The notes beneath the pieces are model-generated. The model was given only the letters and a program-made list of their open reading frames with translations. It did not search any database and was not told the DNA's origin. DNA of 64,000 nt. Origin: Tomocerus qinae (lineage: Eukaryota; Arthropoda; Collembola; Entomobryomorpha; Tomoceridae). Position numbers and translations under genes: made by a program. The DNA is taken from contig CM034546.1 in the NCBI GenBank assembly GCA_020055645.1, forward strand, positions 84,010,001 to 84,074,000, read 5' to 3'. Shown here piece after piece: positions 1-64,000 of the stretch (the first letter of the stretch is position 1; every line of letters begins with the position of its first letter).

Positions 1-56
1 TGTTTTAGTTAGACGGTCCACAGCAAGAAGCCCACAATGATTTCTGGTTTTTCTCG

Positions 57-611
57 TTAATATTCGGGTTTGTATCCAAAATTGGTCCACTTGTAATAAG
101 TATGTGGCGTTATAAAAGGGATCACAACTTTGGTCCAATCCTTCGGCGTTTTTCCATCAGTATCAACTGTTTGGACAGTGAAAGACGACACTGGTAGGAC
201 CTGGAATATAATAATAATATGCCAAAAAAGAAAATGAGCTAGGAATACGTTTTGAGAAATTACTTGGACAATTAGAAATTACAATAACGGCAATATACTT
301 ACTTTTACATTGATTGGACTTTTATTTTGAAACATCTTACTCTTAGTTCCACGGGAATATCCATAAGAATCAACAATGCTTATCACATTTTTACAAAGTT
401 CCTCACTTTGCAATTTTGAAACAGTTTCATAAGCATATTTTTTCGCTCTGTCAATCCTATCTCCACAGTTCAAAAAGACTTTCTGCCAATCCAACCGACT
501 AAGTAAAATAGAAGGGTTACTAGAACCTTCATTTACCCCACTGCCAAAATTCGATTTGGGGAATTTTATTAAAGCAATTTTAATATACTCAATTGTTACA
601 TGACGAGGCAT
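57..611 (-). CDS. Small spliced gene of unknown function, two coding exons
   Basis: The coding sequence is 611-303 joined to 200-57, 150 residues plus stop. The intron (302-201, 102 bp) begins GTAAGTATA and ends in a pyrimidine-rich stretch closed by TTCCAG. It is phase 0, and the frame stays open across the join until TAA at 59-57. Without splicing the first exon would run only 11 codons into the intron. The product is mildly basic, has no signal peptide or membrane segment, and ends in an aromatic-rich tail (THTYYKWTNFGYKPEY-like). I do not recognise the family. A probable non-coding first exon lies upstream at 1401-1700. It is the only locus here that looks like an ordinary host gene unconnected with a transposon. 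That the join is used is inferred from splice signals and frame continuity. Confidence 0.6.
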
Positions 612-1400
612 GGTAATGATAAAATTAGCACTTCAGGGTTCAAAAGAAAATCAAAAGAAATGTATTTTATTATAATCTGAAATAATGGCACAGGGACAAT
701 CGGAAGGGCGAGATACCACAAAACAATTAAGCCCCAGCTACCCCGAGAACAATGGAAGCCACTTTAAACTCTACCACAATGTATCGCATAAAATAGTAAT
801 GTTAATAATTTTTTTGAAAAACGAAAATTTTTAAAACCGGTTTTTAAAAAAAGTGCTTGGACTGCCAAGAACCGAATTAAATGCATCAAATACTACGGAA
901 AATAGCCAACTATCTTAATCGGTTTTCGTTCTTGGCAATCTGAGCACAATTCAGTAAACGAAATTTTAAAAAATTAAAACATTTAGCAAAATAAGGGACT
1001 GTATATTGACAATGTTGTACACTTTAGGGAGGAGGGAGAAGATGACTAAAACTATGAGTCAATGTATGTATTGGGGGTATAAGACTAAAATATTGTAAGA
1101 TTGTAAATAGCCGGGATGCGATCGTTTATGCCCCAAATTAGATGCCCTGAGTAGATGCACCTGAGTCTCCGTAATTCTCCGATAGAGATGACAGATGACT
1201 ATCTACTATTCATACATAATATACGATATTAGTATAAGTTCAATCAACACATTTAATAGAGTCCACACAATCAATCACATCATATAATATCAGCAATATT
1301 ACGTTTAGGTACATAAATGTGAGCCCCCCCCAAATCAAAGTAATAATAATAATATGGACCAAATCATAATGGATAGAATTAATTAACATATAGTACTTAC
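612..1400 (-). other. Probable first intron and 5' leader of the gene at 57-611
   Basis: There is no ORF of note. Read on the minus strand it begins with a strong donor (GTAAGTACT from 1400 down). Near its far end it has two acceptor-like sites, TTATTTCAG near 682 and a CT-rich run ending CTGAAG near 625, just ahead of the ATG at 611. It is AT-rich with no repeat I can recognise. Confidence 0.35.
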
Positions 1401-1700
1401 GCTACCGAAACCAAAAATAACGTCGACAGAAGGTCAGATCAAAGAAGGCGAGAGAGTAGCTACGGCGTCGTCATTGCAGTCGTCGTCAGTCAATTCCTCT
1501 TCAGGAGTAAAGGGCAGGAGAACACGACAAGTGAGCGACCAGACTTCTCAGAGCAGAATAATCGCGTTTGCGAAGCTCACGTCGTATTAAAGGAAAATGA
1601 AGGAGCAGGAAGGAGAAGACGGAATGGACGGACTGACGCAGACGCAACAGCTATACTCTCAACCTCCGTACATTCAATTCTCTACACACAGCCTACTACT
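1401..1700 (-). other. Putative 5' UTR exon of the gene at 57-611
   Basis: On the minus strand this is a CT-rich, CpG-containing stretch, unlike its AT-rich surroundings. It ends at 1401 directly before GTAAGTACT, a near-consensus splice donor. It holds no long ORF, which suits a non-coding leader exon. The transcription start is not visible, so the upper limit is approximate. Confidence 0.35.
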
Positions 1701-1796
1701 ACTAATACAAATACTCCCTATATACTTTCAATATGAGGAGACTTAATGGAGAGCAGCAATATAAAGTACATTCGTATATATATGTATGTATATGCT

Positions 1797-2400
1797 AATA
1801 TCCATATATGCCTAACATATGGCCATATATGCCTAAGATATAGCCATATATGCCTAACATATGGCCATATATGCCTAAGATATAGCCATATATGCCTAAC
1901 ATATGGCCATATATGCCTAAGATATAGCCATATATGCCTAACATATGGCCATATATGCCTAAGATATAGCCATATATGCCTAACATATGGCCATATATGC
2001 CTAAGATATAGCCATATATGCCTAAGATATAGCCATATATGCCTAAGATATAGCCATATATGCCTAAGATATAGCCATATATGCCTAAGATATAGCCATA
2101 TATGCCTAAGATATAGCCATATATGCCTAAGATATAGCCATATATGCCTAAGATATAGCCATATATGCCTAAGATATAGCCATATATGCCTAAGATATAG
2201 CCATATATGCCTAAAATATATATATGCCTAAGATATAGCCATATATGCCTAAGATATAGCCATATATGCCTAAAATATATATATGCCTAAGATATAGCCA
2301 TATATGCCTAAGATATATATATGCCTTATATATAGCAATATATACTGAATATGTAGCCATATATACTGAATATGTAGCCATATATATGAATATAGGCTAT
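1797..2400. repeat. 21-bp minisatellite with two alternating unit variants
   Basis: The unit is 21 bp, approximately GCCATATATGCCTAAGATAT plus A. The first ten units alternate strictly between a variant containing TAACATATG and one containing TAAGATATA, giving a 42-bp higher-order repeat five times. After that the TAAGATATA variant runs alone for about nine units. The array then decays through shortened units (2214-2330) into TATACTGAATATGTAGCC-type units (2330-2390). Because 21 is a multiple of three, both strands show long repetitive open frames; I do not regard these as genes. Confidence 0.95.
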
Positions 2401-2441
2401 CGCCTGCCATCAAATCCGCGCACAGAATTCCATGCCAATAA

Positions 2442-4440
2442 TTATGTGATTAACTTTAAGTCATTTTCAGCCAGTCGAGAAAAATCTACTACAGAATCTT
2501 TAGACGGCTTCTCCCAGCACACAGCCTTACGTTCTAGTGGTTCAACTTCCTGTTCCAATTGATTCTCCGGCTCAAGACGGGCAAGGGCTGCATACGCCAT
2601 TTTAGCATGACTCTCGTCATCTTCAAACAGAAGAGGGACATAAGCATTTAAAAACGAGCATATGATGAGAAATAGAGTTCCAAGTTTTGGCAAATAGGAA
2701 TTTTCAATTTTTGATCTAATCATTTTAAATCTTTTAGCGTGTCCATTCTTCGCTTCAACTTCCCAGCTCTGCAGTGGTGAATTGTTTTTGAATAGCATTC
2801 AGAAAATGTTGCATACCCTTGTTACTCCCAATCTCCTATGCAATCCCTAAAACCTCGATCAACAATGACAACATCATTTGGACGAATAAATTAAATCCGT
2901 TTTAAGAAGCATGGCTTTCATTATCGAGGCATCATTGTTCCCACTATTAGAAAAAAAATCCTTTAGCCTCTAAAATGTAGCCGTCAAGATAAGCAAGCAT
3001 CATATGTTTCACTAAGTTGGAGCTCTTGTGCATGCAATATGTCATTTTCTGTAGTTTAAAATCACTTGGTTTTTAATGTTAAGATAAATACCGTAAGACA
3101 TTTAGAAGATAAGAAACTTTTTCCCCGGTCTTTAATAAATGATTTTTGGTGGCTAAAATCTGTTTAGTTGCGTCATCGGTAAATAAACCATTTTCAATAT
3201 GAGAAGGGCAGCATCGATTGGAAATGTCGATTAAAATTTCATCTTTGTACCAATCAGTGAACAAAATACCATTTACCACTTACCAGTGGTAAGTGGTTTT
3301 TAATGGTATTTAACGTTAAATACCACTACCTAAAAAGTAGTGGTAAGTGGTATAAATGGTAAAAATGGTAAAAAATAGTTTCATTTAAATTTTGTGTTGG
3401 AATTTTGAATAAAATTCGGTGCCAAAGTATGAAATAGCTTAGCAGATGATCTTTGATCTTTGTTGTCACAAATTGATAAGTGTTCATCAATCAGAGTAGG
3501 TTTCAACCAATGGGGGCGCTAACAACTCTTGCCGATTGAAAAATTAGTTGCAATTAAATTAGCATCAATTATAAATGGGCGATACCAAATAAAATCTTCC
3601 TTTCTTCATTTTTTTGATACTTTTGGTGTACAATATTATTAATTTAATTTATTAAGGGGCTAATTTGAAATATTTCATAGAAAATAAAGTTTTAAAACTT
3701 ATATTTTAGGAAGTCTAGTGTATCTGTATTCAGCTGTCTAATCAATCGCTAAAATTTACCATTTTTACCATTAAATGCATTTTTACCATTAAGTGCATTT
3801 TTACCACTGTGATGGTAAAAAAGGCTAAAAAGTGGTAAATTTTGTACACTGGTACCAATAGTTCACTATTGCTGACTTTGGTATCCACTTTCTTCCTTCA
3901 TTACTTTTACTTTTGCAAATGAAACAATTGCTCTCAGTGGATATGCAAGATTTGACGTCTATTCTCACGGTTCACTTCGCCATATTGAAGATTGAGCTAC
4001 TGTTAATTGATTGCTGTGAAGTAAAAGTTTGCGAAGCAAGATTTGAAAGTTGACTGTCAGTATTGTTCGATCGAGTTTCAGACAAAGATGTATCGACTCT
4101 AGATTGGCTGTCCTCCATTACTTCAGCAACTGGTTCTTCAATTTCCATTGATTCTTCAATATTCTACCAGTTTTCTAATGGAACTGGGATGCAGTTAGCT
4201 TAATTGAACATGAGAGCTTCGTGACATGTAGAACAGACGTATCTTTGCTTATCATATACGCGACCAATGGATTCATCGTAAGCTTTTGCTTTTATCCATG
4301 TAGCAGGAGCCTTCAGCTTTCGTTTCTTTACTGCTGATGTAAAGCTGATGATCAGTAGCTATCAAAGGAAAGTCCTTCCAGTGACAACCTTAAGAGCTTT
4401 ACTGCAACTTGTACTTGCCGTGATTACATTTTACATTTTC
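2442..4440 (-). pseudogene. Degenerate DDE transposase gene (DDE_Tnp_4 type, ISL2EU-like)
   Basis: Three minus-strand pieces belong together. 4440-3860 encodes a CxxC-containing N-terminal part (KAPATWIKAKAYD, then YVCSTCHEAL), with in-frame stops after it. 3240-2830 encodes, with frameshifts, a stretch reading YLDGYILEAKGFF, then NNDASIM, then DVVIVDRGFRDC, the pattern around the second catalytic aspartate of DDE_Tnp_4 transposases. 2798-2442 encodes the tail with NGHAKRFKMIRS and LIICSFLNAYVPLLF, matching the family's HxxxKRWKIL and RIVCALxNAYRPPL motifs. A hAT MITE (3255-3851) splits the gene. Several stops and frameshifts make it inactive. Family assignment rests on motif recall; the ISL2EU sub-assignment is weaker. 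Confidence 0.65.
3247..3859 (+). mobile_element. hAT-type MITE, 597 bp, with 8-bp target duplication (copy 1)
   Basis: The element spans 3255-3851. It starts CAGTGAACAAAATACCAT and ends GGTAAATTTTGTACACTG, so the termini are inverted repeats. It is flanked by the 8-bp direct repeat GTACCAAT (3247-3254 and 3852-3859). An 8-bp duplication and CAGTG ends are typical of hAT elements. The subterminal regions are dense in GGTAAA/TTTACC words. No coding capacity. It lies inside the decayed DDE transposase gene. A close relative sits at 58648-59238. Confidence 0.9.
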
Positions 4441-4937
4441 AATACGTTTGCATGAACATGAATAATGTACTCTAAACAATGCCACAAACATAGCAACCAA
4501 TTAATGTGGAACATTTAGCTTACCTTTTATATAAGATGTTTTAAGTAAGTCACTTAAGTGCTTGTTTTTATATAAAAGTTTCAATTTTTTGATTTGAAAA
4601 TTACATATCTCAAAATCTAGAGAAATACCACCTCTGGGATTGAAAAACTATGCTATTCTATTGTAAAACTATATGCTACCCAATTTTTAGATCTTAAGTT
4701 TAGTGTGATCATTACTAAACATGGATTTAATAATAAAATGCATGAATTCAGGGCTGTTTGGACGTTAAACTACCTTATTTGGAGTTGAATATTGAGCTAA
4801 CTAGAAAGGTACTACCCGAGATATTTGATCCAATGAAATTGGTATGTACTCTATTGTTATACCAGTGAGTTTCAGAACTCTAAGTTAGTGTGAAGTTTGA
4901 AAAAAATCCCAACCCAAGTTATGGAATAAGCGATCTC
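4441..4937. other. Non-coding stretch, nothing recognised
   Basis: AT-rich sequence between the N-terminal end of the DDE transposase remnant and the next MITE. No ORF, repeat or RNA gene that I can support. The first tens of bases may still belong to the decayed transposase gene. Confidence 0.3.
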
Positions 4938-6176
4938 CAACTTTACCACTTTTTAGGCTTTATTGCCATCACAGTGGTAAAAATCCACTTAATGGTATAA
5001 TTGCATTTAATGGTAAAAATGGTAAATATTTGCGATTGATTAGACAGCTTAGTAGAGATATTAGACTTCCTTAAACTATCAAATTAATCAAGTAAATATT
5101 ACTAAAACTAAGATTACATTTGGTATCGTCAAATTAAAATTGATTTAAAGGCAATTTAAATGCAAATAATTTCTCAATCGGCAAATAAGGGCTATTAATG
5201 CCCACATTGGTTGAATTTGATGAAAACTTATCAATCAGTAACAACAACCATCAGCTGCTAAGCTATTTCATACTTTGGTACCAAATCTTATTAAAAATCA
5301 AACCATGAAATTTAAACGAAACAATTTTTAACAGTTTTTACCATTCTTACGACTACTTTTTAGGTGGTGGTATTGTAATGATATGGGGAACTAAATTGTG
5401 CCTCCCATCGCCAACATATGGTGTATTATTATTTTGATAGTCCTTAGTTTGGCGCTGGAAGACACATTACAACTGCTCGCCTCGTTGGTATTTCCCAACG
5501 AGACGGTCAGAACGTGTTTGACGGTGGTTGGACTTGGTCGTGTGTGATTGTCACTCTCTTGGCTTGACGGTGTGAATTCCCATTTGCTCTGGACTGGACA
5601 ACGGTGGATTTCCCTGGACTGACTACTTGTGCCAAAGTGTCATTGGACACCGACGTGACGACGACCAGAGCGACTACTGGAATCGAAGGCTCTCCCCGAT
5701 TGTAATTAGTGTTTCCGCATGCTGGTAAGATCTTTCCAATTCTCTATTCGCACAGTTTGATTGATTGTGTCTTAGTAATTTATTTATGTAATAATCTTTG
5801 ATGTCATTCTATACCAGCAAATAAATATGTACACTATGTAAAACTACTCCTGTCTGTGTAGCGTTTGCATGTGTCATGTTATTTGCCATAACAGTTGCCA
5901 AACAAAATCCAATCATGTTTCATATAAATTAAAATTCAACTAGAACTTGTAATCTTAGGATATTCATTTTCCTACAACTTAAATTAAACCTCACGTAAAC
6001 TAAACCTTTGACTTAAAGTACCTAGTGATTACTATTTAATAAAATAGCTTTCCTATTTACGTGTGATAGTATTTAACGTTAAATAAGTAAAGTGAAGTGG
6101 TAAAGTAAATATTATTATATTATAATTATATCCACTTTACTAATAAGTAAAGTGGTAAATGGTATTTTGTACACTA
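4938..6176 (-). mobile_element. Old, inverted, interrupted copy of the same hAT MITE family
   Basis: Read on the minus strand, 6176-6068 and 5373-4938 follow the order of the MITE at 3255-3851. Shared landmarks include the TACACAAAATACC-type end, the TTTAACGTTAAATA core, the CCATGG-poor middle with ATCAATCAG, and GGTAAA-rich ends. Divergence is clearly higher than between the other two copies. About 690 bp of unrelated sequence (roughly 5374-6066) interrupts it. The outer CAGTG of one end is lost, so no target duplication can be read. Confidence 0.7.
5374..6066. mobile_element. Unidentified insertion inside the old MITE copy
   Basis: This segment separates two parts of the MITE that are adjacent in the other copies. 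It is more GC-rich than its surroundings between 5450 and 5720, has no ORF over 60 codons, and carries a polyadenylation-like AATAAA near 5820. A solo LTR is possible (TGT near 5398, ACA near 5892), but I see no matching target duplication. Confidence 0.35.
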
Positions 6177-6702
6177 GTTTAAAATAATGCAACCACCCTC
6201 AAGCAAAACATAAAAAGTCACGGGAAAGGGTTTTATCTCCAGTGTGTATTCTTAAGACAAATCAATCATCCCGTACTTAAAAAGTTAAATTAGTTATGTC
6301 ATATGTGACTTGTTCAACGTTAAATCTGATGGTAGGTATTGCGGTAAAGACTTCCCCTAGTAACTTGTGGTCTATATAGAATAGCTTTTTTTTCTAGTCC
6401 ATCCAATCCTAAAATCAATATTCTCATTGGCTGAATTTAGGCAGCGGGATTTCGTTTCCTCCGTTTCCTCCAAACTAGTTTCCTCCAAAATGCCACATGA
6501 CCTATTATCCTATCACATTGCCTCCCGTTACTATTTTTGCCTCTTTTCTGATAACCTAATAAAATAAACAGAGTAACATGTTTATTTTTTGCAAGGCAAT
6601 GCAATGTGTATAAGGCGTGTAACGAATGTTCAGGGCCGCCCCGAGGCATGGGCAAGCAGGGCAGCCGCCCAGGGCGGCAAATGTTTGGGGGCGGTAAAAT
6701 AC

Positions 6703-8058
6703 TAAGTATCCAGGCACGTATCCAGAAGGGGGACGCAGCGCCCCCCTAAATCTGAGAAAAAGAGTTTTTTTCAAAAAAGGCCAAAAATTGCAAAATTTTT
6801 TCGCGCTTCGCGCGAATATGTCTTGTTTTAGCTCGCCTGAATAAGGCAGCTTATAGAATCGCACAGTCTGTCCGTACGTCCGTCCGTACGTCCGTACGTC
6901 CGTCCGTCCCCACGATAACTTTCGAAGGCAATGATGGATCTTGACCAAACTTGACAAAAACAATGCCTATGGACCACTGACGATCCCTATTGATTTTGGG
7001 GCTAATCGGTCCATTGGTTGCTGAGATACCGCGCGCTCACTTTGTCTTCATTTTGATAGTCAAAGTGAAAAATGGGCATTAAAAAGTTCAATTGCGTTTC
7101 CTATAAATTGTTAGAATGATGGTATAAAATATTTCACTCCGCTTCTACCAAATTTATTTTGAATTTATGATTCATCGATTTTGATTTTCTATTGATTTTG
7201 ATTTCTATTCATATTTAATGTTGATTTTCATAGTCAAAATTATTCAATTTTGAATTTATGTTGATTTTTATAGTCAACAATTATCAATTTTGAATTTGTG
7301 TTTATTTTCATAGTCAACATTAATCAATTTTAGCTCGCCTGAATAAGGCAGCTTATAGAATCGCACAGTCTGTCCGTCCGTACCCACGATAACTTTCGAA
7401 TGCAATGACGGATATTAATTAAACTTGGCAAAAACCATACCTATGGACTGGTGACGACCTCTATTGATTTTCGGGCAAATCGGTCCATTGGTTACTGAGA
7501 TGCCGTGCGCTCACTTTGTCTTCATTTTGATAGTCAAAGTGAAAAATGGGCATTAAAAAGTTAAATTGCGTTTCCTATAAATTGTTAGAATGATGGTATA
7601 AAATATTTCACTCCGCTTCTACCAAATTTATTTTGAATTTATGATTCATCGATTTTGATTTTCTATTGATTTTGATAGTAAAGATTAATCAAATTTGATT
7701 TTCTGTTGATTTTGATATTCAACATTAATCAATTTTCATTTTCTGTTGATTTTCATAGTCAACAATTATCTATTTTGATTTTCTGTTGATTTTTCAAATG
7801 ATATAGTTTCGTTTCCTTATAATATCAATGTCTGAATTTTTAATACGTCGTAGCTACATATATAAAGACTCAATTCTGAAAGCTTGATCAAAATCCGTAC
7901 GTTCGGTTTTGTGTTACGTGCGACTTTTCGTCTACCAAACTGTGTACACGGTAACCTTTACTCAGGCGAGCTTCTGTTACGGCTTGCTGTAGGTTTTTGA
8001 CATTAGTTTTGGTTGCGCCCCCCCTGACCAAATTTCTGGATATACGCCTGTAAGTATT
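6703..8058. mobile_element. hAT-type element (1.34 kb), third nesting level
   Basis: The ends are CAGGCACGTATCCAGAA at 6711 and TTCTGGATATACGCCTG ending at 8050. The flanks are TAAGTATC (6703-6710) and TAAGTATT (8051-8058), an 8-bp duplication with one mismatch. G-rich and C-rich runs follow both ends. Non-coding. Confidence 0.75.
6829..7976. repeat. Internal tandem duplication bounded by inverted AGCTCGCCTGA ends
   Basis: The sequence starting AGCTCGCCTGAATAAGGC occurs at about 6831 and again at about 7331. Each copy is followed by the same 450-500 bp (GTCCGT tracts, CACGATAACTTTCGAA, TCGGTCCATTGGTT, then ATTGATTTT/ATAGTCAA strings). An inverted TCAGGCGAGCT closes the region near 7972. This is a fourth layer inside the nested hAT elements. 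The first copy has an expanded GTCC/GTAC tract. Confidence 0.75.
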
Positions 8059-8507
8059 CATTACATTTACGCTGTTTGGAAGATGGAAGAATCACTATAT
8101 AATAAAAATATTTGTAGAAATGGAGTCATTCATCCTTGTCTTATTCCTTGTCCACAATTTGATAGTTATCGCAAATCCAAATGAAGTGATGGTCTTAGGT
8201 CTTAGGGGGCAAAAGTATGACATAACTCCATATGGACTTGTCATTGCCATTGCATTTATAATTCAAGGGCTTAAATATACTAGAGTTTACCGGTTAAAAT
8301 TAATTACCAAATCATTATTTGACATTAATAATGGCATTAATAAAATGGACTTTAAAATGTATCTCTAAGGCGGCATTTTTTATTTTGCCCGGGGTGACAA
8401 AGACCCTCGGGGCGGCCCTGCGAATGTTAAGGTTTTTTATTAAGTTTTGAGGAAACGGGATTTGAGAAAACAGAGGAATCGAGATCCTGCTGCCTAAATT
8501 CAGACAT

Positions 8508-9044
8508 TTTGATTTCCCGAACCCCAGCAGTCCCTTTAAATGAAACGAGGCCACTTAAATCCAAAGTAAACATTTATCAAGTACAATCGACAAGGCTTTT
8601 AGAAAATAGTCTATTCGTCCATACCAAGAAGTAACTGGGTCAATAAAAAAAAGTACGAAAGTCAATAGATCGAGTACAAAGGGCAATACTTAGAATGATT
8701 TTTATTTAGTCAATATTAAATCATAATTATAATAATATGTGGCTTATTGTCAAATTATGTTGGCAAACAGGCGTATACGAGGACTAAATTCTTTTGTCAT
8801 TTTTCCTCTGATCGTCCGCTGATAATAATAAAAACGCTAACAAGCACATCTTCGGAACGACATAATTTATTTCAAATCTGATTTATGCGCATGTATTCAG
8901 CTACAGCCAGTTATCATTAGAATTAAAATTGGATGTCCACCTCGTCCACCTGTAAGTGGAAATGATTCGAAAATAGATTTTCAAACAAACACTACATGGT
9001 ATTACCAATTTTACGAAAATATGCAAATAACTACCTCACTATAC
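8508..9044. other. Non-coding spacer
   Basis: No ORF, RNA gene or known repeat that I can support between the nested hAT stack and the start of the 255-bp direct repeat. Confidence 0.3.
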
Positions 9045-9299
9045 GTGTTGACAACACAGTCTCGTTCTGCCATCTCAATTGGTTTTTTTGTAGCTCCTTG
9101 AACAATACAGCCTCTTTCTGGTACAACTATGGGCTGTCTACTATCAGGGGGAAAATCAATCATTGCAAAATTGCAATGTGGTCGTTGTTGGTTTTTGTGA
9201 CCAACTGTTTGCTTAGCTTGATAATCTCAATTTGATTTTTTTAATGTTTGTTTATGAGCAGCACCTTTTGCATTTTTGTTCTCGGGATGTCAGCTGTTA
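9045..9299 (+). repeat. Left 255-bp direct repeat flanking the Helentron block
   Basis: From GTGTTGACAACACAG to GATGTCAGCTGTTA this segment matches 44629-44883 base for base as far as I could read, in the same orientation. The Helentron-type sequence starts immediately after it (ACGGGGAGAAAC at 9301). The open frame across it (8996-9235) has no recognisable product. Confidence 0.9.
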
Positions 9300-9300
9300 T

Positions 9301-10464
9301 ACGGGGAGAAACTGCAAAGCAGGCAGCGCATTGCCCGAAGGGCAATGTGTGGTTTCACCACTAGTATGCGATTAGGTACTCGTTCAAATTTTGTCAGCTC
9401 CGATTTCTCGTAAACTAGTAATTTCTGTGAAATAATGCAAGATACCGAAAAGATAAAGCATTCGTCGGTGAGTTGCGATCCAGGTCAACATCAGCTTTCC
9501 GGTGCCAACTTTAGCCGTAGGAACCGGAAGAATGAATTTTGAAATTGTTTGGTCACCAATTTATCTCCTTGGCTACTTAGTGCAATGCATCATAGTCATA
9601 GTCATTGGGTACTGGAAAGACTCATGGAACTAGGAATACACTGTAAAACATTCCATTTCCTAATTCAATCTCCGTAGATACGAAGTACGGAGTGCACTGA
9701 ATTGGCTCATTGGCTGGTATCATCTCAAGTCGGATTTAAATGCATTTATTCCTGTTACGTAGTATTCCCATTCCCAATAATCCCTGTTACATTCACATCT
9801 CAATGCAAATACTGAGTACTGATAACAATTCCAGGGATGGAAAATATATTAGGCTTGAGGGTACTTACAGGGATTGTAACAAATAAACAATGAGGAAAAT
9901 TTCAGGGATGGATAAAAATTACCATTAAGTGCGATTCCAGGTATCGAAAATGTCAAATTATAATGGGCATGCATATCTTCAATGCTCATTACCACTTTAC
10001 TAATACAAACATTTACGCTTTGCTGGCTCGTGTTTTACTAACTACAAGGATACCAACTATTTATGTCCCCCAAGCAGGGGTTTGGGGGCGGCAGCCCCCA
10101 ATAAAAAATAAAATTATTAAATTTATAAAGATAAAATAGCATATTTTAAAATGGATAAATATTTCGGAAATGACAACTTTACTCGAGTACTGTACATTGT
10201 CGTGTGATGCATTGCTGGTATTGTAACCTACATAAATCATTTTAAAATATTCATAATCTGGTTTAAGCTTTTGTAGTTCGTAGTTATATGATAAATTATA
10301 ACCAGATATATCAAGAAAAACAATAAAATAAAAAATATAACAGGGAAAAACCTGGAAAAATATACGGTGAGAATACCAGAAAAACTCGAAAACAAGGCAT
10401 TATTTAGATACCAAGATATAAATTAAACTCGTAAATTTACAATTTCCTTCAAAAACTCTCCCCG
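9301..10464 (+). mobile_element. Non-autonomous Helentron-like element, 1.16 kb (copy A)
   Basis: It starts ACGGGGAGAAACTGCAAAGC, closely followed by the hairpin CATTGCCC-GAA-GGGCAATG. It ends AAAACTCTCCCCGT, so ACGGGGAGA and TCTCCCCGT are short terminal inverted repeats. Near the 3' end it carries CAGGGAAAAACCTG, a second hairpin also present in the 10.8-kb element. Inside is a GC-rich palindromic island (CCCCCAAGCAGGGGTTTGGG, near 10068). Near-identical copies lie at 35717-36881 and, inverted, at 42277-43413. Short inverted ends with subterminal hairpins, and no TC...CTRR ends, fit Helentron/Helitron2 and not canonical Helitrons. Confidence 0.75.
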
Positions 10465-10939
10465 TGCGTTAACGCACTCTGTTCTTGGGCTTCTTATACA
10501 TGTAAATTTTTCAAATCATTTTTATACGGGGAGAAACTGCAAAGCAGGCAGCGCATTGCCCGAAGGGCAATGTGTGGTTTCACCACTAGTATGCGATTAG
10601 GTACTCGTTCAAATTTTGTCAGCTCCGATTTCTCGAAAACTGGTAATTTCTGTGAAATAATGCAAGATACCGAAAAGATAAAGCAGTCGTCGGTGGGTTG
10701 CGATCCAGGTCAACATCAGCTTTCCGGTGCCAACTTTAGCCGTAGGAACCGGAAGAATGAATTTTGAAATTGTTTGGTCACCAATTTATCTCCTTGGCTA
10801 CTTAGTGCAATGCATCATAGTCATAGTCAATTGGGTACTGAATGGAGTGGATGGACTCATGATCATGGAACTAGGAATACACAGTGATACATTCCATTTC
10901 CTAATTCAATCTCCGTAGATACGGAGTGCACTGAATTGG

Positions 10940-11213
10940 CTCATTGATTGGTATGAATAAGAATAAATATTTACTACAAAGTAAAAAGTATAAGTAAAAT
11001 GTCTAGACTTGAAGTAAAAGGTAGAAGCAAAAGCATTTGCTTCAAATCGAAGGAATAAAAGAAAACTTTTACTGTCAAGCAAATCCTTTGAAATTGTAGT
11101 ATTTACTTCTCAATTTTGTACAGAGCAAAAATTGTTATTCATACCAAAGAAACCTTTTACTTCAAAAACTTTAAGTAAAAGCATAAGGTAGACCTTATTC
11201 ATACCACTCATTG
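10940..11213. mobile_element. 260-bp MITE inside the Helentron 5' region
   Basis: The inverted ends TGGTATGAATAAG (about 10949) and CTTATTCATACCA (to about 11205) enclose AAGTAAAAG-rich sequence. CTCATTG is repeated on both flanks (10940-10946, 11207-11213). Copies lacking it (9301-10464) read straight through this point. The same insertion is in the right arm (about 33193-33455), so it predates the inverted duplication. Confidence 0.7.
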
Positions 11214-11643
11214 GCTGGTATCAACCAATAATGATAATAATGTCGGATTTCAAAATGCATTTATTTCTGTTACGTAGTATTACCCAAGATCATAGTCAAA
11301 TTCTTTATTAGTGCAATGCATCATAGTCATAGTCAATTGGTTACTGGATGGATTGTGATGACTAGGAATACACATTGAAACATTCCATTTCCTAATTCAA
11401 TCTCCGTAGATATACAGATTACTGAGTGAACAATCTGATTTGATAACACTTCATTTCAATCAACCCGTTGCAGATCTCTATTGAAAATTAAAAGTGAATA
11501 ATGAACTTACAACTTATTTATCGTTTTATTATCTTAATTTCTATCACCTTCATACATTATTGTATATAATTGTGTATATTTATATACAATTCTGTAATAG
11601 TTTATTAACATTTCTATATATATAGTTGCTAATTGACAATTCT
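11214..11643 (-). other. Partial duplicate of Helentron 5' sequence, then 3' UTR of the membrane gene
   Basis: 11281-11413 repeats, with changes, the segment at about 10800-10918 (GTGCAATGCATCATAGTCAT and following). 11440-11643 is the probable 3' UTR of the minus-strand gene, with AATAAA on the minus strand at 11530-11525, about 115 bp after its stop codon. Confidence 0.55.
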
Positions 11644-12500
11644 TTAAACATTGCTAGTGTTCGTATTATTGCTTCTTGAAGTTTCTATTTTTATTTCATT
11701 TAATGCATCTTTCATTTCTAATATATCCTTCACTAATATTTTATTTATAATTTGTTTTCTATTGTTATACCGAATTATTATAAGTATCACAACAATGAAC
11801 ATAAAACCGCAAACTTCTAACCCTGTCCTAGCTATTTTAACTAAAACAGTATCCATTAAAGTGTCGTTGCAGTTGGGTATGTCCATTTCTTTTTTTGTTT
11901 CCACAACAGGGCATTTCATTTGTTCCACGGTAGGACATTTAATGCCTTTCGCTTTGCTCCAAATTATTATTGGTAGGCAAGATCTTCTTTCAGTTCCTGC
12001 TAGAGAGTTGCACGGGCAGAATTTTGGTGCCCGTGGCTGCCCGTGCCCGTAGCAAATATGCCTGTGCCCGCCCATACCCGTACGGGCACGGGCCGGGCAG
12101 CTGCCCGCACGGGCATTAGGTGCCCGTACAACTCTTATATAGAGTTGCACGGGCAGCATTTTGGTACCCGTGGCTGCCCGTGCCCGCAAACATTTTGAAA
12201 ATCATGCCCGTGCCCGCCCATACCCGTACGGGCACGGGCCGGGCAGCTGCCCGCTCGGGCATTGGGTGCCCGTGCAACTCTCTAGTTCCTGCTATAAACA
12301 ATGATCATTATAAAATACATTGTGATGATTAAAAACTATATTTTATTTCATATCACCTACAAATAATTACCTTCCATTTGGCCAAAATTGACATTATCCG
12401 TATCAATTTTAACATCCACACTTGGTCTATCTTGGGGAATTGGCATTGCAACTGTTCGCATTGCAATCACCAACAATATCAAGACTATTTCCTTTATCAT
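11644..12500 (-). CDS. Spliced small type I membrane protein gene inside the Helentron (left copy)
   Basis: Exon 1 is 12500-12371 and exon 2 is 11996-11644: 160 residues plus stop. Exon 1 starts MIKEIVLILLVIAMRTVAMP, a signal peptide, and ends GAAG before GTAATT. Exon 2 begins after CTCTCTAGCAG and restores the frame (M-E-G-T-E-R-R-S-C). Its lumenal part has four spaced cysteines and an N-D-T sequon. A membrane helix follows (VCGFMFIVVILIIIRY, residues about 112-127), then a basic, amphipathic cytoplasmic tail. A GC-rich MITE sits in the intron at its 3' end. A TATA box lies about 120 bp upstream of the ATG, and AATAAA follows the stop. No family recognised. Gene structure is inferred from splice signals, frame and the signal-peptide/TM layout. 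Confidence 0.6.
11992..12293. mobile_element. GC-rich foldback MITE inserted at a splice acceptor (left copy)
   Basis: The element spans 12002-12283. Its ends AGAGAGTTGCACGGGCA / TGCCCGTGCAACTCTCT are inverted repeats, and AGTTCCTGCT is duplicated on both sides (11992-12001, 12284-12293). The interior is a head-to-tail dimer of a roughly 140-bp unit that is itself a GCCCGTGCCCG palindrome, joined at TTATATAGAG. On the gene strand the duplication reads AGCAGGAACT, that is, the 3' splice site plus five exon bases. The 9-10-bp duplication fits a Mutator-like element. The right-arm copy is 32123-32403. Confidence 0.85.
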
Positions 12501-12620
12501 CTATAATGTTATAATAATAATTTATATTATTACTACTATGCTGTACATATTTATTGCTGCTACTCTACATATTTATTCACAAATTGGAAATAAGATTAAT
12601 TTGAGATTAATATTTACCTT

Positions 12621-12627
12621 TTTATAG
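12621..12627 (-). promoter_or_regulatory. TATA box of the left membrane-protein gene
   Basis: TATAAAAAGG on the minus strand, about 120 bp upstream of the ATG at 12500. Just upstream (12640-12720 in plus coordinates) a roughly 40-bp segment containing TTTCAGTCTGTAGAAACTAT is repeated twice in tandem, which could be a promoter-proximal element. Confidence 0.4.
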
Positions 12628-12729
12628 ACAAAATTCTTTTTTCTCCTTTTCAGTCTGTAGAAACTATTCTTCCAAATTATTCTCCTTTTTCAGTCTGTAG
12701 AAACTATCCTTCCAAATTATTAATGCCCA

Positions 12730-13352
12730 GTTTCGTTTCTCTGCTTCAGAATTATTACATTGACTGCTTTAGTGTATCAAATAGACTATACCTGCATGAA
12801 TTAGATACTTCTTATTTACTCATGAAATAATGTTTTCAAATACATGCATTTCATGTATACATTTCTACTACATGTTATTGCCCTTACATCTTCTTATCTC
12901 TTAATTTTATTGCTATTCAGCGAATGTTATTTGTTAGAGTACCAAAATAGCAAATCATTCTTTTATGAGTCATTCAGTCAGGCATTCAGAACTTTTGTCA
13001 ATCGCTCAACAACGAAGTCTTGGATATTTCTTACCCAATATTCCTCGAAATTGCATTATGCAGATATTAAGTACTTCTCTTTCATGACTTTCATGTTGGT
13101 TTGTTTGTCTCGCTTTGTTAATGCTACGGTCTATAAATGTCATATTCAAAGGAGGCGTTTACTTCCATGCAAATTTATTTTTCCTTGATGCCTGCAAATT
13201 TTGCCTTTATGTGTAACACAATACGACCATAAAATACTGCATCGTTCAAACGTTGTCATTGTTTTCCATAAACTCTAGATTTGTTCATATTAAAGAACCG
13301 TTACTACTATATATTATTGATTTTACATTTAACACTGCTAACATGAAAAAAA
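12730..13352. other. Intergenic stretch between divergent membrane gene and ORF1
   Basis: The membrane gene is transcribed leftward and ORF1 rightward, so this should hold both promoters. The open frame at 12844-13188 is hydrophobic and low in complexity. It starts inside the presumed promoter region and shows no family feature, so I do not call it a gene. Confidence 0.35.
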
Positions 13353-16249
13353 ATGTATTCAAATAATGGTGAAAATATTGACTTAATTGTCATTCATTTC
13401 CAAAAGTTAAGAACTGAAAACCCAGAGTTATCTTCGAACTACATTTATGAAAATTCAATTTATGGATTTGCTTCAACTTTATTTTACGGCCAAAATACAA
13501 TCGCAGAGAGAAGAAAATTGTATTATGTTATTAATAAACATGAAAAGGTAATTCTTTAAAAAGTTTTAATTATTATTATTAATATTTATATCTTGGGTAT
13601 CTGTCTGTACATACAACTTTAAATTATGTTTCTATTATCTAGATAACCAAACAACAAAAACTTGTGACTGCAATAGTACAAAATGTACCTAAGGAACAAG
13701 TGGATTTTTCTACTCTACTTCCTGTTTCTGAAGTCGATTTATTGGACGCTTTTAAAACTAAATTTAATAAAAAAGCCAATCTTAACCCGACACACATTAA
13801 TTCTTTCTTTGGTCAAGTTTCCGAAACTATATGGTGTGGCTACAATACGATTGAATCAAGAAATTACCTGCGTTCCCAATGGGACAGTAGATTTAAGGTG
13901 ACAAATTTTATTTATTTTATTTATATAACACCAAAAAATTTGCAAAAATTAAATATTCTTTCATTTATTTATTTTCAGATCTTAGTCAAATCTATTGAAA
14001 AATCTCAATGTGAAACCGATGAACCAGTTTCTTTTTCGAAATATTTCTCTCAAAAACTTGTGACTGCAATAGTACAAAATGTACCTAAGGAACAAGTGGA
14101 TTTTTCTACTCTACTTCCTGTTTCTGAAGTCGATTTATTGGACGCTTTTAAAACTAAATTTAATAAAAAAGCCAATCTTAACCCGACACACATTAATTCT
14201 TTCTTTGGTCAAGTTTCCGAAACTATATGGTGTGGCTACAATACGATTGAATCAAGAAATTATCTGCGTTCCCAATGGGACAGTAGATTTAAGGTGACAA
14301 ATTTTATTTATTTTATTTATTTAACACCAAAAAGTTTGCAAAAATTAAATATTTTTTCATTTATTTATTTTCAGATCTTAGTCAAATCTACTGAAAAATC
14401 TCCCTGTGAAACCGAAGAACCAGTTTCTGTTTTGAAAAATGCATTTAAAATGTTGACTTTCAATCGCCGAAAAAAGAAAAAGAATCAACTATACTATCCT
14501 GTTATCCAAAGCAAAAGGGCTAGACTTGAAAATATTGCTGATAATGCCAATTCGGTTACAGATAAGAATAATTTTTCAATTTCTATAGAAATTGATAACC
14601 AAACTGTTAATAACAACTTACTTAATAATGGAGTTCATAATTCTTTGGGTGACCGCAGTGATGATGTAGATTGTCAATTGCATGTTGTCAATATTCTTCA
14701 AAATAATGACCCTGACAACATAATACCTACAATTGATAATGAAAGACCTCATCCAATACTATCTATTAATGGGTATATTGAAGGGTTAAAAACTTTAATT
14801 GATACTTTAAAATCTGATTACATGTCAGCGATTAACACATTTGCAATTTTTCCGTGTCAAATGTGTAGTAAGTTATTGTATAATAACCAAAAGCGTTGTT
14901 ATACAGTTTCTCAACCTATATTGACACAAATTGATTCGATTATTACTTTTACAGAAATAAGTGCCCCGAATGCTGAGTTTTCTAACTTTTTGCATGAATT
15001 TAGAAGACAACTAAACAATTGCTCTTTGCAAGTATGTCACCGATGTCATAGTCATTTGGTTAAGAATAATATTCCTTCATATTCTTTATTAAATAAAATG
15101 AAAATGCCAAGCGCCCCTGCGTTAATTGCATCGCTTACTGATGTTGAAATTAGACTAATTAGTCAGATTAAAGTCTATTTGAAGATTTATAATTTATCAA
15201 AAGGCACTGGTCAAAATGCATGTAAAGGGGCTGCTATACACTTTCCGCAGAGTGTTGACGAAGTCTATGAACAGTTACCACTAAACTTTGCTGATTCAGA
15301 TATTATTATTGTTTCTGAATCTTTGGAAGGGGGTGAGCATAACCGTGAATTTGAAATTAGACCTCATTTAATTAAAAATGCTTTGATTTGGTTAAAAACA
15401 AATAATCATCTATATAAAAATGTAAATATTAATATTTCTGAGACATTATCAATGCCTATACTGCACATTGCACAACCTTTATTACCACAACTACCTGCAT
15501 CCCCAATATTTCCGGAAGGCTTTATTGGCTTTACTCCAATATCAAATAATAGGGAAATTTTAAGGGCCACGATTTCCCAGTCTTGCAACATTTTTTCGGC
15601 TCAAAATCGTGGTCGTCAATGTGGGGCTATTTGTATTGTCGCTGCAGCATATGCATTTGTTCAGGCTCCTAATTCATGGAGCCGTAATATAATGGATGAA
15701 ATTATTATTAGTGGTGATGCACATTTCAGTAGATGTTTACTGAATGTTAGTCATCAAGAATTATATCTTGCTGATAGCGAGGTAGTTGGGGTCATAACAG
15801 TTGGAATAACCAATTGCAATGTGCAGCTATCTGACGATGGTGATGTCAATTTTCATGGGTTTCTTCCTAAATTCAAAGGTAGAGGTATAAATAGACTTCC
15901 CAATGCTATCTCACAATTTATTCAAAGTCAGCATATATTTGGATTGATTACAACTAATTCTTATTCTCTTCTACTCATTAAAACTGAGGAAAATATTTAT
16001 TTATTTGACTCCCACGAAAGAACGACAAATGGCCGATTAAGTAGAAACGGAGCAGGAATGGCATGCATTGTTAAATTTCCTATTTTAACTGCTCCTAATT
16101 TAATTTCTTCGTTAATAGCTGCCAATTGTCAACCAAAAAACATTGATGCAATGACTTTAGCTATTAGAGATGCTGAATTAAAGTTTGGATTTACAATTGA
16201 GTTCGAGAGTTCTAAAAGTACACTTTTCAGTAACAATCTCTGTCTCTAA
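13353..16249 (+). CDS. Helentron ORF1: duplicated N-terminal exon, DUF6570-like region, C76-like cysteine protease (left copy)
   Basis: Exon 1 (13353-13547) splices in phase 0 (AAG before GTAATT, acceptor TATCTAG at 13642) to a long exon. An N-terminal module of about 132 residues (starting LVTAIVQNVPKEQ) occurs twice in tandem. Each copy contains an 81-bp intron (13898-13978, 14294-14374; GTGACA...TTTTCAG) that is a multiple of three, so the frame is open even unspliced. Next comes a basic linker, then a DUF6570-like region with CQMC (near 14851) and CHRCH (near 15034), LTDVEIRLISQIKV and ALIWLKTNNHLY. The last part has GRQCGAICIVAAAYAF (Cys near 15620) and FDSHERTTNGRLS (Asp/His near 16009), the Cys and DxH pattern of the Peptidase_C76 (herpesvirus tegument-type deubiquitinase) fold. 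The frame then runs into the insertion at 16194 and stops at 16249, so the last 18 residues are not original. It is likely the N-terminal half of one long polyprotein with Rep/helicase. Confidence 0.7.
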
Positions 16250-17476
16250 TGGAGACAATAAAGTGTCACTATTGTCACCCAAGAGCAATACCCGACAGTC
16301 CCCAACCAATTGTCGACAAAAGACTTTCCGTTCCTTAGCTTTGTTAACAACCACATTTTGTTTCTATGTAAAATGAAATGAACCCAATCCCAATTAATGT
16401 CGATGAAGAACTATTCTTCGCAAAAGTTTAGCAATACCCAAGAAATTAATTTTGATTTTTCTCGGAATTCTTTCTCTCTTTTGCGTTCAATCAAGAAAAT
16501 CTTTTGCGCTCAAATAAACGTAAGAATATATATGCTGAAAATGCCTATAGATATGAAATATTTCAACGCCAAATGCGATTGATTTTTGGTAATGGATACA
16601 TTGCAGTATTTCAAAAACCGGTCACCATTTGCCTTTTTATAATCTCTATAAATTAATAAAATTTAAACAACCAAAAATTTTTTTACTGTATTTTTATTAG
16701 GATGGGTCAGAGAAAAACGAAAATAGTGACGGGTAGCATATTAAGCAACTTTGTATTGAAGAAAAAATTCCTGATTTTTTGGATTTGGAAAAGAACTCAA
16801 AAAATTGGATATGATTTTGCATTGGGAAAACATTTCGGGGTCGGACATTACATTTTATTCCCTTTGATAGATATGTCACCTTTCCCAATACTATTCCGGG
16901 AGACAATATAGCTGATTAGTCTATGTTCGGTAACCAACCGTTTTGCTATCTAAAGCTAGAATAGAATAGGTAAATGGTCAAAATAAGGAAATAGAGAAAT
17001 GTAGACTGAGAAAAGTATTCTTTGTCTGGTGGCATCTTTAAAAATCAAACACATTTAGCCGCTGTCCACGTTACTAGCCAATTGTAGCTGCTGTCCAATT
17101 TATTAGGCAATTTAATTGGACGACTGGTAAAAATGGTTTTGGTCGGATAAAATTGAACGCTAAATGTGGCGTTAATGTCACCTGTTAACTATAGCTAAGC
17201 AAATAGGGTGGCACTGGCACTGTAAATCACCTAAAAAATAAAACTCACTGAAAATAGGAGGGCCTAATAGCCTAATGGACCAACTGTCGTTAACCGGTAT
17301 CAAAGTATCAAAGGGATATGGATGGGTAAAAAACTAACCCATATCTTGATTGTCGGACATCTACCAGTAGACTTTCGGGTGTTTACTAAGTATACTTTTA
17401 AATAATTTGGCCAGTTCACAAAATAAAAAATAGTTGTTATTGAAAAGTGTACTTTTAGAACTCGCAAACTCAATTG
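16194..17476. mobile_element. 1.28-kb terminal-inverted-repeat insertion splitting ORF1 from Rep/helicase (left copy)
   Basis: The ends match in inverted orientation over about 40 bp: CAATTGAGTTCGAGAGTTCT then AAAAGTACACTTTTCAGTAA on the left; TTATTGAAAAGTGTACTTTT then AGAACTCGCAAACTCAATTG on the right. No clear target duplication. Internally there are only fragments of frame. One (about 16480-16640) reads LRSNKRKNIYAENAYRYE then IFQRQMRLIFGNGYIAVF, with a coding look I cannot assign. The same insertion is in the right arm (26931-28212). Confidence 0.7.
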
Positions 17477-20400
17477 CACCATTGGTAATTAATCAACTAG
17501 GTGCGCAACCTAATTTACATCAACCTATTAGTTCACCTCGGCAGGTTGATTATAACGTGGATATGAATTATTCTAGTTCTGAATCAGATGACAATGATAA
17601 TGAAGAGCATTTATGTATGCCAATTATTGATTTGGATCCAGGTCTAGAGAAACAAATAACTGATGTCGCAATCTTAAATATTGATTATACTGAACCAGTT
17701 ATTAGGGACTTTGTGGCAAATATGTTACCAGGCTATAATCAATTTTCTCTGCGTAGACAAATTGGCAAACCGATTTCAGCAAATAAAGATCAGCGCATGG
17801 AAGAACTAGCATTTGTTCAATTATTTCCTCATGGGGAGTTTGGACTACAAGAACCACGGTCTATCGCTATTACTCCTCTAGATTATTATCAAACTAGAAT
17901 TATGGGTTCTGATAAGCGCTTTCATAGGAATGATTATTTATTTTATGCTTTGAGTAGAGTAGAGGAGCATAAAGTTTTGCAAAAAATTGCTGTTTGTACC
18001 AAGATGAAAACTGGGAATGATCCACATAATCCTATTCAAGAAAATGTTTTTGACATAACAGGGCTTAATGACATTAATCTGTTTATGTCAGGTATAAGGG
18101 AACTGGATCATACTGGCAAAAATATCGTGGAGACACAATTGCTATGATCAAACAATTAGGCTCTCCAACATTTTTGACCATTTCCTATGATGATTTGAAT
18201 GCAGCTGATGTTATAAATGCTTTGTATAAAGCTAAATATGGGTCTGATGTGCCACATATTCTTCCAGAATCCCTTTCTTACTTAGAAAGACGTGATCTCT
18301 TGAATGAACATCCTGTCACAGCCTCAAGGCACTATATACGCAGACTAAACAAAGTATTTAATATAATAAAACGTCACGCTGTTGAAATATTTGGATTGCC
18401 TTTGCAAGATTATACATATAGAATTGAATTTCAAGGCAGAGGCAGTCCGCATTGTCATTGTTTTATATGGCTTCAAAATGTACCCGACTATAACACTGAG
18501 GAAGGAAAAGTATTTATAGACAAGAACATTAGTTGCTCTTTAAAAACTATTTTCCGTGAATTGGTATTGAAATATCAAAATCATAAACATACTCCTACGT
18601 GTTTTAAAAAGTCTGGCTCATCCTGTCGATTTGGATTGCCTAGAGCTGTATGTGAAAAGACGAGAATTTTAAACGACGATGAGATTCTGGCTAATAAAGG
18701 TAGATTAGTGGTGATTAAAAGAGATAAGGACGAAATAATGATTAACAATTATCATCCTGTCCTCCTACCTATATTACAGTGTAATATGGACATTCAGCTT
18801 GTTACTAACGCTATTACATGTGCATATTACATTGCTAAATATATGAGCAAATCGGAACCAAATACAATTAGCACAGATTGTCAGTCTATCCTTAGTAAGA
18901 TTAGAAGTAGCAATTTAGTTACTGCTGAGAAACATAAAAGAATGGCTTTGGCCCTTATGAGAATGAGGGAAGTTAGTGCCCCAGAAGCTGCATTTAGACT
19001 TTGTCATTTACATTTAAGACGCAGTTCTAGGTCTCATGTATTTATACCGGCATTTACCGTTGACAAACGAATAAGGATGATTAGAAAAGAATCTTTACTT
19101 GACAATGAAAGACAATATTGTACTAGCGGGCTGGAGAAATACATTGCCCGACCAGAGTCCTTAGAATCACTTTGCTGGTTTGAGTTTGCAGTAGATTACC
19201 AAGACGTCCGTAATAATAATGCAGTTGAAGATAATGAAGAATTGGAGGTTGACGATATTATTGAAGGTGGTATGGATGAATTTAGACCTATTTTACATCT
19301 ATTGAACAACTTGGGGAGAATTAAAAAAGATCTAAATCTGCTGTTGCCAAATATCCTAATTTCAACCCCACTGAAGAAAGAGACAGTTATTTATACTCTC
19401 TCATATTATTATATTATCCGTTTAGGGTTGAAAATTTCTTGGAGCAGCATAATAATATTTTGGATGCATTTAAAGCACTAAAAACCCAATTCAGAACCAC
19501 TGCAGACAATATAAGCATTAGACATGACTTGGCTGAAGAATTAGAAAGAGCCATATTACGAATGCATGAATTTGACTTTAATGAAAATGATCGTGATGTT
19601 GTTGAAAATTCTATTGATATGTTCCAAGACTTGGTTTGTGACGATATTGGTGAAGCTCAATATAATAATAATGACTTTTTCCAAGAATAGACCATCCCTT
19701 GGATGTCATTTCCATTTTCAACACGTTAAATCCCGAACAAAAATCAGTTTTCAATAAAGTCAGTCATTCAGTATCGTCGAATTCTCATTGCATGGTAATA
19801 GTCAGTGGCAGTGGGGGTACTGGTAAATCATATTTGATTCGACTAATATCTGCTTATTTAAAGCAAACTATAACAAATGGACAAATTCAATCCCCAGTAC
19901 TTTTGTGTGGCCCCACAGGTGTGAGTTCCAAAAATATAAACGGAATTACTTGCCACAAAGCATTTTGTCTTCCCATTGAAAAGGGTAAAGCCCCTTCGTG
20001 GAGTCCCCTTTCTTCGAACCGATTGGGCCAATTAAGACAAGTATACTCTAATCTTAAATGGGTCATCATTGACGAATTTTCTATGGTTAGCTATGAAATG
20101 TTACAAATGATTCATTTAAGATTAGATGAAATTTTTCCCGGTACTTGTCTACCTTTTGCGGGCATTAATATTATGTTGTTGGGTGATTTAATGCAAATGA
20201 AGCCAGTTTTCGGAAACTGGATTTTCGATAAGCCTATATCGATGTTAGCCCAGGAACATTTATGGAGACAATTTCAATTTTGTGAGTTATTTGTTAATCA
20301 AAGGCAAATTAGAACTGATCCCTTACTAAAAGTTTTGAATAATCTTCGAGAAGGAAATGTAACTGCGGAAGATTTATCTATATTACAAACAAGATTTATA

Positions 20401-21164
20401 AAAGATTCAGATCCTAGTTACGAAGCGGTTCTTAAAGAATACGAAGAAGAATTATGGATATTTCCTACAAATGCATTGTCCAGGAAATATAACAAAAAAT
20501 GACGAAAACTTTAAAGAAAAAGGTTACAATTTATTTAATTTACGCTGAAGACACTTATTGTGACGCTGCAAGGTTAGGTAAAAAATGTGATGAGGCCGAC
20601 GTTCCGAAGGATATTAAAGATACTGCAGGTATTCCTAACAAGTTGGAATTGGGTATTGGTAGTCGTGTCATGTTACGAAGAAACATTAGTGTGGCTGATG
20701 GTTTGGCCAATGGCTCATTAGGTACAATCGTTGGCTTTAAATGGCAAATGCTAAGAAAACAACCAATAAGAGAAGGAGAGTTGCCAGAAAAAGTATATGT
20801 TAGATTTGATGATCCTATTTATGGCAACAGAGTAGACGAGAATGGTGCAGTAGCCATAGAATTAATGTCCATGGAGTTTGATGGAAAAAAGGGATCCATA
20901 ATTTCCAGGAAAATGGTACCTTTAATTCTTTGTTGGGGAATTAATATACACAAAATTCAAGGTGTTACTTTAACAAAAGCCATGGTTTGTGTAGACAAAT
21001 TTTTTCAAACTGGCATGGCATATGTAGCTTTGAGCAGAGTTAAAAGTCTTGAAGGGCTTAGGTTGTGTTCATTGAATATTAATTCTTTAATGACTCGCAA
21101 AAAGTGGAAAAGGTCCTGCTTCTATTCCAGCTTTACGCGAGATGTACAGACTACGATTGTCTAA
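17477..21164 (+). pseudogene. Helitron-superfamily Rep/helicase region, frameshifted (left copy)
   Basis: 17477-18147 encodes the Helitron N-terminal region (LFPHGEFGLQEP, DYYQTRIMGSDKRFHRND). 18110-19481 encodes the Rep nuclease, with the HUH motif as GSPHCHCFIWL (near 18445) and two-tyrosine motif CAYYIAKYMSK (near 18820). 19699-21164 encodes a PIF1-type helicase: Walker A GSGGTGKS (near 19810), Walker B IIDEFSMV (near 20065), GDLMQMKP (near 20182) and AYVALSRVKSLEGLRL (near 21025). Breaks: an apparent missing base near 18111 that is also in the right copy, and single-base shortenings of homopolymers near 19323, 19675 and 20494 that the right copy lacks. Canonical Helitrons carry the same Rep-Hel order. 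No endonuclease domain follows. The role would be rolling-circle nicking and strand displacement. Confidence 0.85.
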
Positions 21165-21253
21165 CATTTTGCACGACTTGTCTAATATAGATGAAATGAT
21201 AGATTGGATATTGCTCCCATGTAAATAAAGTAAAACTGCAAAATAAATAAATA

Positions 21254-21372
21254 ACAGGTAAAAACCTGGAGAAAAAGATACGGGGAGTGGGGGCAATATT
21301 TTTTCTGCGATTAAAACTAAAAAACAAGAATTATTTACGTCACATAATAATAATATCCGTATTTCTCCCCGT
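21254..21372 (+). promoter_or_regulatory. Helentron 3' terminus with subterminal hairpin
   Basis: CAGGT-AAAA-ACCTG (21254-21267), about 105 bp before the terminal TTTCTCCCCGT (21362-21372), is conserved in the 1.16-kb elements (CAGGGAAAAACCTG-type). It is the likely 3' termination signal. The terminus pairs with the 5' ACGGGGAGAAA as an 11-bp inverted repeat. Confidence 0.55.
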
Positions 21373-22136
21373 TGAACTGAAACCTACGAATATTTTAATG
21401 TAATAATAATAACAAATGTGTGCAATACATTTTATATTAATTTTCAAATTTATATTATAATGTGCTATGGTGGCCCTTCTAAAGCTGGCTAGTATCCAAC
21501 ATTGACAATGAAAGAGGGAATGGAACACAATGCTATTGCAATTTGCAATACGGATTTGTGTAACACGGGGAACAATGGAAGTGTAAAGTCGGTATCGTGT
21601 CATGGATGGTCACTGGATTTCTATCACTCGCATATCTAATCCCGTCACTCTGTTTCTTAAGCCAAACCTAATTAATAATTTTAATCATGTTTAAATGACA
21701 GTACCAAAATCCTGTATTTGAAAGAATTTATATGTACTTGCCTATTGATGTAAATCCCAATGTCCAATACCATTGTCTTTGAAAGTTTCAAATATGTTAT
21801 GTTGTAAGCCATTTTGCATGAATTTATAATGTAATTGTATTCATTTTCATAACTAAAATCGAGTAACTAGTTTAGTTACTCGCAGTGATTAAGCAAATAT
21901 GGATTATGTTTGCCAGAATTAGTGTCAAGCTTCGCCTACTTTTTATTGTCCCATCCTTGGTTGTGTCAAGGTCTGCTCACGACAAGAATAAAATCAAATC
22001 TAAAATTAAACCGCGCTTTTCTTTTGGAAAATAATATTCTTGTTCTTTTCTACATCAAATTGAAGTTGTTCATCGTGTTCTTGCTTATCGTCTACCTTAT
22101 CGCTTTAAATTTTGCCTAAAAAATTTCTGCATCAAA
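21373..22136. other. Spacer between the two Helentron arms, left part
   Basis: The first 62 bp (to 21434) still pair with the right arm (23221-23281), so the palindrome extends past the element ends. The remainder is AT-rich and without a supported gene. At 22062-22120 lies a degenerate copy of the signal-peptide exon start of the next gene (TTGAAGTTGTTCATCGTGTT, with ATG changed to TTG). A small hairpin, GAGTAACTAGTTTAGTTACTC, is at about 21861-21881. Confidence 0.5.
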
Positions 22137-22642
22137 ATGAAGTTGTTCATCGTGTTCTTGCTCATCGCTGGAGTTTCATGTGATAATAACTATAATTACT
22201 GTGTAAGGTGCACAAAAAATGAAGGAGACTTTGTACTGGTAGGGTTGGAAGGCCACTGTATTTCTGTTGGGGAGAATTATCCTTCCAATTGGACCAGTGT
22301 CTTTTTATTTCATAAACAGTATAATTGCAATCAATTATTGCCAAAAACTACACCTGTTCCAGTCATATCTTCGTCATTAACAATGCAAGGTATAATAATT
22401 GATAATGTTATAATATTTTTTAAATAATTGTCACTAAATTTTCTACGGAGCCTTTTCTATGTTTTTTATTAATATTTACAGAAATCCTGATTATATTACT
22501 AATAATTGTGGGGACCACTATAGCCATCACAGGGCTCGTTTGCGTTTTTGTGTTACTTAAGTGCTATTTTAAAACCTGTAAACCATTGACAAATATACCG
22601 GTAGTAACTAACCTTGACAGTAATAATACAAACTTGGTTTGA
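22137..22642 (+). CDS. Spliced small type I membrane protein gene in the palindrome spacer
   Basis: Exon 1 is 22137-22389 and exon 2 is 22482-22642: 137 residues plus stop. Exon 1 encodes a signal peptide (MKLFIVFLLIAGVSC, cleavage after about residue 15). It is followed by an ectodomain with CVRC, two more cysteines and an N-W-T sequon, then a Pro/Thr/Ser stretch. The donor is CAAG before GTATAA, the acceptor TATTTACAG. The join is phase 1 (Gln then Glu) and opens directly into a membrane helix (ILIILLIIVGTTIAITGL, then VCVFVLL). A roughly 27-residue tail ends NTNLV. Without splicing the frame stops 12 codons into the intron. Its layout matches the gene at 11644-12500: signal peptide in exon 1, membrane helix and tail in exon 2. 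Function unknown. Confidence 0.6.
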
Positions 22643-22661
22643 GTTTAGTGCACCGAACGTT

Positions 22662-23100
22662 TCTGCATCAAAATGAAGTTGTTAGTCGTATTCCTGCATC
22701 GTCGATTGGAGAAACTCTGGTCAGTAAAAAAATTCAGTTTACTACATCAAAATGAAATTGTTAGTCGTATTCCTGCAACGTCGATTGGAGAAACTCTGGT
22801 CAGTAAAAAAATTCAGTTTACTACATCAAAATGAAATTGTTAGTCGTATTCCTGCAACGTCGATTGGAGTAACTCTGGTCAGTAAAAAAATTCAGTTTAC
22901 TACATCAAAATGAAATTGTTAGTCGTATTCCTGCATCGTCGATTGGAGTAACTCTGGTCAGTAAAAAAATTCAGTTTACTACATCAAAATGAAATTGTTA
23001 GTCGTATTCCTGCATCGTCGATTGGAGTAACTCTGGTCAGTAAAAAAATTCAGTTTACTACATCAAAATGAAGTTGTTCGTCGGATTTTTGCATTGTCGT
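22662..23100 (+). repeat. 79-bp tandem repeats derived from the signal-peptide exon start
   Basis: Six ATG-bearing units start exactly 79 bp apart (ATG at 22673, 22752, 22831, 22910, 22989 and 23068). Each begins CATCAAAATGAARTTGTT, like the start of the gene at 22137 (CATCAAAATGAAGTTGTTC). Each encodes about MKLLVVFLHRRLE before a stop in the middle units, so the hydrophobic core is broken by a shift. GGTCAGTAAAAAAATTCAG lies between units. AATAAA at 23200 may polyadenylate a transcript of the upstream gene that runs through the array. Confidence 0.9.
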
Positions 23101-23402
23101 TTGGAAGATGAGGAATTCATTGTTGATTCAAGAAGAAATTCATTCGAGTGACTCATTGGCATTCAGAATTAAGATTACTCATACAGATTAATTGTGTATA
23201 ATAAATATCTTGTAAACTGTAAAATGTATTGCACACATTTGTTATTATTATTACATTAAAATATTCGTAGGTTTCAGTTCAACGGGGAGAAATACGGATA
23301 TTATTATTATGTGACGTAAATAATTCTTGTTTTTTAGTTTTAATCGCAGAAAAAATATTGCCCCCACTCCCCGTATCTTTTTCTCCAGGTTTTTACCTGT
23401 TA

Positions 23403-23730
23403 AAATAAGTCAAGTAATTAAGGCATTATTAAATTGATAATATAATATCCTGTCGTGGTGAACATAAGAGGTACTTAAATACCCTGATTTCGAATATGGC
23501 CACCGATATATCATCAGAATGACCCCATCCGATATAGGCGATATTATATTAAATAAACTCTTAGATATAATATCTATTTCTATTCCGTTGAGCGTCGGTA
23601 TACTAGGAATGTTCCGATTTTTTGAAGAAAATTGTAAAATTACGAGCTAAATATGCTCCAGAAAATATTAGATAAATTATAATATTGTAACATTGATAAA
23701 TTATTATAAAATATAATAAAAATAATATTA
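23403..23730. other. Foreign 328-bp segment replacing the helicase 3' end in the right arm
   Basis: On both sides the sequence matches the left arm exactly (CCAGGTTTTTACCTGTTA up to 23402; CATGACACGACTACC from 23731). Between them it is unrelated, AT-rich and non-coding. It resembles the AT-rich mosaic at 33877-44628 in composition (TTATAATATTG, AAATATAATAAAAATAATA). Confidence 0.75.
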
Positions 23731-26700
23731 CATGACACGACTACCAATACCCAATTCCAACTTGTTAGGAATACCTGCAGTATCTTTAATATCCTTCGGA
23801 ACGTCGGCCTCATCACATTTTTTACCTAACCTTGCAGCGTCACAATAAGTGTCTTCAGCGTAAATTAAATAAATTGTAACCTTTTTCTTTAAAGTTTTCG
23901 TCATTTTTTTGTTATATTTCCTGGACAATGCATTTGTAGGAAATATCCATAATTCTTCTTCGTATTCTTTAAGAACCGCTTCGTAACTAGGATCTGAATC
24001 TTTTATAAATCTTGTTTGTAATATAGATAAATCTTCCGCAGTTACATTTCCTTCTCGAAGATTATTCAAAACTTTTAGTAAGGGATCAGTTCTAATTTGC
24101 CTTTGATTAACAAATAACTCACAAAATTGAAATTGTCTCCATAAATGTTCCTGGGCTAACATCGATATAGGCTTATCGAAAATCCAGTTTCCGAAAACTG
24201 GCTTCATTTGCATTAAATCACCCAACAACATAATATTAATGCCCGCAAAAGGTAGACAAGTACCGGGAAAAATTTCATCTAATCTTAAATGAATCATTTG
24301 TAACATTTCATAGCTAACCATAGAAAATTCGTCAATGATGACCCATTTAAGATTAGAGTATACTTGTCTTAATTGGCCCAATCGGTTCGAAGAAAGGGGA
24401 CTCCACGAAGGGGCTTTACCCTTTTCAATGGGAAGACAAAATGCTTTGTGGCAAGTAATTCCGTTTATATTTTTGGAACTCACACCTGTGGGGCCACACA
24501 AAAGTACTGGGGATTGAATTTGTCCATTTGTTATAGTTTGCTTTAAATAAGCAGATATTAGTCGAATCAAATATGATTTACCAGTACCCCCACTGCCACT
24601 GACTATTACCATGCAATGAGAATTCGACGATACTGAATGACTGACTTTATTGAAAACTGATTTTTGTTCGGGATTTAACGTGTTGAAAATGGAAATGACA
24701 TCCAAGGGATGGTCTATTCTTGGAAAAAAGTCATTATTATTATATTGAGCTTCACCAATATCGTCACAAACCAAGTCTTGGAACATATCAATAGAATTTT
24801 CAACAACATCACGATCATTTTCATTAAAGTCAAATTCATGCATTCGTAATATGGCTCTTTCTAATTCTTCAGCCAAGTCATGTCTAATGCTTATATTGTC
24901 TGCAGTGGTTCTGAATTGGGTTTTTAGTGCTTTAAATGCATCCAAAATATTATTATGCTGCTCCAAGAAATTTTCAACCCTAAACGGATAATATAATAAT
25001 ATGAGAGAGTATAAATAACTGTCTCTTTCTTCAGTGGGGTTGAAATTAGGATATTTGGCAACAGCAGATTTAGATCTTTTTTTAATTCTCCCCAAGTTGT
25101 TCAATAGATGTAAAATAGGTCTAAATTCATCCATACCACCTTCAATAATATCGTCAACCTCCAATTCTTCATTATCTTCAACTGCATTATTATTACGGAC
25201 GTCTTGGTAATCTACTGCAAACTCAAACCAGCAAAGTGATTCTAAGGACTCTGGTCGGGCAATGTATTTCTCCAGCCCGCTAGTACAATATTGTCTTTCA
25301 TTGTCAAGTAAAGATTCTTTTCTAATCATCCTTATTCGTTTGTCAACGGTAAATGCCGGTATAAATACATGAGACCTAGAACTGCGTCTTAAATGTAAAT
25401 GACAAAGTCTAAATGCAGCTTCTGGGGCACTAACTTCCCTCATTCTCATAAGGGCCAAAGCCATTCTTTTATGTTTCTCAGCAGTAACTAAATTGCTACT
25501 TCTAATCTTACTAAGGATAGACTGACAATCTGTGCTAATTGTATTTGGTTCCGATTTGCTCATATATTTAGCAATGTAATATGCACATGTAATAGCGTTA
25601 GTAACAAGCTGAATGTCCATATTACACTGTAATATAGGTAGGAGGACAGGATGATAATTGTTAATCATTATTTCGTCCTTATCTCTTTTAATCACCACTA
25701 ATCTACCTTTATTAGCCAGAATCTCATCGTCGTTTAAAATTCTCGTCTTTTCACATACAGCTCTAGGCAATCCAAATCGACAGGATGAGCCAGACTTTTT
25801 AAAACACGTAGGAGTATGTTTATGATTTTGATATTTCAATACCAATTCACGGAAAATAGTTTTTAAAGAGCAACTAATGTTCTTGTCTATAAATACTTTT
25901 CCTTCCTCAGTGTTATAGTCGGGTACATTTTGAAGCCATATAAAACAATGACAATGCGGACTGCCTCTGCCTTGAAATTCAATTCTATATGTATAATCTT
26001 GCAAAGGCAATCCAAATATTTCAACAGCGTGACGTTTTATTATATTAAATACTTTGTTTAGTCTGCGTATATAGTGCCTTGAGGCTGTGACAGGATGTTC
26101 ATTCAAGAGATCACGTCTTTCTAAGTAAGAAAGGGATTCTGGAAGAATATGTGGCACATCAGACCCATATTTAGCTTTATACAAAGCATTTATAACATCA
26201 GCTGCATTCAAATCATCATAGGAAATGGTCAAAAAATGTTGGAGAGCCTAATTGTTTGATCATAGCAATTGTGTCTCCACGATATTTTTGCCAGTATGAT
26301 CCAGTTCCCTTATACCTGACATAAACAGATTAATGTCATTAAGCCCTGTTATGTCAAAAACATTTTCTTGAATAGGATTATGTGGATCATTCCCAGTTTT
26401 CATCTTGGTACAAACAGCAATTTTTTGCAAAACTTTATGCTCCTCTACTCTACTCAAAGCATAAAATAAATAATCATTCCTATGAAAGCGCTTATCAGAA
26501 CCCATAATTCTAGTTTGATAATAATCTAGAGGAGTAATAGCGATAGACCGTGGTTCTTGTAGTCCAAACTCCCCATGAGGAAATAATTGAACAAATGCTA
26601 GTTCTTCCATGCGCTGATCTTTATTTGCTGAAATCGGTTTGCCAATTTGTCTACGCAGAGAAAATTGATTATAGCCTGGTAACATATTTGCCACAAAGTC

Positions 26701-26930
26701 CCTAATAACTGGTTCAGTATAATCAATATTTAAGATTGCGACATCAGTTATTTGTTTCTCTAGACCTGGATCCAAATCAATAATTGGCATACATAAATGC
26801 TCTTCATTATCATTGTCATCTGATTCAGAACTAGAATAATTCATATCCACGTTATAATCAACCTGCCGAGGTGAACTAATAGGTTGATGTAAATTAGGTT
26901 GCGCACCTAGTTGATTAATTACCAATGGTG
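23731..26930 (-). pseudogene. Rep/helicase region, right copy, C-terminally truncated
   Basis: 26973-26260 covers the Helitron N-terminal region (its first codons lie in the insertion's repeat). 26232-23728 is one uninterrupted 834-codon frame from the Rep nuclease (HUH motif GSPHCHCFIWL, CAYYIAKYMSK) through helicase motifs GSGGTGKS, IIDEFSMV and GDLMQMKP to GIGSRVM. There the foreign segment begins, so the last helicase motifs are lost. It lacks the three homopolymer frameshifts of the left copy. It shares the break near 26280 (left 18111), and it has an extra T near 26231 that splits the frame from the N-terminal part. Confidence 0.85.
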
Positions 26931-28212
26931 CAATTGAGTTTGCGAGTTCTAAAAGTACACTTTTCAATAACAACTATTTTTTATTTTGTGAACTGGCCAA
27001 ATTATTTAAAAGTATACTTAGTAAACACCCGAAAGTCTACTGGTAGATGTCCGACAATCAAGATATGGGTTAGTTTTTTACCCATCCATATCCCTTTGAT
27101 ACTTTGATACCGGTTAACGACAGTTGGTCCATTAGGCTATTAGGCCCTCCTATTTTCAGTGAGTTTTATTTTTTTAGGTGATTTACAGTGCCAGTGCCAC
27201 CCTATTTGCTTAGCTATAGTTAACAGGTGACATTAACGCCACATTTAGCGTTCAATTTTATCCGACCAAAACCATTTTTACCAGTCGTCCAATTAAATTG
27301 CCTAATAAATTGGACAGCAGCTACAATTGGCTAGTAACGTGGACAGCGGCTAAATGTGTTTGATTTTTAAAGATGCCACCAGACAAAGAATACTTTTCTC
27401 AGTCTACATTTCTCTATTTCCTTATTTTGACCATTTACCTATTCTATTCTAGCTTTAGATAGCAAAACGGTTGGTTACCGAACATAGACTAATCAGCTAT
27501 ATTGTCTCCCGGAATAGTATTGGGAAAGGTGACATATCTATCAAAGGGAATAAAATGTAATGTCCGACCCCGAAATGTTTTCCCAATGCAAAATCATATC
27601 CAATTTTTTTGAGTTCTTTTCCAAATCCAAAAATCAGGAATTTTTTCTTCAATACAAAGTTGCTTAATATGCTACCCGTCACTATTTTCGTTTTTCTCTG
27701 ACCCATCCTAATAAAAATACAGTAAAAAAATTTTTGGTTGTTTAAATTTTATTAATTTATAGAGATTATAAAAGGCAAATGGTGACCGGTTTTTGAAATA
27801 CTGCAATGTATCCATTACCAAAAATCAATCGCATTTGGCGTTGAAATATTTCATATCTATAGGCATTTTCAGCATATATATTCTTACGTTTATTTGAGCG
27901 CAAAAGATTTTCTTGATTGAACGCAAAAGAGAGAAAGAATTCGAGAAAAATCAAAATTAATTTCTTGGGTATTGCTAAACTTTTGCGAAGAATAGTTCTT
28001 CATCGACATTAATTGGGATTGGGTTCATTTCATTTTACATAGAAACAAAATGTGGTTGTTAACAAAGCTAAGGAACGGAAAGTCTTTTGTCGACAATTGG
28101 TTGGGGACTGTCGGGTATTGCTCTTGGGTGACAATAGTGACACTTTATTGTCTCCATTAGAGACAGAGATTGTTACTGAAAAGTGTACTTTTAGAACTCT
28201 CGAACTCAATTG
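26931..28212. mobile_element. 1.28-kb terminal-inverted-repeat insertion (right copy)
   Basis: Same insertion as 16194-17476, inverted with the arm. Differences seen are homopolymer lengths only, for example near 27606 and 27630. Its presence in both arms dates it before the duplication. Confidence 0.7.
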
Positions 28213-31055
28213 TAAATCCAAACTTTAATTCAGCATCTCTAATAGCTAAAGTCATTGCATCAATGTTTTTTGGTTGACAATTGGCAGCTATTAACGAAGA
28301 AATTAAATTAGGAGCAGTTAAAATAGGAAATTTAACAATGCATGCCATTCCTGCTCCGTTTCTACTTAATCGGCCATTTGTCGTTCTTTCGTGGGAGTCA
28401 AATAAATAAATATTTTCCTCAGTTTTAATGAGTAGAAGAGAATAAGAATTAGTTGTAATCAATCCAAATATATGCTGACTTTGAATAAATTGTGAGATAG
28501 CATTGGGAAGTCTATTTATACCTCTACCTTTGAATTTAGGAAGAAACCCATGAAAATTGACATCACCATCGTCAGATAGCTGCACATTGCAATTGGTTAT
28601 TCCAACTGTTATGACCCCAACTACCTCGCTATCAGCAAGATATAATTCTTGATGACTAACATTCAGTAAACATCTACTGAAATGTGCATCACCACTAATA
28701 ATAATTTCATCCATTATATTACGGCTCCATGAATTAGGAGCCTGAACAAATGCATATGCTGCAGCGACAATACAAATAGCCCCACATTGACGACCACGAT
28801 TTTGAGCCGAAAAAATGTTGCAAGACTGGGAAATCGTGGCCCTTAAAATTTCCCTATTATTTGATATTGGAGTAAAGCCAATAAAGCCTTCCGGAAATAT
28901 TGGGGATGCAGGTAGTTGTGGTAATAAAGGTTGTGCAATGTGCAGTATAGGCATTGATAATGTCTCAGAAATATTAATATTTACATTTTTATATAGATGA
29001 TTATTTGTTTTTAACCAAATCAAAGCATTTTTAATTAAATGAGGTCTAATTTCAAATTCACGGTTATGCTCACCCCCCCTTCCAAAGATTCAGAAACAAT
29101 AATAATATCTGAATCAGCAAAGTTTAGTGGTAACTGTTCATAGACTTCGTCAACACTCTGCGGAAAGTGTATAGCAGCCCCTTTACATGCATTTTGACCA
29201 GTGCCTTTTGATAAATTATAAATCTTCAAATAGACTTTAATCTGACTAATTAGTCTAATTTCAACATCAGTAAGCGATGCAATTAACGCAGGGGCGCTTG
29301 GCATTTTTCATTTTATTTAATAAAGAATATGAAGGAATATTATTCTTAACCAAATGACTATGACATCGGTGACATACTTGCAAAGAGCAATTGTTTAGTT
29401 GTCTTCTAAATTCATGCAAAAAGTTAGAAAACTCAGCATTCGGGGCACTTATTTCTGTAAAAGTAATAATCGAATCAATTTGTGTCAATATAGGTTGAGA
29501 AACTGTATAACAACGCTTTTGGTTATTATACAATAACTTACTACACATTTGACACGGAAAAATTGCAAATGTGTTAATCGCTGACATGTAATCAGATTTT
29601 AAAGTATCAATTAAAGTTTTTAACCCTTCAATATACCCATTAATAGATAGTATTGGATGAGGTCTTTCATTATCAATTGTAGGTATTATGTTGTCAGGGT
29701 CATTATTTTGAAGAATATTGACAACATGCAATTGACAATCTACATCATCACTGCGGTCACCCAAAGAATTATGAACTCCATTATTAAGTAAGTTGTTATT
29801 AACAGTTTGGTTATCAATTTCTATAGAAATTGAAAAATTATTCTTATCTGTAACCGAATTGGCATTATCAGCAATATTTTCAAGTCTAGCCCTTTTGCTT
29901 TGGATAACAGGATAGTATAGTTGATTCTTTTTCTTTTTTCGGCGATTGAAAGTCAACATTTTAAATGCATTTTTCAAAACAGAAACTGGTTCTTCGGTTT
30001 CACAGGGAGATTTTTCAGTAGATTTGACTAAGATCTGAAAATAAATAAATGAAAAAATATTTAATTTTTGCAAACTTTTTGGTGTTAAATAAATAAAATA
30101 AATAAAATTTGTCACCTTAAATCTACTGTCCCATTGGGAACGCAGATAATTTCTTGATTCAATCGTATTGTAGCCACACCATATAGTTTCGGAAACTTGA
30201 CCAAAGAAAGAATTAATGTGTGTCGGGTTAAGATTGGCTTTTTTATTAAATTTAGTTTTAAAAGCGTCCAATAAATCGACTTCAGAAACAGGAAGTAGAG
30301 TAGAAAAATCCACTTGTTCCTTAGGTACATTTTGTACTATTGCAGTCACAAGTTTTTGAGAGAAATATTTCGAAAAAGAAACTGGTTCATCGGTTTCACA
30401 TTGAGATTTTTCAATAGATTTGACTAAGATCTGAAAATAAATAAATGAAAGAATATTTAATTTTTGCAAATTTTTTGGTGTTATATAAATAAAATAAATA
30501 AAATTTGTCACCTTAAATCTACTGTCCCATTGGGAACGCAGGTAATTTCTTGATTCAATCGTATTGTAGCCACACCATATAGTTTCGGAAACTTGACCAA
30601 AGAAAGAATTAATGTGTGTCGGGTTAAGATTGGCTTTTTATTAAATTTAGTTTTAAAAGCGTCCAATAAATCGACTTCAGAAACAGGAAGTAGAGTAGAA
30701 AAATCCACTTGTTCCTTAGGTACATTTTGTACTATTGCAGTCACAAGTTTTTGTTGTTTGGTTATCTAGATAATAGAAACATAATTTAAAGTTGTATGTA
30801 CAGACAGATACCCAAGATATAAATATTAATAATAATAATTAAAACTTTTTAAAGAATTACCTTTTCATGTTTATTAATAACATAATACAATTTTCTTCTC
30901 TCTGCGATTGTATTTTGGCCGTAAAATAAAGTTGAAGCAAATCCATAAATTGAATTTTCATAAATGTAGTTCGAAGATAACTCTGGGTTTTCAGTTCTTA
31001 ACTTTTGGAAATGAATGACAATTAAGTCAATATTTTCACCATTATTTGAATACAT
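28213..31055 (-). CDS. Helentron ORF1, right copy, split by frameshifts
   Basis: Same gene as 13353-16193: first exon 31055-30861, duplicated 132-codon module with its in-frame 81-bp introns, DUF6570-like region, C76-like region (QCGAIC near 28770, DSH near 28400). The frame breaks relative to the left copy at 30637 (five A for six), 29306 (five A for four) and 29078 (seven G for five), all homopolymers. It is either decayed or affected by sequencing error. The C-terminal end runs into the insertion as in the left copy. Confidence 0.65.
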
Positions 31056-31686
31056 TTTTTTTCATGTTAGCAGTGTTAAATGTAAAATCAATAATATATA
31101 GTAGTAACGGTTCTTTAATATGAACAAATCTAGAGTTTATGGAAAACAATGACAACGTTTGAACGATGCAGTATTTTATGGTCGTATTGTGTTACACATA
31201 AAGGCAAAATTTGCAGGCATCAAGGAAAAATAAATTTGCATGGAAGTAAACGCCTCCTTTGAATATGACATTTATAGACCGTAGCATTAACAAAGCGAGA
31301 CAAACAAACCAACATGAAAGTCATGAAAGAGAAGTACTTAATATCTGCATAATGCAATTTCGAGGAATATTGGGTAAGAAATATCCAAGACTTCGTTGTT
31401 GAGCGATTGACAAAAGTTCTGAATGCCTGACTGAATGACTCATAAAAGAATGATTTGCTATTTTGGTACTCTAACAAATAACATTCGCTGAATAGCAATA
31501 AAATTAAGAGATAAGAAGATGTAAGGGCAATAACATGTAGTAGAAATGTATACATGAAATGCATGTATTTGAAAACATTATTTCATGAGTAAATAAGAAG
31601 TATCTAATTCATGCAGGTATAGTCTATTTGATACACTAAAGCAGTCAATGTAATAATTCTGAAGCAGAGAAACGAAACTGGGCATT

Positions 31687-31786
31687 AATAATTTGGAAGG
31701 ATAGTTTCTACAGACTGAAAAGGAGAATAATTTGGAAGAATAGTTTCTACAGACTGAAAAGGAGAAAAAGAATTTTGTCTATAAAA
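31687..31786 (+). promoter_or_regulatory. Promoter of the right membrane-protein gene
   Basis: TATAAAA at 31780-31786, about 120 bp before the ATG at 31906. It is preceded by two tandem copies of a roughly 40-bp element containing ATAGTTTCTACAGACTGAAA. Confidence 0.4.
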
Positions 31787-31905
31787 AGGTAAATATTAAT
31801 CTCAAATTAATCTTATTTCCAATTTGTGAATAAATATGTAGAGTAGCAGCAATAAATATGTACAGCATAGTAGTAATAATATAAATTATTATTATAACAT
31901 TATAG

Positions 31906-32759
31906 ATGATAAAGGAAATAGTCTTGATATTGTTGGTGATTGCAATGCGAACAGTTGCAATGCCAATTCCCCAAGATAGACCAAGTGTGGATGTTAAAAT
32001 TGATACGGATAATGTCAATTTTGGCCAAATGGAAGGTAATTATTTGTAGGTGATATGAAATAAAATATAGTTTTTAATCATCACAATGTATTTTATAATG
32101 ATCATTGTTTATAGCAGGAACTAGAGAGTTGCACGGGCACCAATGCCCGAGCGGGCAGCTGCCCGGCCCGTGCCCGTACGGGTATGGGCGGGCACGGGCA
32201 TGATTTTCAAAATGTTTGCGGGCACGGGCAGCCACGGGTACCAAAATGCTGCCCGTGCAACTCTATATAAGAGTTGTACGGGCACCTAATGCCCGTGCGG
32301 GCAGCTGCCCGGCCCGTGCCCGTACGGGTATGGGCGGGCACAGGCATATTTGCTACGGGCACGGGCAGCCACGGGCACCAAAATTCTGCCCGTGCAACTC
32401 TCTAGCAGGAACTGAAAGAAGATCTTGCCTACCAATAATAATTTGGAGCAAAGCGAAAGGCATTAAATGTCCTACCGTGGAACAAATGAAATGCCCTGTT
32501 GTGGAAACAAAAAGAAATGGACATACCCAACTGCAACGACACTTTAATGGATACTGTTTTAGTTAAAATAGCTAGGACAGGGTTAGAAGTTTGCGGTTTT
32601 ATGTTCATTGTTGTGATACTTATAATAATTCGGTATAACAATAGAAAACAAATTATAAATAAAATATTAGTGAAGGATATATTAGAAATGAAAGATGCAT
32701 TAAATGAAATAAAAATAGAAACTTCAAGAAGCAATAATACGAACACTAGCAATGTTTAA
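31906..32759 (+). CDS. Spliced small type I membrane protein gene (right copy)
   Basis: Exon 1 is 31906-32035 and exon 2 is 32409-32759. Same architecture as the left copy: signal peptide, four-cysteine lumenal part, N-D-T sequon, one membrane helix, basic tail, AATAAA at 32873. Two A residues are missing from a run near 32512 (five for seven), which shifts the frame before the membrane helix. The downstream frame resumes at 32499-32759. Given the other homopolymer differences between arms, this may be a sequencing error. The GC-rich MITE (32123-32403) occupies the intron end, with AGCAGGAACT on both sides. Confidence 0.55.
32113..32413. mobile_element. GC-rich foldback MITE at the splice acceptor (right copy)
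   Basis: The element spans 32123-32403 with AGCAGGAACT at 32113-32122 and 32404-32413. Identical in layout to the left copy, one base shorter in a C run. Confidence 0.85.
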
Positions 32760-33876
32760 AGAATTGTCAATTAGCAACTATATATATAGAAATGTTAATA
32801 AACTATTACAGAATTGTATATAAATATACACAATTATATACAATAATGTATGAAGGTGATAGAAATTAAGATAATAAAACGATAAATAAGTTGTAAGTTC
32901 ATTATTCACTTTTAATTTTCAATAGAGATCTGCAACGGGTTGATTGAAATGAAGTGTTATCAAATCAGATTGTTCACTCAGTAATCTGTATATCTACGGA
33001 GATTGAATTAGGAAATGGAATGTTTCAATGTGTATTCTAGTCATCACAATCCATCCAGTAACCAATTGACTATGACTATGATGCATTGCACTAATAAAGA
33101 ATTTGACTATGATCTTGGGTAATACTACGTAACAGAAATAAATGCATTTTGAAATCCGACATTATTATCATTATTGGTTGATACCAGCCAATGAGTGGTA
33201 TGAATAAGGTCTACCTTATGCTTTTACTTAAAGTTTTTGAAGTAAAAGGTTTCTTTGGTATGAATAACAATTTTTGCTCTGTACAAAATTGAGAAGTAAA
33301 TACTACAATTTCAAAGGATTTGCTTGACAGTAAAAGTTTTCTTTTATTCCTTCGATTTGAAGCAAATGCTTTTGCTTCTACCTTTTACTTCAAGTCTAGA
33401 CATTTTACTTATACTTTTTACTTTGTAGTAAATATTTATTCTTATTCATACCAATCAATGAGCCAATTCAGTGCACTCCGTATCTACGGAGATTGAATTA
33501 GGAAATGGAATGTATCACTGTGTATTCCTAGTTCCATGATCATGAGTCCATCCACTCCATTCAGTACCCAATTGACTATGACTATGATGCATTGCACTAA
33601 GTAGCCAAGGAGATAAATTGGTGACCAAACAATTTCAAAATTCATTCTTCCGGTTCCTACGGCTAAAGTTGGCACCGGAAAGCTGATGTTGACCTGGATC
33701 GCAACCCACCGACGACTGCTTTATCTTTTCGGTATCTTGCATTATTTCACAGAAATTACCAGTTTTCGAGAAATCGGAGCTGACAAAATTTGAACGAGTA
33801 CCTAATCGCATACTAGTGGTGAAACCACACATTGCCCTTCGGGCAATGCGCTGCCTGCTTTGCAGTTTCTCCCCGT

Positions 33877-35716
33877 ATAAAAACTGTTGAATGTTATTTT
33901 TAAGCTTTTTGGCTCGTATAAGTTAATAATAATTAAATTATTATTATAATATATGATAATATATTATAATAATACTTTATTAATAATAATTATGATAATT
34001 ATTATTAAAATACTTTATATTTATTAATAATAGTATTTATATATTTCTCCCTAATATATATTAAGTATTAATTTAATATAATAATTATTATAATAATACA
34101 TTATAATTTATTATAAATAATTATTATAATAACCCGTGAATTTATAAATTTAAATAATATATATTAATAAAAAAATAATAAGTATTTAAATATATATTAA
34201 GAATTAGGATATTATATTTAATGATATAATATCTGATAGTATCTAATAAATTCGGTAATGAGATGATAATATATTATAATAATACTTTATTAATAATAAT
34301 TATGATAATTATAATATAAATATATCTGGTTATTATAACCAGATATATCAAGAAAATATTATTATAATTATTATATATTATAATTATTATATATTATAAT
34401 AATAATAATTTTTTTTAAATTTATTACTTCATCTAAATAATGCCTTAATAATAATAATAATTATAATAATTATATAATAATAATAATTAAATAATAATAT
34501 ATTATAATAATACTTTATTAATAATAATTATGATAATTATTATTAAAATACTTTATATTTATTAATAATAGTATTTATATATTTCTCCCTAATATATATT
34601 AAGTATTTAAATTAGCGAAGACTGCGAATCATGTTTTTATTAAAATTATAATAGAGCAATACGGATAATTAATAATTATATTATTATAATTAATTAATAA
34701 TTATAATAATATTACTTCACTAATATATAGTAGTATTATTATAATATATTATCATCTCATTACCATTAAACTTTATTATATCATTTAATATTAAATGATA
34801 TCTAATATTTATTGAAAATATTAGATATCAAGGCATTAATAAATTATTATTAATGCTTAATAATTATAATAATATAATATAATTATTATTATTAATGCTA
34901 TTATTATATATTATAATAATAATATTATTAATTAATAATATAATTATAATTATAATATAATATAATTATAATCTATTATTATTAATATTATTATTATAAT
35001 TATATAATAATATAATTAATATAAATTAAATTAATAATATAATTGAAATAAATTATAAAAAAAAATAAAAAGGTTTTAAAATACATAACATAATAATAAT
35101 TATTAATATAATAATTATTTATATTAATATAAATATTATTAAATTATATTATATTATATTATATTATAATTATTATATAATTATTATAATTATTATATAA
35201 TCTCATTACCGAATTTATTAATTAGTATAAAAATTTATTTTAATAATAATTTTGTTTTTTTTAAATTTATTACTTCATCTAAATAATGCCTTGTTTTCGA
35301 GTTTTTCTGATAATAATAATGATTATTATATTAAATTATTATAATTATTATAATAATAACTATTATTATAATAACCCGTGAATTTATAAATTTAAATAAT
35401 ATATATTAAAAAAATAATAAGTATTTAAATATATATTAAGAATTAGGATATTATATTTAATGATATAATATCTGATAGTAATAACTAAACGTTAATAATA
35501 GTTAATAATATTTATAATAATAATAATTATTAATATAATAATTATTTATATTAATATAAATTATTATAATATATAATAATTATAATATATAATAATTATA
35601 ATAATAATAATTATATTATATTATTATAATTATTAAGCATTAATAATAATTTATATTAATTATTATAATTATTATTAATATATTATAATTATAATCCAAT
35701 AATTAATAATTATTGA
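33877..35716. repeat. Extremely AT-rich mosaic of reshuffled fragments, part 1
   Basis: Almost only A and T, made of recurring 40-130-bp fragments in both orientations. One, starting GATAATATATTATAATAATA and ending near TTTCTCCCTAATATATATTA, occurs at about 33953, 34264 and 34493, at 40263, and inverted at 37926. Others are Helentron pieces (AACCAGATATATCAAGAAAA near 34340; TTTTAAATTTATTACTTCAT). No gene. Confidence 0.85.
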
Positions 35717-36881
35717 GAGGGGAGAAACTGCAAAGCAGGCAGCGCATTGCCCGAAGGGCAATGTGTGGTTTCACCACTAGTATGCGATTAGGTACTCGTT
35801 CAAATTTTGTCAGCTCCGATTTCTCGTAAACTAGTAATTTCTGTGAAATAATGCAAGATACCGAAAAGATAAAGCATTCGTCGGTGAGTTGCGATCCAGG
35901 TCAACATCAGCTTTCCGGTGCCAACTTTAGCCGTAGGAACCGGAAGAATGAATTTTGAAATTGTTTGGTCACCAATTTATCTCCTTGGCTACTTAGTGCA
36001 ATGCATCATAGTCATAGTCATTGGGTACTGGAAAGACTCATGGAACTAGGAATACACTGTAAAACATTCCATTTCCTAATTCAATCTCCGTAGATACGAA
36101 GTACGGAGTGCACTGAATTGGCTCATTGGCTGGTATCATCTCAAGTCGGATTTAAATGCATTTATTCCTGTTACGTAGTATTCCCATTCCCAATAATCCC
36201 TGTTACATTCACATCTCAATGCAAATACTGAGTACTGATAACAATTCCAGGGATGGAAAATATATTAGGCTTGAGGGTACTTACAGGGATTGTAACAAAT
36301 AAACAATGAGGAAAATTTCAGGGATGGATAAAAATTACCATTAAGTGCGATTCCAGGTATCGAAAATGTCAAATTATAATGGGCATGCATATCTTCAATG
36401 CTCATTACCACTTTACTAATACAAACATTTACGCTTTGCTGGCTCGTGTTTTACTAACTACAAGGATACCAACTATTTATGTCCCCCAAGCAGGGGTTTG
36501 GGGGCGGCAGCCCCCAATAAAAAATAAAATTATTAAATTTATAAAGATAAAATAGCATATTTTAAAATGGATAAATATTTCGGAAATGACAACTTTACTC
36601 GAGTACTGTACATTGTCGTGTGATGCATTGCTGGTATTGTAACCTACATAAATCATTTTAAAATATTCATAATCTGGTTTAAGCTTTTGTAGTTCGTAGT
36701 TATATGATAAATTATAACCAGATATATCAAGAAAAACAATAAAATAAAAAATATAACAGGGAAAAACCTGGAAAAATATACGGTGAGAATACCAGAAAAA
36801 CTCGAAAACAAGGCATTATTTAGATACCAAGATATAAATTAAACTCGTAAATTTACAATTTCCTTCAAAAACTCTCCCCGT
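35717..36881 (+). mobile_element. Non-autonomous Helentron-like element (copy B)
   Basis: Matches 9301-10464 along its length, from GGGGAGAAACTGCAAAGC to AAACTCTCCCCGT. The first two bases of the ACGGGG start are replaced by AT-rich mosaic sequence. Confidence 0.8.
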
Positions 36882-37757
36882 GCGTTTACCGCTAATTTTC
36901 TTGTAACAACCCTACAACTTGCCTAAAACACTAGATACACACTAGTATCAATACCAACTAGACTTAGAGTGCGAGCGATGATAACTGCAGATATTAAATT
37001 CCTGAAAAGTTAATCATTGAAACGAGATGAACCTACATTTAAAGGCAAGCAAACTTTTTCGTATAAATAGCAGAAAAATCCTAATTTCACAGTTACTTTG
37101 AACATTATGGCGATTTTTCCACACAACAATCACTGACATATCTAAATATATTTTACCGTTAAATGTTGTTAATGCGGAAAGATTCATATTTTTAATTGTT
37201 GCTTAATTACAATGGATACGACAATTTAATCTGGATTTTGATTTTCAGAAAATAACTTGGGAATCGTTTCAATTACTGAGTGAATACAACGTTGTATTGA
37301 CGATTGCAAAGGTGTTCCCACAGAACACTAAATAGCAGCTTTGACTGGTGTTCCCATTGTCTAAAATATTTTCCATCCCCGCTTTAGGAGTGGAATTACT
37401 GATTTTGTCCTATAAATTGCTTTGTTTTTCGAAGAGTCAGTTGCAATAATCAAGACTTCCTGTATTCTATTCTTATTATTTCATAATAAGAGAATCACGA
37501 GTCGGAGTTTTTGAAAATGACCTTAGATACTAGCTAATTTTAATTTAAAAACCTCCCCTTCCCCTTAGCATAAAACTGTACACTTTGTATACCAAAGGGT
37601 ACCAAAGGTATCAATTCGGTGTATCATACTTTGTTGTGCCAATTTATGCTAAGAGGTTGTTGAGGGGAAAATGGAGTGAGGTGCTGTAGTGAGGTGCTAA
37701 ATTCCGATTCCGACCCCAGACTAAGTTGCAAGTGAATTAGCTGTAAACGCACAGGGA
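36882..37757. other. Unique non-coding segment trapped between Helentron 3' ends
   Basis: No ORF of note. It has normal base composition, unlike its surroundings, and is repeated inverted at about 41402-42276. It contains small mirror-like strings around TACCAAAGGGTACCAAAGG (near 37600). Possibly captured host sequence. Confidence 0.5.
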
Positions 37758-38065
37758 GAGTTTTTGAAGGAAATTGTAAATTTACGAGTTTAATTTATAT
37801 CTTGGTATCTAAATAATGCCTTGTTTTCGAGTTTTTCTGGTATTCTCACCGTATATTTTTCCAGGTAAAAATTTGAAATGATTTTATAATAATATCACTT
37901 TAGATATTATATTTTAATAATAATTATCATAATTATTATTAATAAAGTATTATTATAATATATTATCATCTCATTACCGAATTTATTAGATACTATCAGA
38001 TATTATATCATTAAATATAATATCCTAATTCTTAATATATATTTAAATACTTATTATTTTTTTAT

Positions 38066-39873
38066 ACGGGGAGAAACTGCAAAGCAGGCAGCGCATTGCC
38101 CGAAGGGCAATGTGGGGTTTCACCACTAGTATGCGATTAGGTACTCGTTCAAATTTTGTCAGCTCCGATTTCTCGTAAACTAGTAATTTCTGTGAAATAA
38201 TGCAAGATACCGAAAAGATAAAGCATTCGTCGGTGGGTTGCGATCCAGGTCAACATCAGCTGTCCCGTGCCAACTTTAGCCGTAGGAACCGGAAGAATGA
38301 ATTTTGAAATTGTTTGGTCACCAATTTATCTCCTTGGCTACTTGGTACAATGCATCATAGTCATAGTCAATTGGGTTCTGGATGGAGTGTATGGACTAGG
38401 AATACACAGTGAAACATCCCATTTCCTAATTCAATTTCCGTAGATACGGAGTGCACTGAATTGGCTCATTGGCTTGCATCATCTCAATAATGACAATAAT
38501 GTGGGCTTTTAAAATGCATTTATTCCTGTTAGGGACCATCCACATATTATGTCAACACGTTAGGGAGGGAGGGGGTCTAGGCAAATGTTGACAATTGTTG
38601 ACAGGGGGAGGGAGGGGGTATGAGCTGATGATTATGTCAACAAAAATAAATAAAAAAAATAAACCTTAGCAAAAAACGGTTGCAAAAAAAATATTTGGAT
38701 TGTGATGCAAGCCAAAAATCCATTTCTAGTTTTGATATTTACCACTAAATATAACTTTCAGTGCTACTAATTTTGCTTCTATAAACTTAAAATAAATAAT
38801 ATTATGTAAATCAGTTACAGTTTTTAATTTTGTACCTTGCAGGCTTAAAAAAATTTAAACTTTCTAAATTCGTTATCTGTTTTGCAAATTTTTTGGGTGG
38901 GGGTAAGAGCAATGTTGACATAATATATTAGGGGGGGTCAGGCAAATGCTGACATGTGATGACATAAGGGGGGAGGGGTCCGAAAAATCGCGATTTTTTG
39001 ATGACATAATATATGGACGGTCCCTTACGTCGTATTCCCATTCCCAATTTATCCCAATCATCTCAGTGCAAATACCGAATACTGTGAACAATTCCAGGGA
39101 TGGAAAATATATTAGGCTTGAGGGTACTTACAAGGATTGTAAAATAAACAATGAGGAAAATTTCAGGGATGGAAAAAAATTAGCATTAAGTGGGATTCCA
39201 GGCATCGAAAATGTCAAATTGTAATAGCCATGCAGATCTATAATGTTCATTACTGCTAATACAAACATTTATGCTTTGGTGGCTCGTACTGTGTTTTACT
39301 AACTTCAAGGATACCAACTATTTATTTCCCCTCAAGCGGGGGTTTGGGGGCGGCATCCCCCAATAAAAAATAAAATTATCTTATTACATACATAATATAT
39401 TAATAATTTTACGAAAAAATCAAAATAAACACGTAGCTCAAATAACATTATGTATCAGTTTTCCATATGTGAAATTTACATTATAACCACAGAGCTCGAC
39501 ATGACAAAATCCAAGCTCTTTGATTATAAACTAGGCAGGGATAACTATTTCGGAAATAGGGACATAATATTAAATAGATTTTTACTCTAGTACTGTTCAT
39601 TGTCGTGCGCTGTATTGTAACGTACATAACTGATTTCGAAATATTCATAATATGGTTCATATAGATCTGGTTCAAACTTTTGTAGTTCGTAGTTTTATGA
39701 TCGTTATAACCAGATATATCAAGAAAAACAATAAAATAAAAAATATAACAGGTAAAAACCTGGAAAAGTATACGGTGAGAATGCCAGAAAAACTCGAAAA
39801 CAAGGTATATTTAGATACCAATATATAATTAAAGCTTGTAATTTTAAAATTTTCTTCTAAAAAATCTCCCCGT
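38066..39873 (+). mobile_element. Non-autonomous Helentron-like element (copy C) carrying a Harbinger MITE
   Basis: It starts ACGGGGAGAAACTGCAAAGC with the CATTGCCC hairpin and ends AAAAATCTCCCCGT. It is more diverged from copies A and B than they are from each other (for example CAGCTGTCCCGTGCC for CAGCTTTCCGGTGCC). Interrupted at 38532-39024 by a Harbinger-type element. Confidence 0.75.
38529..39027. mobile_element. PIF/Harbinger-type MITE, 493 bp
   Basis: The ends GGGACCATCCACATATTATG and CATAATATATGGACGGTCCC are inverted repeats at 38532 and 39024, flanked by TTA on both sides (38529-38531, 39025-39027). TTA duplication plus GGG ends are the PIF/Harbinger signature. The uninterrupted copies A and B read CCTGTTACGTAGTATTCCC at this point, confirming the insertion site. 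Confidence 0.88.
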
Positions 39874-41289
39874 GCGTTTACAGTTAATTTCCTTGCAACT
39901 GACTCTTCGAAAAACAAAGCAATATAAGAAAAAAATTAATATCAGTTTAGTATTATATTTTTTTGTATCTGATAGTAATAGTAATGATATTTAATGGGGA
40001 GAAACTGCAAAGCAGGCAGCGCATTGCCCGAAGGGTGTTAATTTAATTTTATTATTATTATATAATTTTGTTTTTTTTAAATTTATTACTTCATCTAAAT
40101 AATGCCTTAATATTTAATATAATAATAATTTAATATAATAATCATTATTATTATCAGAAAAACTCGAAAACAAGGCATTATTTAGATGAAGTAATAAATT
40201 TAAAAAAAACAAAATTATTATTAAAATAAATTTTTATACTAATTAATAAATTCGGTAATGAGATGATAATATATTATAATAATACTTTATTAATAATAAT
40301 TATGATAATTATTATTAAAATACTTTATATTTATTAATAATAGTATTTATATATTTCTCCCTAATATATATTAAGTATTAATTTAATATAATAATTAATA
40401 ATAATTATAATATAATCTCATTATTATATAATTATAATAATAATATTAATAATAATAGATTATAATTATATTATATTATAATTATAATTATATTATTAAT
40501 TAATAATATTATTATTATAATATATAATAATAGCATTAATAATAATAATTATATTATATTATTATAATTATTAAGCATTAATAATAATTTATTAATGCCT
40601 TGATATCTAATATTTTCAATAAATATTAGATATCATTTAATATTAAATGATATAATAAAGTTTAATGGTAATGAGATGATAATATATTATAATAATACTA
40701 CTATATATTAGTGAAGTAATATTATTATAATTATTAATTAATTATAATAATATAATTATTAATTATTGGATTATAATTATAATATATTAATAATAATTAT
40801 AATAATTAATATAAATTATTATTAATGCTTAATAATTATAATAATATAATATAATTATTATTATTATATAATTATTATAATTATTATTATTATTAAGGCA
40901 TTATTTAGATGAAGTAATAAATTTAAAAAAAATTATTATTATTATAATATATAATAATTATAATATATAATAATTATAATAATATTTTCTTGATATATCT
41001 GGTTATAATTTATCATATAACTACGAACTACAAAAGCTTAAACCAGATTATGAATATTTTAAAATGATTTATGTAGGTTACAATACCAGCAATGCATCAC
41101 ACGACAATGTACAGTACTCGAGTAAAGTTGTCATTTCCGAAATATTTATCCATTTTAAAATATGCTATTTTATCTTTATAAATTTAATAATTTTATTTTT
41201 TATTTTTTATTAAGAAATCGGAGCTGACAAAATTTGAACGAGTACCTAATCGCATACTAAAGTTATCAAATAAAAAATATAACAGGGAA
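39874..41289. repeat. AT-rich mosaic, part 2, with truncated Helentron pieces
   Basis: The centre of the second palindrome. It holds a truncated Helentron 5' end (about 39995-40035, broken inside the hairpin at GAAGGG), inverted Helentron internal pieces (about 40987-41210), and many shuffled TAATAATTATAATA fragments shared with 33877-35716. No gene. Confidence 0.8.
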
Positions 41290-43413
41290 AAACCTGGAAA
41301 AATATACGGTGAGAATACCAGAAAAACTCGAAAACAAGGCATTATTTAGATACCAAGATATAAATTAAACTCGTAAATTTACAATTTCCTTCAAAAACTC
41401 TCCCTGTGCGTTTACAGCTAATTCACTTGCAACTTAGTCTGGGGTCGGAATCGGAATTTAGTAACTCACTACAGCACCTCACTCCATTTTCCCCTCAACA
41501 ACCTCTTAGCATAAATTGGCACAACAAAGTATGATACACCGAATTGATACCTTTGGTACCCTTTGGTATACAAAGTGTACAGTTTTATGCTAAGGGGAAG
41601 GGGAGGTTTTTAAATTAAAATTAGCTAGTATCTAAGGTCATTTTCAAAAACTCCGACTCGTGATTCTCTTATTATGAAATAATAAGAATAGAATACAGGA
41701 AGTCTTGATTATTGCAACTGACTCTTCGAAAAACAAAGCAATTTATAGGACAAAATCAGTAATTCCACTCCTAAAGCGGGGATGGAAAATATTTTAGACA
41801 ATGGGAACACCAGTCAAAGCTGCTATTTAGTGTTCTGTGGGAACACCTTTGCAATCGTCAATACAACGTTGTATTCACTCAGTAATTGAAACGATTCCCA
41901 AGTTATTTTCTGAAAATCAAAATCCAGATTAAATTGTCGTATCCATTGTAATTAAGCAACAATTAAAAATATGAATCTTTCCGCATTAACAACATTTAAC
42001 GGTAAAATATATTTAGATATGTCAGTGATTGTTGTGTGGAAAAATCGCCATAATGTTCAAAGTAACTGTGAAATTAGGATTTTTCTGCTATTTATACGAA
42101 AAAGTTTGCTTGCCTTTAAATGTAGGTTCATCTCGTTTCAATGATTAACTTTTCAGGAATTTAATATCTGCAGTTATCATCGCTCGCACTCTAAGTCTAG
42201 TTGGTATTGATACTAGTGTGTATCTAGTGTTTTAGGCAAGTTGTAGGGTTGTTACAAGAAAATTAGCGGTAAACGCACGGGGAGAGTTTTTGAAGGAAAT
42301 TGTAAATTTACGAGTTTAATTTATATCTTGGTATCTAAATAATGCCTTGTTTTCGAGTTTTTCTGGTATTCTCACCGTATATTTTTCCAGGTTTTTCCCT
42401 GTTATATTTTTTATTTTATTGTTTTTCTTGATATATCTGGTTATAATTTATCATATAACTACGAACTACAAAAGCTTAAACCAGATTATGAATATTTTAA
42501 AATGATTTATGTAGGTTACAATACCAGCAATGCATCACACGACAATGTACAGTACTCGAGTAAAGTTGTCATTTCCGAAATATTTATCCATTTTAAAATA
42601 TGCTATTTTATCTTTATAAATTTAATAATTTTATTTTTTATTGGGGGCTGCCGCCCCCAAACCCCTGCTTGGGGGACATAAATAGTTGGTATCCTTGTAG
42701 TTAGTAAAACACGAGCCAGCAAAGCGTAAATGTTTGTATTAGTAAAGTGGTAATGAGCATTGAAGATATGCATGCCCATTATAATTTGACATTTTCGATA
42801 CCTGGAATCGCACTTAATGGTAATTTTTATCCATCCCTGAAATTTTCCTCATTGTTTATTTGTTACAATCCCTGTAAGTACCCTCAAGCCTAATATATTT
42901 TCCATCCCTGGAATTGTTATCAGTACTCAGTATTTGCATTGAGATGTGAATGTAACAGGGATTATTGGGAATGGGAATACTACGTAACAGGAATAAATGC
43001 ATTTAAATCCGACTTGAGATGATACCAGCCAATGAGCCAATTCAGTGCACTCCGTACTTCGTATCTACGGAGATTGAATTAGGAAATGGAATGTTTTACA
43101 GTGTATTCCTAGTTCCATGAGTCTTTCCAGTACCCAATGACTATGACTATGATGCATTGCACTAAGTAGCCAAGGAGATAAATTGGTGACCAAACAATTT
43201 CAAAATTCATTCTTCCGGTTCCTACGGCTAAAGTTGGCACCGGAAAGCTGATGTTGACCTGGATCGCAACTCACCGACGAATGCTTTATCTTTTCGGTAT
43301 CTTGCATTATTTCACAGAAATTACTAGTTTACGAGAAATCGGAGCTGACAAAATTTGAACGAGTACCTAATCGCATACTAGTGGTGAAACCACACATTGC
43401 CCTTCGGGCAATG
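41290..43413 (-). repeat. Right arm of the second palindrome
   Basis: Inverted match to 35717-37866. It ends abruptly inside the 5' hairpin (CATTGCCCTTCGGGCAATG at 43413), so the outermost 30 bp of the Helentron 5' end (GCGCTGCCTGC...CCCC) are missing. It contains the inverted 1.16-kb element at 42277-43413. Confidence 0.85.
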
Positions 43414-44628
43414 TATATATTATTATATATAATATATTATAATAATATTATAAGATATTATATTAATATTATATTATAATACAATAATATATTATATATA
43501 TATATATTAATTTTATATATAATATAAAATATATAATACAATAATATATATATATAATATATGTAATAATATATTTATATATATAATAATATTATATAAT
43601 ATATTATATTATATTGGTATCTAAATATATCTTATATATATATATATAAGATATTATATTATTATATATTATAATAATATAAATATATTATTACATATAT
43701 TATATAATACTGTGTTGTCAACACAGTATTTATCGTTAATTAAATATAAAATAAATATTATATAAATATAATATTTTAGAATACCAGAAAAACTAAATAA
43801 TAATTAGGAGTGGAATTACTGATTTTGTCCTATAAATATATAATAATATATAATAATATGGTATAATATATAATACAATAATATATTATTATAATTATTA
43901 TATATTATAATTATTATATATTATAATAATAATAATTTTTTTTAAATTTATTACTTCATCTAAATAATGCCTTAATAATAATAATAATTATAATAATTAT
44001 ATAATAATAATAATTATATTATATTATTATAATTATTATTTCATTATTTTGTAGTTCAAATTTTGTCAGCTCCGATTTCTCGTAAACTAGTAATTTCTGT
44101 GAAATAATGCAAGATACCGAAAAGATAAAGCATTCGTCGGTGGGTTGCGATCCAGGTCAACATCAGCTGTCCCGTGCCAACTTATGCGTTTACAGCTAAT
44201 TCACTTGCAACTTAGTCTGGGGTCGGAATCGGAATTTAGTAACTCACTACAGCACCTCACTCCATTTTCCCCTCAACAACCTCTTAGCATAAATTGGCAA
44301 TATAAATATATTTATATTATAAATATATAATTAGTGAGAATGGCAGAAAAACTCGAAAACAAGATATATTTAGATACCAATATATAATTAAAGCTCGTAA
44401 TTTTACAATTTTCTTCAAAAAATCTCCCCGTGCGTTTACAGTTAATTTCCTTTATATTATAACATTGCCCTTCGGGCAATGCGCTGCCTGCTAAATCAGA
44501 TGTAATGATAAATAATATAATATGATAAATCAGTAATTCCACTCCTAATTATTATTTAGTTTTTCTGGTATTCTAAAATATTATATTTATAATAATATTT
44601 ATTTTATATTTAATTAACGATAAATACT
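43414..44628. repeat. AT-rich mosaic, part 3, with a small inverted repeat and Helentron shards
   Basis: TATA/ATAATA sequence with inserted shards: Helentron 5' internal sequence (44046-44185), piece of the unique 0.88-kb segment (44190-44300), 3' end (44330-44450) and 5' hairpin (44462-44492). 43710-43838 and about 44525-44645 are inverted copies of each other (landmarks TTAGGAGTGGAATTACTG and CTGTGTTGACAACACAG). Confidence 0.8.
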
Positions 44629-44883
44629 GTGTTGACAACACAGTCTCGTTCTGCCATCTCAATTGGTTTTTTTGTAGCTCCTTGAACAATACAGCCTCTT
44701 TCTGGTACAACTATGGGCTGTCTACTATCAGGGGGAAAATCAATCATTGCAAAATTGCAATGTGGTCGTTGTTGGTTTTTGTGACCAACTGTTTGCTTAG
44801 CTTGATAATCTCAATTTGATTTTTTTAATGTTTGTTTATGAGCAGCACCTTTTGCATTTTTGTTCTCGGGATGTCAGCTGTTA
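44629..44883 (+). repeat. Right 255-bp direct repeat flanking the Helentron block
   Basis: Same sequence and orientation as 9045-9299, from GTGTTGACAACACAG to CAGCTGTTA. Beyond it the sequence continues ACAAATAAAATGG, whereas on the left the Helentron begins. Confidence 0.9.
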
Positions 44884-45286
44884 CAAATAAAATGGCACAT
44901 CACGATTTGGAGTATACAGGATTAATAGTTTTTAGACGCAATCCAAATTTAATATTATAGTAACGTGATTTAAACAATGCCTAACTAGTAATATCTTGTA
45001 GATTCCACGATAAAATGTTTAATTCAACTATTAGGTGAATGTCTTCATGCAGAGCTCAATCAATTTGGCACTAGGTGACTAAAGCTGGAAAGAATGGAGT
45101 ATACCATTTAATATTGAGTATCGAAACCATTACTTACTTTACTTACTTATATTGAGTATCGATGCATTTAACATGGATGGACTATAAACAACCTTATTTT
45201 AAATAATTACAATAGTTATTGTAGTTAATATTACTCACCACTGATGAAGTCAATACTAGCATAGGTGTATTTATGATGGAGTGGCA
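44884..45286. other. Non-coding flank
   Basis: AT-rich sequence without supported genes between the direct repeat and the LINE target duplication. Confidence 0.3.
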
Positions 45287-46206
45287 ATGGACGACATCTC
45301 CGTTATTTTATTTATTTTTTATTTATTTATTTATGACGGTCCCTGTGGGCTCTCGCCCATGGACCCCAGTTAACAATATTATTACATACAAATAAAACAT
45401 ATCTTTAAACATGGTACAGATTTTACATAGCTTATAAATCTTATATATACCTTATATATATCTAAACAATAACTTTCGGTATTTCTGGTTCGGTTGTACC
45501 CTGGGTTAGTCACTGCTACATGATTTAATGTTTCAAGGTCCCTCAAAAGAGAATGGTCCAACAATCCCGAGACACAGAGTCAAAACCAAACCTAACTCAC
45601 AGCAGTTCAAGTCACAGCACATTGAAGTCAATTTTAGTTTCCACGATTATTTGTAATTTTAGATTCTTATTTAATCACGTGAGTTAATATCTATGAATTC
45701 TAAAAACCGTCCAAAACCGACAACCAAATGTCAAAATTATCCTCCTGACAAAATCGGAGTCATAATCAGTCTTTGCAAAAATTCCTCATTGAACGATAAT
45801 CTTTTTGGTAGGCCACTTTCCAGAAGAAGGTGTTTTTACTTTTATAATTAAGAACATTTGGATTTTACTCAAAATCGCATGCCCTTTTCATTGCCGTTAT
45901 TCTGTTTGCCATAAACCCAATAATTCAAACGTTATTAGAGATCAAAGTGGCATTAAATTATTTACGGGAGTCTGAATTCACCTTTTTTCGTCCAAGCAAT
46001 TTTTTACCTAGTTCTAATTTTTTGTTAGTATTCATAGTTAGCTAATTTCTAAGTTTTCGCTTAGTCTTTCGAATGGTGTATATTTCGTTTAAAAATATTA
46101 AACCGTTCAGAAGTTATTTAGGGTCAAAGCGTGAGTCATTCATTTTGGGACACACTGTAGTACACTCTATATTGCTCTTATACTTGACCTTGTCTGATCT
46201 TATTTT

Positions 46207-46790
46207 TTACGGTTTGATCTGGGTTTGTTTACAGAGTTTAGGCTGACGATTTCTGCGTGTTCTTCTTCCCCTGTCTCTATTTTTTGTCAGGAGCCTGATA
46301 CCAGATTCTTTTTTGTTTAATATTCTCTCTCTCACACCAATACCTCTCCGAGCTTGAACATGCCGAGTTATTATTTGAACATAAGACTCGTTGCCTGTCT
46401 TCTTCATGCAGTTTGTCCATTGTAATTTCTGAGACAATTTTGCAGTCATCATTTCCTGTTATGTTTGCCTTCCATATATCCCCACAGTCACATCTTTGTG
46501 ATTCTAATCTAATTTGGGAGGCCCAGTTGTACTTTGGATCCTCTTTATCTGACTCGTCAACTTTAATTAGCGCTGTTAGTGCTACTTTTGGGAGGCTGTC
46601 ATCTTTCATGAGCCAGATGCTCCTCCAGTATCTTAAAGCCCTATCTAAGACATTCCATTTTGTGTGTACTCTGCCACACTCGAGCCTGATCAAATATCCT
46701 GCCTTACTTCTGTCTTGACCTAACACTCTCTTATAGAAATAAGCTTGTGCTCTTTCTATTATATCCACGTATCCTCATATTTCGCATCCA
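46207..46790 (-). pseudogene. LINE ORF2, C-terminal part after the reverse transcriptase
   Basis: Reads YGCEI then IIERAQAYFYKRVLGQDRSK and WNVLDRALRYWRSIWLMK, the conserved block downstream of the RT domain in insect LINEs. It has an in-frame stop upstream (near 46790) and a shift near 46440, after which the frame continues to 46207. It joins to the RT part at 52746-53862 once the Penelope insertion is removed. Confidence 0.65.
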
Positions 46791-47421
46791 TATAATCATA
46801 GAATACCGATGGTGGCTGTGAAGCTGGCGCTATAGAAGACCAGCTTCCATAAGAGAAATAAGCCACACTTTCTTCAAAATTGTTTCACGTTAGGTAATCA
46901 ATGTTAATTGTGAAACGAAATCCTCTTCAATCCATGCAATAAACTACTTATTCAGCAATAATTAGTGTCCATCATCAATTTTTATTCACAGCAATCGATT
47001 TCGGTTCATCATCAGGCTGTAATTATTTTATATACATCAAGATAAATAAATCGAATAAATGATAATAATGAAACAGTTAGTCACACTTTGTATTATACGA
47101 TGAAAATTCCTTATTACAAAAGATACAAACAAGAAGAGCTAATTAAAATTTTTTATACATAATAATATTTATGATAGTGTTTATGCCATTAGCAGTTACC
47201 TTAGCAGGAAGTCAAAACGGACATTTTCTTTATTGTGTTGCCAATTAGAAAAGATAATATTGCCAATTAAAATGTAATTTAGAATACAAGGGTTTAAAAT
47301 TCCCTTTCCAATTGTTGTTGGTTCGGCATGAAAGAAAGAATGAAATCTTCGCGCTCCCTCCAATAATAAAAAGAACATTGTATAGACATTCAATTCAAGT
47401 AACCCCAAAACAAGCTAAACC

Positions 47422-49453
47422 TTAATACTGACAATACTTACTTAGACAGTTAACTTTAGAATAGCTTATTACAATATTTAGTGAATTAATTGCATTTAAG
47501 TATCTACCATCTGTACACTTTGAAGATTCCTGTTGAATTAAATGCTTAATAATCTCCTTATATCTATTAATAGAGTTATAATATGGCATAACAAAGTAAA
47601 CAGTATCTGAGAAAGCAGAATCTAGATCAATGTTACTAAGTGGATCAATCTTTAGCTTTGATAGTATTTCTGGGTGATGTAAAGTTAAATTATTAATAAG
47701 AAGCGGTTTACGAGGCCTGAGTAGTACATCTCTATTCAAAGCAAGTAATTTAGATAAGGTATTTTTAAGTATATGATCTGGATACATTCTATTTTTAAAT
47801 TTTTTCATTAGTGTATTTAATTCAGACATTCTATCTGAAGTATCCGTGAAAGATCTTATTACCCTAATACCCTGTGCATATGGAATAGAATTTAATAGAC
47901 TTTTTCTATGGTTAGATAAATAATGCACGGGTTGAGATTTTGACATAGGTTTTCTAAAAATCTTAGTGTCAATGCTATTATCAGATAAAATAGATATTTC
48001 AAGATCCAGGAATGTAATACAAGTGTCATTCGTTTCAAACGTAAATTTTAAAAAATCATGTTTAAGTTGACTGTTTAGCCATGTATTTGTATCTTGAATA
48101 TCTGTATTATCAATAATCATGAAAATATCGTCCAGAAATCTACAATGAAATTCTATCTCGTTTTTATCCTCAAAAATATGCCTTATTTCATGATACACTG
48201 TTATATTAGCAATAGAGACTGAAGCACTACCCCCCATTTGAATGCCTTTATGTTGCAGAAAATAATCATCTTTGTATTTTACGTAACTATAATCTAGGCT
48301 AAGATCTATTAATTTTAATAATTGATTAGCGGTTATATCAAATGGTGTATTAATCTTATCCTGATTTTCTATAAAGGTAGAAATGCAATGTTTCTTACAA
48401 TTTTTAATTTTTAAATTCGTATATAGCGATACAATATCCACAGTTGCAAGGGTATATTTTCTATTCGGTTTTAAATTTAAATTACTTAATAATACTAGAA
48501 AGTGAGGGGAGTCCAATATCATATCCGGAATAAAATTCATAATTGGCTGTAGAAACAAATTTACCAAATTACTTATGGGTTTGTTAATTGTGTAAATTGT
48601 ACTACTAATTGGGCGACCTATGGGAAAATCATTCCAAGCTTTATGTACTTTAGGTAGAATGGAAAAATCTGCGGGTCTATCATTTTTAGGAATCAAAGTT
48701 GAAAGTTTTATCCTAACAGACAATTCCTTTTCAAGAATTTTAAGCTCATCTAGAAATTTTAGTACCGAAAATTCGTAATGAGCTATAGAAGACGGAAAGT
48801 AAGTATCGAGGTCTTCTAATTGTCGATAAATTTCTTTTTCGTATAATTCTTTACTTCATAAAACATATTCCCGCATTCTTATCCGCTTCCTTGATAATAA
48901 CATTATTTTCTTTCAAAAAATACTTAAAATCTAGTAATAATTGGTTAGGAATGAATTTCGGTCTAGAAGAATTGACCTTAACTATATTACAAAAATATTC
49001 CGGTATTTTATCTTTAGGAAAGATTATATTTTCATCCTCACATCTTTTTAACGATTCCGTATCTATTTTTCTCCTAGATTTCTTACAGACATTTTGAAAA
49101 CTTTGTAAACCTTTAGAATCACTCTCTACTGTATCATGAGATTGAAAATAAATATTCCATGCTATTTTTCTCATACCTTCACTAAATGCCTCTTTAATGG
49201 TATTTAAGTTTGGGTATGTTGGGATACTGAATTTCAAACCCAAGGAAAGTAAAGCCTTATATTTAATAGGTATATTAATCCTAGGATTAGTTAAATTATG
49301 AATTAAGTATGGAGTGTTTTTAACAGATTGGAAAAGTCTATAAAGCCCAGTATGACTTTTTTTGGATAAGTTCTTGGTATTAAAAACCTTTTCCATATTA
49401 AAAAATCTCCTGTTCTTTTTCTTACGCATACTATTATTGGGAGTATAAAACAT
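47422..49453 (-). pseudogene. Penelope-like reverse transcriptase, left arm, one frameshift
   Basis: Same protein as in the right arm in two pieces: 49453-48851 (N-terminal part) and 48723-47422 (RT domain). An extra A near 48855 causes a stop right after AGICFM. The pieces are otherwise colinear with the intact 676-codon copy, including RFLDD. A single-base difference separates it from intactness. Confidence 0.9.
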
Positions 49454-49607
49454 CTCGTCATTTGAATCTTCTTGTGCAGTTTGAAAAGAATCCTTCTCCG
49501 TAGTCGCAAAAGGGCAGCTGCTAATGGCGTGATCCTATTCAATTTTTTCTAAAAGCTTTTCATTTCTGTTTTCTTTCTGCAATCTCCTCCTCGGCCTTTG
49601 CTTGGGA

Positions 49608-49668
49608 CGGTTCTTGTAAGAAGCTTAGTACTAGAAGATTACTACGTATGTACCTAACCGTAAGCAAA
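49608..49668. other. Unpaired loop at the centre of the Penelope palindrome
   Basis: About 60 bp that do not pair, between AAGCAAAGGCCGAGGAGG-type arms. It contains GGGACGGTTC and CTAACCGT, and the 5' ends of both elements meet here. It may mark the junction of two insertions or a template switch. Confidence 0.6.
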
Positions 49669-49811
49669 GGCCGAGGAGGAGATTGCAAAAAGAAAACAGA
49701 AATGAAAAGCTTTTAGAAAAAATTGAATAGGATCACGCCATTAGCAGCTGCCCTTTTGCGACTACGGAGAAGGATTTTTTTCAAACTGCACAAGAAGATT
49801 CAAATGACGAG

Positions 49812-51842
49812 ATGTTTTATACTCCCAATAATAGTATGCGTAAGAAAAAGAACAGGAGATTTTTTAATATGGAAAAGGTTTTTAATACCAAGAACTTATC
49901 CAAAAAAAGTCATACTGGGCTTTATAGACTTTTCCAATCTGTTAAAAACACTCCATACTTAATTCATAATTTAACTAATCCTAGGATTAATATACCTATT
50001 AAATATAAGGCTTTACTTTCCTTGGGTTTGAAATTCAGTATCCCAACATACCCAAACTTAAATACCATTAAAGAGGCATTTAGTGAAGGTATGAGAAAAA
50101 TAGCATGGAATATTTATTTTCAATCTCATGATACAGTAGAGAGTGGTTCTAAAGGTTTACAAAGTTTTCAAAATGTCTGTAAGAAATCTAGGAGAAAAAT
50201 AGATACGGAATCGTTAAAAAGATGTGAGGATGAAAATATAATCTTTCCTAAAGATAAAATACCGGAATATTTTTGTAATATAGTTAAGGTCAATTCTTCT
50301 AGACCGAAATTCATTCCTAACCAATTATTACTAGATTTTAAGTATTTTTTGAAAGAAAATAATGTTATTATCAAGGAAGCGGATAAGAATGCGGGAATAT
50401 GTTTTATGAGTAAAGAATTATACGAAAAAGAAATTTATCGACAATTAGAAGACCTCGATACTTACTTTCCGTCTTCTATAGCTCATTACGAATTTTCGGT
50501 ACTAAAATTTCTAGATGAGCTTAAAATTCTTGAAAAGGAATTGTCTGTTAGGATAAAACTTTCAACTTTGATTCCTAAAAATGATAGACCCGCAGATTTT
50601 TCCATTCTACCTAAAGTACATAAAGCTTGGAATGATTTTCCCATAGGTCGCCCAATTAGTAGTACAATTTACACAATTAACAAACCCATAAGTAATTTGG
50701 TAAATTTGTTTCTACAGCCAATTATGAATTTTATTCCGGATATGATATTGGACTCCCCTCACTTTCTAGTATTATTAAGTAATTTAAATTTAAAACCGAA
50801 TAGAAAATATACCCTTGCAACTGTGGATATTGTATCGCTATATACGAATTTAAAAATTAAAAATTGTAAGAAACATTGCATTTCTACCTTTATAGAAAAT
50901 CAGGATAAGATTAATACACCATTTGATATAACCGCTAATCAATTATTAAAATTAATAGATCTTAGCCTAGATTATAGTTACGTAAAATACAAAGATGATT
51001 ATTTTCTGCAACATAAAGGCATTCAAATGGGGGGTAGTGCTTCAGTCTCTATTGCTAATATAACAGTGTATCATGAAATAAGGCATATTTTTGAGGATAA
51101 AAACGAGATAGAATTTCATTGTAGATTTCTGGACGATATTTTCATGATTATTGATAATACAGATATTCAAGATACAAATACATGGCTAAACAGTCAACTT
51201 AAACATGATTTTTTAAAATTTACGTTTGAAACGAATGACACTTGTATTACATTCCTGGATCTTGAAATATCTATTTTATCTGATAATAGCATTGACACTA
51301 AGATTTTTAGAAAACCTATGTCAAAATCTCAACCCGTGCATTATTTATCTAACCATAGAAAAAGTCTATTAAATTCTATTCCATATGCACAGGGTATTAG
51401 GGTAATAAGATCTTTCACGGATACTTCAGATAGAATGTCTGAATTAAATACACTAATGAAAAAATTTAAAAATAGAATGTATCCAGATCATATACTTAAA
51501 AATACCTTATCTAAATTACTTGCTTTGAATAGAGATGTACTACTCAGGCCTCGTAAACCGCTTCTTATTAATAATTTAACTTTACATCACCCAGAAATAC
51601 TATCAAAGCTAAAGATTGATCCACTTAGTAACATTGATCTAGATTCTGCTTTCTCAGATACTGTTTACTTTGTTATGCCATATTATAACTCTATTAATAG
51701 ATATAAGGAGATTATTAAGCATTTAATTCAACAGGAATCTTCAAAGTGTACAGATGGTAGATACTTAAATGCAATTAATTCACTAAATATTGTAATAAGC
51801 TATTCTAAAGTTAACTGTCTAAGTAAGTATTGTCAGTATTAA
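49812..51842 (+). CDS. Penelope-like element reverse transcriptase, intact, no GIY-YIG domain
   Basis: 676 codons in one frame. Motifs in order: KEADKNAG (about residue 188), IPKNDRPADFSILPKVHKAW (about 257-276), GRPISSTI, DIVSLYTNL, GIQMGGSASVSIANI (about 403) and FLDDIFMI (about 439), with both catalytic aspartates present. C-terminal HYLSNHRKSLLNSIPYAQGI is the thumb-side block typical of Penelope-like RTs. The start is the first ATG after an in-frame stop. No GIY-YIG endonuclease motif appears before or after, on any frame I read. This is therefore an endonuclease-lacking type, known in some lineages at chromosome ends. A 70-codon frame just downstream (51856-52068) is present in both arms but has no known domain. 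Confidence 0.85.
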   Translation: MFYTPNNSMRKKKNRRFFNMEKVFNTKNLSKKSHTGLYRLFQSVKNTPYLIHNLTNPRINIPIKYKALLSLGLKFSIPTYPNLNTIKEAFSEGMRKIAWNIYFQSHDTVESGSKGLQSFQNVCKKSRRKIDTESLKRCEDENIIFPKDKIPEYFCNIVKVNSSRPKFIPNQLLLDFKYFLKENNVIIKEADKNAGICFMSKELYEKEIYRQLEDLDTYFPSSIAHYEFSVLKFLDELKILEKELSVRIKLSTLIPKNDRPADFSILPKVHKAWNDFPIGRPISSTIYTINKPISNLVNLFLQPIMNFIPDMILDSPHFLVLLSNLNLKPNRKYTLATVDIVSLYTNLKIKNCKKHCISTFIENQDKINTPFDITANQLLKLIDLSLDYSYVKYKDDYFLQHKGIQMGGSASVSIANITVYHEIRHIFEDKNEIEFHCRFLDDIFMIIDNTDIQDTNTWLNSQLKHDFLKFTFETNDTCITFLDLEISILSDNSIDTKIFRKPMSKSQPVHYLSNHRKSLLNSIPYAQGIRVIRSFTDTSDRMSELNTLMKKFKNRMYPDHILKNTLSKLLALNRDVLLRPRKPLLINNLTLHHPEILSKLKIDPLSNIDLDSAFSDTVYFVMPYYNSINRYKEIIKHLIQQESSKCTDGRYLNAINSLNIVISYSKVNCLSKYCQY

Positions 51843-52208
51843 GGTTTAGCTTGTTTTGGGGTTACTTGAATTGAATGTCTATACAATGTTCTTTTTATTA
51901 TTGGAGGGAGCGCGAAGATTTCATTCTTTCTTTCATGCCGAACCAACAACAATTGGAAAGGGAATTTTAAACCCTTGTATTCTAAATTACATTTTAATTG
52001 GCAATATTATCTTTTCTAATTGGCAACACAATAAAGAAAATGTCCGTTTTGACTTCCTGCTAAGGTAACTGCTAATGGCATAAACACTATCATAAATATT
52101 ATTATGTATAAAAAATTTTAATTAGCTCTTCTTGTTTGTATCTTTTGTAATAAGGAATTTTCATCGTATAATACAAAGTGTGACTGACTGTTTCATTATT
52201 ATCATTTA

Positions 52209-52394
52209 TTCGATTTATTTATCTTGATGTATATAAAATAATTACAGCCTGATGATGAACCGAAATCGATTGCTGTGAATAAAAATTGATGATGGACACT
52301 AATTATTGCTGAATAAGTAGTTTATTGCATGGATTGAAGAGGATTTCGTTTCACAATTAACATTGATTACCTAACGTGAAACAATTTTGAATAC
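52209..52394 (+). other. 3' tail of the Penelope-like element
   Basis: Contains GCCTGATGATGAACCGAAA and TGTGAATAAAAATTGATGATG. The CTGATGA...GAAA spacing recalls a hammerhead ribozyme core, as reported for Penelope-like elements, but stem II would be too short here. Mirrored at 46874-47060. Confidence 0.4.
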
Positions 52395-52745
52395 ATACGT
52401 GTACAAATACACGTAGGTACATACGAGTGCCAATGAGAGAGCGGCTGCGACCGACCAATAGCAAAACGGCTGCGAACTTGTAGCACACAGCAAGGAGCTC
52501 TAGGAGCTCTGATGAGAGATGCTTGGGAGACGTATAGAAGTCTAAGCTGGTCTTCCTCTTGTTCCTTACATATAATAATGAGGCTCTGGCTATTGACTCG
52601 TACAGTTTATTTATTGACTCGAACGTATCAGTTCTTCCCTCTGCGATTATGTTTATTTTTTTAATTTTTCCTATCGCCCCCATAGCTTTCATTCTTATAT
52701 CTTCTGCTGCTTTGCTGAATAATATGCTGGATGAAAGAACCACCC

Positions 52746-53862
52746 CTAGATATCTGTACTATTTACAATTTCCAGCCTCTCTCCATCCAACTCAAACTTT
52801 GTTCCTTCCCTGATCCTCCCTTTCCTCTGGAAAATTACGACCTTTGTTTTATCCTTGTTGACTAATAGCAGCGAGTTAAAATATCTTTCTACCGCTTTTA
52901 TTTTCATCTGCAGTCCTTTTGCTGATACAGCTAGGATAACTGTATCGTCTGCATAAAGTAGTGCATGTAACAATTTCTTACCAATTTGTATACCCTCTGC
53001 TCCTACTGTCTCTAACCACTCTATTATATCACTAATGTATAGATTAAATAATAGGGGGCTGAGTGATTCCCCCTGTAACAGACCCTGTGCTAATTCAATC
53101 TTCCCCGAGTGACCCTCTTCTAATCTTATCCTTGTGAAAGCTATACCATACAGTTCTGATAGAATTCGTATTGTATTTGTACTCACTCCTATATTATTTA
53201 ACTTGTCCCATAGTTTACTATGGCTGATTGAGGGGAATGCTCTGCTAAAATCAATGAAGAGTGCATATACCTTTTTTCTCTTTCCCCTAATTTCTATTTT
53301 CTATCCTATTTGTAGTGCACTATTTAGAGTAAATATCTGGTCGATACAATTTCTACCTTTTCTAAACCCAGCCATTTGCCCAGTCGGAAATTCTTTTTGC
53401 AAGTATGGCTGTGAAAATCTTCATCTCTACACAAGCCAGTGCAATTGGTCTACAGTTATTTGGGTCATCTTGCTCTCCTTTTTTAAATAACATGATTGTC
53501 TCAATCTCATTCCATTCCTTCGGTATTTCTGCCTTGCAGATAATTTTGTTAAACTCGTCTTTCATTATGTTTATCTCTACATCCGGTAAGTTTTTGTAAA
53601 ATTCATTGGTTATTCCATCAATGTCCGGTGCCTTATTGTTTTTTAGTTTTTTAAGAACTTTTTTGATTTCCTCCCTCGTGATGTCTTGGTCCATTAGGGG
53701 GTGCCTAGCGTCATAATAACTCTTGTCATTCTTAATCCTATCTCGCATTGTCTCTTTGTAGAAAGCTTCCCATTTGTCCCCACTGATATTGTTAAAATTT
53801 ACCTGCCTCCTATCTAGCCATTTGACACTTTTCCAGAAATCTAAGCCTTTTGTATCCCTCAT
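52746..53862 (-). pseudogene. LINE ORF2 reverse transcriptase domain
   Basis: 53862-53362 holds the N-terminal RT region (LKNNKAPDIDGITNEFYK, NCRPIALACVEMKIF). 53186-52746 holds LAQGLLQGESLSPLLFNLYI and LLYADDTVIL, with the catalytic YADD intact. A frameshift and stop between them (53190-53360) break the ORF. 52743-52560 continues in another frame (ESINKLYESIARASLLY), where the conserved C-terminal block should start; that block resumes beyond the Penelope insertion. Confidence 0.85.
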
Positions 53863-54062
53863 TTCTCTCTTTATTTTCTCCCAGTGGAGTTTTTACTTGC
53901 TTTTCCTTAGTGCCGTGTATTTTTTTAGTTGTTGTAAGTAATCTTGCCTGCTCACATTATCCCAATATCTTCCCTTTGCTATTTTCAGCAAAATTTTTTG
54001 CTTTCTATATAACATTCCTTGTCATACCATTTATTTTCTCTTTTTGCCCCTGAGGTTTTGTA

Positions 54063-55060
54063 TCATGCCCCTACCGTTGTGGCTACGTCTTTTATTATTT
54101 CAGATAATCTTTCTCCCTTTCCTTCCTCAACCCTATCTTCTAAGTGTCGACTGTAAGTTTCCTTAAGCTCCACCCTCCATTTAGGTCCTGGTTTCGAGTT
54201 TCCATTCCTCCTAACTGTCTCGTCCCCTAAATTTATTTCACAGGGCAAATGTCCCTCTACCTTTAAATCTAAATTCTTAAAGTGCCTAATGTTTTCCGCC
54301 ATAAATTGGTTTGCTAAACCCAAATCAATTGTTGATTTACCGTTGTGATTTATAAATGTGTGCCTAGCTGGTATATCACCAGTTACTCTTCCATTTAAAA
54401 TTGCAAGGTTTAATTCGTTTAAAATATCAATCAGTTTCCTTCCTCGTTTATCTGTTCTTTTATCTACAGCCGTTCTGTACCTCTGCATAGTCGGAGTAGG
54501 TATGAAATCTATATCATCAATGTCACCTATATCCCCTGTCCATGCGTTAAAATCACTAACTACTAATATTGGGCTGTTTAACTCCGCTATCGTCTCAATT
54601 GCATCGCTTAAACTTTTCAATTGCTTATCACAGTCACCTTCTCTAGTGATATAAACTGTTCCTAGTGTCATGATTACCTTTCCTGAACTATCTTCTATAC
54701 CTAAAAATAACCAATCTGGTTCTCGGTCCTGTACTTTAATTCTTAGTTTTAGTGACTTCTTAATTAGTATAAGTATACCACCTTTATTCCTTCCCTTCGT
54801 ATTCGAACGCTCGCTTCTGCTCTCGTATACGTCAAAATTGGCTAATATTCAATTTCTTGGTACTTCATTTAACCACGTTTCACATAGACAAATTACATCT
54901 TTCTCAAAGATCAAGTCTCTATCTTCCCTGTCCAATTTAAATACTTGGTTCCACCCTCCACAGTTCCAGAATACTATACTATTTATAACTATAGATCTAT
55001 TTCTAATATTATTTACATTAAATTTATTTGGCTTAACTTTTAATATGCTGTCTGGGTTGG
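54063..55060 (-). pseudogene. LINE ORF2 endonuclease domain (AP endonuclease type)
   Basis: 54671-54063 contains VVSDFNAWTGDIGD (the DFNxxxG motif), ARHTFINHNGKSTIDLGLAN and VEGHLPCEINLG (the terminal SDH-like block, here with GH). The part up to 55060 is in other frames with stops. It would nick target DNA for target-primed reverse transcription. Confidence 0.75.
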
Positions 55061-55073
55061 TACTCTCCTGCAG

Positions 55074-55901
55074 TCAATCCAGTTTCTCCACCTGGCCTTC
55101 CTTATTCCCCCTATATTTCTCTTCGTCCTCGACCTCCCCAGCGATTAGCGTACCGCTTCTTATCCAAGTCTTTAAATCGGGGTTGCTCTCCTTCCAGATT
55201 CTCGCCGTGTCTCTCAGTAGTTTGTCCTCTCTGGCTTGTTTAGGCGTCTTCTCCGCGTCTATGAATATGTTCTTCATTTCCGTTTTCTCTCTTAGATTCT
55301 TCTTCGCCCCAAGGATTCTGATTTTATCCTTTTTTCGCAACAGTTTTACTATGATAGGTCGGGCTATGTCTTCTGATTTCTTTCCACTCTCTTAGTTTCC
55401 GCAATGTCAATGTTTTTAACCCCGATTTTATTAAGTAGAGTAATAACTTTTTTCTCTGTTACCTCTGGTTTTTCGTCTTCTTCAATTCCCGATATCTGCA
55501 CATTCATCTGTATAAGCTCCCTTCTCAGAAACTCACTAGTTGAGGTGTTATCGCTCACTTTTTCTTCCACTGACTCTAGATCTTCTTTCAGCTCATCTAT
55601 CTCTTCCCTCGTCTTTCCTTTTTCATCCTTCATTTCCATGATTAACTGGACATAGACATTTTATCTTCGTTTGATAGTTTCTTGAATTCACTTTCCGCCT
55701 TTGCAGCCATGTCAATTTTAAACTTTTTTTGTTATTAGTGCCACTCGTCCCTGGTAACTCTGTGGATTTTCCCCTGTGGTGTTCTAGGTGTCTTAACCAT
55801 GTCCGTATTATAAGTACCGTTTGATTGCTGTCACTGCTTACTCTCTCGCTTACCTTCTCCTCTGACATCTCCGTTATATTGTGACTACTGATAAAGCCCA
55901 T
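55074..55901 (-). pseudogene. LINE ORF1, coiled-coil RNA-binding type, frameshifted
   Basis: 55639-55364 has a heptad-like acidic/basic coiled coil (EEIDELKEDLESVEEKVSD) followed by IQMNVQISGIEEDE, the order seen in LINE ORF1 proteins (coiled coil, then RRM-like core). 55340-55074 continues (KKDKIRILGAKKNLREKTEM). 55901-55623 is the likely N-terminus, starting MGFISSHNITEMSEEKV. At least two frameshifts. Confidence 0.65.
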
Positions 55902-55935
55902 GTGTGTACTTATAATGAAATAACGATGGACGACA

Positions 55936-56216
55936 AATTTAGGTTATTTGTGATTTTCCTATAATTGAGGGGCAGTGTGTAAGAACAAGAACCTAGTATC
56001 TCAAATTGACCTCAAGTAACAATTAAAATTTTAAAAAATTTCCCATATAAAACACATTGGTTACCAATAACTACCAATGTAGTTTCAAAATCTTAATATG
56101 GAGATACCAGGGGTCCTATTCACTATGGTTTGCTTAGGATTTTGGATTGAGTATCCGAATGTAAGATTGACTTAATAAAAATTTATCCATTTCATATGTT
56201 ACTTCAGTAAAAAATG
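55936..56216. other. Non-coding spacer between LINE and BEL element
   Basis: AT-rich, no supported feature. Confidence 0.3.
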
Positions 56217-56221
56217 CCAAG

Positions 56222-56435
56222 TGTTGTTGGGAGATATCCCCTAGATACTATTATATATTTCTATTTTATTTGTTTGTTCATGATGTTGCAATATTATACG
56301 AAACTTTGATGAAATATGAGGAGTCTGTCAGAAATACTCGTACGAGAAGGTGCTCACTCGGAGTACTGCTGAAATCTTATGAAATAAATGTTAATGTTAA
56401 TGTTAAACTGATTCTACCAATACTGTTTTTCAATA
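56222..56435 (+). repeat. BEL 5' LTR
   Basis: Starts TGTTGTTGGGAGATATCCCC and ends TTTTTCAATA. 214 bp; it differs from the 3' LTR mainly by a TTAATG expansion (56391-56405) and a few substitutions, so the insertion is not brand new. Confidence 0.88.
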
Positions 56436-56507
56436 AATGGTCCTGCGAAAAAAACTGAACAGAACTATGGAAAGAAATTCCACTGAAGTTTATCCAATCC
56501 GTAGGAG

Positions 56508-57659
56508 TTGGGAGTTGAGTCCGGACTGGGAGAGTACCCAAGGACCCGAAGAGCAAGAAAATCTCCAGTAAAAACTCCTGTGGAGGTGGAAGAAAATATG
56601 GATGAAATTTCTGGAAAATCTATGGTCATGACTTCTAATGGATCTGTGAAATCTGTGAGAAGCGAAAAATGGAAAGCCAAAAGCAATTCATCGAAAGCAA
56701 TTTCCGTAAGAAAAAAGCAGTTAGCTGATATGGAAGCAGCAGAAGAAATGAATAGGCTGGCATATGAGAAGAAATTAGAATTGGAGTTTCATGAAGATCA
56801 AGTAAGACAGATACATCAAAGAAAATTAATGGACATCGAAGAGGAATTGGATGATGGATCATCTCGATGCAGCATCATCGATATATCTTTGAAGACCCCA
56901 AAATCAAAAACTCACAGCACTCATGAATGGCTGAAAAATTCAGATGCTGATGACAAAGATTTGAAGGGAGAAATTTGTGAAAAGAAAATTACGCTGAAAG
57001 GTGAAAGTTGTTTGGAGAAAGCAAAGGAAATGAAAATTGAAAAAGGAAAACAAGGTTGCTGTGGCGACTTAGGATTTCTACTAGCAAGACAGACTATGGG
57101 AAAAGATTTACCTATTTTCAACGGGAATCCAGCTGAATGGCCTGCCTTTATCGGTGAATTAGCAAGATCCAAAGAAGAATGCGGATACACTAATGTGCAA
57201 AATCTTTATCGACTCCGAAAATGTTTGAAGGGAGATGCACTGGAAATGGTATCATATATGCTAGATTTACCAGAAAATATCGACATGAATTTAGAGACCC
57301 TTGAAATGAATTTTGGACGACCGGAGTTTATCATTGATGTGCTTATTGAAAAGGCAAAGCGTACTCCGTCTCCCAAAGAAGAAAATCTGCATAGTTTAAT
57401 ACTATACTCTAATGCAGTAAGAAATCTCGTACACACAATGCAAACGTTAAATAGTAATGATCATTTGAGAAATCCTCATCTAATGCGAGAGCTTGTTGAA
57501 AATCTACCTACAAGTTTGATGCTGCAATGGGGAAAGAAGTTGTCTGAAAATAGAAAGACAAAACTCGATTTAGTTGACTTTTCGGAATGGCTCTTGTCTT
57601 TGGCTGAAGCAGCAAGTTTTCCGACAATTCAAATCCGAAATTCCGGAACCACGAAATAA
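56508..57659 (+). CDS. BEL Gag N-terminal part (DUF1759-type)
   Basis: 383 codons. The N-terminal half is charged and coiled-coil-like (KKQLADMEAAEEMNRLAYEK). Then LPIFNGNPAEWPAFIGELAR, LRKCLKGDALEMVSYMLDLP and HLMRELVENLPTSLMLQWGK match the BEL gag block. The frame drifts out near 57610; the zinc-knuckle part continues in the +1 frame. The true gag would therefore be longer than this ORF. Confidence 0.8.
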   Translation: MGVESGLGEYPRTRRARKSPVKTPVEVEENMDEISGKSMVMTSNGSVKSVRSEKWKAKSNSSKAISVRKKQLADMEAAEEMNRLAYEKKLELEFHEDQVRQIHQRKLMDIEEELDDGSSRCSIIDISLKTPKSKTHSTHEWLKNSDADDKDLKGEICEKKITLKGESCLEKAKEMKIEKGKQGCCGDLGFLLARQTMGKDLPIFNGNPAEWPAFIGELARSKEECGYTNVQNLYRLRKCLKGDALEMVSYMLDLPENIDMNLETLEMNFGRPEFIIDVLIEKAKRTPSPKEENLHSLILYSNAVRNLVHTMQTLNSNDHLRNPHLMRELVENLPTSLMLQWGKKLSENRKTKLDLVDFSEWLLSLAEAASFPTIQIRNSGTTK

Positions 57660-58035
57660 TATGAAATGGAAGAAAAGAAGCAATGGAAAAGAAATAGTTA
57701 CCTCAACTAGCAATGATAAAGAAAAACTGCAATGTATCTTCTGTTTAAACATGGGCCACGAAATCGGCGTGTGCAGAAAGTTTCTTAGTAAAACTATCGA
57801 TGAAAGGTGGGATTGGGTCAGGCAGAGAAAATTGTGTTTCAGATGTCTTAAGGATCGACATAGGAAATTGGACTGTGAAAATCCAGAGTGTTGCGGAATA
57901 GATCGATGCAAGTTTGACCATCACCCATCATTACATAATAAAATACAAGCCAAAAAGAAACCAGAAAATGTGCAGATCGTACGATACACTCAATCTGAAC
58001 ACAAGTATTGTTGCAAATCGTACGAATCACATTGA
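57610..58035 (+). pseudogene. BEL Gag zinc-knuckle region, shifted frame
   Basis: CIFCLNMGHEIGVC and CFRCLKDRHRKLDC, then CGIDRCKFDHHPSLH, are the paired knuckles that precede the BEL protease. It is in frame +1 relative to gag and to the following protease, so two compensating shifts flank it. Confidence 0.8.
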
Positions 58036-58640
58036 AAAGCGACGTAAGTGAAATTGATACATTCGCCGTCCTGGATTCAGCATCCACCACTTCTTTGATT
58101 GATAACGAAGTAGACAATAAACTTGGACTTTGTGGAGAAAATGTGCCACTTCGTATGGCTTGAACTGAGAATATTACAAGTGTCGATAATACTTCAAGAC
58201 AAGTTACACTGCAGATAAAAGGAAAATATGAAAATGATTTGTACAAGATAGATCTTCGTACCAAGAAAAATCTCCAGCTATGCTCACAAACTGTACATGT
58301 GCGAAGATTGAAGAAAACCTTTGATTATCTTTCCGATGTCAAAATTACAGAAATGAAAAATGCAATGCCCACTGTTTTGATAGGACAAAATAATCTGCTA
58401 AATCCCTTGGAAGTTGTGGAGGGCCCATCTCTGTCGTCGCCAACTCTCACGAAGACACGGCTCGGCTGGGTATTACATAGAAATGCATCCTTTGATCACA
58501 ATAATGAAGATGAAAAAGTGCTATTTCATACACAAAAGGACATAGAATTGGAATCTCTACATAATCTGGTAAAGGATTCCTTTTCTACAGAATCCTTTGG
58601 AGTTCGTGCTCCAGAAAAATCCATGCGATCTAAGGAGGAC
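58030..58640 (+). pseudogene. BEL aspartic protease region
   Basis: FAVLDSASTTSLID carries the catalytic DSA (DTG-equivalent) motif. It is followed by the DUF1758-like stretch with VLIGQNNLLNPLEVVEGP and TRLGWVLHR. An in-frame TGA (58161-58163) sits where BEL proteins usually have tryptophan. The frame is cut by the hAT MITE at 58648 and resumes after it. Confidence 0.8.
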
Positions 58641-59246
58641 GAAAGAGCAGTGTACAAAATACCATTTACCACTTACCAGTGGTAAGTGGTTTTTAATGGT
58701 ATTTAACGTTAAATACCACTACGTAAAAAGTAGTGGTAAGTGGTATAAATGGTATAAATGGTAAAAAATAGTTTCATTTAAATTTCGTGTTTGAATTTTG
58801 AATAAAATTCGGTGCCAAAGTATGAAATAGCTTAGCAGATGATCATTGTTGTCACAAATTGATAAGTGTTCATCAATCAGAGTAGGATTCAACCAATGGG
58901 GGCGCTAACAACCCTTGCCGATGAAGAAATTAATTGCAATTAAATTAGCATCAATTTTAAATGGACAATACAATTTTTCTTTCTTCATTTTTTTATAACT
59001 TTTGGTGTACAACCAAACAAATATGATTATGTAATTGATTAAGGGGCTAATTGGAAATATTTCATAGAAAATAAAGTTTTAAAACTTATAGTTTAGGAAG
59101 TCTAGTGTATCTGTACTCAGCTGTCTAATCAATAGCTAAAATTTACCATTTTTACCATTAAATGCATTTTTACCATTAAGTGCATTTTTACCACTGTGAT
59201 GGTAAAAAAGACTAAAAAGTGGTAAATTTTGTACACTGCGAAAGAG
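58640..59246 (+). mobile_element. hAT-type MITE (copy 2) inside BEL pol
   Basis: The element is 58648-59238, 591 bp, CAGTGTACAAAATACCAT...GGTAAATTTTGTACACTG. CGAAAGAG flanks both ends (58640-58647, 59239-59246). It is closely similar to 3255-3851. Removing the element and one flank rejoins the BEL frame exactly (DERA then ITIMEE). Confidence 0.95.
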
Positions 59247-61072
59247 CCATCACTATCATGGAGGAAACCACAAGAAGAATTGGAAATCGCTGGGAAATTG
59301 GTTTACTTTGGAAAAGTGACGAAATTCGATTTCCTGAAAGTAAGAAATTTGCATACAAAAGATTAACCATTATGGAAAAGCAAATGGACAAAAATGAAGC
59401 ATTTGCGAAACAATACTGTGCAAAAATCGAAGAATACATTGAAAAGGGATTTGCATCGTACTGTTCGGAGGAAGAAAAGCAAAGTGAGAATTCAAGAAAT
59501 TTTTTCCTTCCGCATTTCGGAGTTTTTAACGTAAACAAACCAGGCAAACTTAGACTCGTTTTCGATGCGGCTGCAAAAACGAATGGAATGAGTTTTAACC
59601 ATGCACTACTAAAGGGACCCGATCTTCTCAATTCACTTCCTGCTGTTTTGATGAAATTTCGGGAGAGGAAAATTGCTTTCAGTGGTGATATCAAGGACAT
59701 GTTTCACCGTGTATTAATAAGAAAGGAAGATCAATGTGCACAGAAATTTCTTTGGCGAAGCATGAGAAGGACGGGAGAACCAGACGTTATGAAGATGATT
59801 GCGATGACTTTTGGGGCCACCTCCTCACCGTCCTCCGCACAATATGTAAAAAATCGAAATGCCGATGAATTTTCAAATGTCCATCCAAGAGCAGTAGCTG
59901 CTATAAAGGAAAATCACTACGTAGATGGCTACTTGGATAGTTGTGACTCGGAAGATGAGGCAGTAAAACTCATTCAAGAAGTAATATATATTCATGCAAA
60001 AGGAGGGTTCGAAATTACAAATTGGATTAAAAATTCTAATGCTGTAACAAAACAAATTCCGGAAAATCTATGAAAAAGAAATTCTATGAAAATTATTAAT
60101 TTGGAAAGCGGAATGAACACAAAACGTGTATTAGGTATGCACTGGATTCCGTCGTCCGATGTATTCACTTTTAGTACCAATTTTAAGAAATTAGACCCAG
60201 AAATTTTGAATAAAAATCGTCGCCCCACGAAAAGGGAAGTGCTAAAACTGCTCATGTCAGTTTTCGACCCCCTAGGATTCCTAGCTAACTTCACCGTGCA
60301 AGCTAAAATTCTGCTACAGGATGTCTGGAGGAGTGGAGTCGGATGGGATGATGAAATTGTGGAATCTCATTACACAAAATGGAGTAATTGGGTAGTAAGG
60401 CTAATAACTATTAGTCAATTGAAAATTTCCCGATGCTACTCTTTGGACATGAAATTTGTCACTTCCATCCAACTACATTTGTTTTGCGACGCTAGTGAAA
60501 AGGCCTCAGCGGTCGCGTATCTAAGGATGGAAGGAAAAGACGGAAAGATTGAAACTTCTTTCGTTACTGCCAAAACGAGGGTTTCTCCGTTATGTCCCAT
60601 GTCCATATTTCGGTTGGAACTGCAGGCAGCCATAGTGGCCAGTAGACTGTCTGTAACTGTGAAAAGAGAATTGGATGTGCCTATAGATGAAACATTTTAC
60701 TGGAGTGATTCAAAAACCGTAATTTGTTGGCTAAATTTGGACTCTAGGCGTTTCAAACCATTTATTGCACACAGAGTCGCAGAAATTGAAGAATTGACTA
60801 ATATTTCACATTGGCACTGGATATCCACAAAGGAAAACGCTGCAGACGAAGCAACAAGAGATACCAGTGACATTTCCTTTGATTCGGAAAATCGGTGGTT
60901 CAAAGGCCCATCGATGCTCTTATTGGAGAAAAATGAATGGAAGAGAAGTGAAAATGAGAAACAAGATTTTTCAGAAATAGATGACGCTGACCTGGAGTTA
61001 AAACGAGAGTTTGTTGCATTTACTCGAGAAGTTGCCGAATACTTACCTACTGTGTCAAGATTCTCCTCTTGA
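59239..61072 (+). pseudogene. BEL reverse transcriptase and RNase H
   Basis: RT: FLPHFGVFN, LRLVFDAAAKTNGMSFNHAL, FSGDIKDMFHRV, TFGATSSPSSAQYV. The catalytic YVDD is HYVDG (GGC at 59927-59929), so one metal-binding aspartate is lost. RNase H follows with FCDAS, RLELQAA and WSDSKTVICWL carrying the D, E and D residues. In-frame TGA at 60071-60073 and 61070-61072; the frame is otherwise continuous. Confidence 0.88.
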
Positions 61073-62539
61073 AAAAAACTAATACGAAGTACAGCTTGGT
61101 TAATGCGATACATTGGCAATTTGAAGAAAAAAGCTGAAAAGTCGTTTGTTATCAAAGAGAATGCACCAAAAAGAAGTAGTTCTAAATTCTGGTGGCAAAC
61201 TGTGGTGAAAATTTGGATTAGGTATTTACAAATGGAAAGATACTCAGATGAAATTGGTTGTATTAAAAGTGGAAAGAAATTAACAAATTCAAGCAAACTA
61301 TTCCAACTCTCGCCTTTTCTGGATGAAGAAGGAATCTTGCGTGTGAAAAGTAGATTGCTGGCTGCTGACCACCTGACAGAAAATCAGAAGTTTCCCATTA
61401 TTATGGATAAAAAGCATGGATATACAATACTACTCATCAAGCATTATCATGATGTAGCAGGACATAACGGACATGAATTTGTTTTGAATGAATTGAGACA
61501 GAAATTCTGGATCCCTGCAGTGCGTTCAGCTGTAAGGAAATGCTGGGCTGACTGCCAAAGATGTAAAAATGGAAGAATTGTGCCGATTACTCCAGAAATG
61601 GCTCCACTACCTAAGGAAAGGGTAACTGGATTTGTTCGTCCTTTCACTATTGTTGGCATGGACTATTTTGGACCACTTGAGATAACAGTGGGGAGAAGGC
61701 GTGAAAAGTGATACGACGTACTTTTCACATGTCTAAGTACGAGAGCAGTACATCTGGAAATAGCCAATTCTCTTACGACTGATGCATGCATTATGGCTAT
61801 TCGTCGCATGATAGGAAGACGAGGACATCCTCAAGTAATAATGTCGGATAACGGTACTAATCTCCGTGGTGCTGATACGGAACTCCGTAAATCATTAACT
61901 GAACTGGAACAAGATAAATTTGAATCAGAAATGACAGGCCGAGGTATTAAATGGAAGTTCATACCGCCATCTGCAGGACACTGGGCAGGGGCCTGGGAAC
62001 GACTGATTAAATCAGTGAAAACGGCATTACGAAGTACACTTTTGGAACAAGCTCAGAAGGAGGACACTTTATGTACACTGTTTGTTGAAGCGGAATCTAT
62101 TGTGAATAGCCGTCCACTTACATTTGTCTCAGTAGACCCGAACGATGAGGAGACACTTACGCCAAATCATTTCTTGCTAGGATGCTCTAATGGCAATTCA
62201 CCGCCAGGGAATTTTACTAATGATGACCTATGCCTGAGAAAAAGATGGAGAATTGCTCAGAAATTAGCTGACAATTTTTGGAAACGTTGGGTCAAGGAGT
62301 ACCTATCTACATTGACCAAACGGACCAAATGGATAATGGAAACTAAGCCAATTCAAGTTGGGGACTTAGTGATAATTGCTGACAAGGATCACCCAAGGAA
62401 TATGTGGCCAAAAGGAAGAGTGATCCGTACGATGCCTGGGAAAGATGGTGTGGTCGACATTAAAACTCAAGTTGGAACTTTGCGTCGCCCCGTTGCAAAC
62501 CTTTGCATACTAGACATTAGTCAAAATTTAAGTGAATAA
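61073..62539 (+). pseudogene. BEL integrase
   Basis: A zinc-binding HHCC region (HYHDVAGHNGH, then CWADCQRC) precedes the core with VGMDYFGP, MSDNGTNLRGAD and AGAWERLIKSVK, giving the D, D and E residues. The C-terminal part has VGDLVIIADKDHPRNMWPKG, the BEL-type chromo-like tail. In-frame TGA at 61709-61711. Ends TAA at 62537-62539. Confidence 0.88.
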
Positions 62540-62565
62540 TCCGAGATTATACACGGGGAAGAGTA

Positions 62566-62768
62566 TGTTGATGGGAGATATCCCCTAGATACTATTCTAT
62601 TTTTCTATTTTATTTGTTTGTTCATGATGTTGCAATATTATACGAAACTTTGATGAAATATGAGGAGTCTGTCAGAAATACTTGTACGAGAAGGTGCTCA
62701 CTCGGAGTACTGCTGAAATCTTATGAAATAAATGTTAAACTGATTCTACCAATACTGTTTCTTCAATA
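62566..62768 (+). repeat. BEL 3' LTR
   Basis: 203 bp, TGTTGATGGGAGATATCCCC...TTCTTCAATA, followed by the CCAAG duplication. Confidence 0.88.
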
Positions 62769-63111
62769 CCAAGCCTGCGACGAACCACGCGCGATGTTTC
62801 AAAATGGAAAGCACAAGCATTATAATAGGAGACCTATTATTTTATTTTATTTTATTTTATAATGACGCTCCCTAGGGGCATTTTCCCCATGGAGCCAAGT
62901 GGTACAGAGTATGTTTACATATATTATTATTTCTATGTTTTGTTTATATTATTAGATATTAAATACATTGGTAACTATCATTGCCTCGTAGGAGGACTTT
63001 TGCCTATGACATGTTAATATTCCCTATTACTAGTTAATGTTTAATGTCTATTTTAATAAATGTATGTGAATATGTACTAAACTTAAAACAAAGCCGCATT
63101 TTGTTCTTGCA

Positions 63112-63588
63112 TCAGACTTGCCCTTCCAATTCATTGATGGTGATCGCTGTCAGAGGTTTGGTTTGGTTCATTTCATAGTCCCTTATGTATCGGAGCCTTG
63201 CTTTGGCTTGACGGCGCTCTATCTCCAATCTCATGTTTGATATAGATATCAGTATTAGTGTTCCTGCAATGAGACATAGTAAGACACACATTATAATAAA
63301 GTACTTATTTTCATGCTGTATATTTTTTAGGCTAAATTCGTTTTGTTCGTCGGCTGCTTTCTTCTTTTTTATGTTAGAGTAGGCATTTATTGCCTGGTAC
63401 ATCAGTTGTGAGTTGTAGATGTCATTATATTGGAAGTTGTTTTTTGCTGCGAACTCACTCCCTGAACCCAGCATCGATTTCACCCCTGTCACGAAGGATG
63501 AAATTGTGCTTGGATTTATGTATTCGCTAATGGCCATAGCTTTGCTGCGTGAGAAGAGGTCAGCTAAGATCAGCAGTTTTATAATCAT
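63112..63588 (-). CDS. ORF with a membrane segment after LINE ORF2, ATGA overlap
   Basis: 158 codons. ATG at 63588-63586 overlaps the TGA (63587-63585) of the preceding ORF. The middle is low in features; a membrane helix (FIIMCVLLCLIAGTLILISI, about residues 97-116) is followed by a strongly basic stretch (RLEIERRQAKARLRYIRDYE). The frame is fully open, while the upstream LINE frame has a stop, so it may be under different constraint or be younger sequence. I know no LINE protein with this layout. It might alternatively be a captured exon or a chance ORF. Confidence 0.45.
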   Translation of the reverse strand: MIIKLLILADLFSRSKAMAISEYINPSTISSFVTGVKSMLGSGSEFAAKNNFQYNDIYNSQLMYQAINAYSNIKKKKAADEQNEFSLKNIQHENKYFIIMCVLLCLIAGTLILISISNMRLEIERRQAKARLRYIRDYEMNQTKPLTAITINELEGQV

Positions 63589-64000
63589 CTCTGTTCTATT
63601 TGCTTATGATCTGCTATGTTCATATTCATTGACCTTGTCATGGGACATTCAGCTACTACATGGCATATAGGGTCAGTTTCATGAGTGTTGCACATTGTAC
63701 AATCTTCTGTTTGCTCTAACTTGCACGTCCATCCTTCAAACCTGAAGTATTTGTTTTGTAATCTAGTTTTTGCAATCAGTCTTTTACTTTGTAGTGCAAT
63801 GTTTGCACGGAGATAAAAATTTCCAGAGATTTTTCCTTCGTTATTGACATATTTATTGTACCAATTGTTTCTTTCTGATGAGGTCATTCTTGTAACATCC
63901 TGGTGTTTTAATTATTTGTCTATTTCTTCTAAGCTCTGATTTTTCTGGGCTTTGATATCCTGAGTATTTTGTAGTTCAAGTAGGTATTCTAGTTTAAATT
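63585..64000 (-). pseudogene. LINE ORF2 C-terminus with CCHC motif
   Basis: 63887-63585 ends the ORF2 product. CTMCNTHETDPICHVVAECP fits the C-x2-C-x(8)-H-x4-C finger near the C-terminus of Jockey/R1/I-type LINE proteins. Upstream the same frame continues to the window edge (LEYLLELQNTQDIK) with one TAA near 63920. Confidence 0.65.

Follow-up and report, generated by a model that had tools for sequence, protein, structure and literature searches.

How two nearly identical 10-kb sequences come to face each other across a short spacer is the question raised by this locus of the collembolan Tomocerus qinae, which lies within a window of 64,000 nucleotides (the whole stretch analysed; CM034546.1, positions 84,010,001 to 84,074,000). 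The left arm, 10,155 bp long, is separated from the right arm of 10,154 bp by 3,056 bp (20674-23729), while the original prediction had given 10.8-kb arms and a 1.8-kb spacer. The inner limits given there, 21373 and 23281, both belong to another inverted repeat, of 183 bp and without mismatch, which lies inside the left-hand element and is also found in a third copy on contig 8. Alignment of the arms bears out the prediction of a near-perfect inverted repeat free of substitutions: there are none, and each of the 17 indels is a difference in homopolymer length, a pattern that would fit long-read consensus error. Chance is ruled out for a 10-kb match at 99.8%. Since no substitution separates the arms, the pair is very young.

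The arms are two separate copies of a Helitron2-type element, A and B, which lie tail to tail in opposite orientations, one complete and one truncated (Table 1). The outer end of each arm is the exact 5′ terminus of the transposon, and the flanks are unrelated: A is preceded by R1 and a T-rich stretch, B by an exact piece of satellite with no other match in the 104-kb stretch. Because the arms end at the transposon terminus in different flanks, and because B lacks the last 2.7 kb that A has, they are separate copies and not a simple fold-back. The inverted repeat is likely to be real, yet not one mirror duplication. The choice first offered, between a young palindrome and an assembly fold-back, is too narrow, given these flanks, the 3′ truncation of B and the larger, almost wholly Helentron-derived block around the pair, which the prediction did not mention.

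Table 1. Features of the block and its target duplication
Feature	Position	Strand	Remarks
X, left copy	9041..9299	+	259 bp; ends ...CAGCTGTT at R1 5′ end
R1	9297..10473	+	5′ part (1-1171) of 2.15-kb non-autonomous family R
Copy A	10519..23402	+	full-length 12.9-kb Helitron2-type (Helentron-like) element; left arm 10519-20673
ORF1 of A	13643..16249	+	DUF6570; weak, below-cut-off herpesvirus-tegument-like protease match
Insert	16194..17476		43-bp inverted ends; separates ORF1 from Rep/Hel
Rep/PIF1-helicase coding stretch of A	17434..21164	+	frame broken at homopolymer runs
Internal inverted copy of 3′-terminal 183 bp	21252..21434	-	
3′ end of A	23220..23402	+	CTCCCCGT and hairpin CAGGTTTTTACCTG
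AT-rich spacer between A and B	23403..23729		327 bp
Copy B	23730..33883	-	right arm (33883-23730); 5′ end as in A; 3′ truncated within helicase gene
Satellite piece	33884..33923		40 bp of contig 8's 60-bp satellite; flanks 5′ end of B
AT-rich tract 1	33924..35718		about 9% GC; exactly duplicated modules
R2	35719..37866	+	R unit without outermost 5′ bases and 3′ tip
AT-rich tract 2	37867..38058		
X4	38059..39936	+	R-like relative; 38116-38531 100% identical to contig-8 DNA
Fragment R[1-40]	39996..40035	+	exact
AT-rich tract 3	40036..40984		in part inverted copy of tract 1 (347 bp exact)
Fragment R[1017-798]	40985..41204	-	exact
Fragment R[106-60]	41213..41259	-	exact
R3	41292..43413	-	inverted relative to R2; cut at base of 5′ hairpin
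AT-rich tract 4	43414..44053		
Short R/X4 fragments	44054..44492		both orientations
X, right copy	44624..44883	+	runs on into uninterrupted target at 44884

The protein of the contig-8 copy, P0001, matches Helitron_like_N (7.8e-22) and PIF1 (2.3e-27), a fusion of Rep to a PIF1-type helicase as in Helitron2 and Helentron-like elements. Residues H341/H343 and Y467/Y471/K474 are invariant in an alignment of P0001 with eight of its 55 homologues. The element has asymmetric, subterminal inverted repeats and terminal hairpins (ACGGGGAG and CATTGCCCGAAGGGCAATG at the 5′ end, CTCCCCGT and CAGGTTTTTACCTG at the 3′ end). The terminus at the arm ends, TTTT followed by TATACGGGGAG, has independent counterparts in the third copy, on contig 8, and in R copies at other sites; TTTT precedes the 5′ end at 17 of 20 R loci, the exceptions being R1 itself (L049), the inner end at L052, and L056. 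Of eight near-identical R copies compared, all have TTTT before the 5′ end, seven of the eight end in ...CCCTGTTATATTT, an ending absent from the 3′ junction of A, and inspection by eye found insertion into a T-run with no longer target duplication. No Exo_endo_phos match at E≤0.1 is found in P0001 or ORF1, nor in four other element ORFs. Since no endonuclease domain was found, the element fits Helitron2 better than a Helentron in the strict sense; the term "Helentron-like" holds at the family level, through the two domains, the HUH and two-tyrosine motifs, the terminal structures and the T-run target.

One of three insertions said to be shared between the arms, the insert with 43-bp inverted ends, is carried by all three copies (A, B and that on contig 8). 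The contig-8 copy, which differs by one substitution and run-length differences, has an open Rep/helicase frame of 1266 amino acids. A frameshift near 18111, put forward as another old lesion, is not established as such: the G-run at 18097, shared by A and B, is shorter than that of this readable copy. A small ORF in A (22035-22427) has no homologue at E≤0.001 and no Pfam match, and Rfam gives no match at gathering scores over 9000-45000.

The pair belongs to a block of 35,327 bp (9297-44623), of which 87% is Helentron-like DNA in both orientations and 10% consists of AT-rich tracts of exactly duplicated modules. Helentron or satellite DNA of other loci matches 87% of the block at 80% identity or more, and 97% is explained when the AT tracts are included. 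Since R is a young family found genome-wide, the identity of R2 and R3 requires no common event. The block also contains exact fragments of 31-220 bp that are broken at both ends, and its right edge has no clean Helentron 5′ end. Of 16 breakpoints counted in R-derived pieces, six lie within the first 56 nt of R, close to GGGGAG and the 5′ hairpin (post hoc p 2e-6); two of these six share one base position, and the count leaves out R1's end, the X4-derived piece and the shortest pieces. A contig-8 breakpoint at 35598 was ruled out as a 5′-hairpin break on reading the sequence. Microhomology is absent at all three junctions that join two identified pieces (41204/41213, 41259/41268 and 44183/44185), which instead contain 8, 8 and 1 unexplained bases, respectively; junctions with AT tracts lie outside this scoring.

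The four low-GC tracts of the locus are all inside the block. None occurs in the remainder of the 104-kb stretch, in 60 kb of contig 8, in eight 5-kb samples or at 20 R loci (93 kb in total; one of these loci overlaps the window). Exact repeats of at least 30 bp take in 75% of the AT-tract bases, against a simulated average of 0.05-1% (three Markov orders, 15 simulations each), and maximal repeats of this kind, direct as well as inverted, number 98 in 33884-44623. A genome search with the first 737 bp of tract 1, which scored 30 of 30 candidates and skipped simple repeats, gave no match beyond the block that reached 100 bp and 86% identity. Palindromic AT-rich repeats likewise place AT-rich inverted modules at rearrangement junctions, whereas here about 3.6 kb in four tracts is confined to one transposon block.

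The edges of the block are a 259-bp direct duplication of target DNA, X, whose copies share 255 exact bp and differ by one gap (259 against 260 bp). Among 40 scored of 303 candidates, two near-exact X places occur in the genome, and all five relatives fetched are continuous through the insertion point. The duplication is a property of the whole block, not of a clean single insertion.

On balance, there is an even chance that the block was enlarged as elements inserted into one another at T-rich sites, and was afterwards scrambled by error-prone repair, which copied and joined neighbouring pieces. Rep would nick a TT site and join the 5′ end of R1; more Helentrons would enter T-rich stretches, with A landing behind R1. 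Breaks might then arise near terminal hairpins and AT-rich stretches, where repair synthesis could switch from template to template, forwards or backwards, and end joining could seal some of the junctions; the AT-rich modules, the broken fragments and the truncated, satellite-bearing B would be the outcome. The missing microhomology lowers this reading from slightly better than even. The right edge of the block, the 3′ junction of A, the needlessness of a common event for R2 and R3, and a tail-to-tail pair at L045 (below) also count against it. Many templated pieces in both orientations are present, as in template switching of the MMBIR type, and the block resembles copying repair; since microhomology is lacking at every scorable junction, it is not classed as MMBIR.

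Ordinary serial transposition, in which each Helentron inserted on its own into T- or AT-rich DNA, whichever way round, and some copies were shortened by subsequent deletions, is unlikely to be the full account, although several observations favour it. R is young and widespread, the 5′ end of A is clean, and nested and composite Helitron2 insertions are known, the passages of PMC5148889 on FoHeli describing such copies, a model for opposite orientation and multiple 5′ termini. Other loci are similar: at L042 an older Helentron has an internal inverted 3′ end, behind which another has entered the opposite way round (a case that equally favours the self-insertion reading), and tandem 5′ ends occur at L044, L052, L057 and L058. 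However, serial insertion leaves unexplained the AT modules, duplicated exactly in both orientations and, by the genome search with tract 1, found in this block only, as well as the exact fragments broken at both ends, the satellite scrap beside the broken B, and the 259-bp duplication.

A chimeric assembly, in which Helentron copies and AT-rich reads were wrongly joined and the block is absent from the chromosome, is doubtful. Since the differences between A and B are all homopolymer lengths, the consensus is likely imperfect; moreover, assembly is difficult for low-GC tracts and for 10-kb copies of which three are almost identical, and a 100-N gap lies 23 bp from the contig-8 copy. Against this, each arm has its outer end at the transposon terminus and in a flank of its own, many pieces (31-347 bp) are much shorter than long reads, and the X duplication is clean, with an empty site in relatives. 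A fold-back is expected to give mirrored flanks and a symmetric centre. The simple fold-back palindrome is rejected on its asymmetric centre, the terminus at its outer ends and its unmirrored flanks.

It is also rather improbable that the whole block arose in one event, in which a rolling-circle Helentron intermediate would attack a TT site, copy while switching strands and Helentron templates (with fold-back at terminal hairpins and the palindrome of X itself) and seal 259 bp upstream. If true, this would leave a transposon island that was inverted and scrambled from the outset, set between the copies of a long target duplication. Another tail-to-tail pair, at L045, has no flank duplication, so target duplication is no general product. 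In the contig-8 block both outward 5′ ends are flanked by 23 bp of satellite in the same phase, which had suggested that such pairs generally arise by two-ended insertion; L045 lends this no support, and a satellite is repetitive anyway. A hand count of 5′-end pairs within 5 kb, among the matches listed (39 scored of 1134 candidates, R2 and R3 not among them), gave five tail-to-tail, two direct and one head-to-head; with the direct pairs of L052, L057 and L058 added, tail-to-tail pairs are five of 11, no clear excess. A single inverted segmental duplication, a palindrome made in place, is very improbable and is rejected despite the long, near-identical, close and inverted arms, since no flank was duplicated with them (longest common match 25 bp between the 500 bp left of A and the 500 bp right of B) and the satellite beside B has no counterpart elsewhere in the 104-kb stretch.

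Self-insertion followed by repair scrambling has partial parallels. Helitron2/FoHeli, in the passages of PMC5148889, shares with the present element Rep and helicase, asymmetric terminal inverted repeats, hairpins, a T-rich target and nested self-insertion; these passages describe no AT-rich module tracts, long target duplication or 10-kb tail-to-tail pair, and the internal inverted 3′-end copy is a feature of the present element. Helentrons and DINE-1/HINE, as described in sections of PMC4067079, have in common with it subterminal inverted repeats, a 3′ palindrome, a TT or poly-T target and non-autonomous partners (here R); the difference is that no endonuclease domain was found in the present element. 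FoSTeST template switching, as treated in parts of PMC8277862, similarly yields chimeras around transposons, copied from DNA close by; there, TIR elements capture non-TE sequence, often with microhomology, whereas here most pieces come from the family of the element itself, and no scorable junction has microhomology. A literature search of titles and abstract openings, largely outside subscription journals, gave neither complete Helitrons in a giant inverted pair nor a mosaic of AT modules; the passages of PMC6927752 on "tail-to-tail" concern a different subject.

Helitron2 elements nested in one another, some of them in opposite orientation, have been described before; what is unusual in the block is its AT-rich scrambling and its long target duplication. 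Helitron-type transposons copy and shuffle DNA, and to our knowledge the intermediate steps are seldom observed. In a block this young the junctions are still readable, and it would show that a single family can give rise to inverted pairs and truncated copies along with AT-rich filler and a long target duplication. Near-perfect inverted repeats may be neither palindromic duplications nor assembly fold-backs.

The two Helitron2-type (Helentron-like) copies in the window (C1:84010001-84074000, on a 140-Mb contig of a 334-Mb, 115-contig assembly), A and B, and a third on contig 8 are almost identical. In a self-comparison of the window, A and B align inverted over 10,164 columns with no mismatches and 17 gaps. 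A three-way alignment with the contig-8 copy places all 17 differences in homopolymer lengths: nine are specific to B, seven to A, and one run has a different length in each copy. Besides run-length differences, the contig-8 copy shows a single substitution (12204). A and the contig-8 copy differ by 2 mismatches and 11 gaps in 12,896 columns, junction bases counted in. ORF1 DNA (14000-16000) matches A, B and C8:981467 at about 100%, and the next best match is 72% (all six candidates scored). Since the Rep/helicase frame of the contig-8 copy is open over 1266 aa, the frameshifts in A and B cannot be assumed to be old lesions, as the original prediction had proposed.

The 5' end TTTTTATACGGGGAGAAACTGC is common to all three copies, and the preceding DNA differs in each; B has upstream of it 40 bp from the 60-bp satellite bordering the contig-8 block. 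A reaches the 3' hairpin CAGGTTTTTACCTG, beyond which A and the contig-8 copy have different flanks, and B is broken inside the helicase gene, abutting AT-rich DNA. From these ends, A is full-length (12.9 kb) and B is 3'-truncated, the pair lying tail to tail with 327 bp between them. The 3'-terminal 183 bp of A has an identical, inverted second copy 2 kb inward of the 3' end; on a single strand the two could pair into a giant stem-loop. This separate repeat, also inside the contig-8 copy, is the source of the inner arm limits first assigned to the palindrome. An internal inverted second 3' terminus (160-183 bp) is present in both A and R, a related 2.15-kb non-autonomous family; that of R is about 96% identical. 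The tail of A holds a small ORF, missing from B, with MKLFIVFLLIAGVSC, which by eye resembles a secretion signal; a search for homologues found none.

Features of the window
Feature	Position	Remark
Tandem array	1798-2385	21-bp unit, about 28 copies
Left X	9041-9299	target duplication
Block	9297-44623	35,327 bp
A	10519-23402	+ strand
A/B inverted match	10519-20673 / 33883-23730	
3'-terminal inverted repeat	21252-21434 / 23220-23402	183 bp, exact
Small ORF	22035-22427	
B	23730-33883	- strand
Short match in AT tract 1	34603-34640	38 bp
Right X	44624-44883	target duplication
Second inverted pair	46873-52391	5.5-kb palindrome (99.3%) around 703-aa ORF
Domains of a BEL/Pao-like LTR element	56505-62539	DUF1759, weak RVT_1, Integrase_H2C2, DUF5641

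The Rep/helicase protein of the contig-8 copy has Helitron_like_N and PIF1 domains and 55 homologues (E<=0.001), among them arthropod proteins with DUF6570, a tegument-protease-like domain, Rep and helicase on a single chain. In all three copies, DUF6570/protease and Rep/helicase are two separate frames, and an insert of 1.28 kb that has inverted ends of 43 bp lies between them. No endonuclease was found in the element's proteins. R has at least eight copies outside the block (39 of 1134 candidates scored), spanning 1-2148 or 1-2078 at 99.3-99.9%. Its termini, TTTT|TATACGGGG and CCCTGTTATATTT, are close to the Helitron2 target described in PMC5148889.

The pair is part of a larger block, with the order R1, A, spacer, B, satellite scrap, AT tract 1, R2, tract 2, X4 (an R-like relative), fragment, tract 3, two fragments, R3, tract 4 and fragments. 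Helentron and satellite DNA of contig 8 and another locus, L040, matches 87.1% of the block at >=80% identity; with the AT tracts (10.1%), 96.7% is accounted for. Four stretches longer than 60 bp are left uncovered: the 327-bp spacer, 493 bp within X4, and two others of 94 bp and 131 bp. Seven fragments (31-220 bp, both orientations) match R at 97.7-100%, and a few more at 87-91%. Between 33884 and 44623 there are 98 maximal exact repeats >=30 bp, the longest AT-rich one being inverted (347 bp); such repeats cover 75% of the 3,576 AT-tract bases, versus 0.05-1% in Markov controls. For the initial 737 bp of tract 1, a genome search with a tool that skips simple repeats gave no match >=100 bp at >=86% outside the block. 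The short match in this tract, to three places on C4 (97-100%), is probably a piece of some other repeat taken up into the AT filler.

X, the 259-bp duplication bordering the block, is exact over 255 bp. Its right copy runs on as CAGCTGTT|ACAAAT and its left copy as CAGCTGTT|ATACGGGGAG, the start of R1. Scoring 40 of 303 candidates gave two near-exact places. Among 62 matches of every kind listed, five relatives (68-75% identity) were fetched, and all five continue across the joint. None of them reaches into the left flank, and the left edge of the duplication is therefore set by the two X copies alone. One other tail-to-tail pair compared, L045, has no target duplication in its flanks.

The contig-8 copy sits in another Helentron block (C8:977987-999948, 22 kb) within the 60-bp satellite, with 5' ends facing outward and inverted pieces of 95.7% and 98.6%. 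The palindrome to the right of the block seems to be embedded in a non-LTR element; its ORF looks reverse-transcriptase-like and Penelope-like by eye, and a Pfam search gave no match.

The exact AT modules, the broken exact fragments, the breakpoints close to terminal hairpins (post hoc, six of the 16 counted lie within the first 56 nt of R) and a fold-back-like palindrome seen by eye at the X edge point to copying repair or replication with switches of template. At all three junctions between identified pieces, however, microhomology is absent and 1-8 extra bases are present, a pattern that end joining would give and that counts against pure template switching. For the block, as assembled in one genome sequence, these junctions therefore bring a self-insertion cluster scrambled by error-prone repair from slightly better than even to an even chance, and make the production and scrambling of the whole block in one rolling-circle event, already improbable, a little more so. 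For the self-insertion cluster, L042 suggests a route: R(-) immediately follows an older element's internal inverted 3' end, at ...TTATATTTTTTATTTTATTGTTTT, a nested opposite insertion. Such an internal inverted 3' end may thus act as a T-rich target of opposite sense, so that new copies would land tail to tail.
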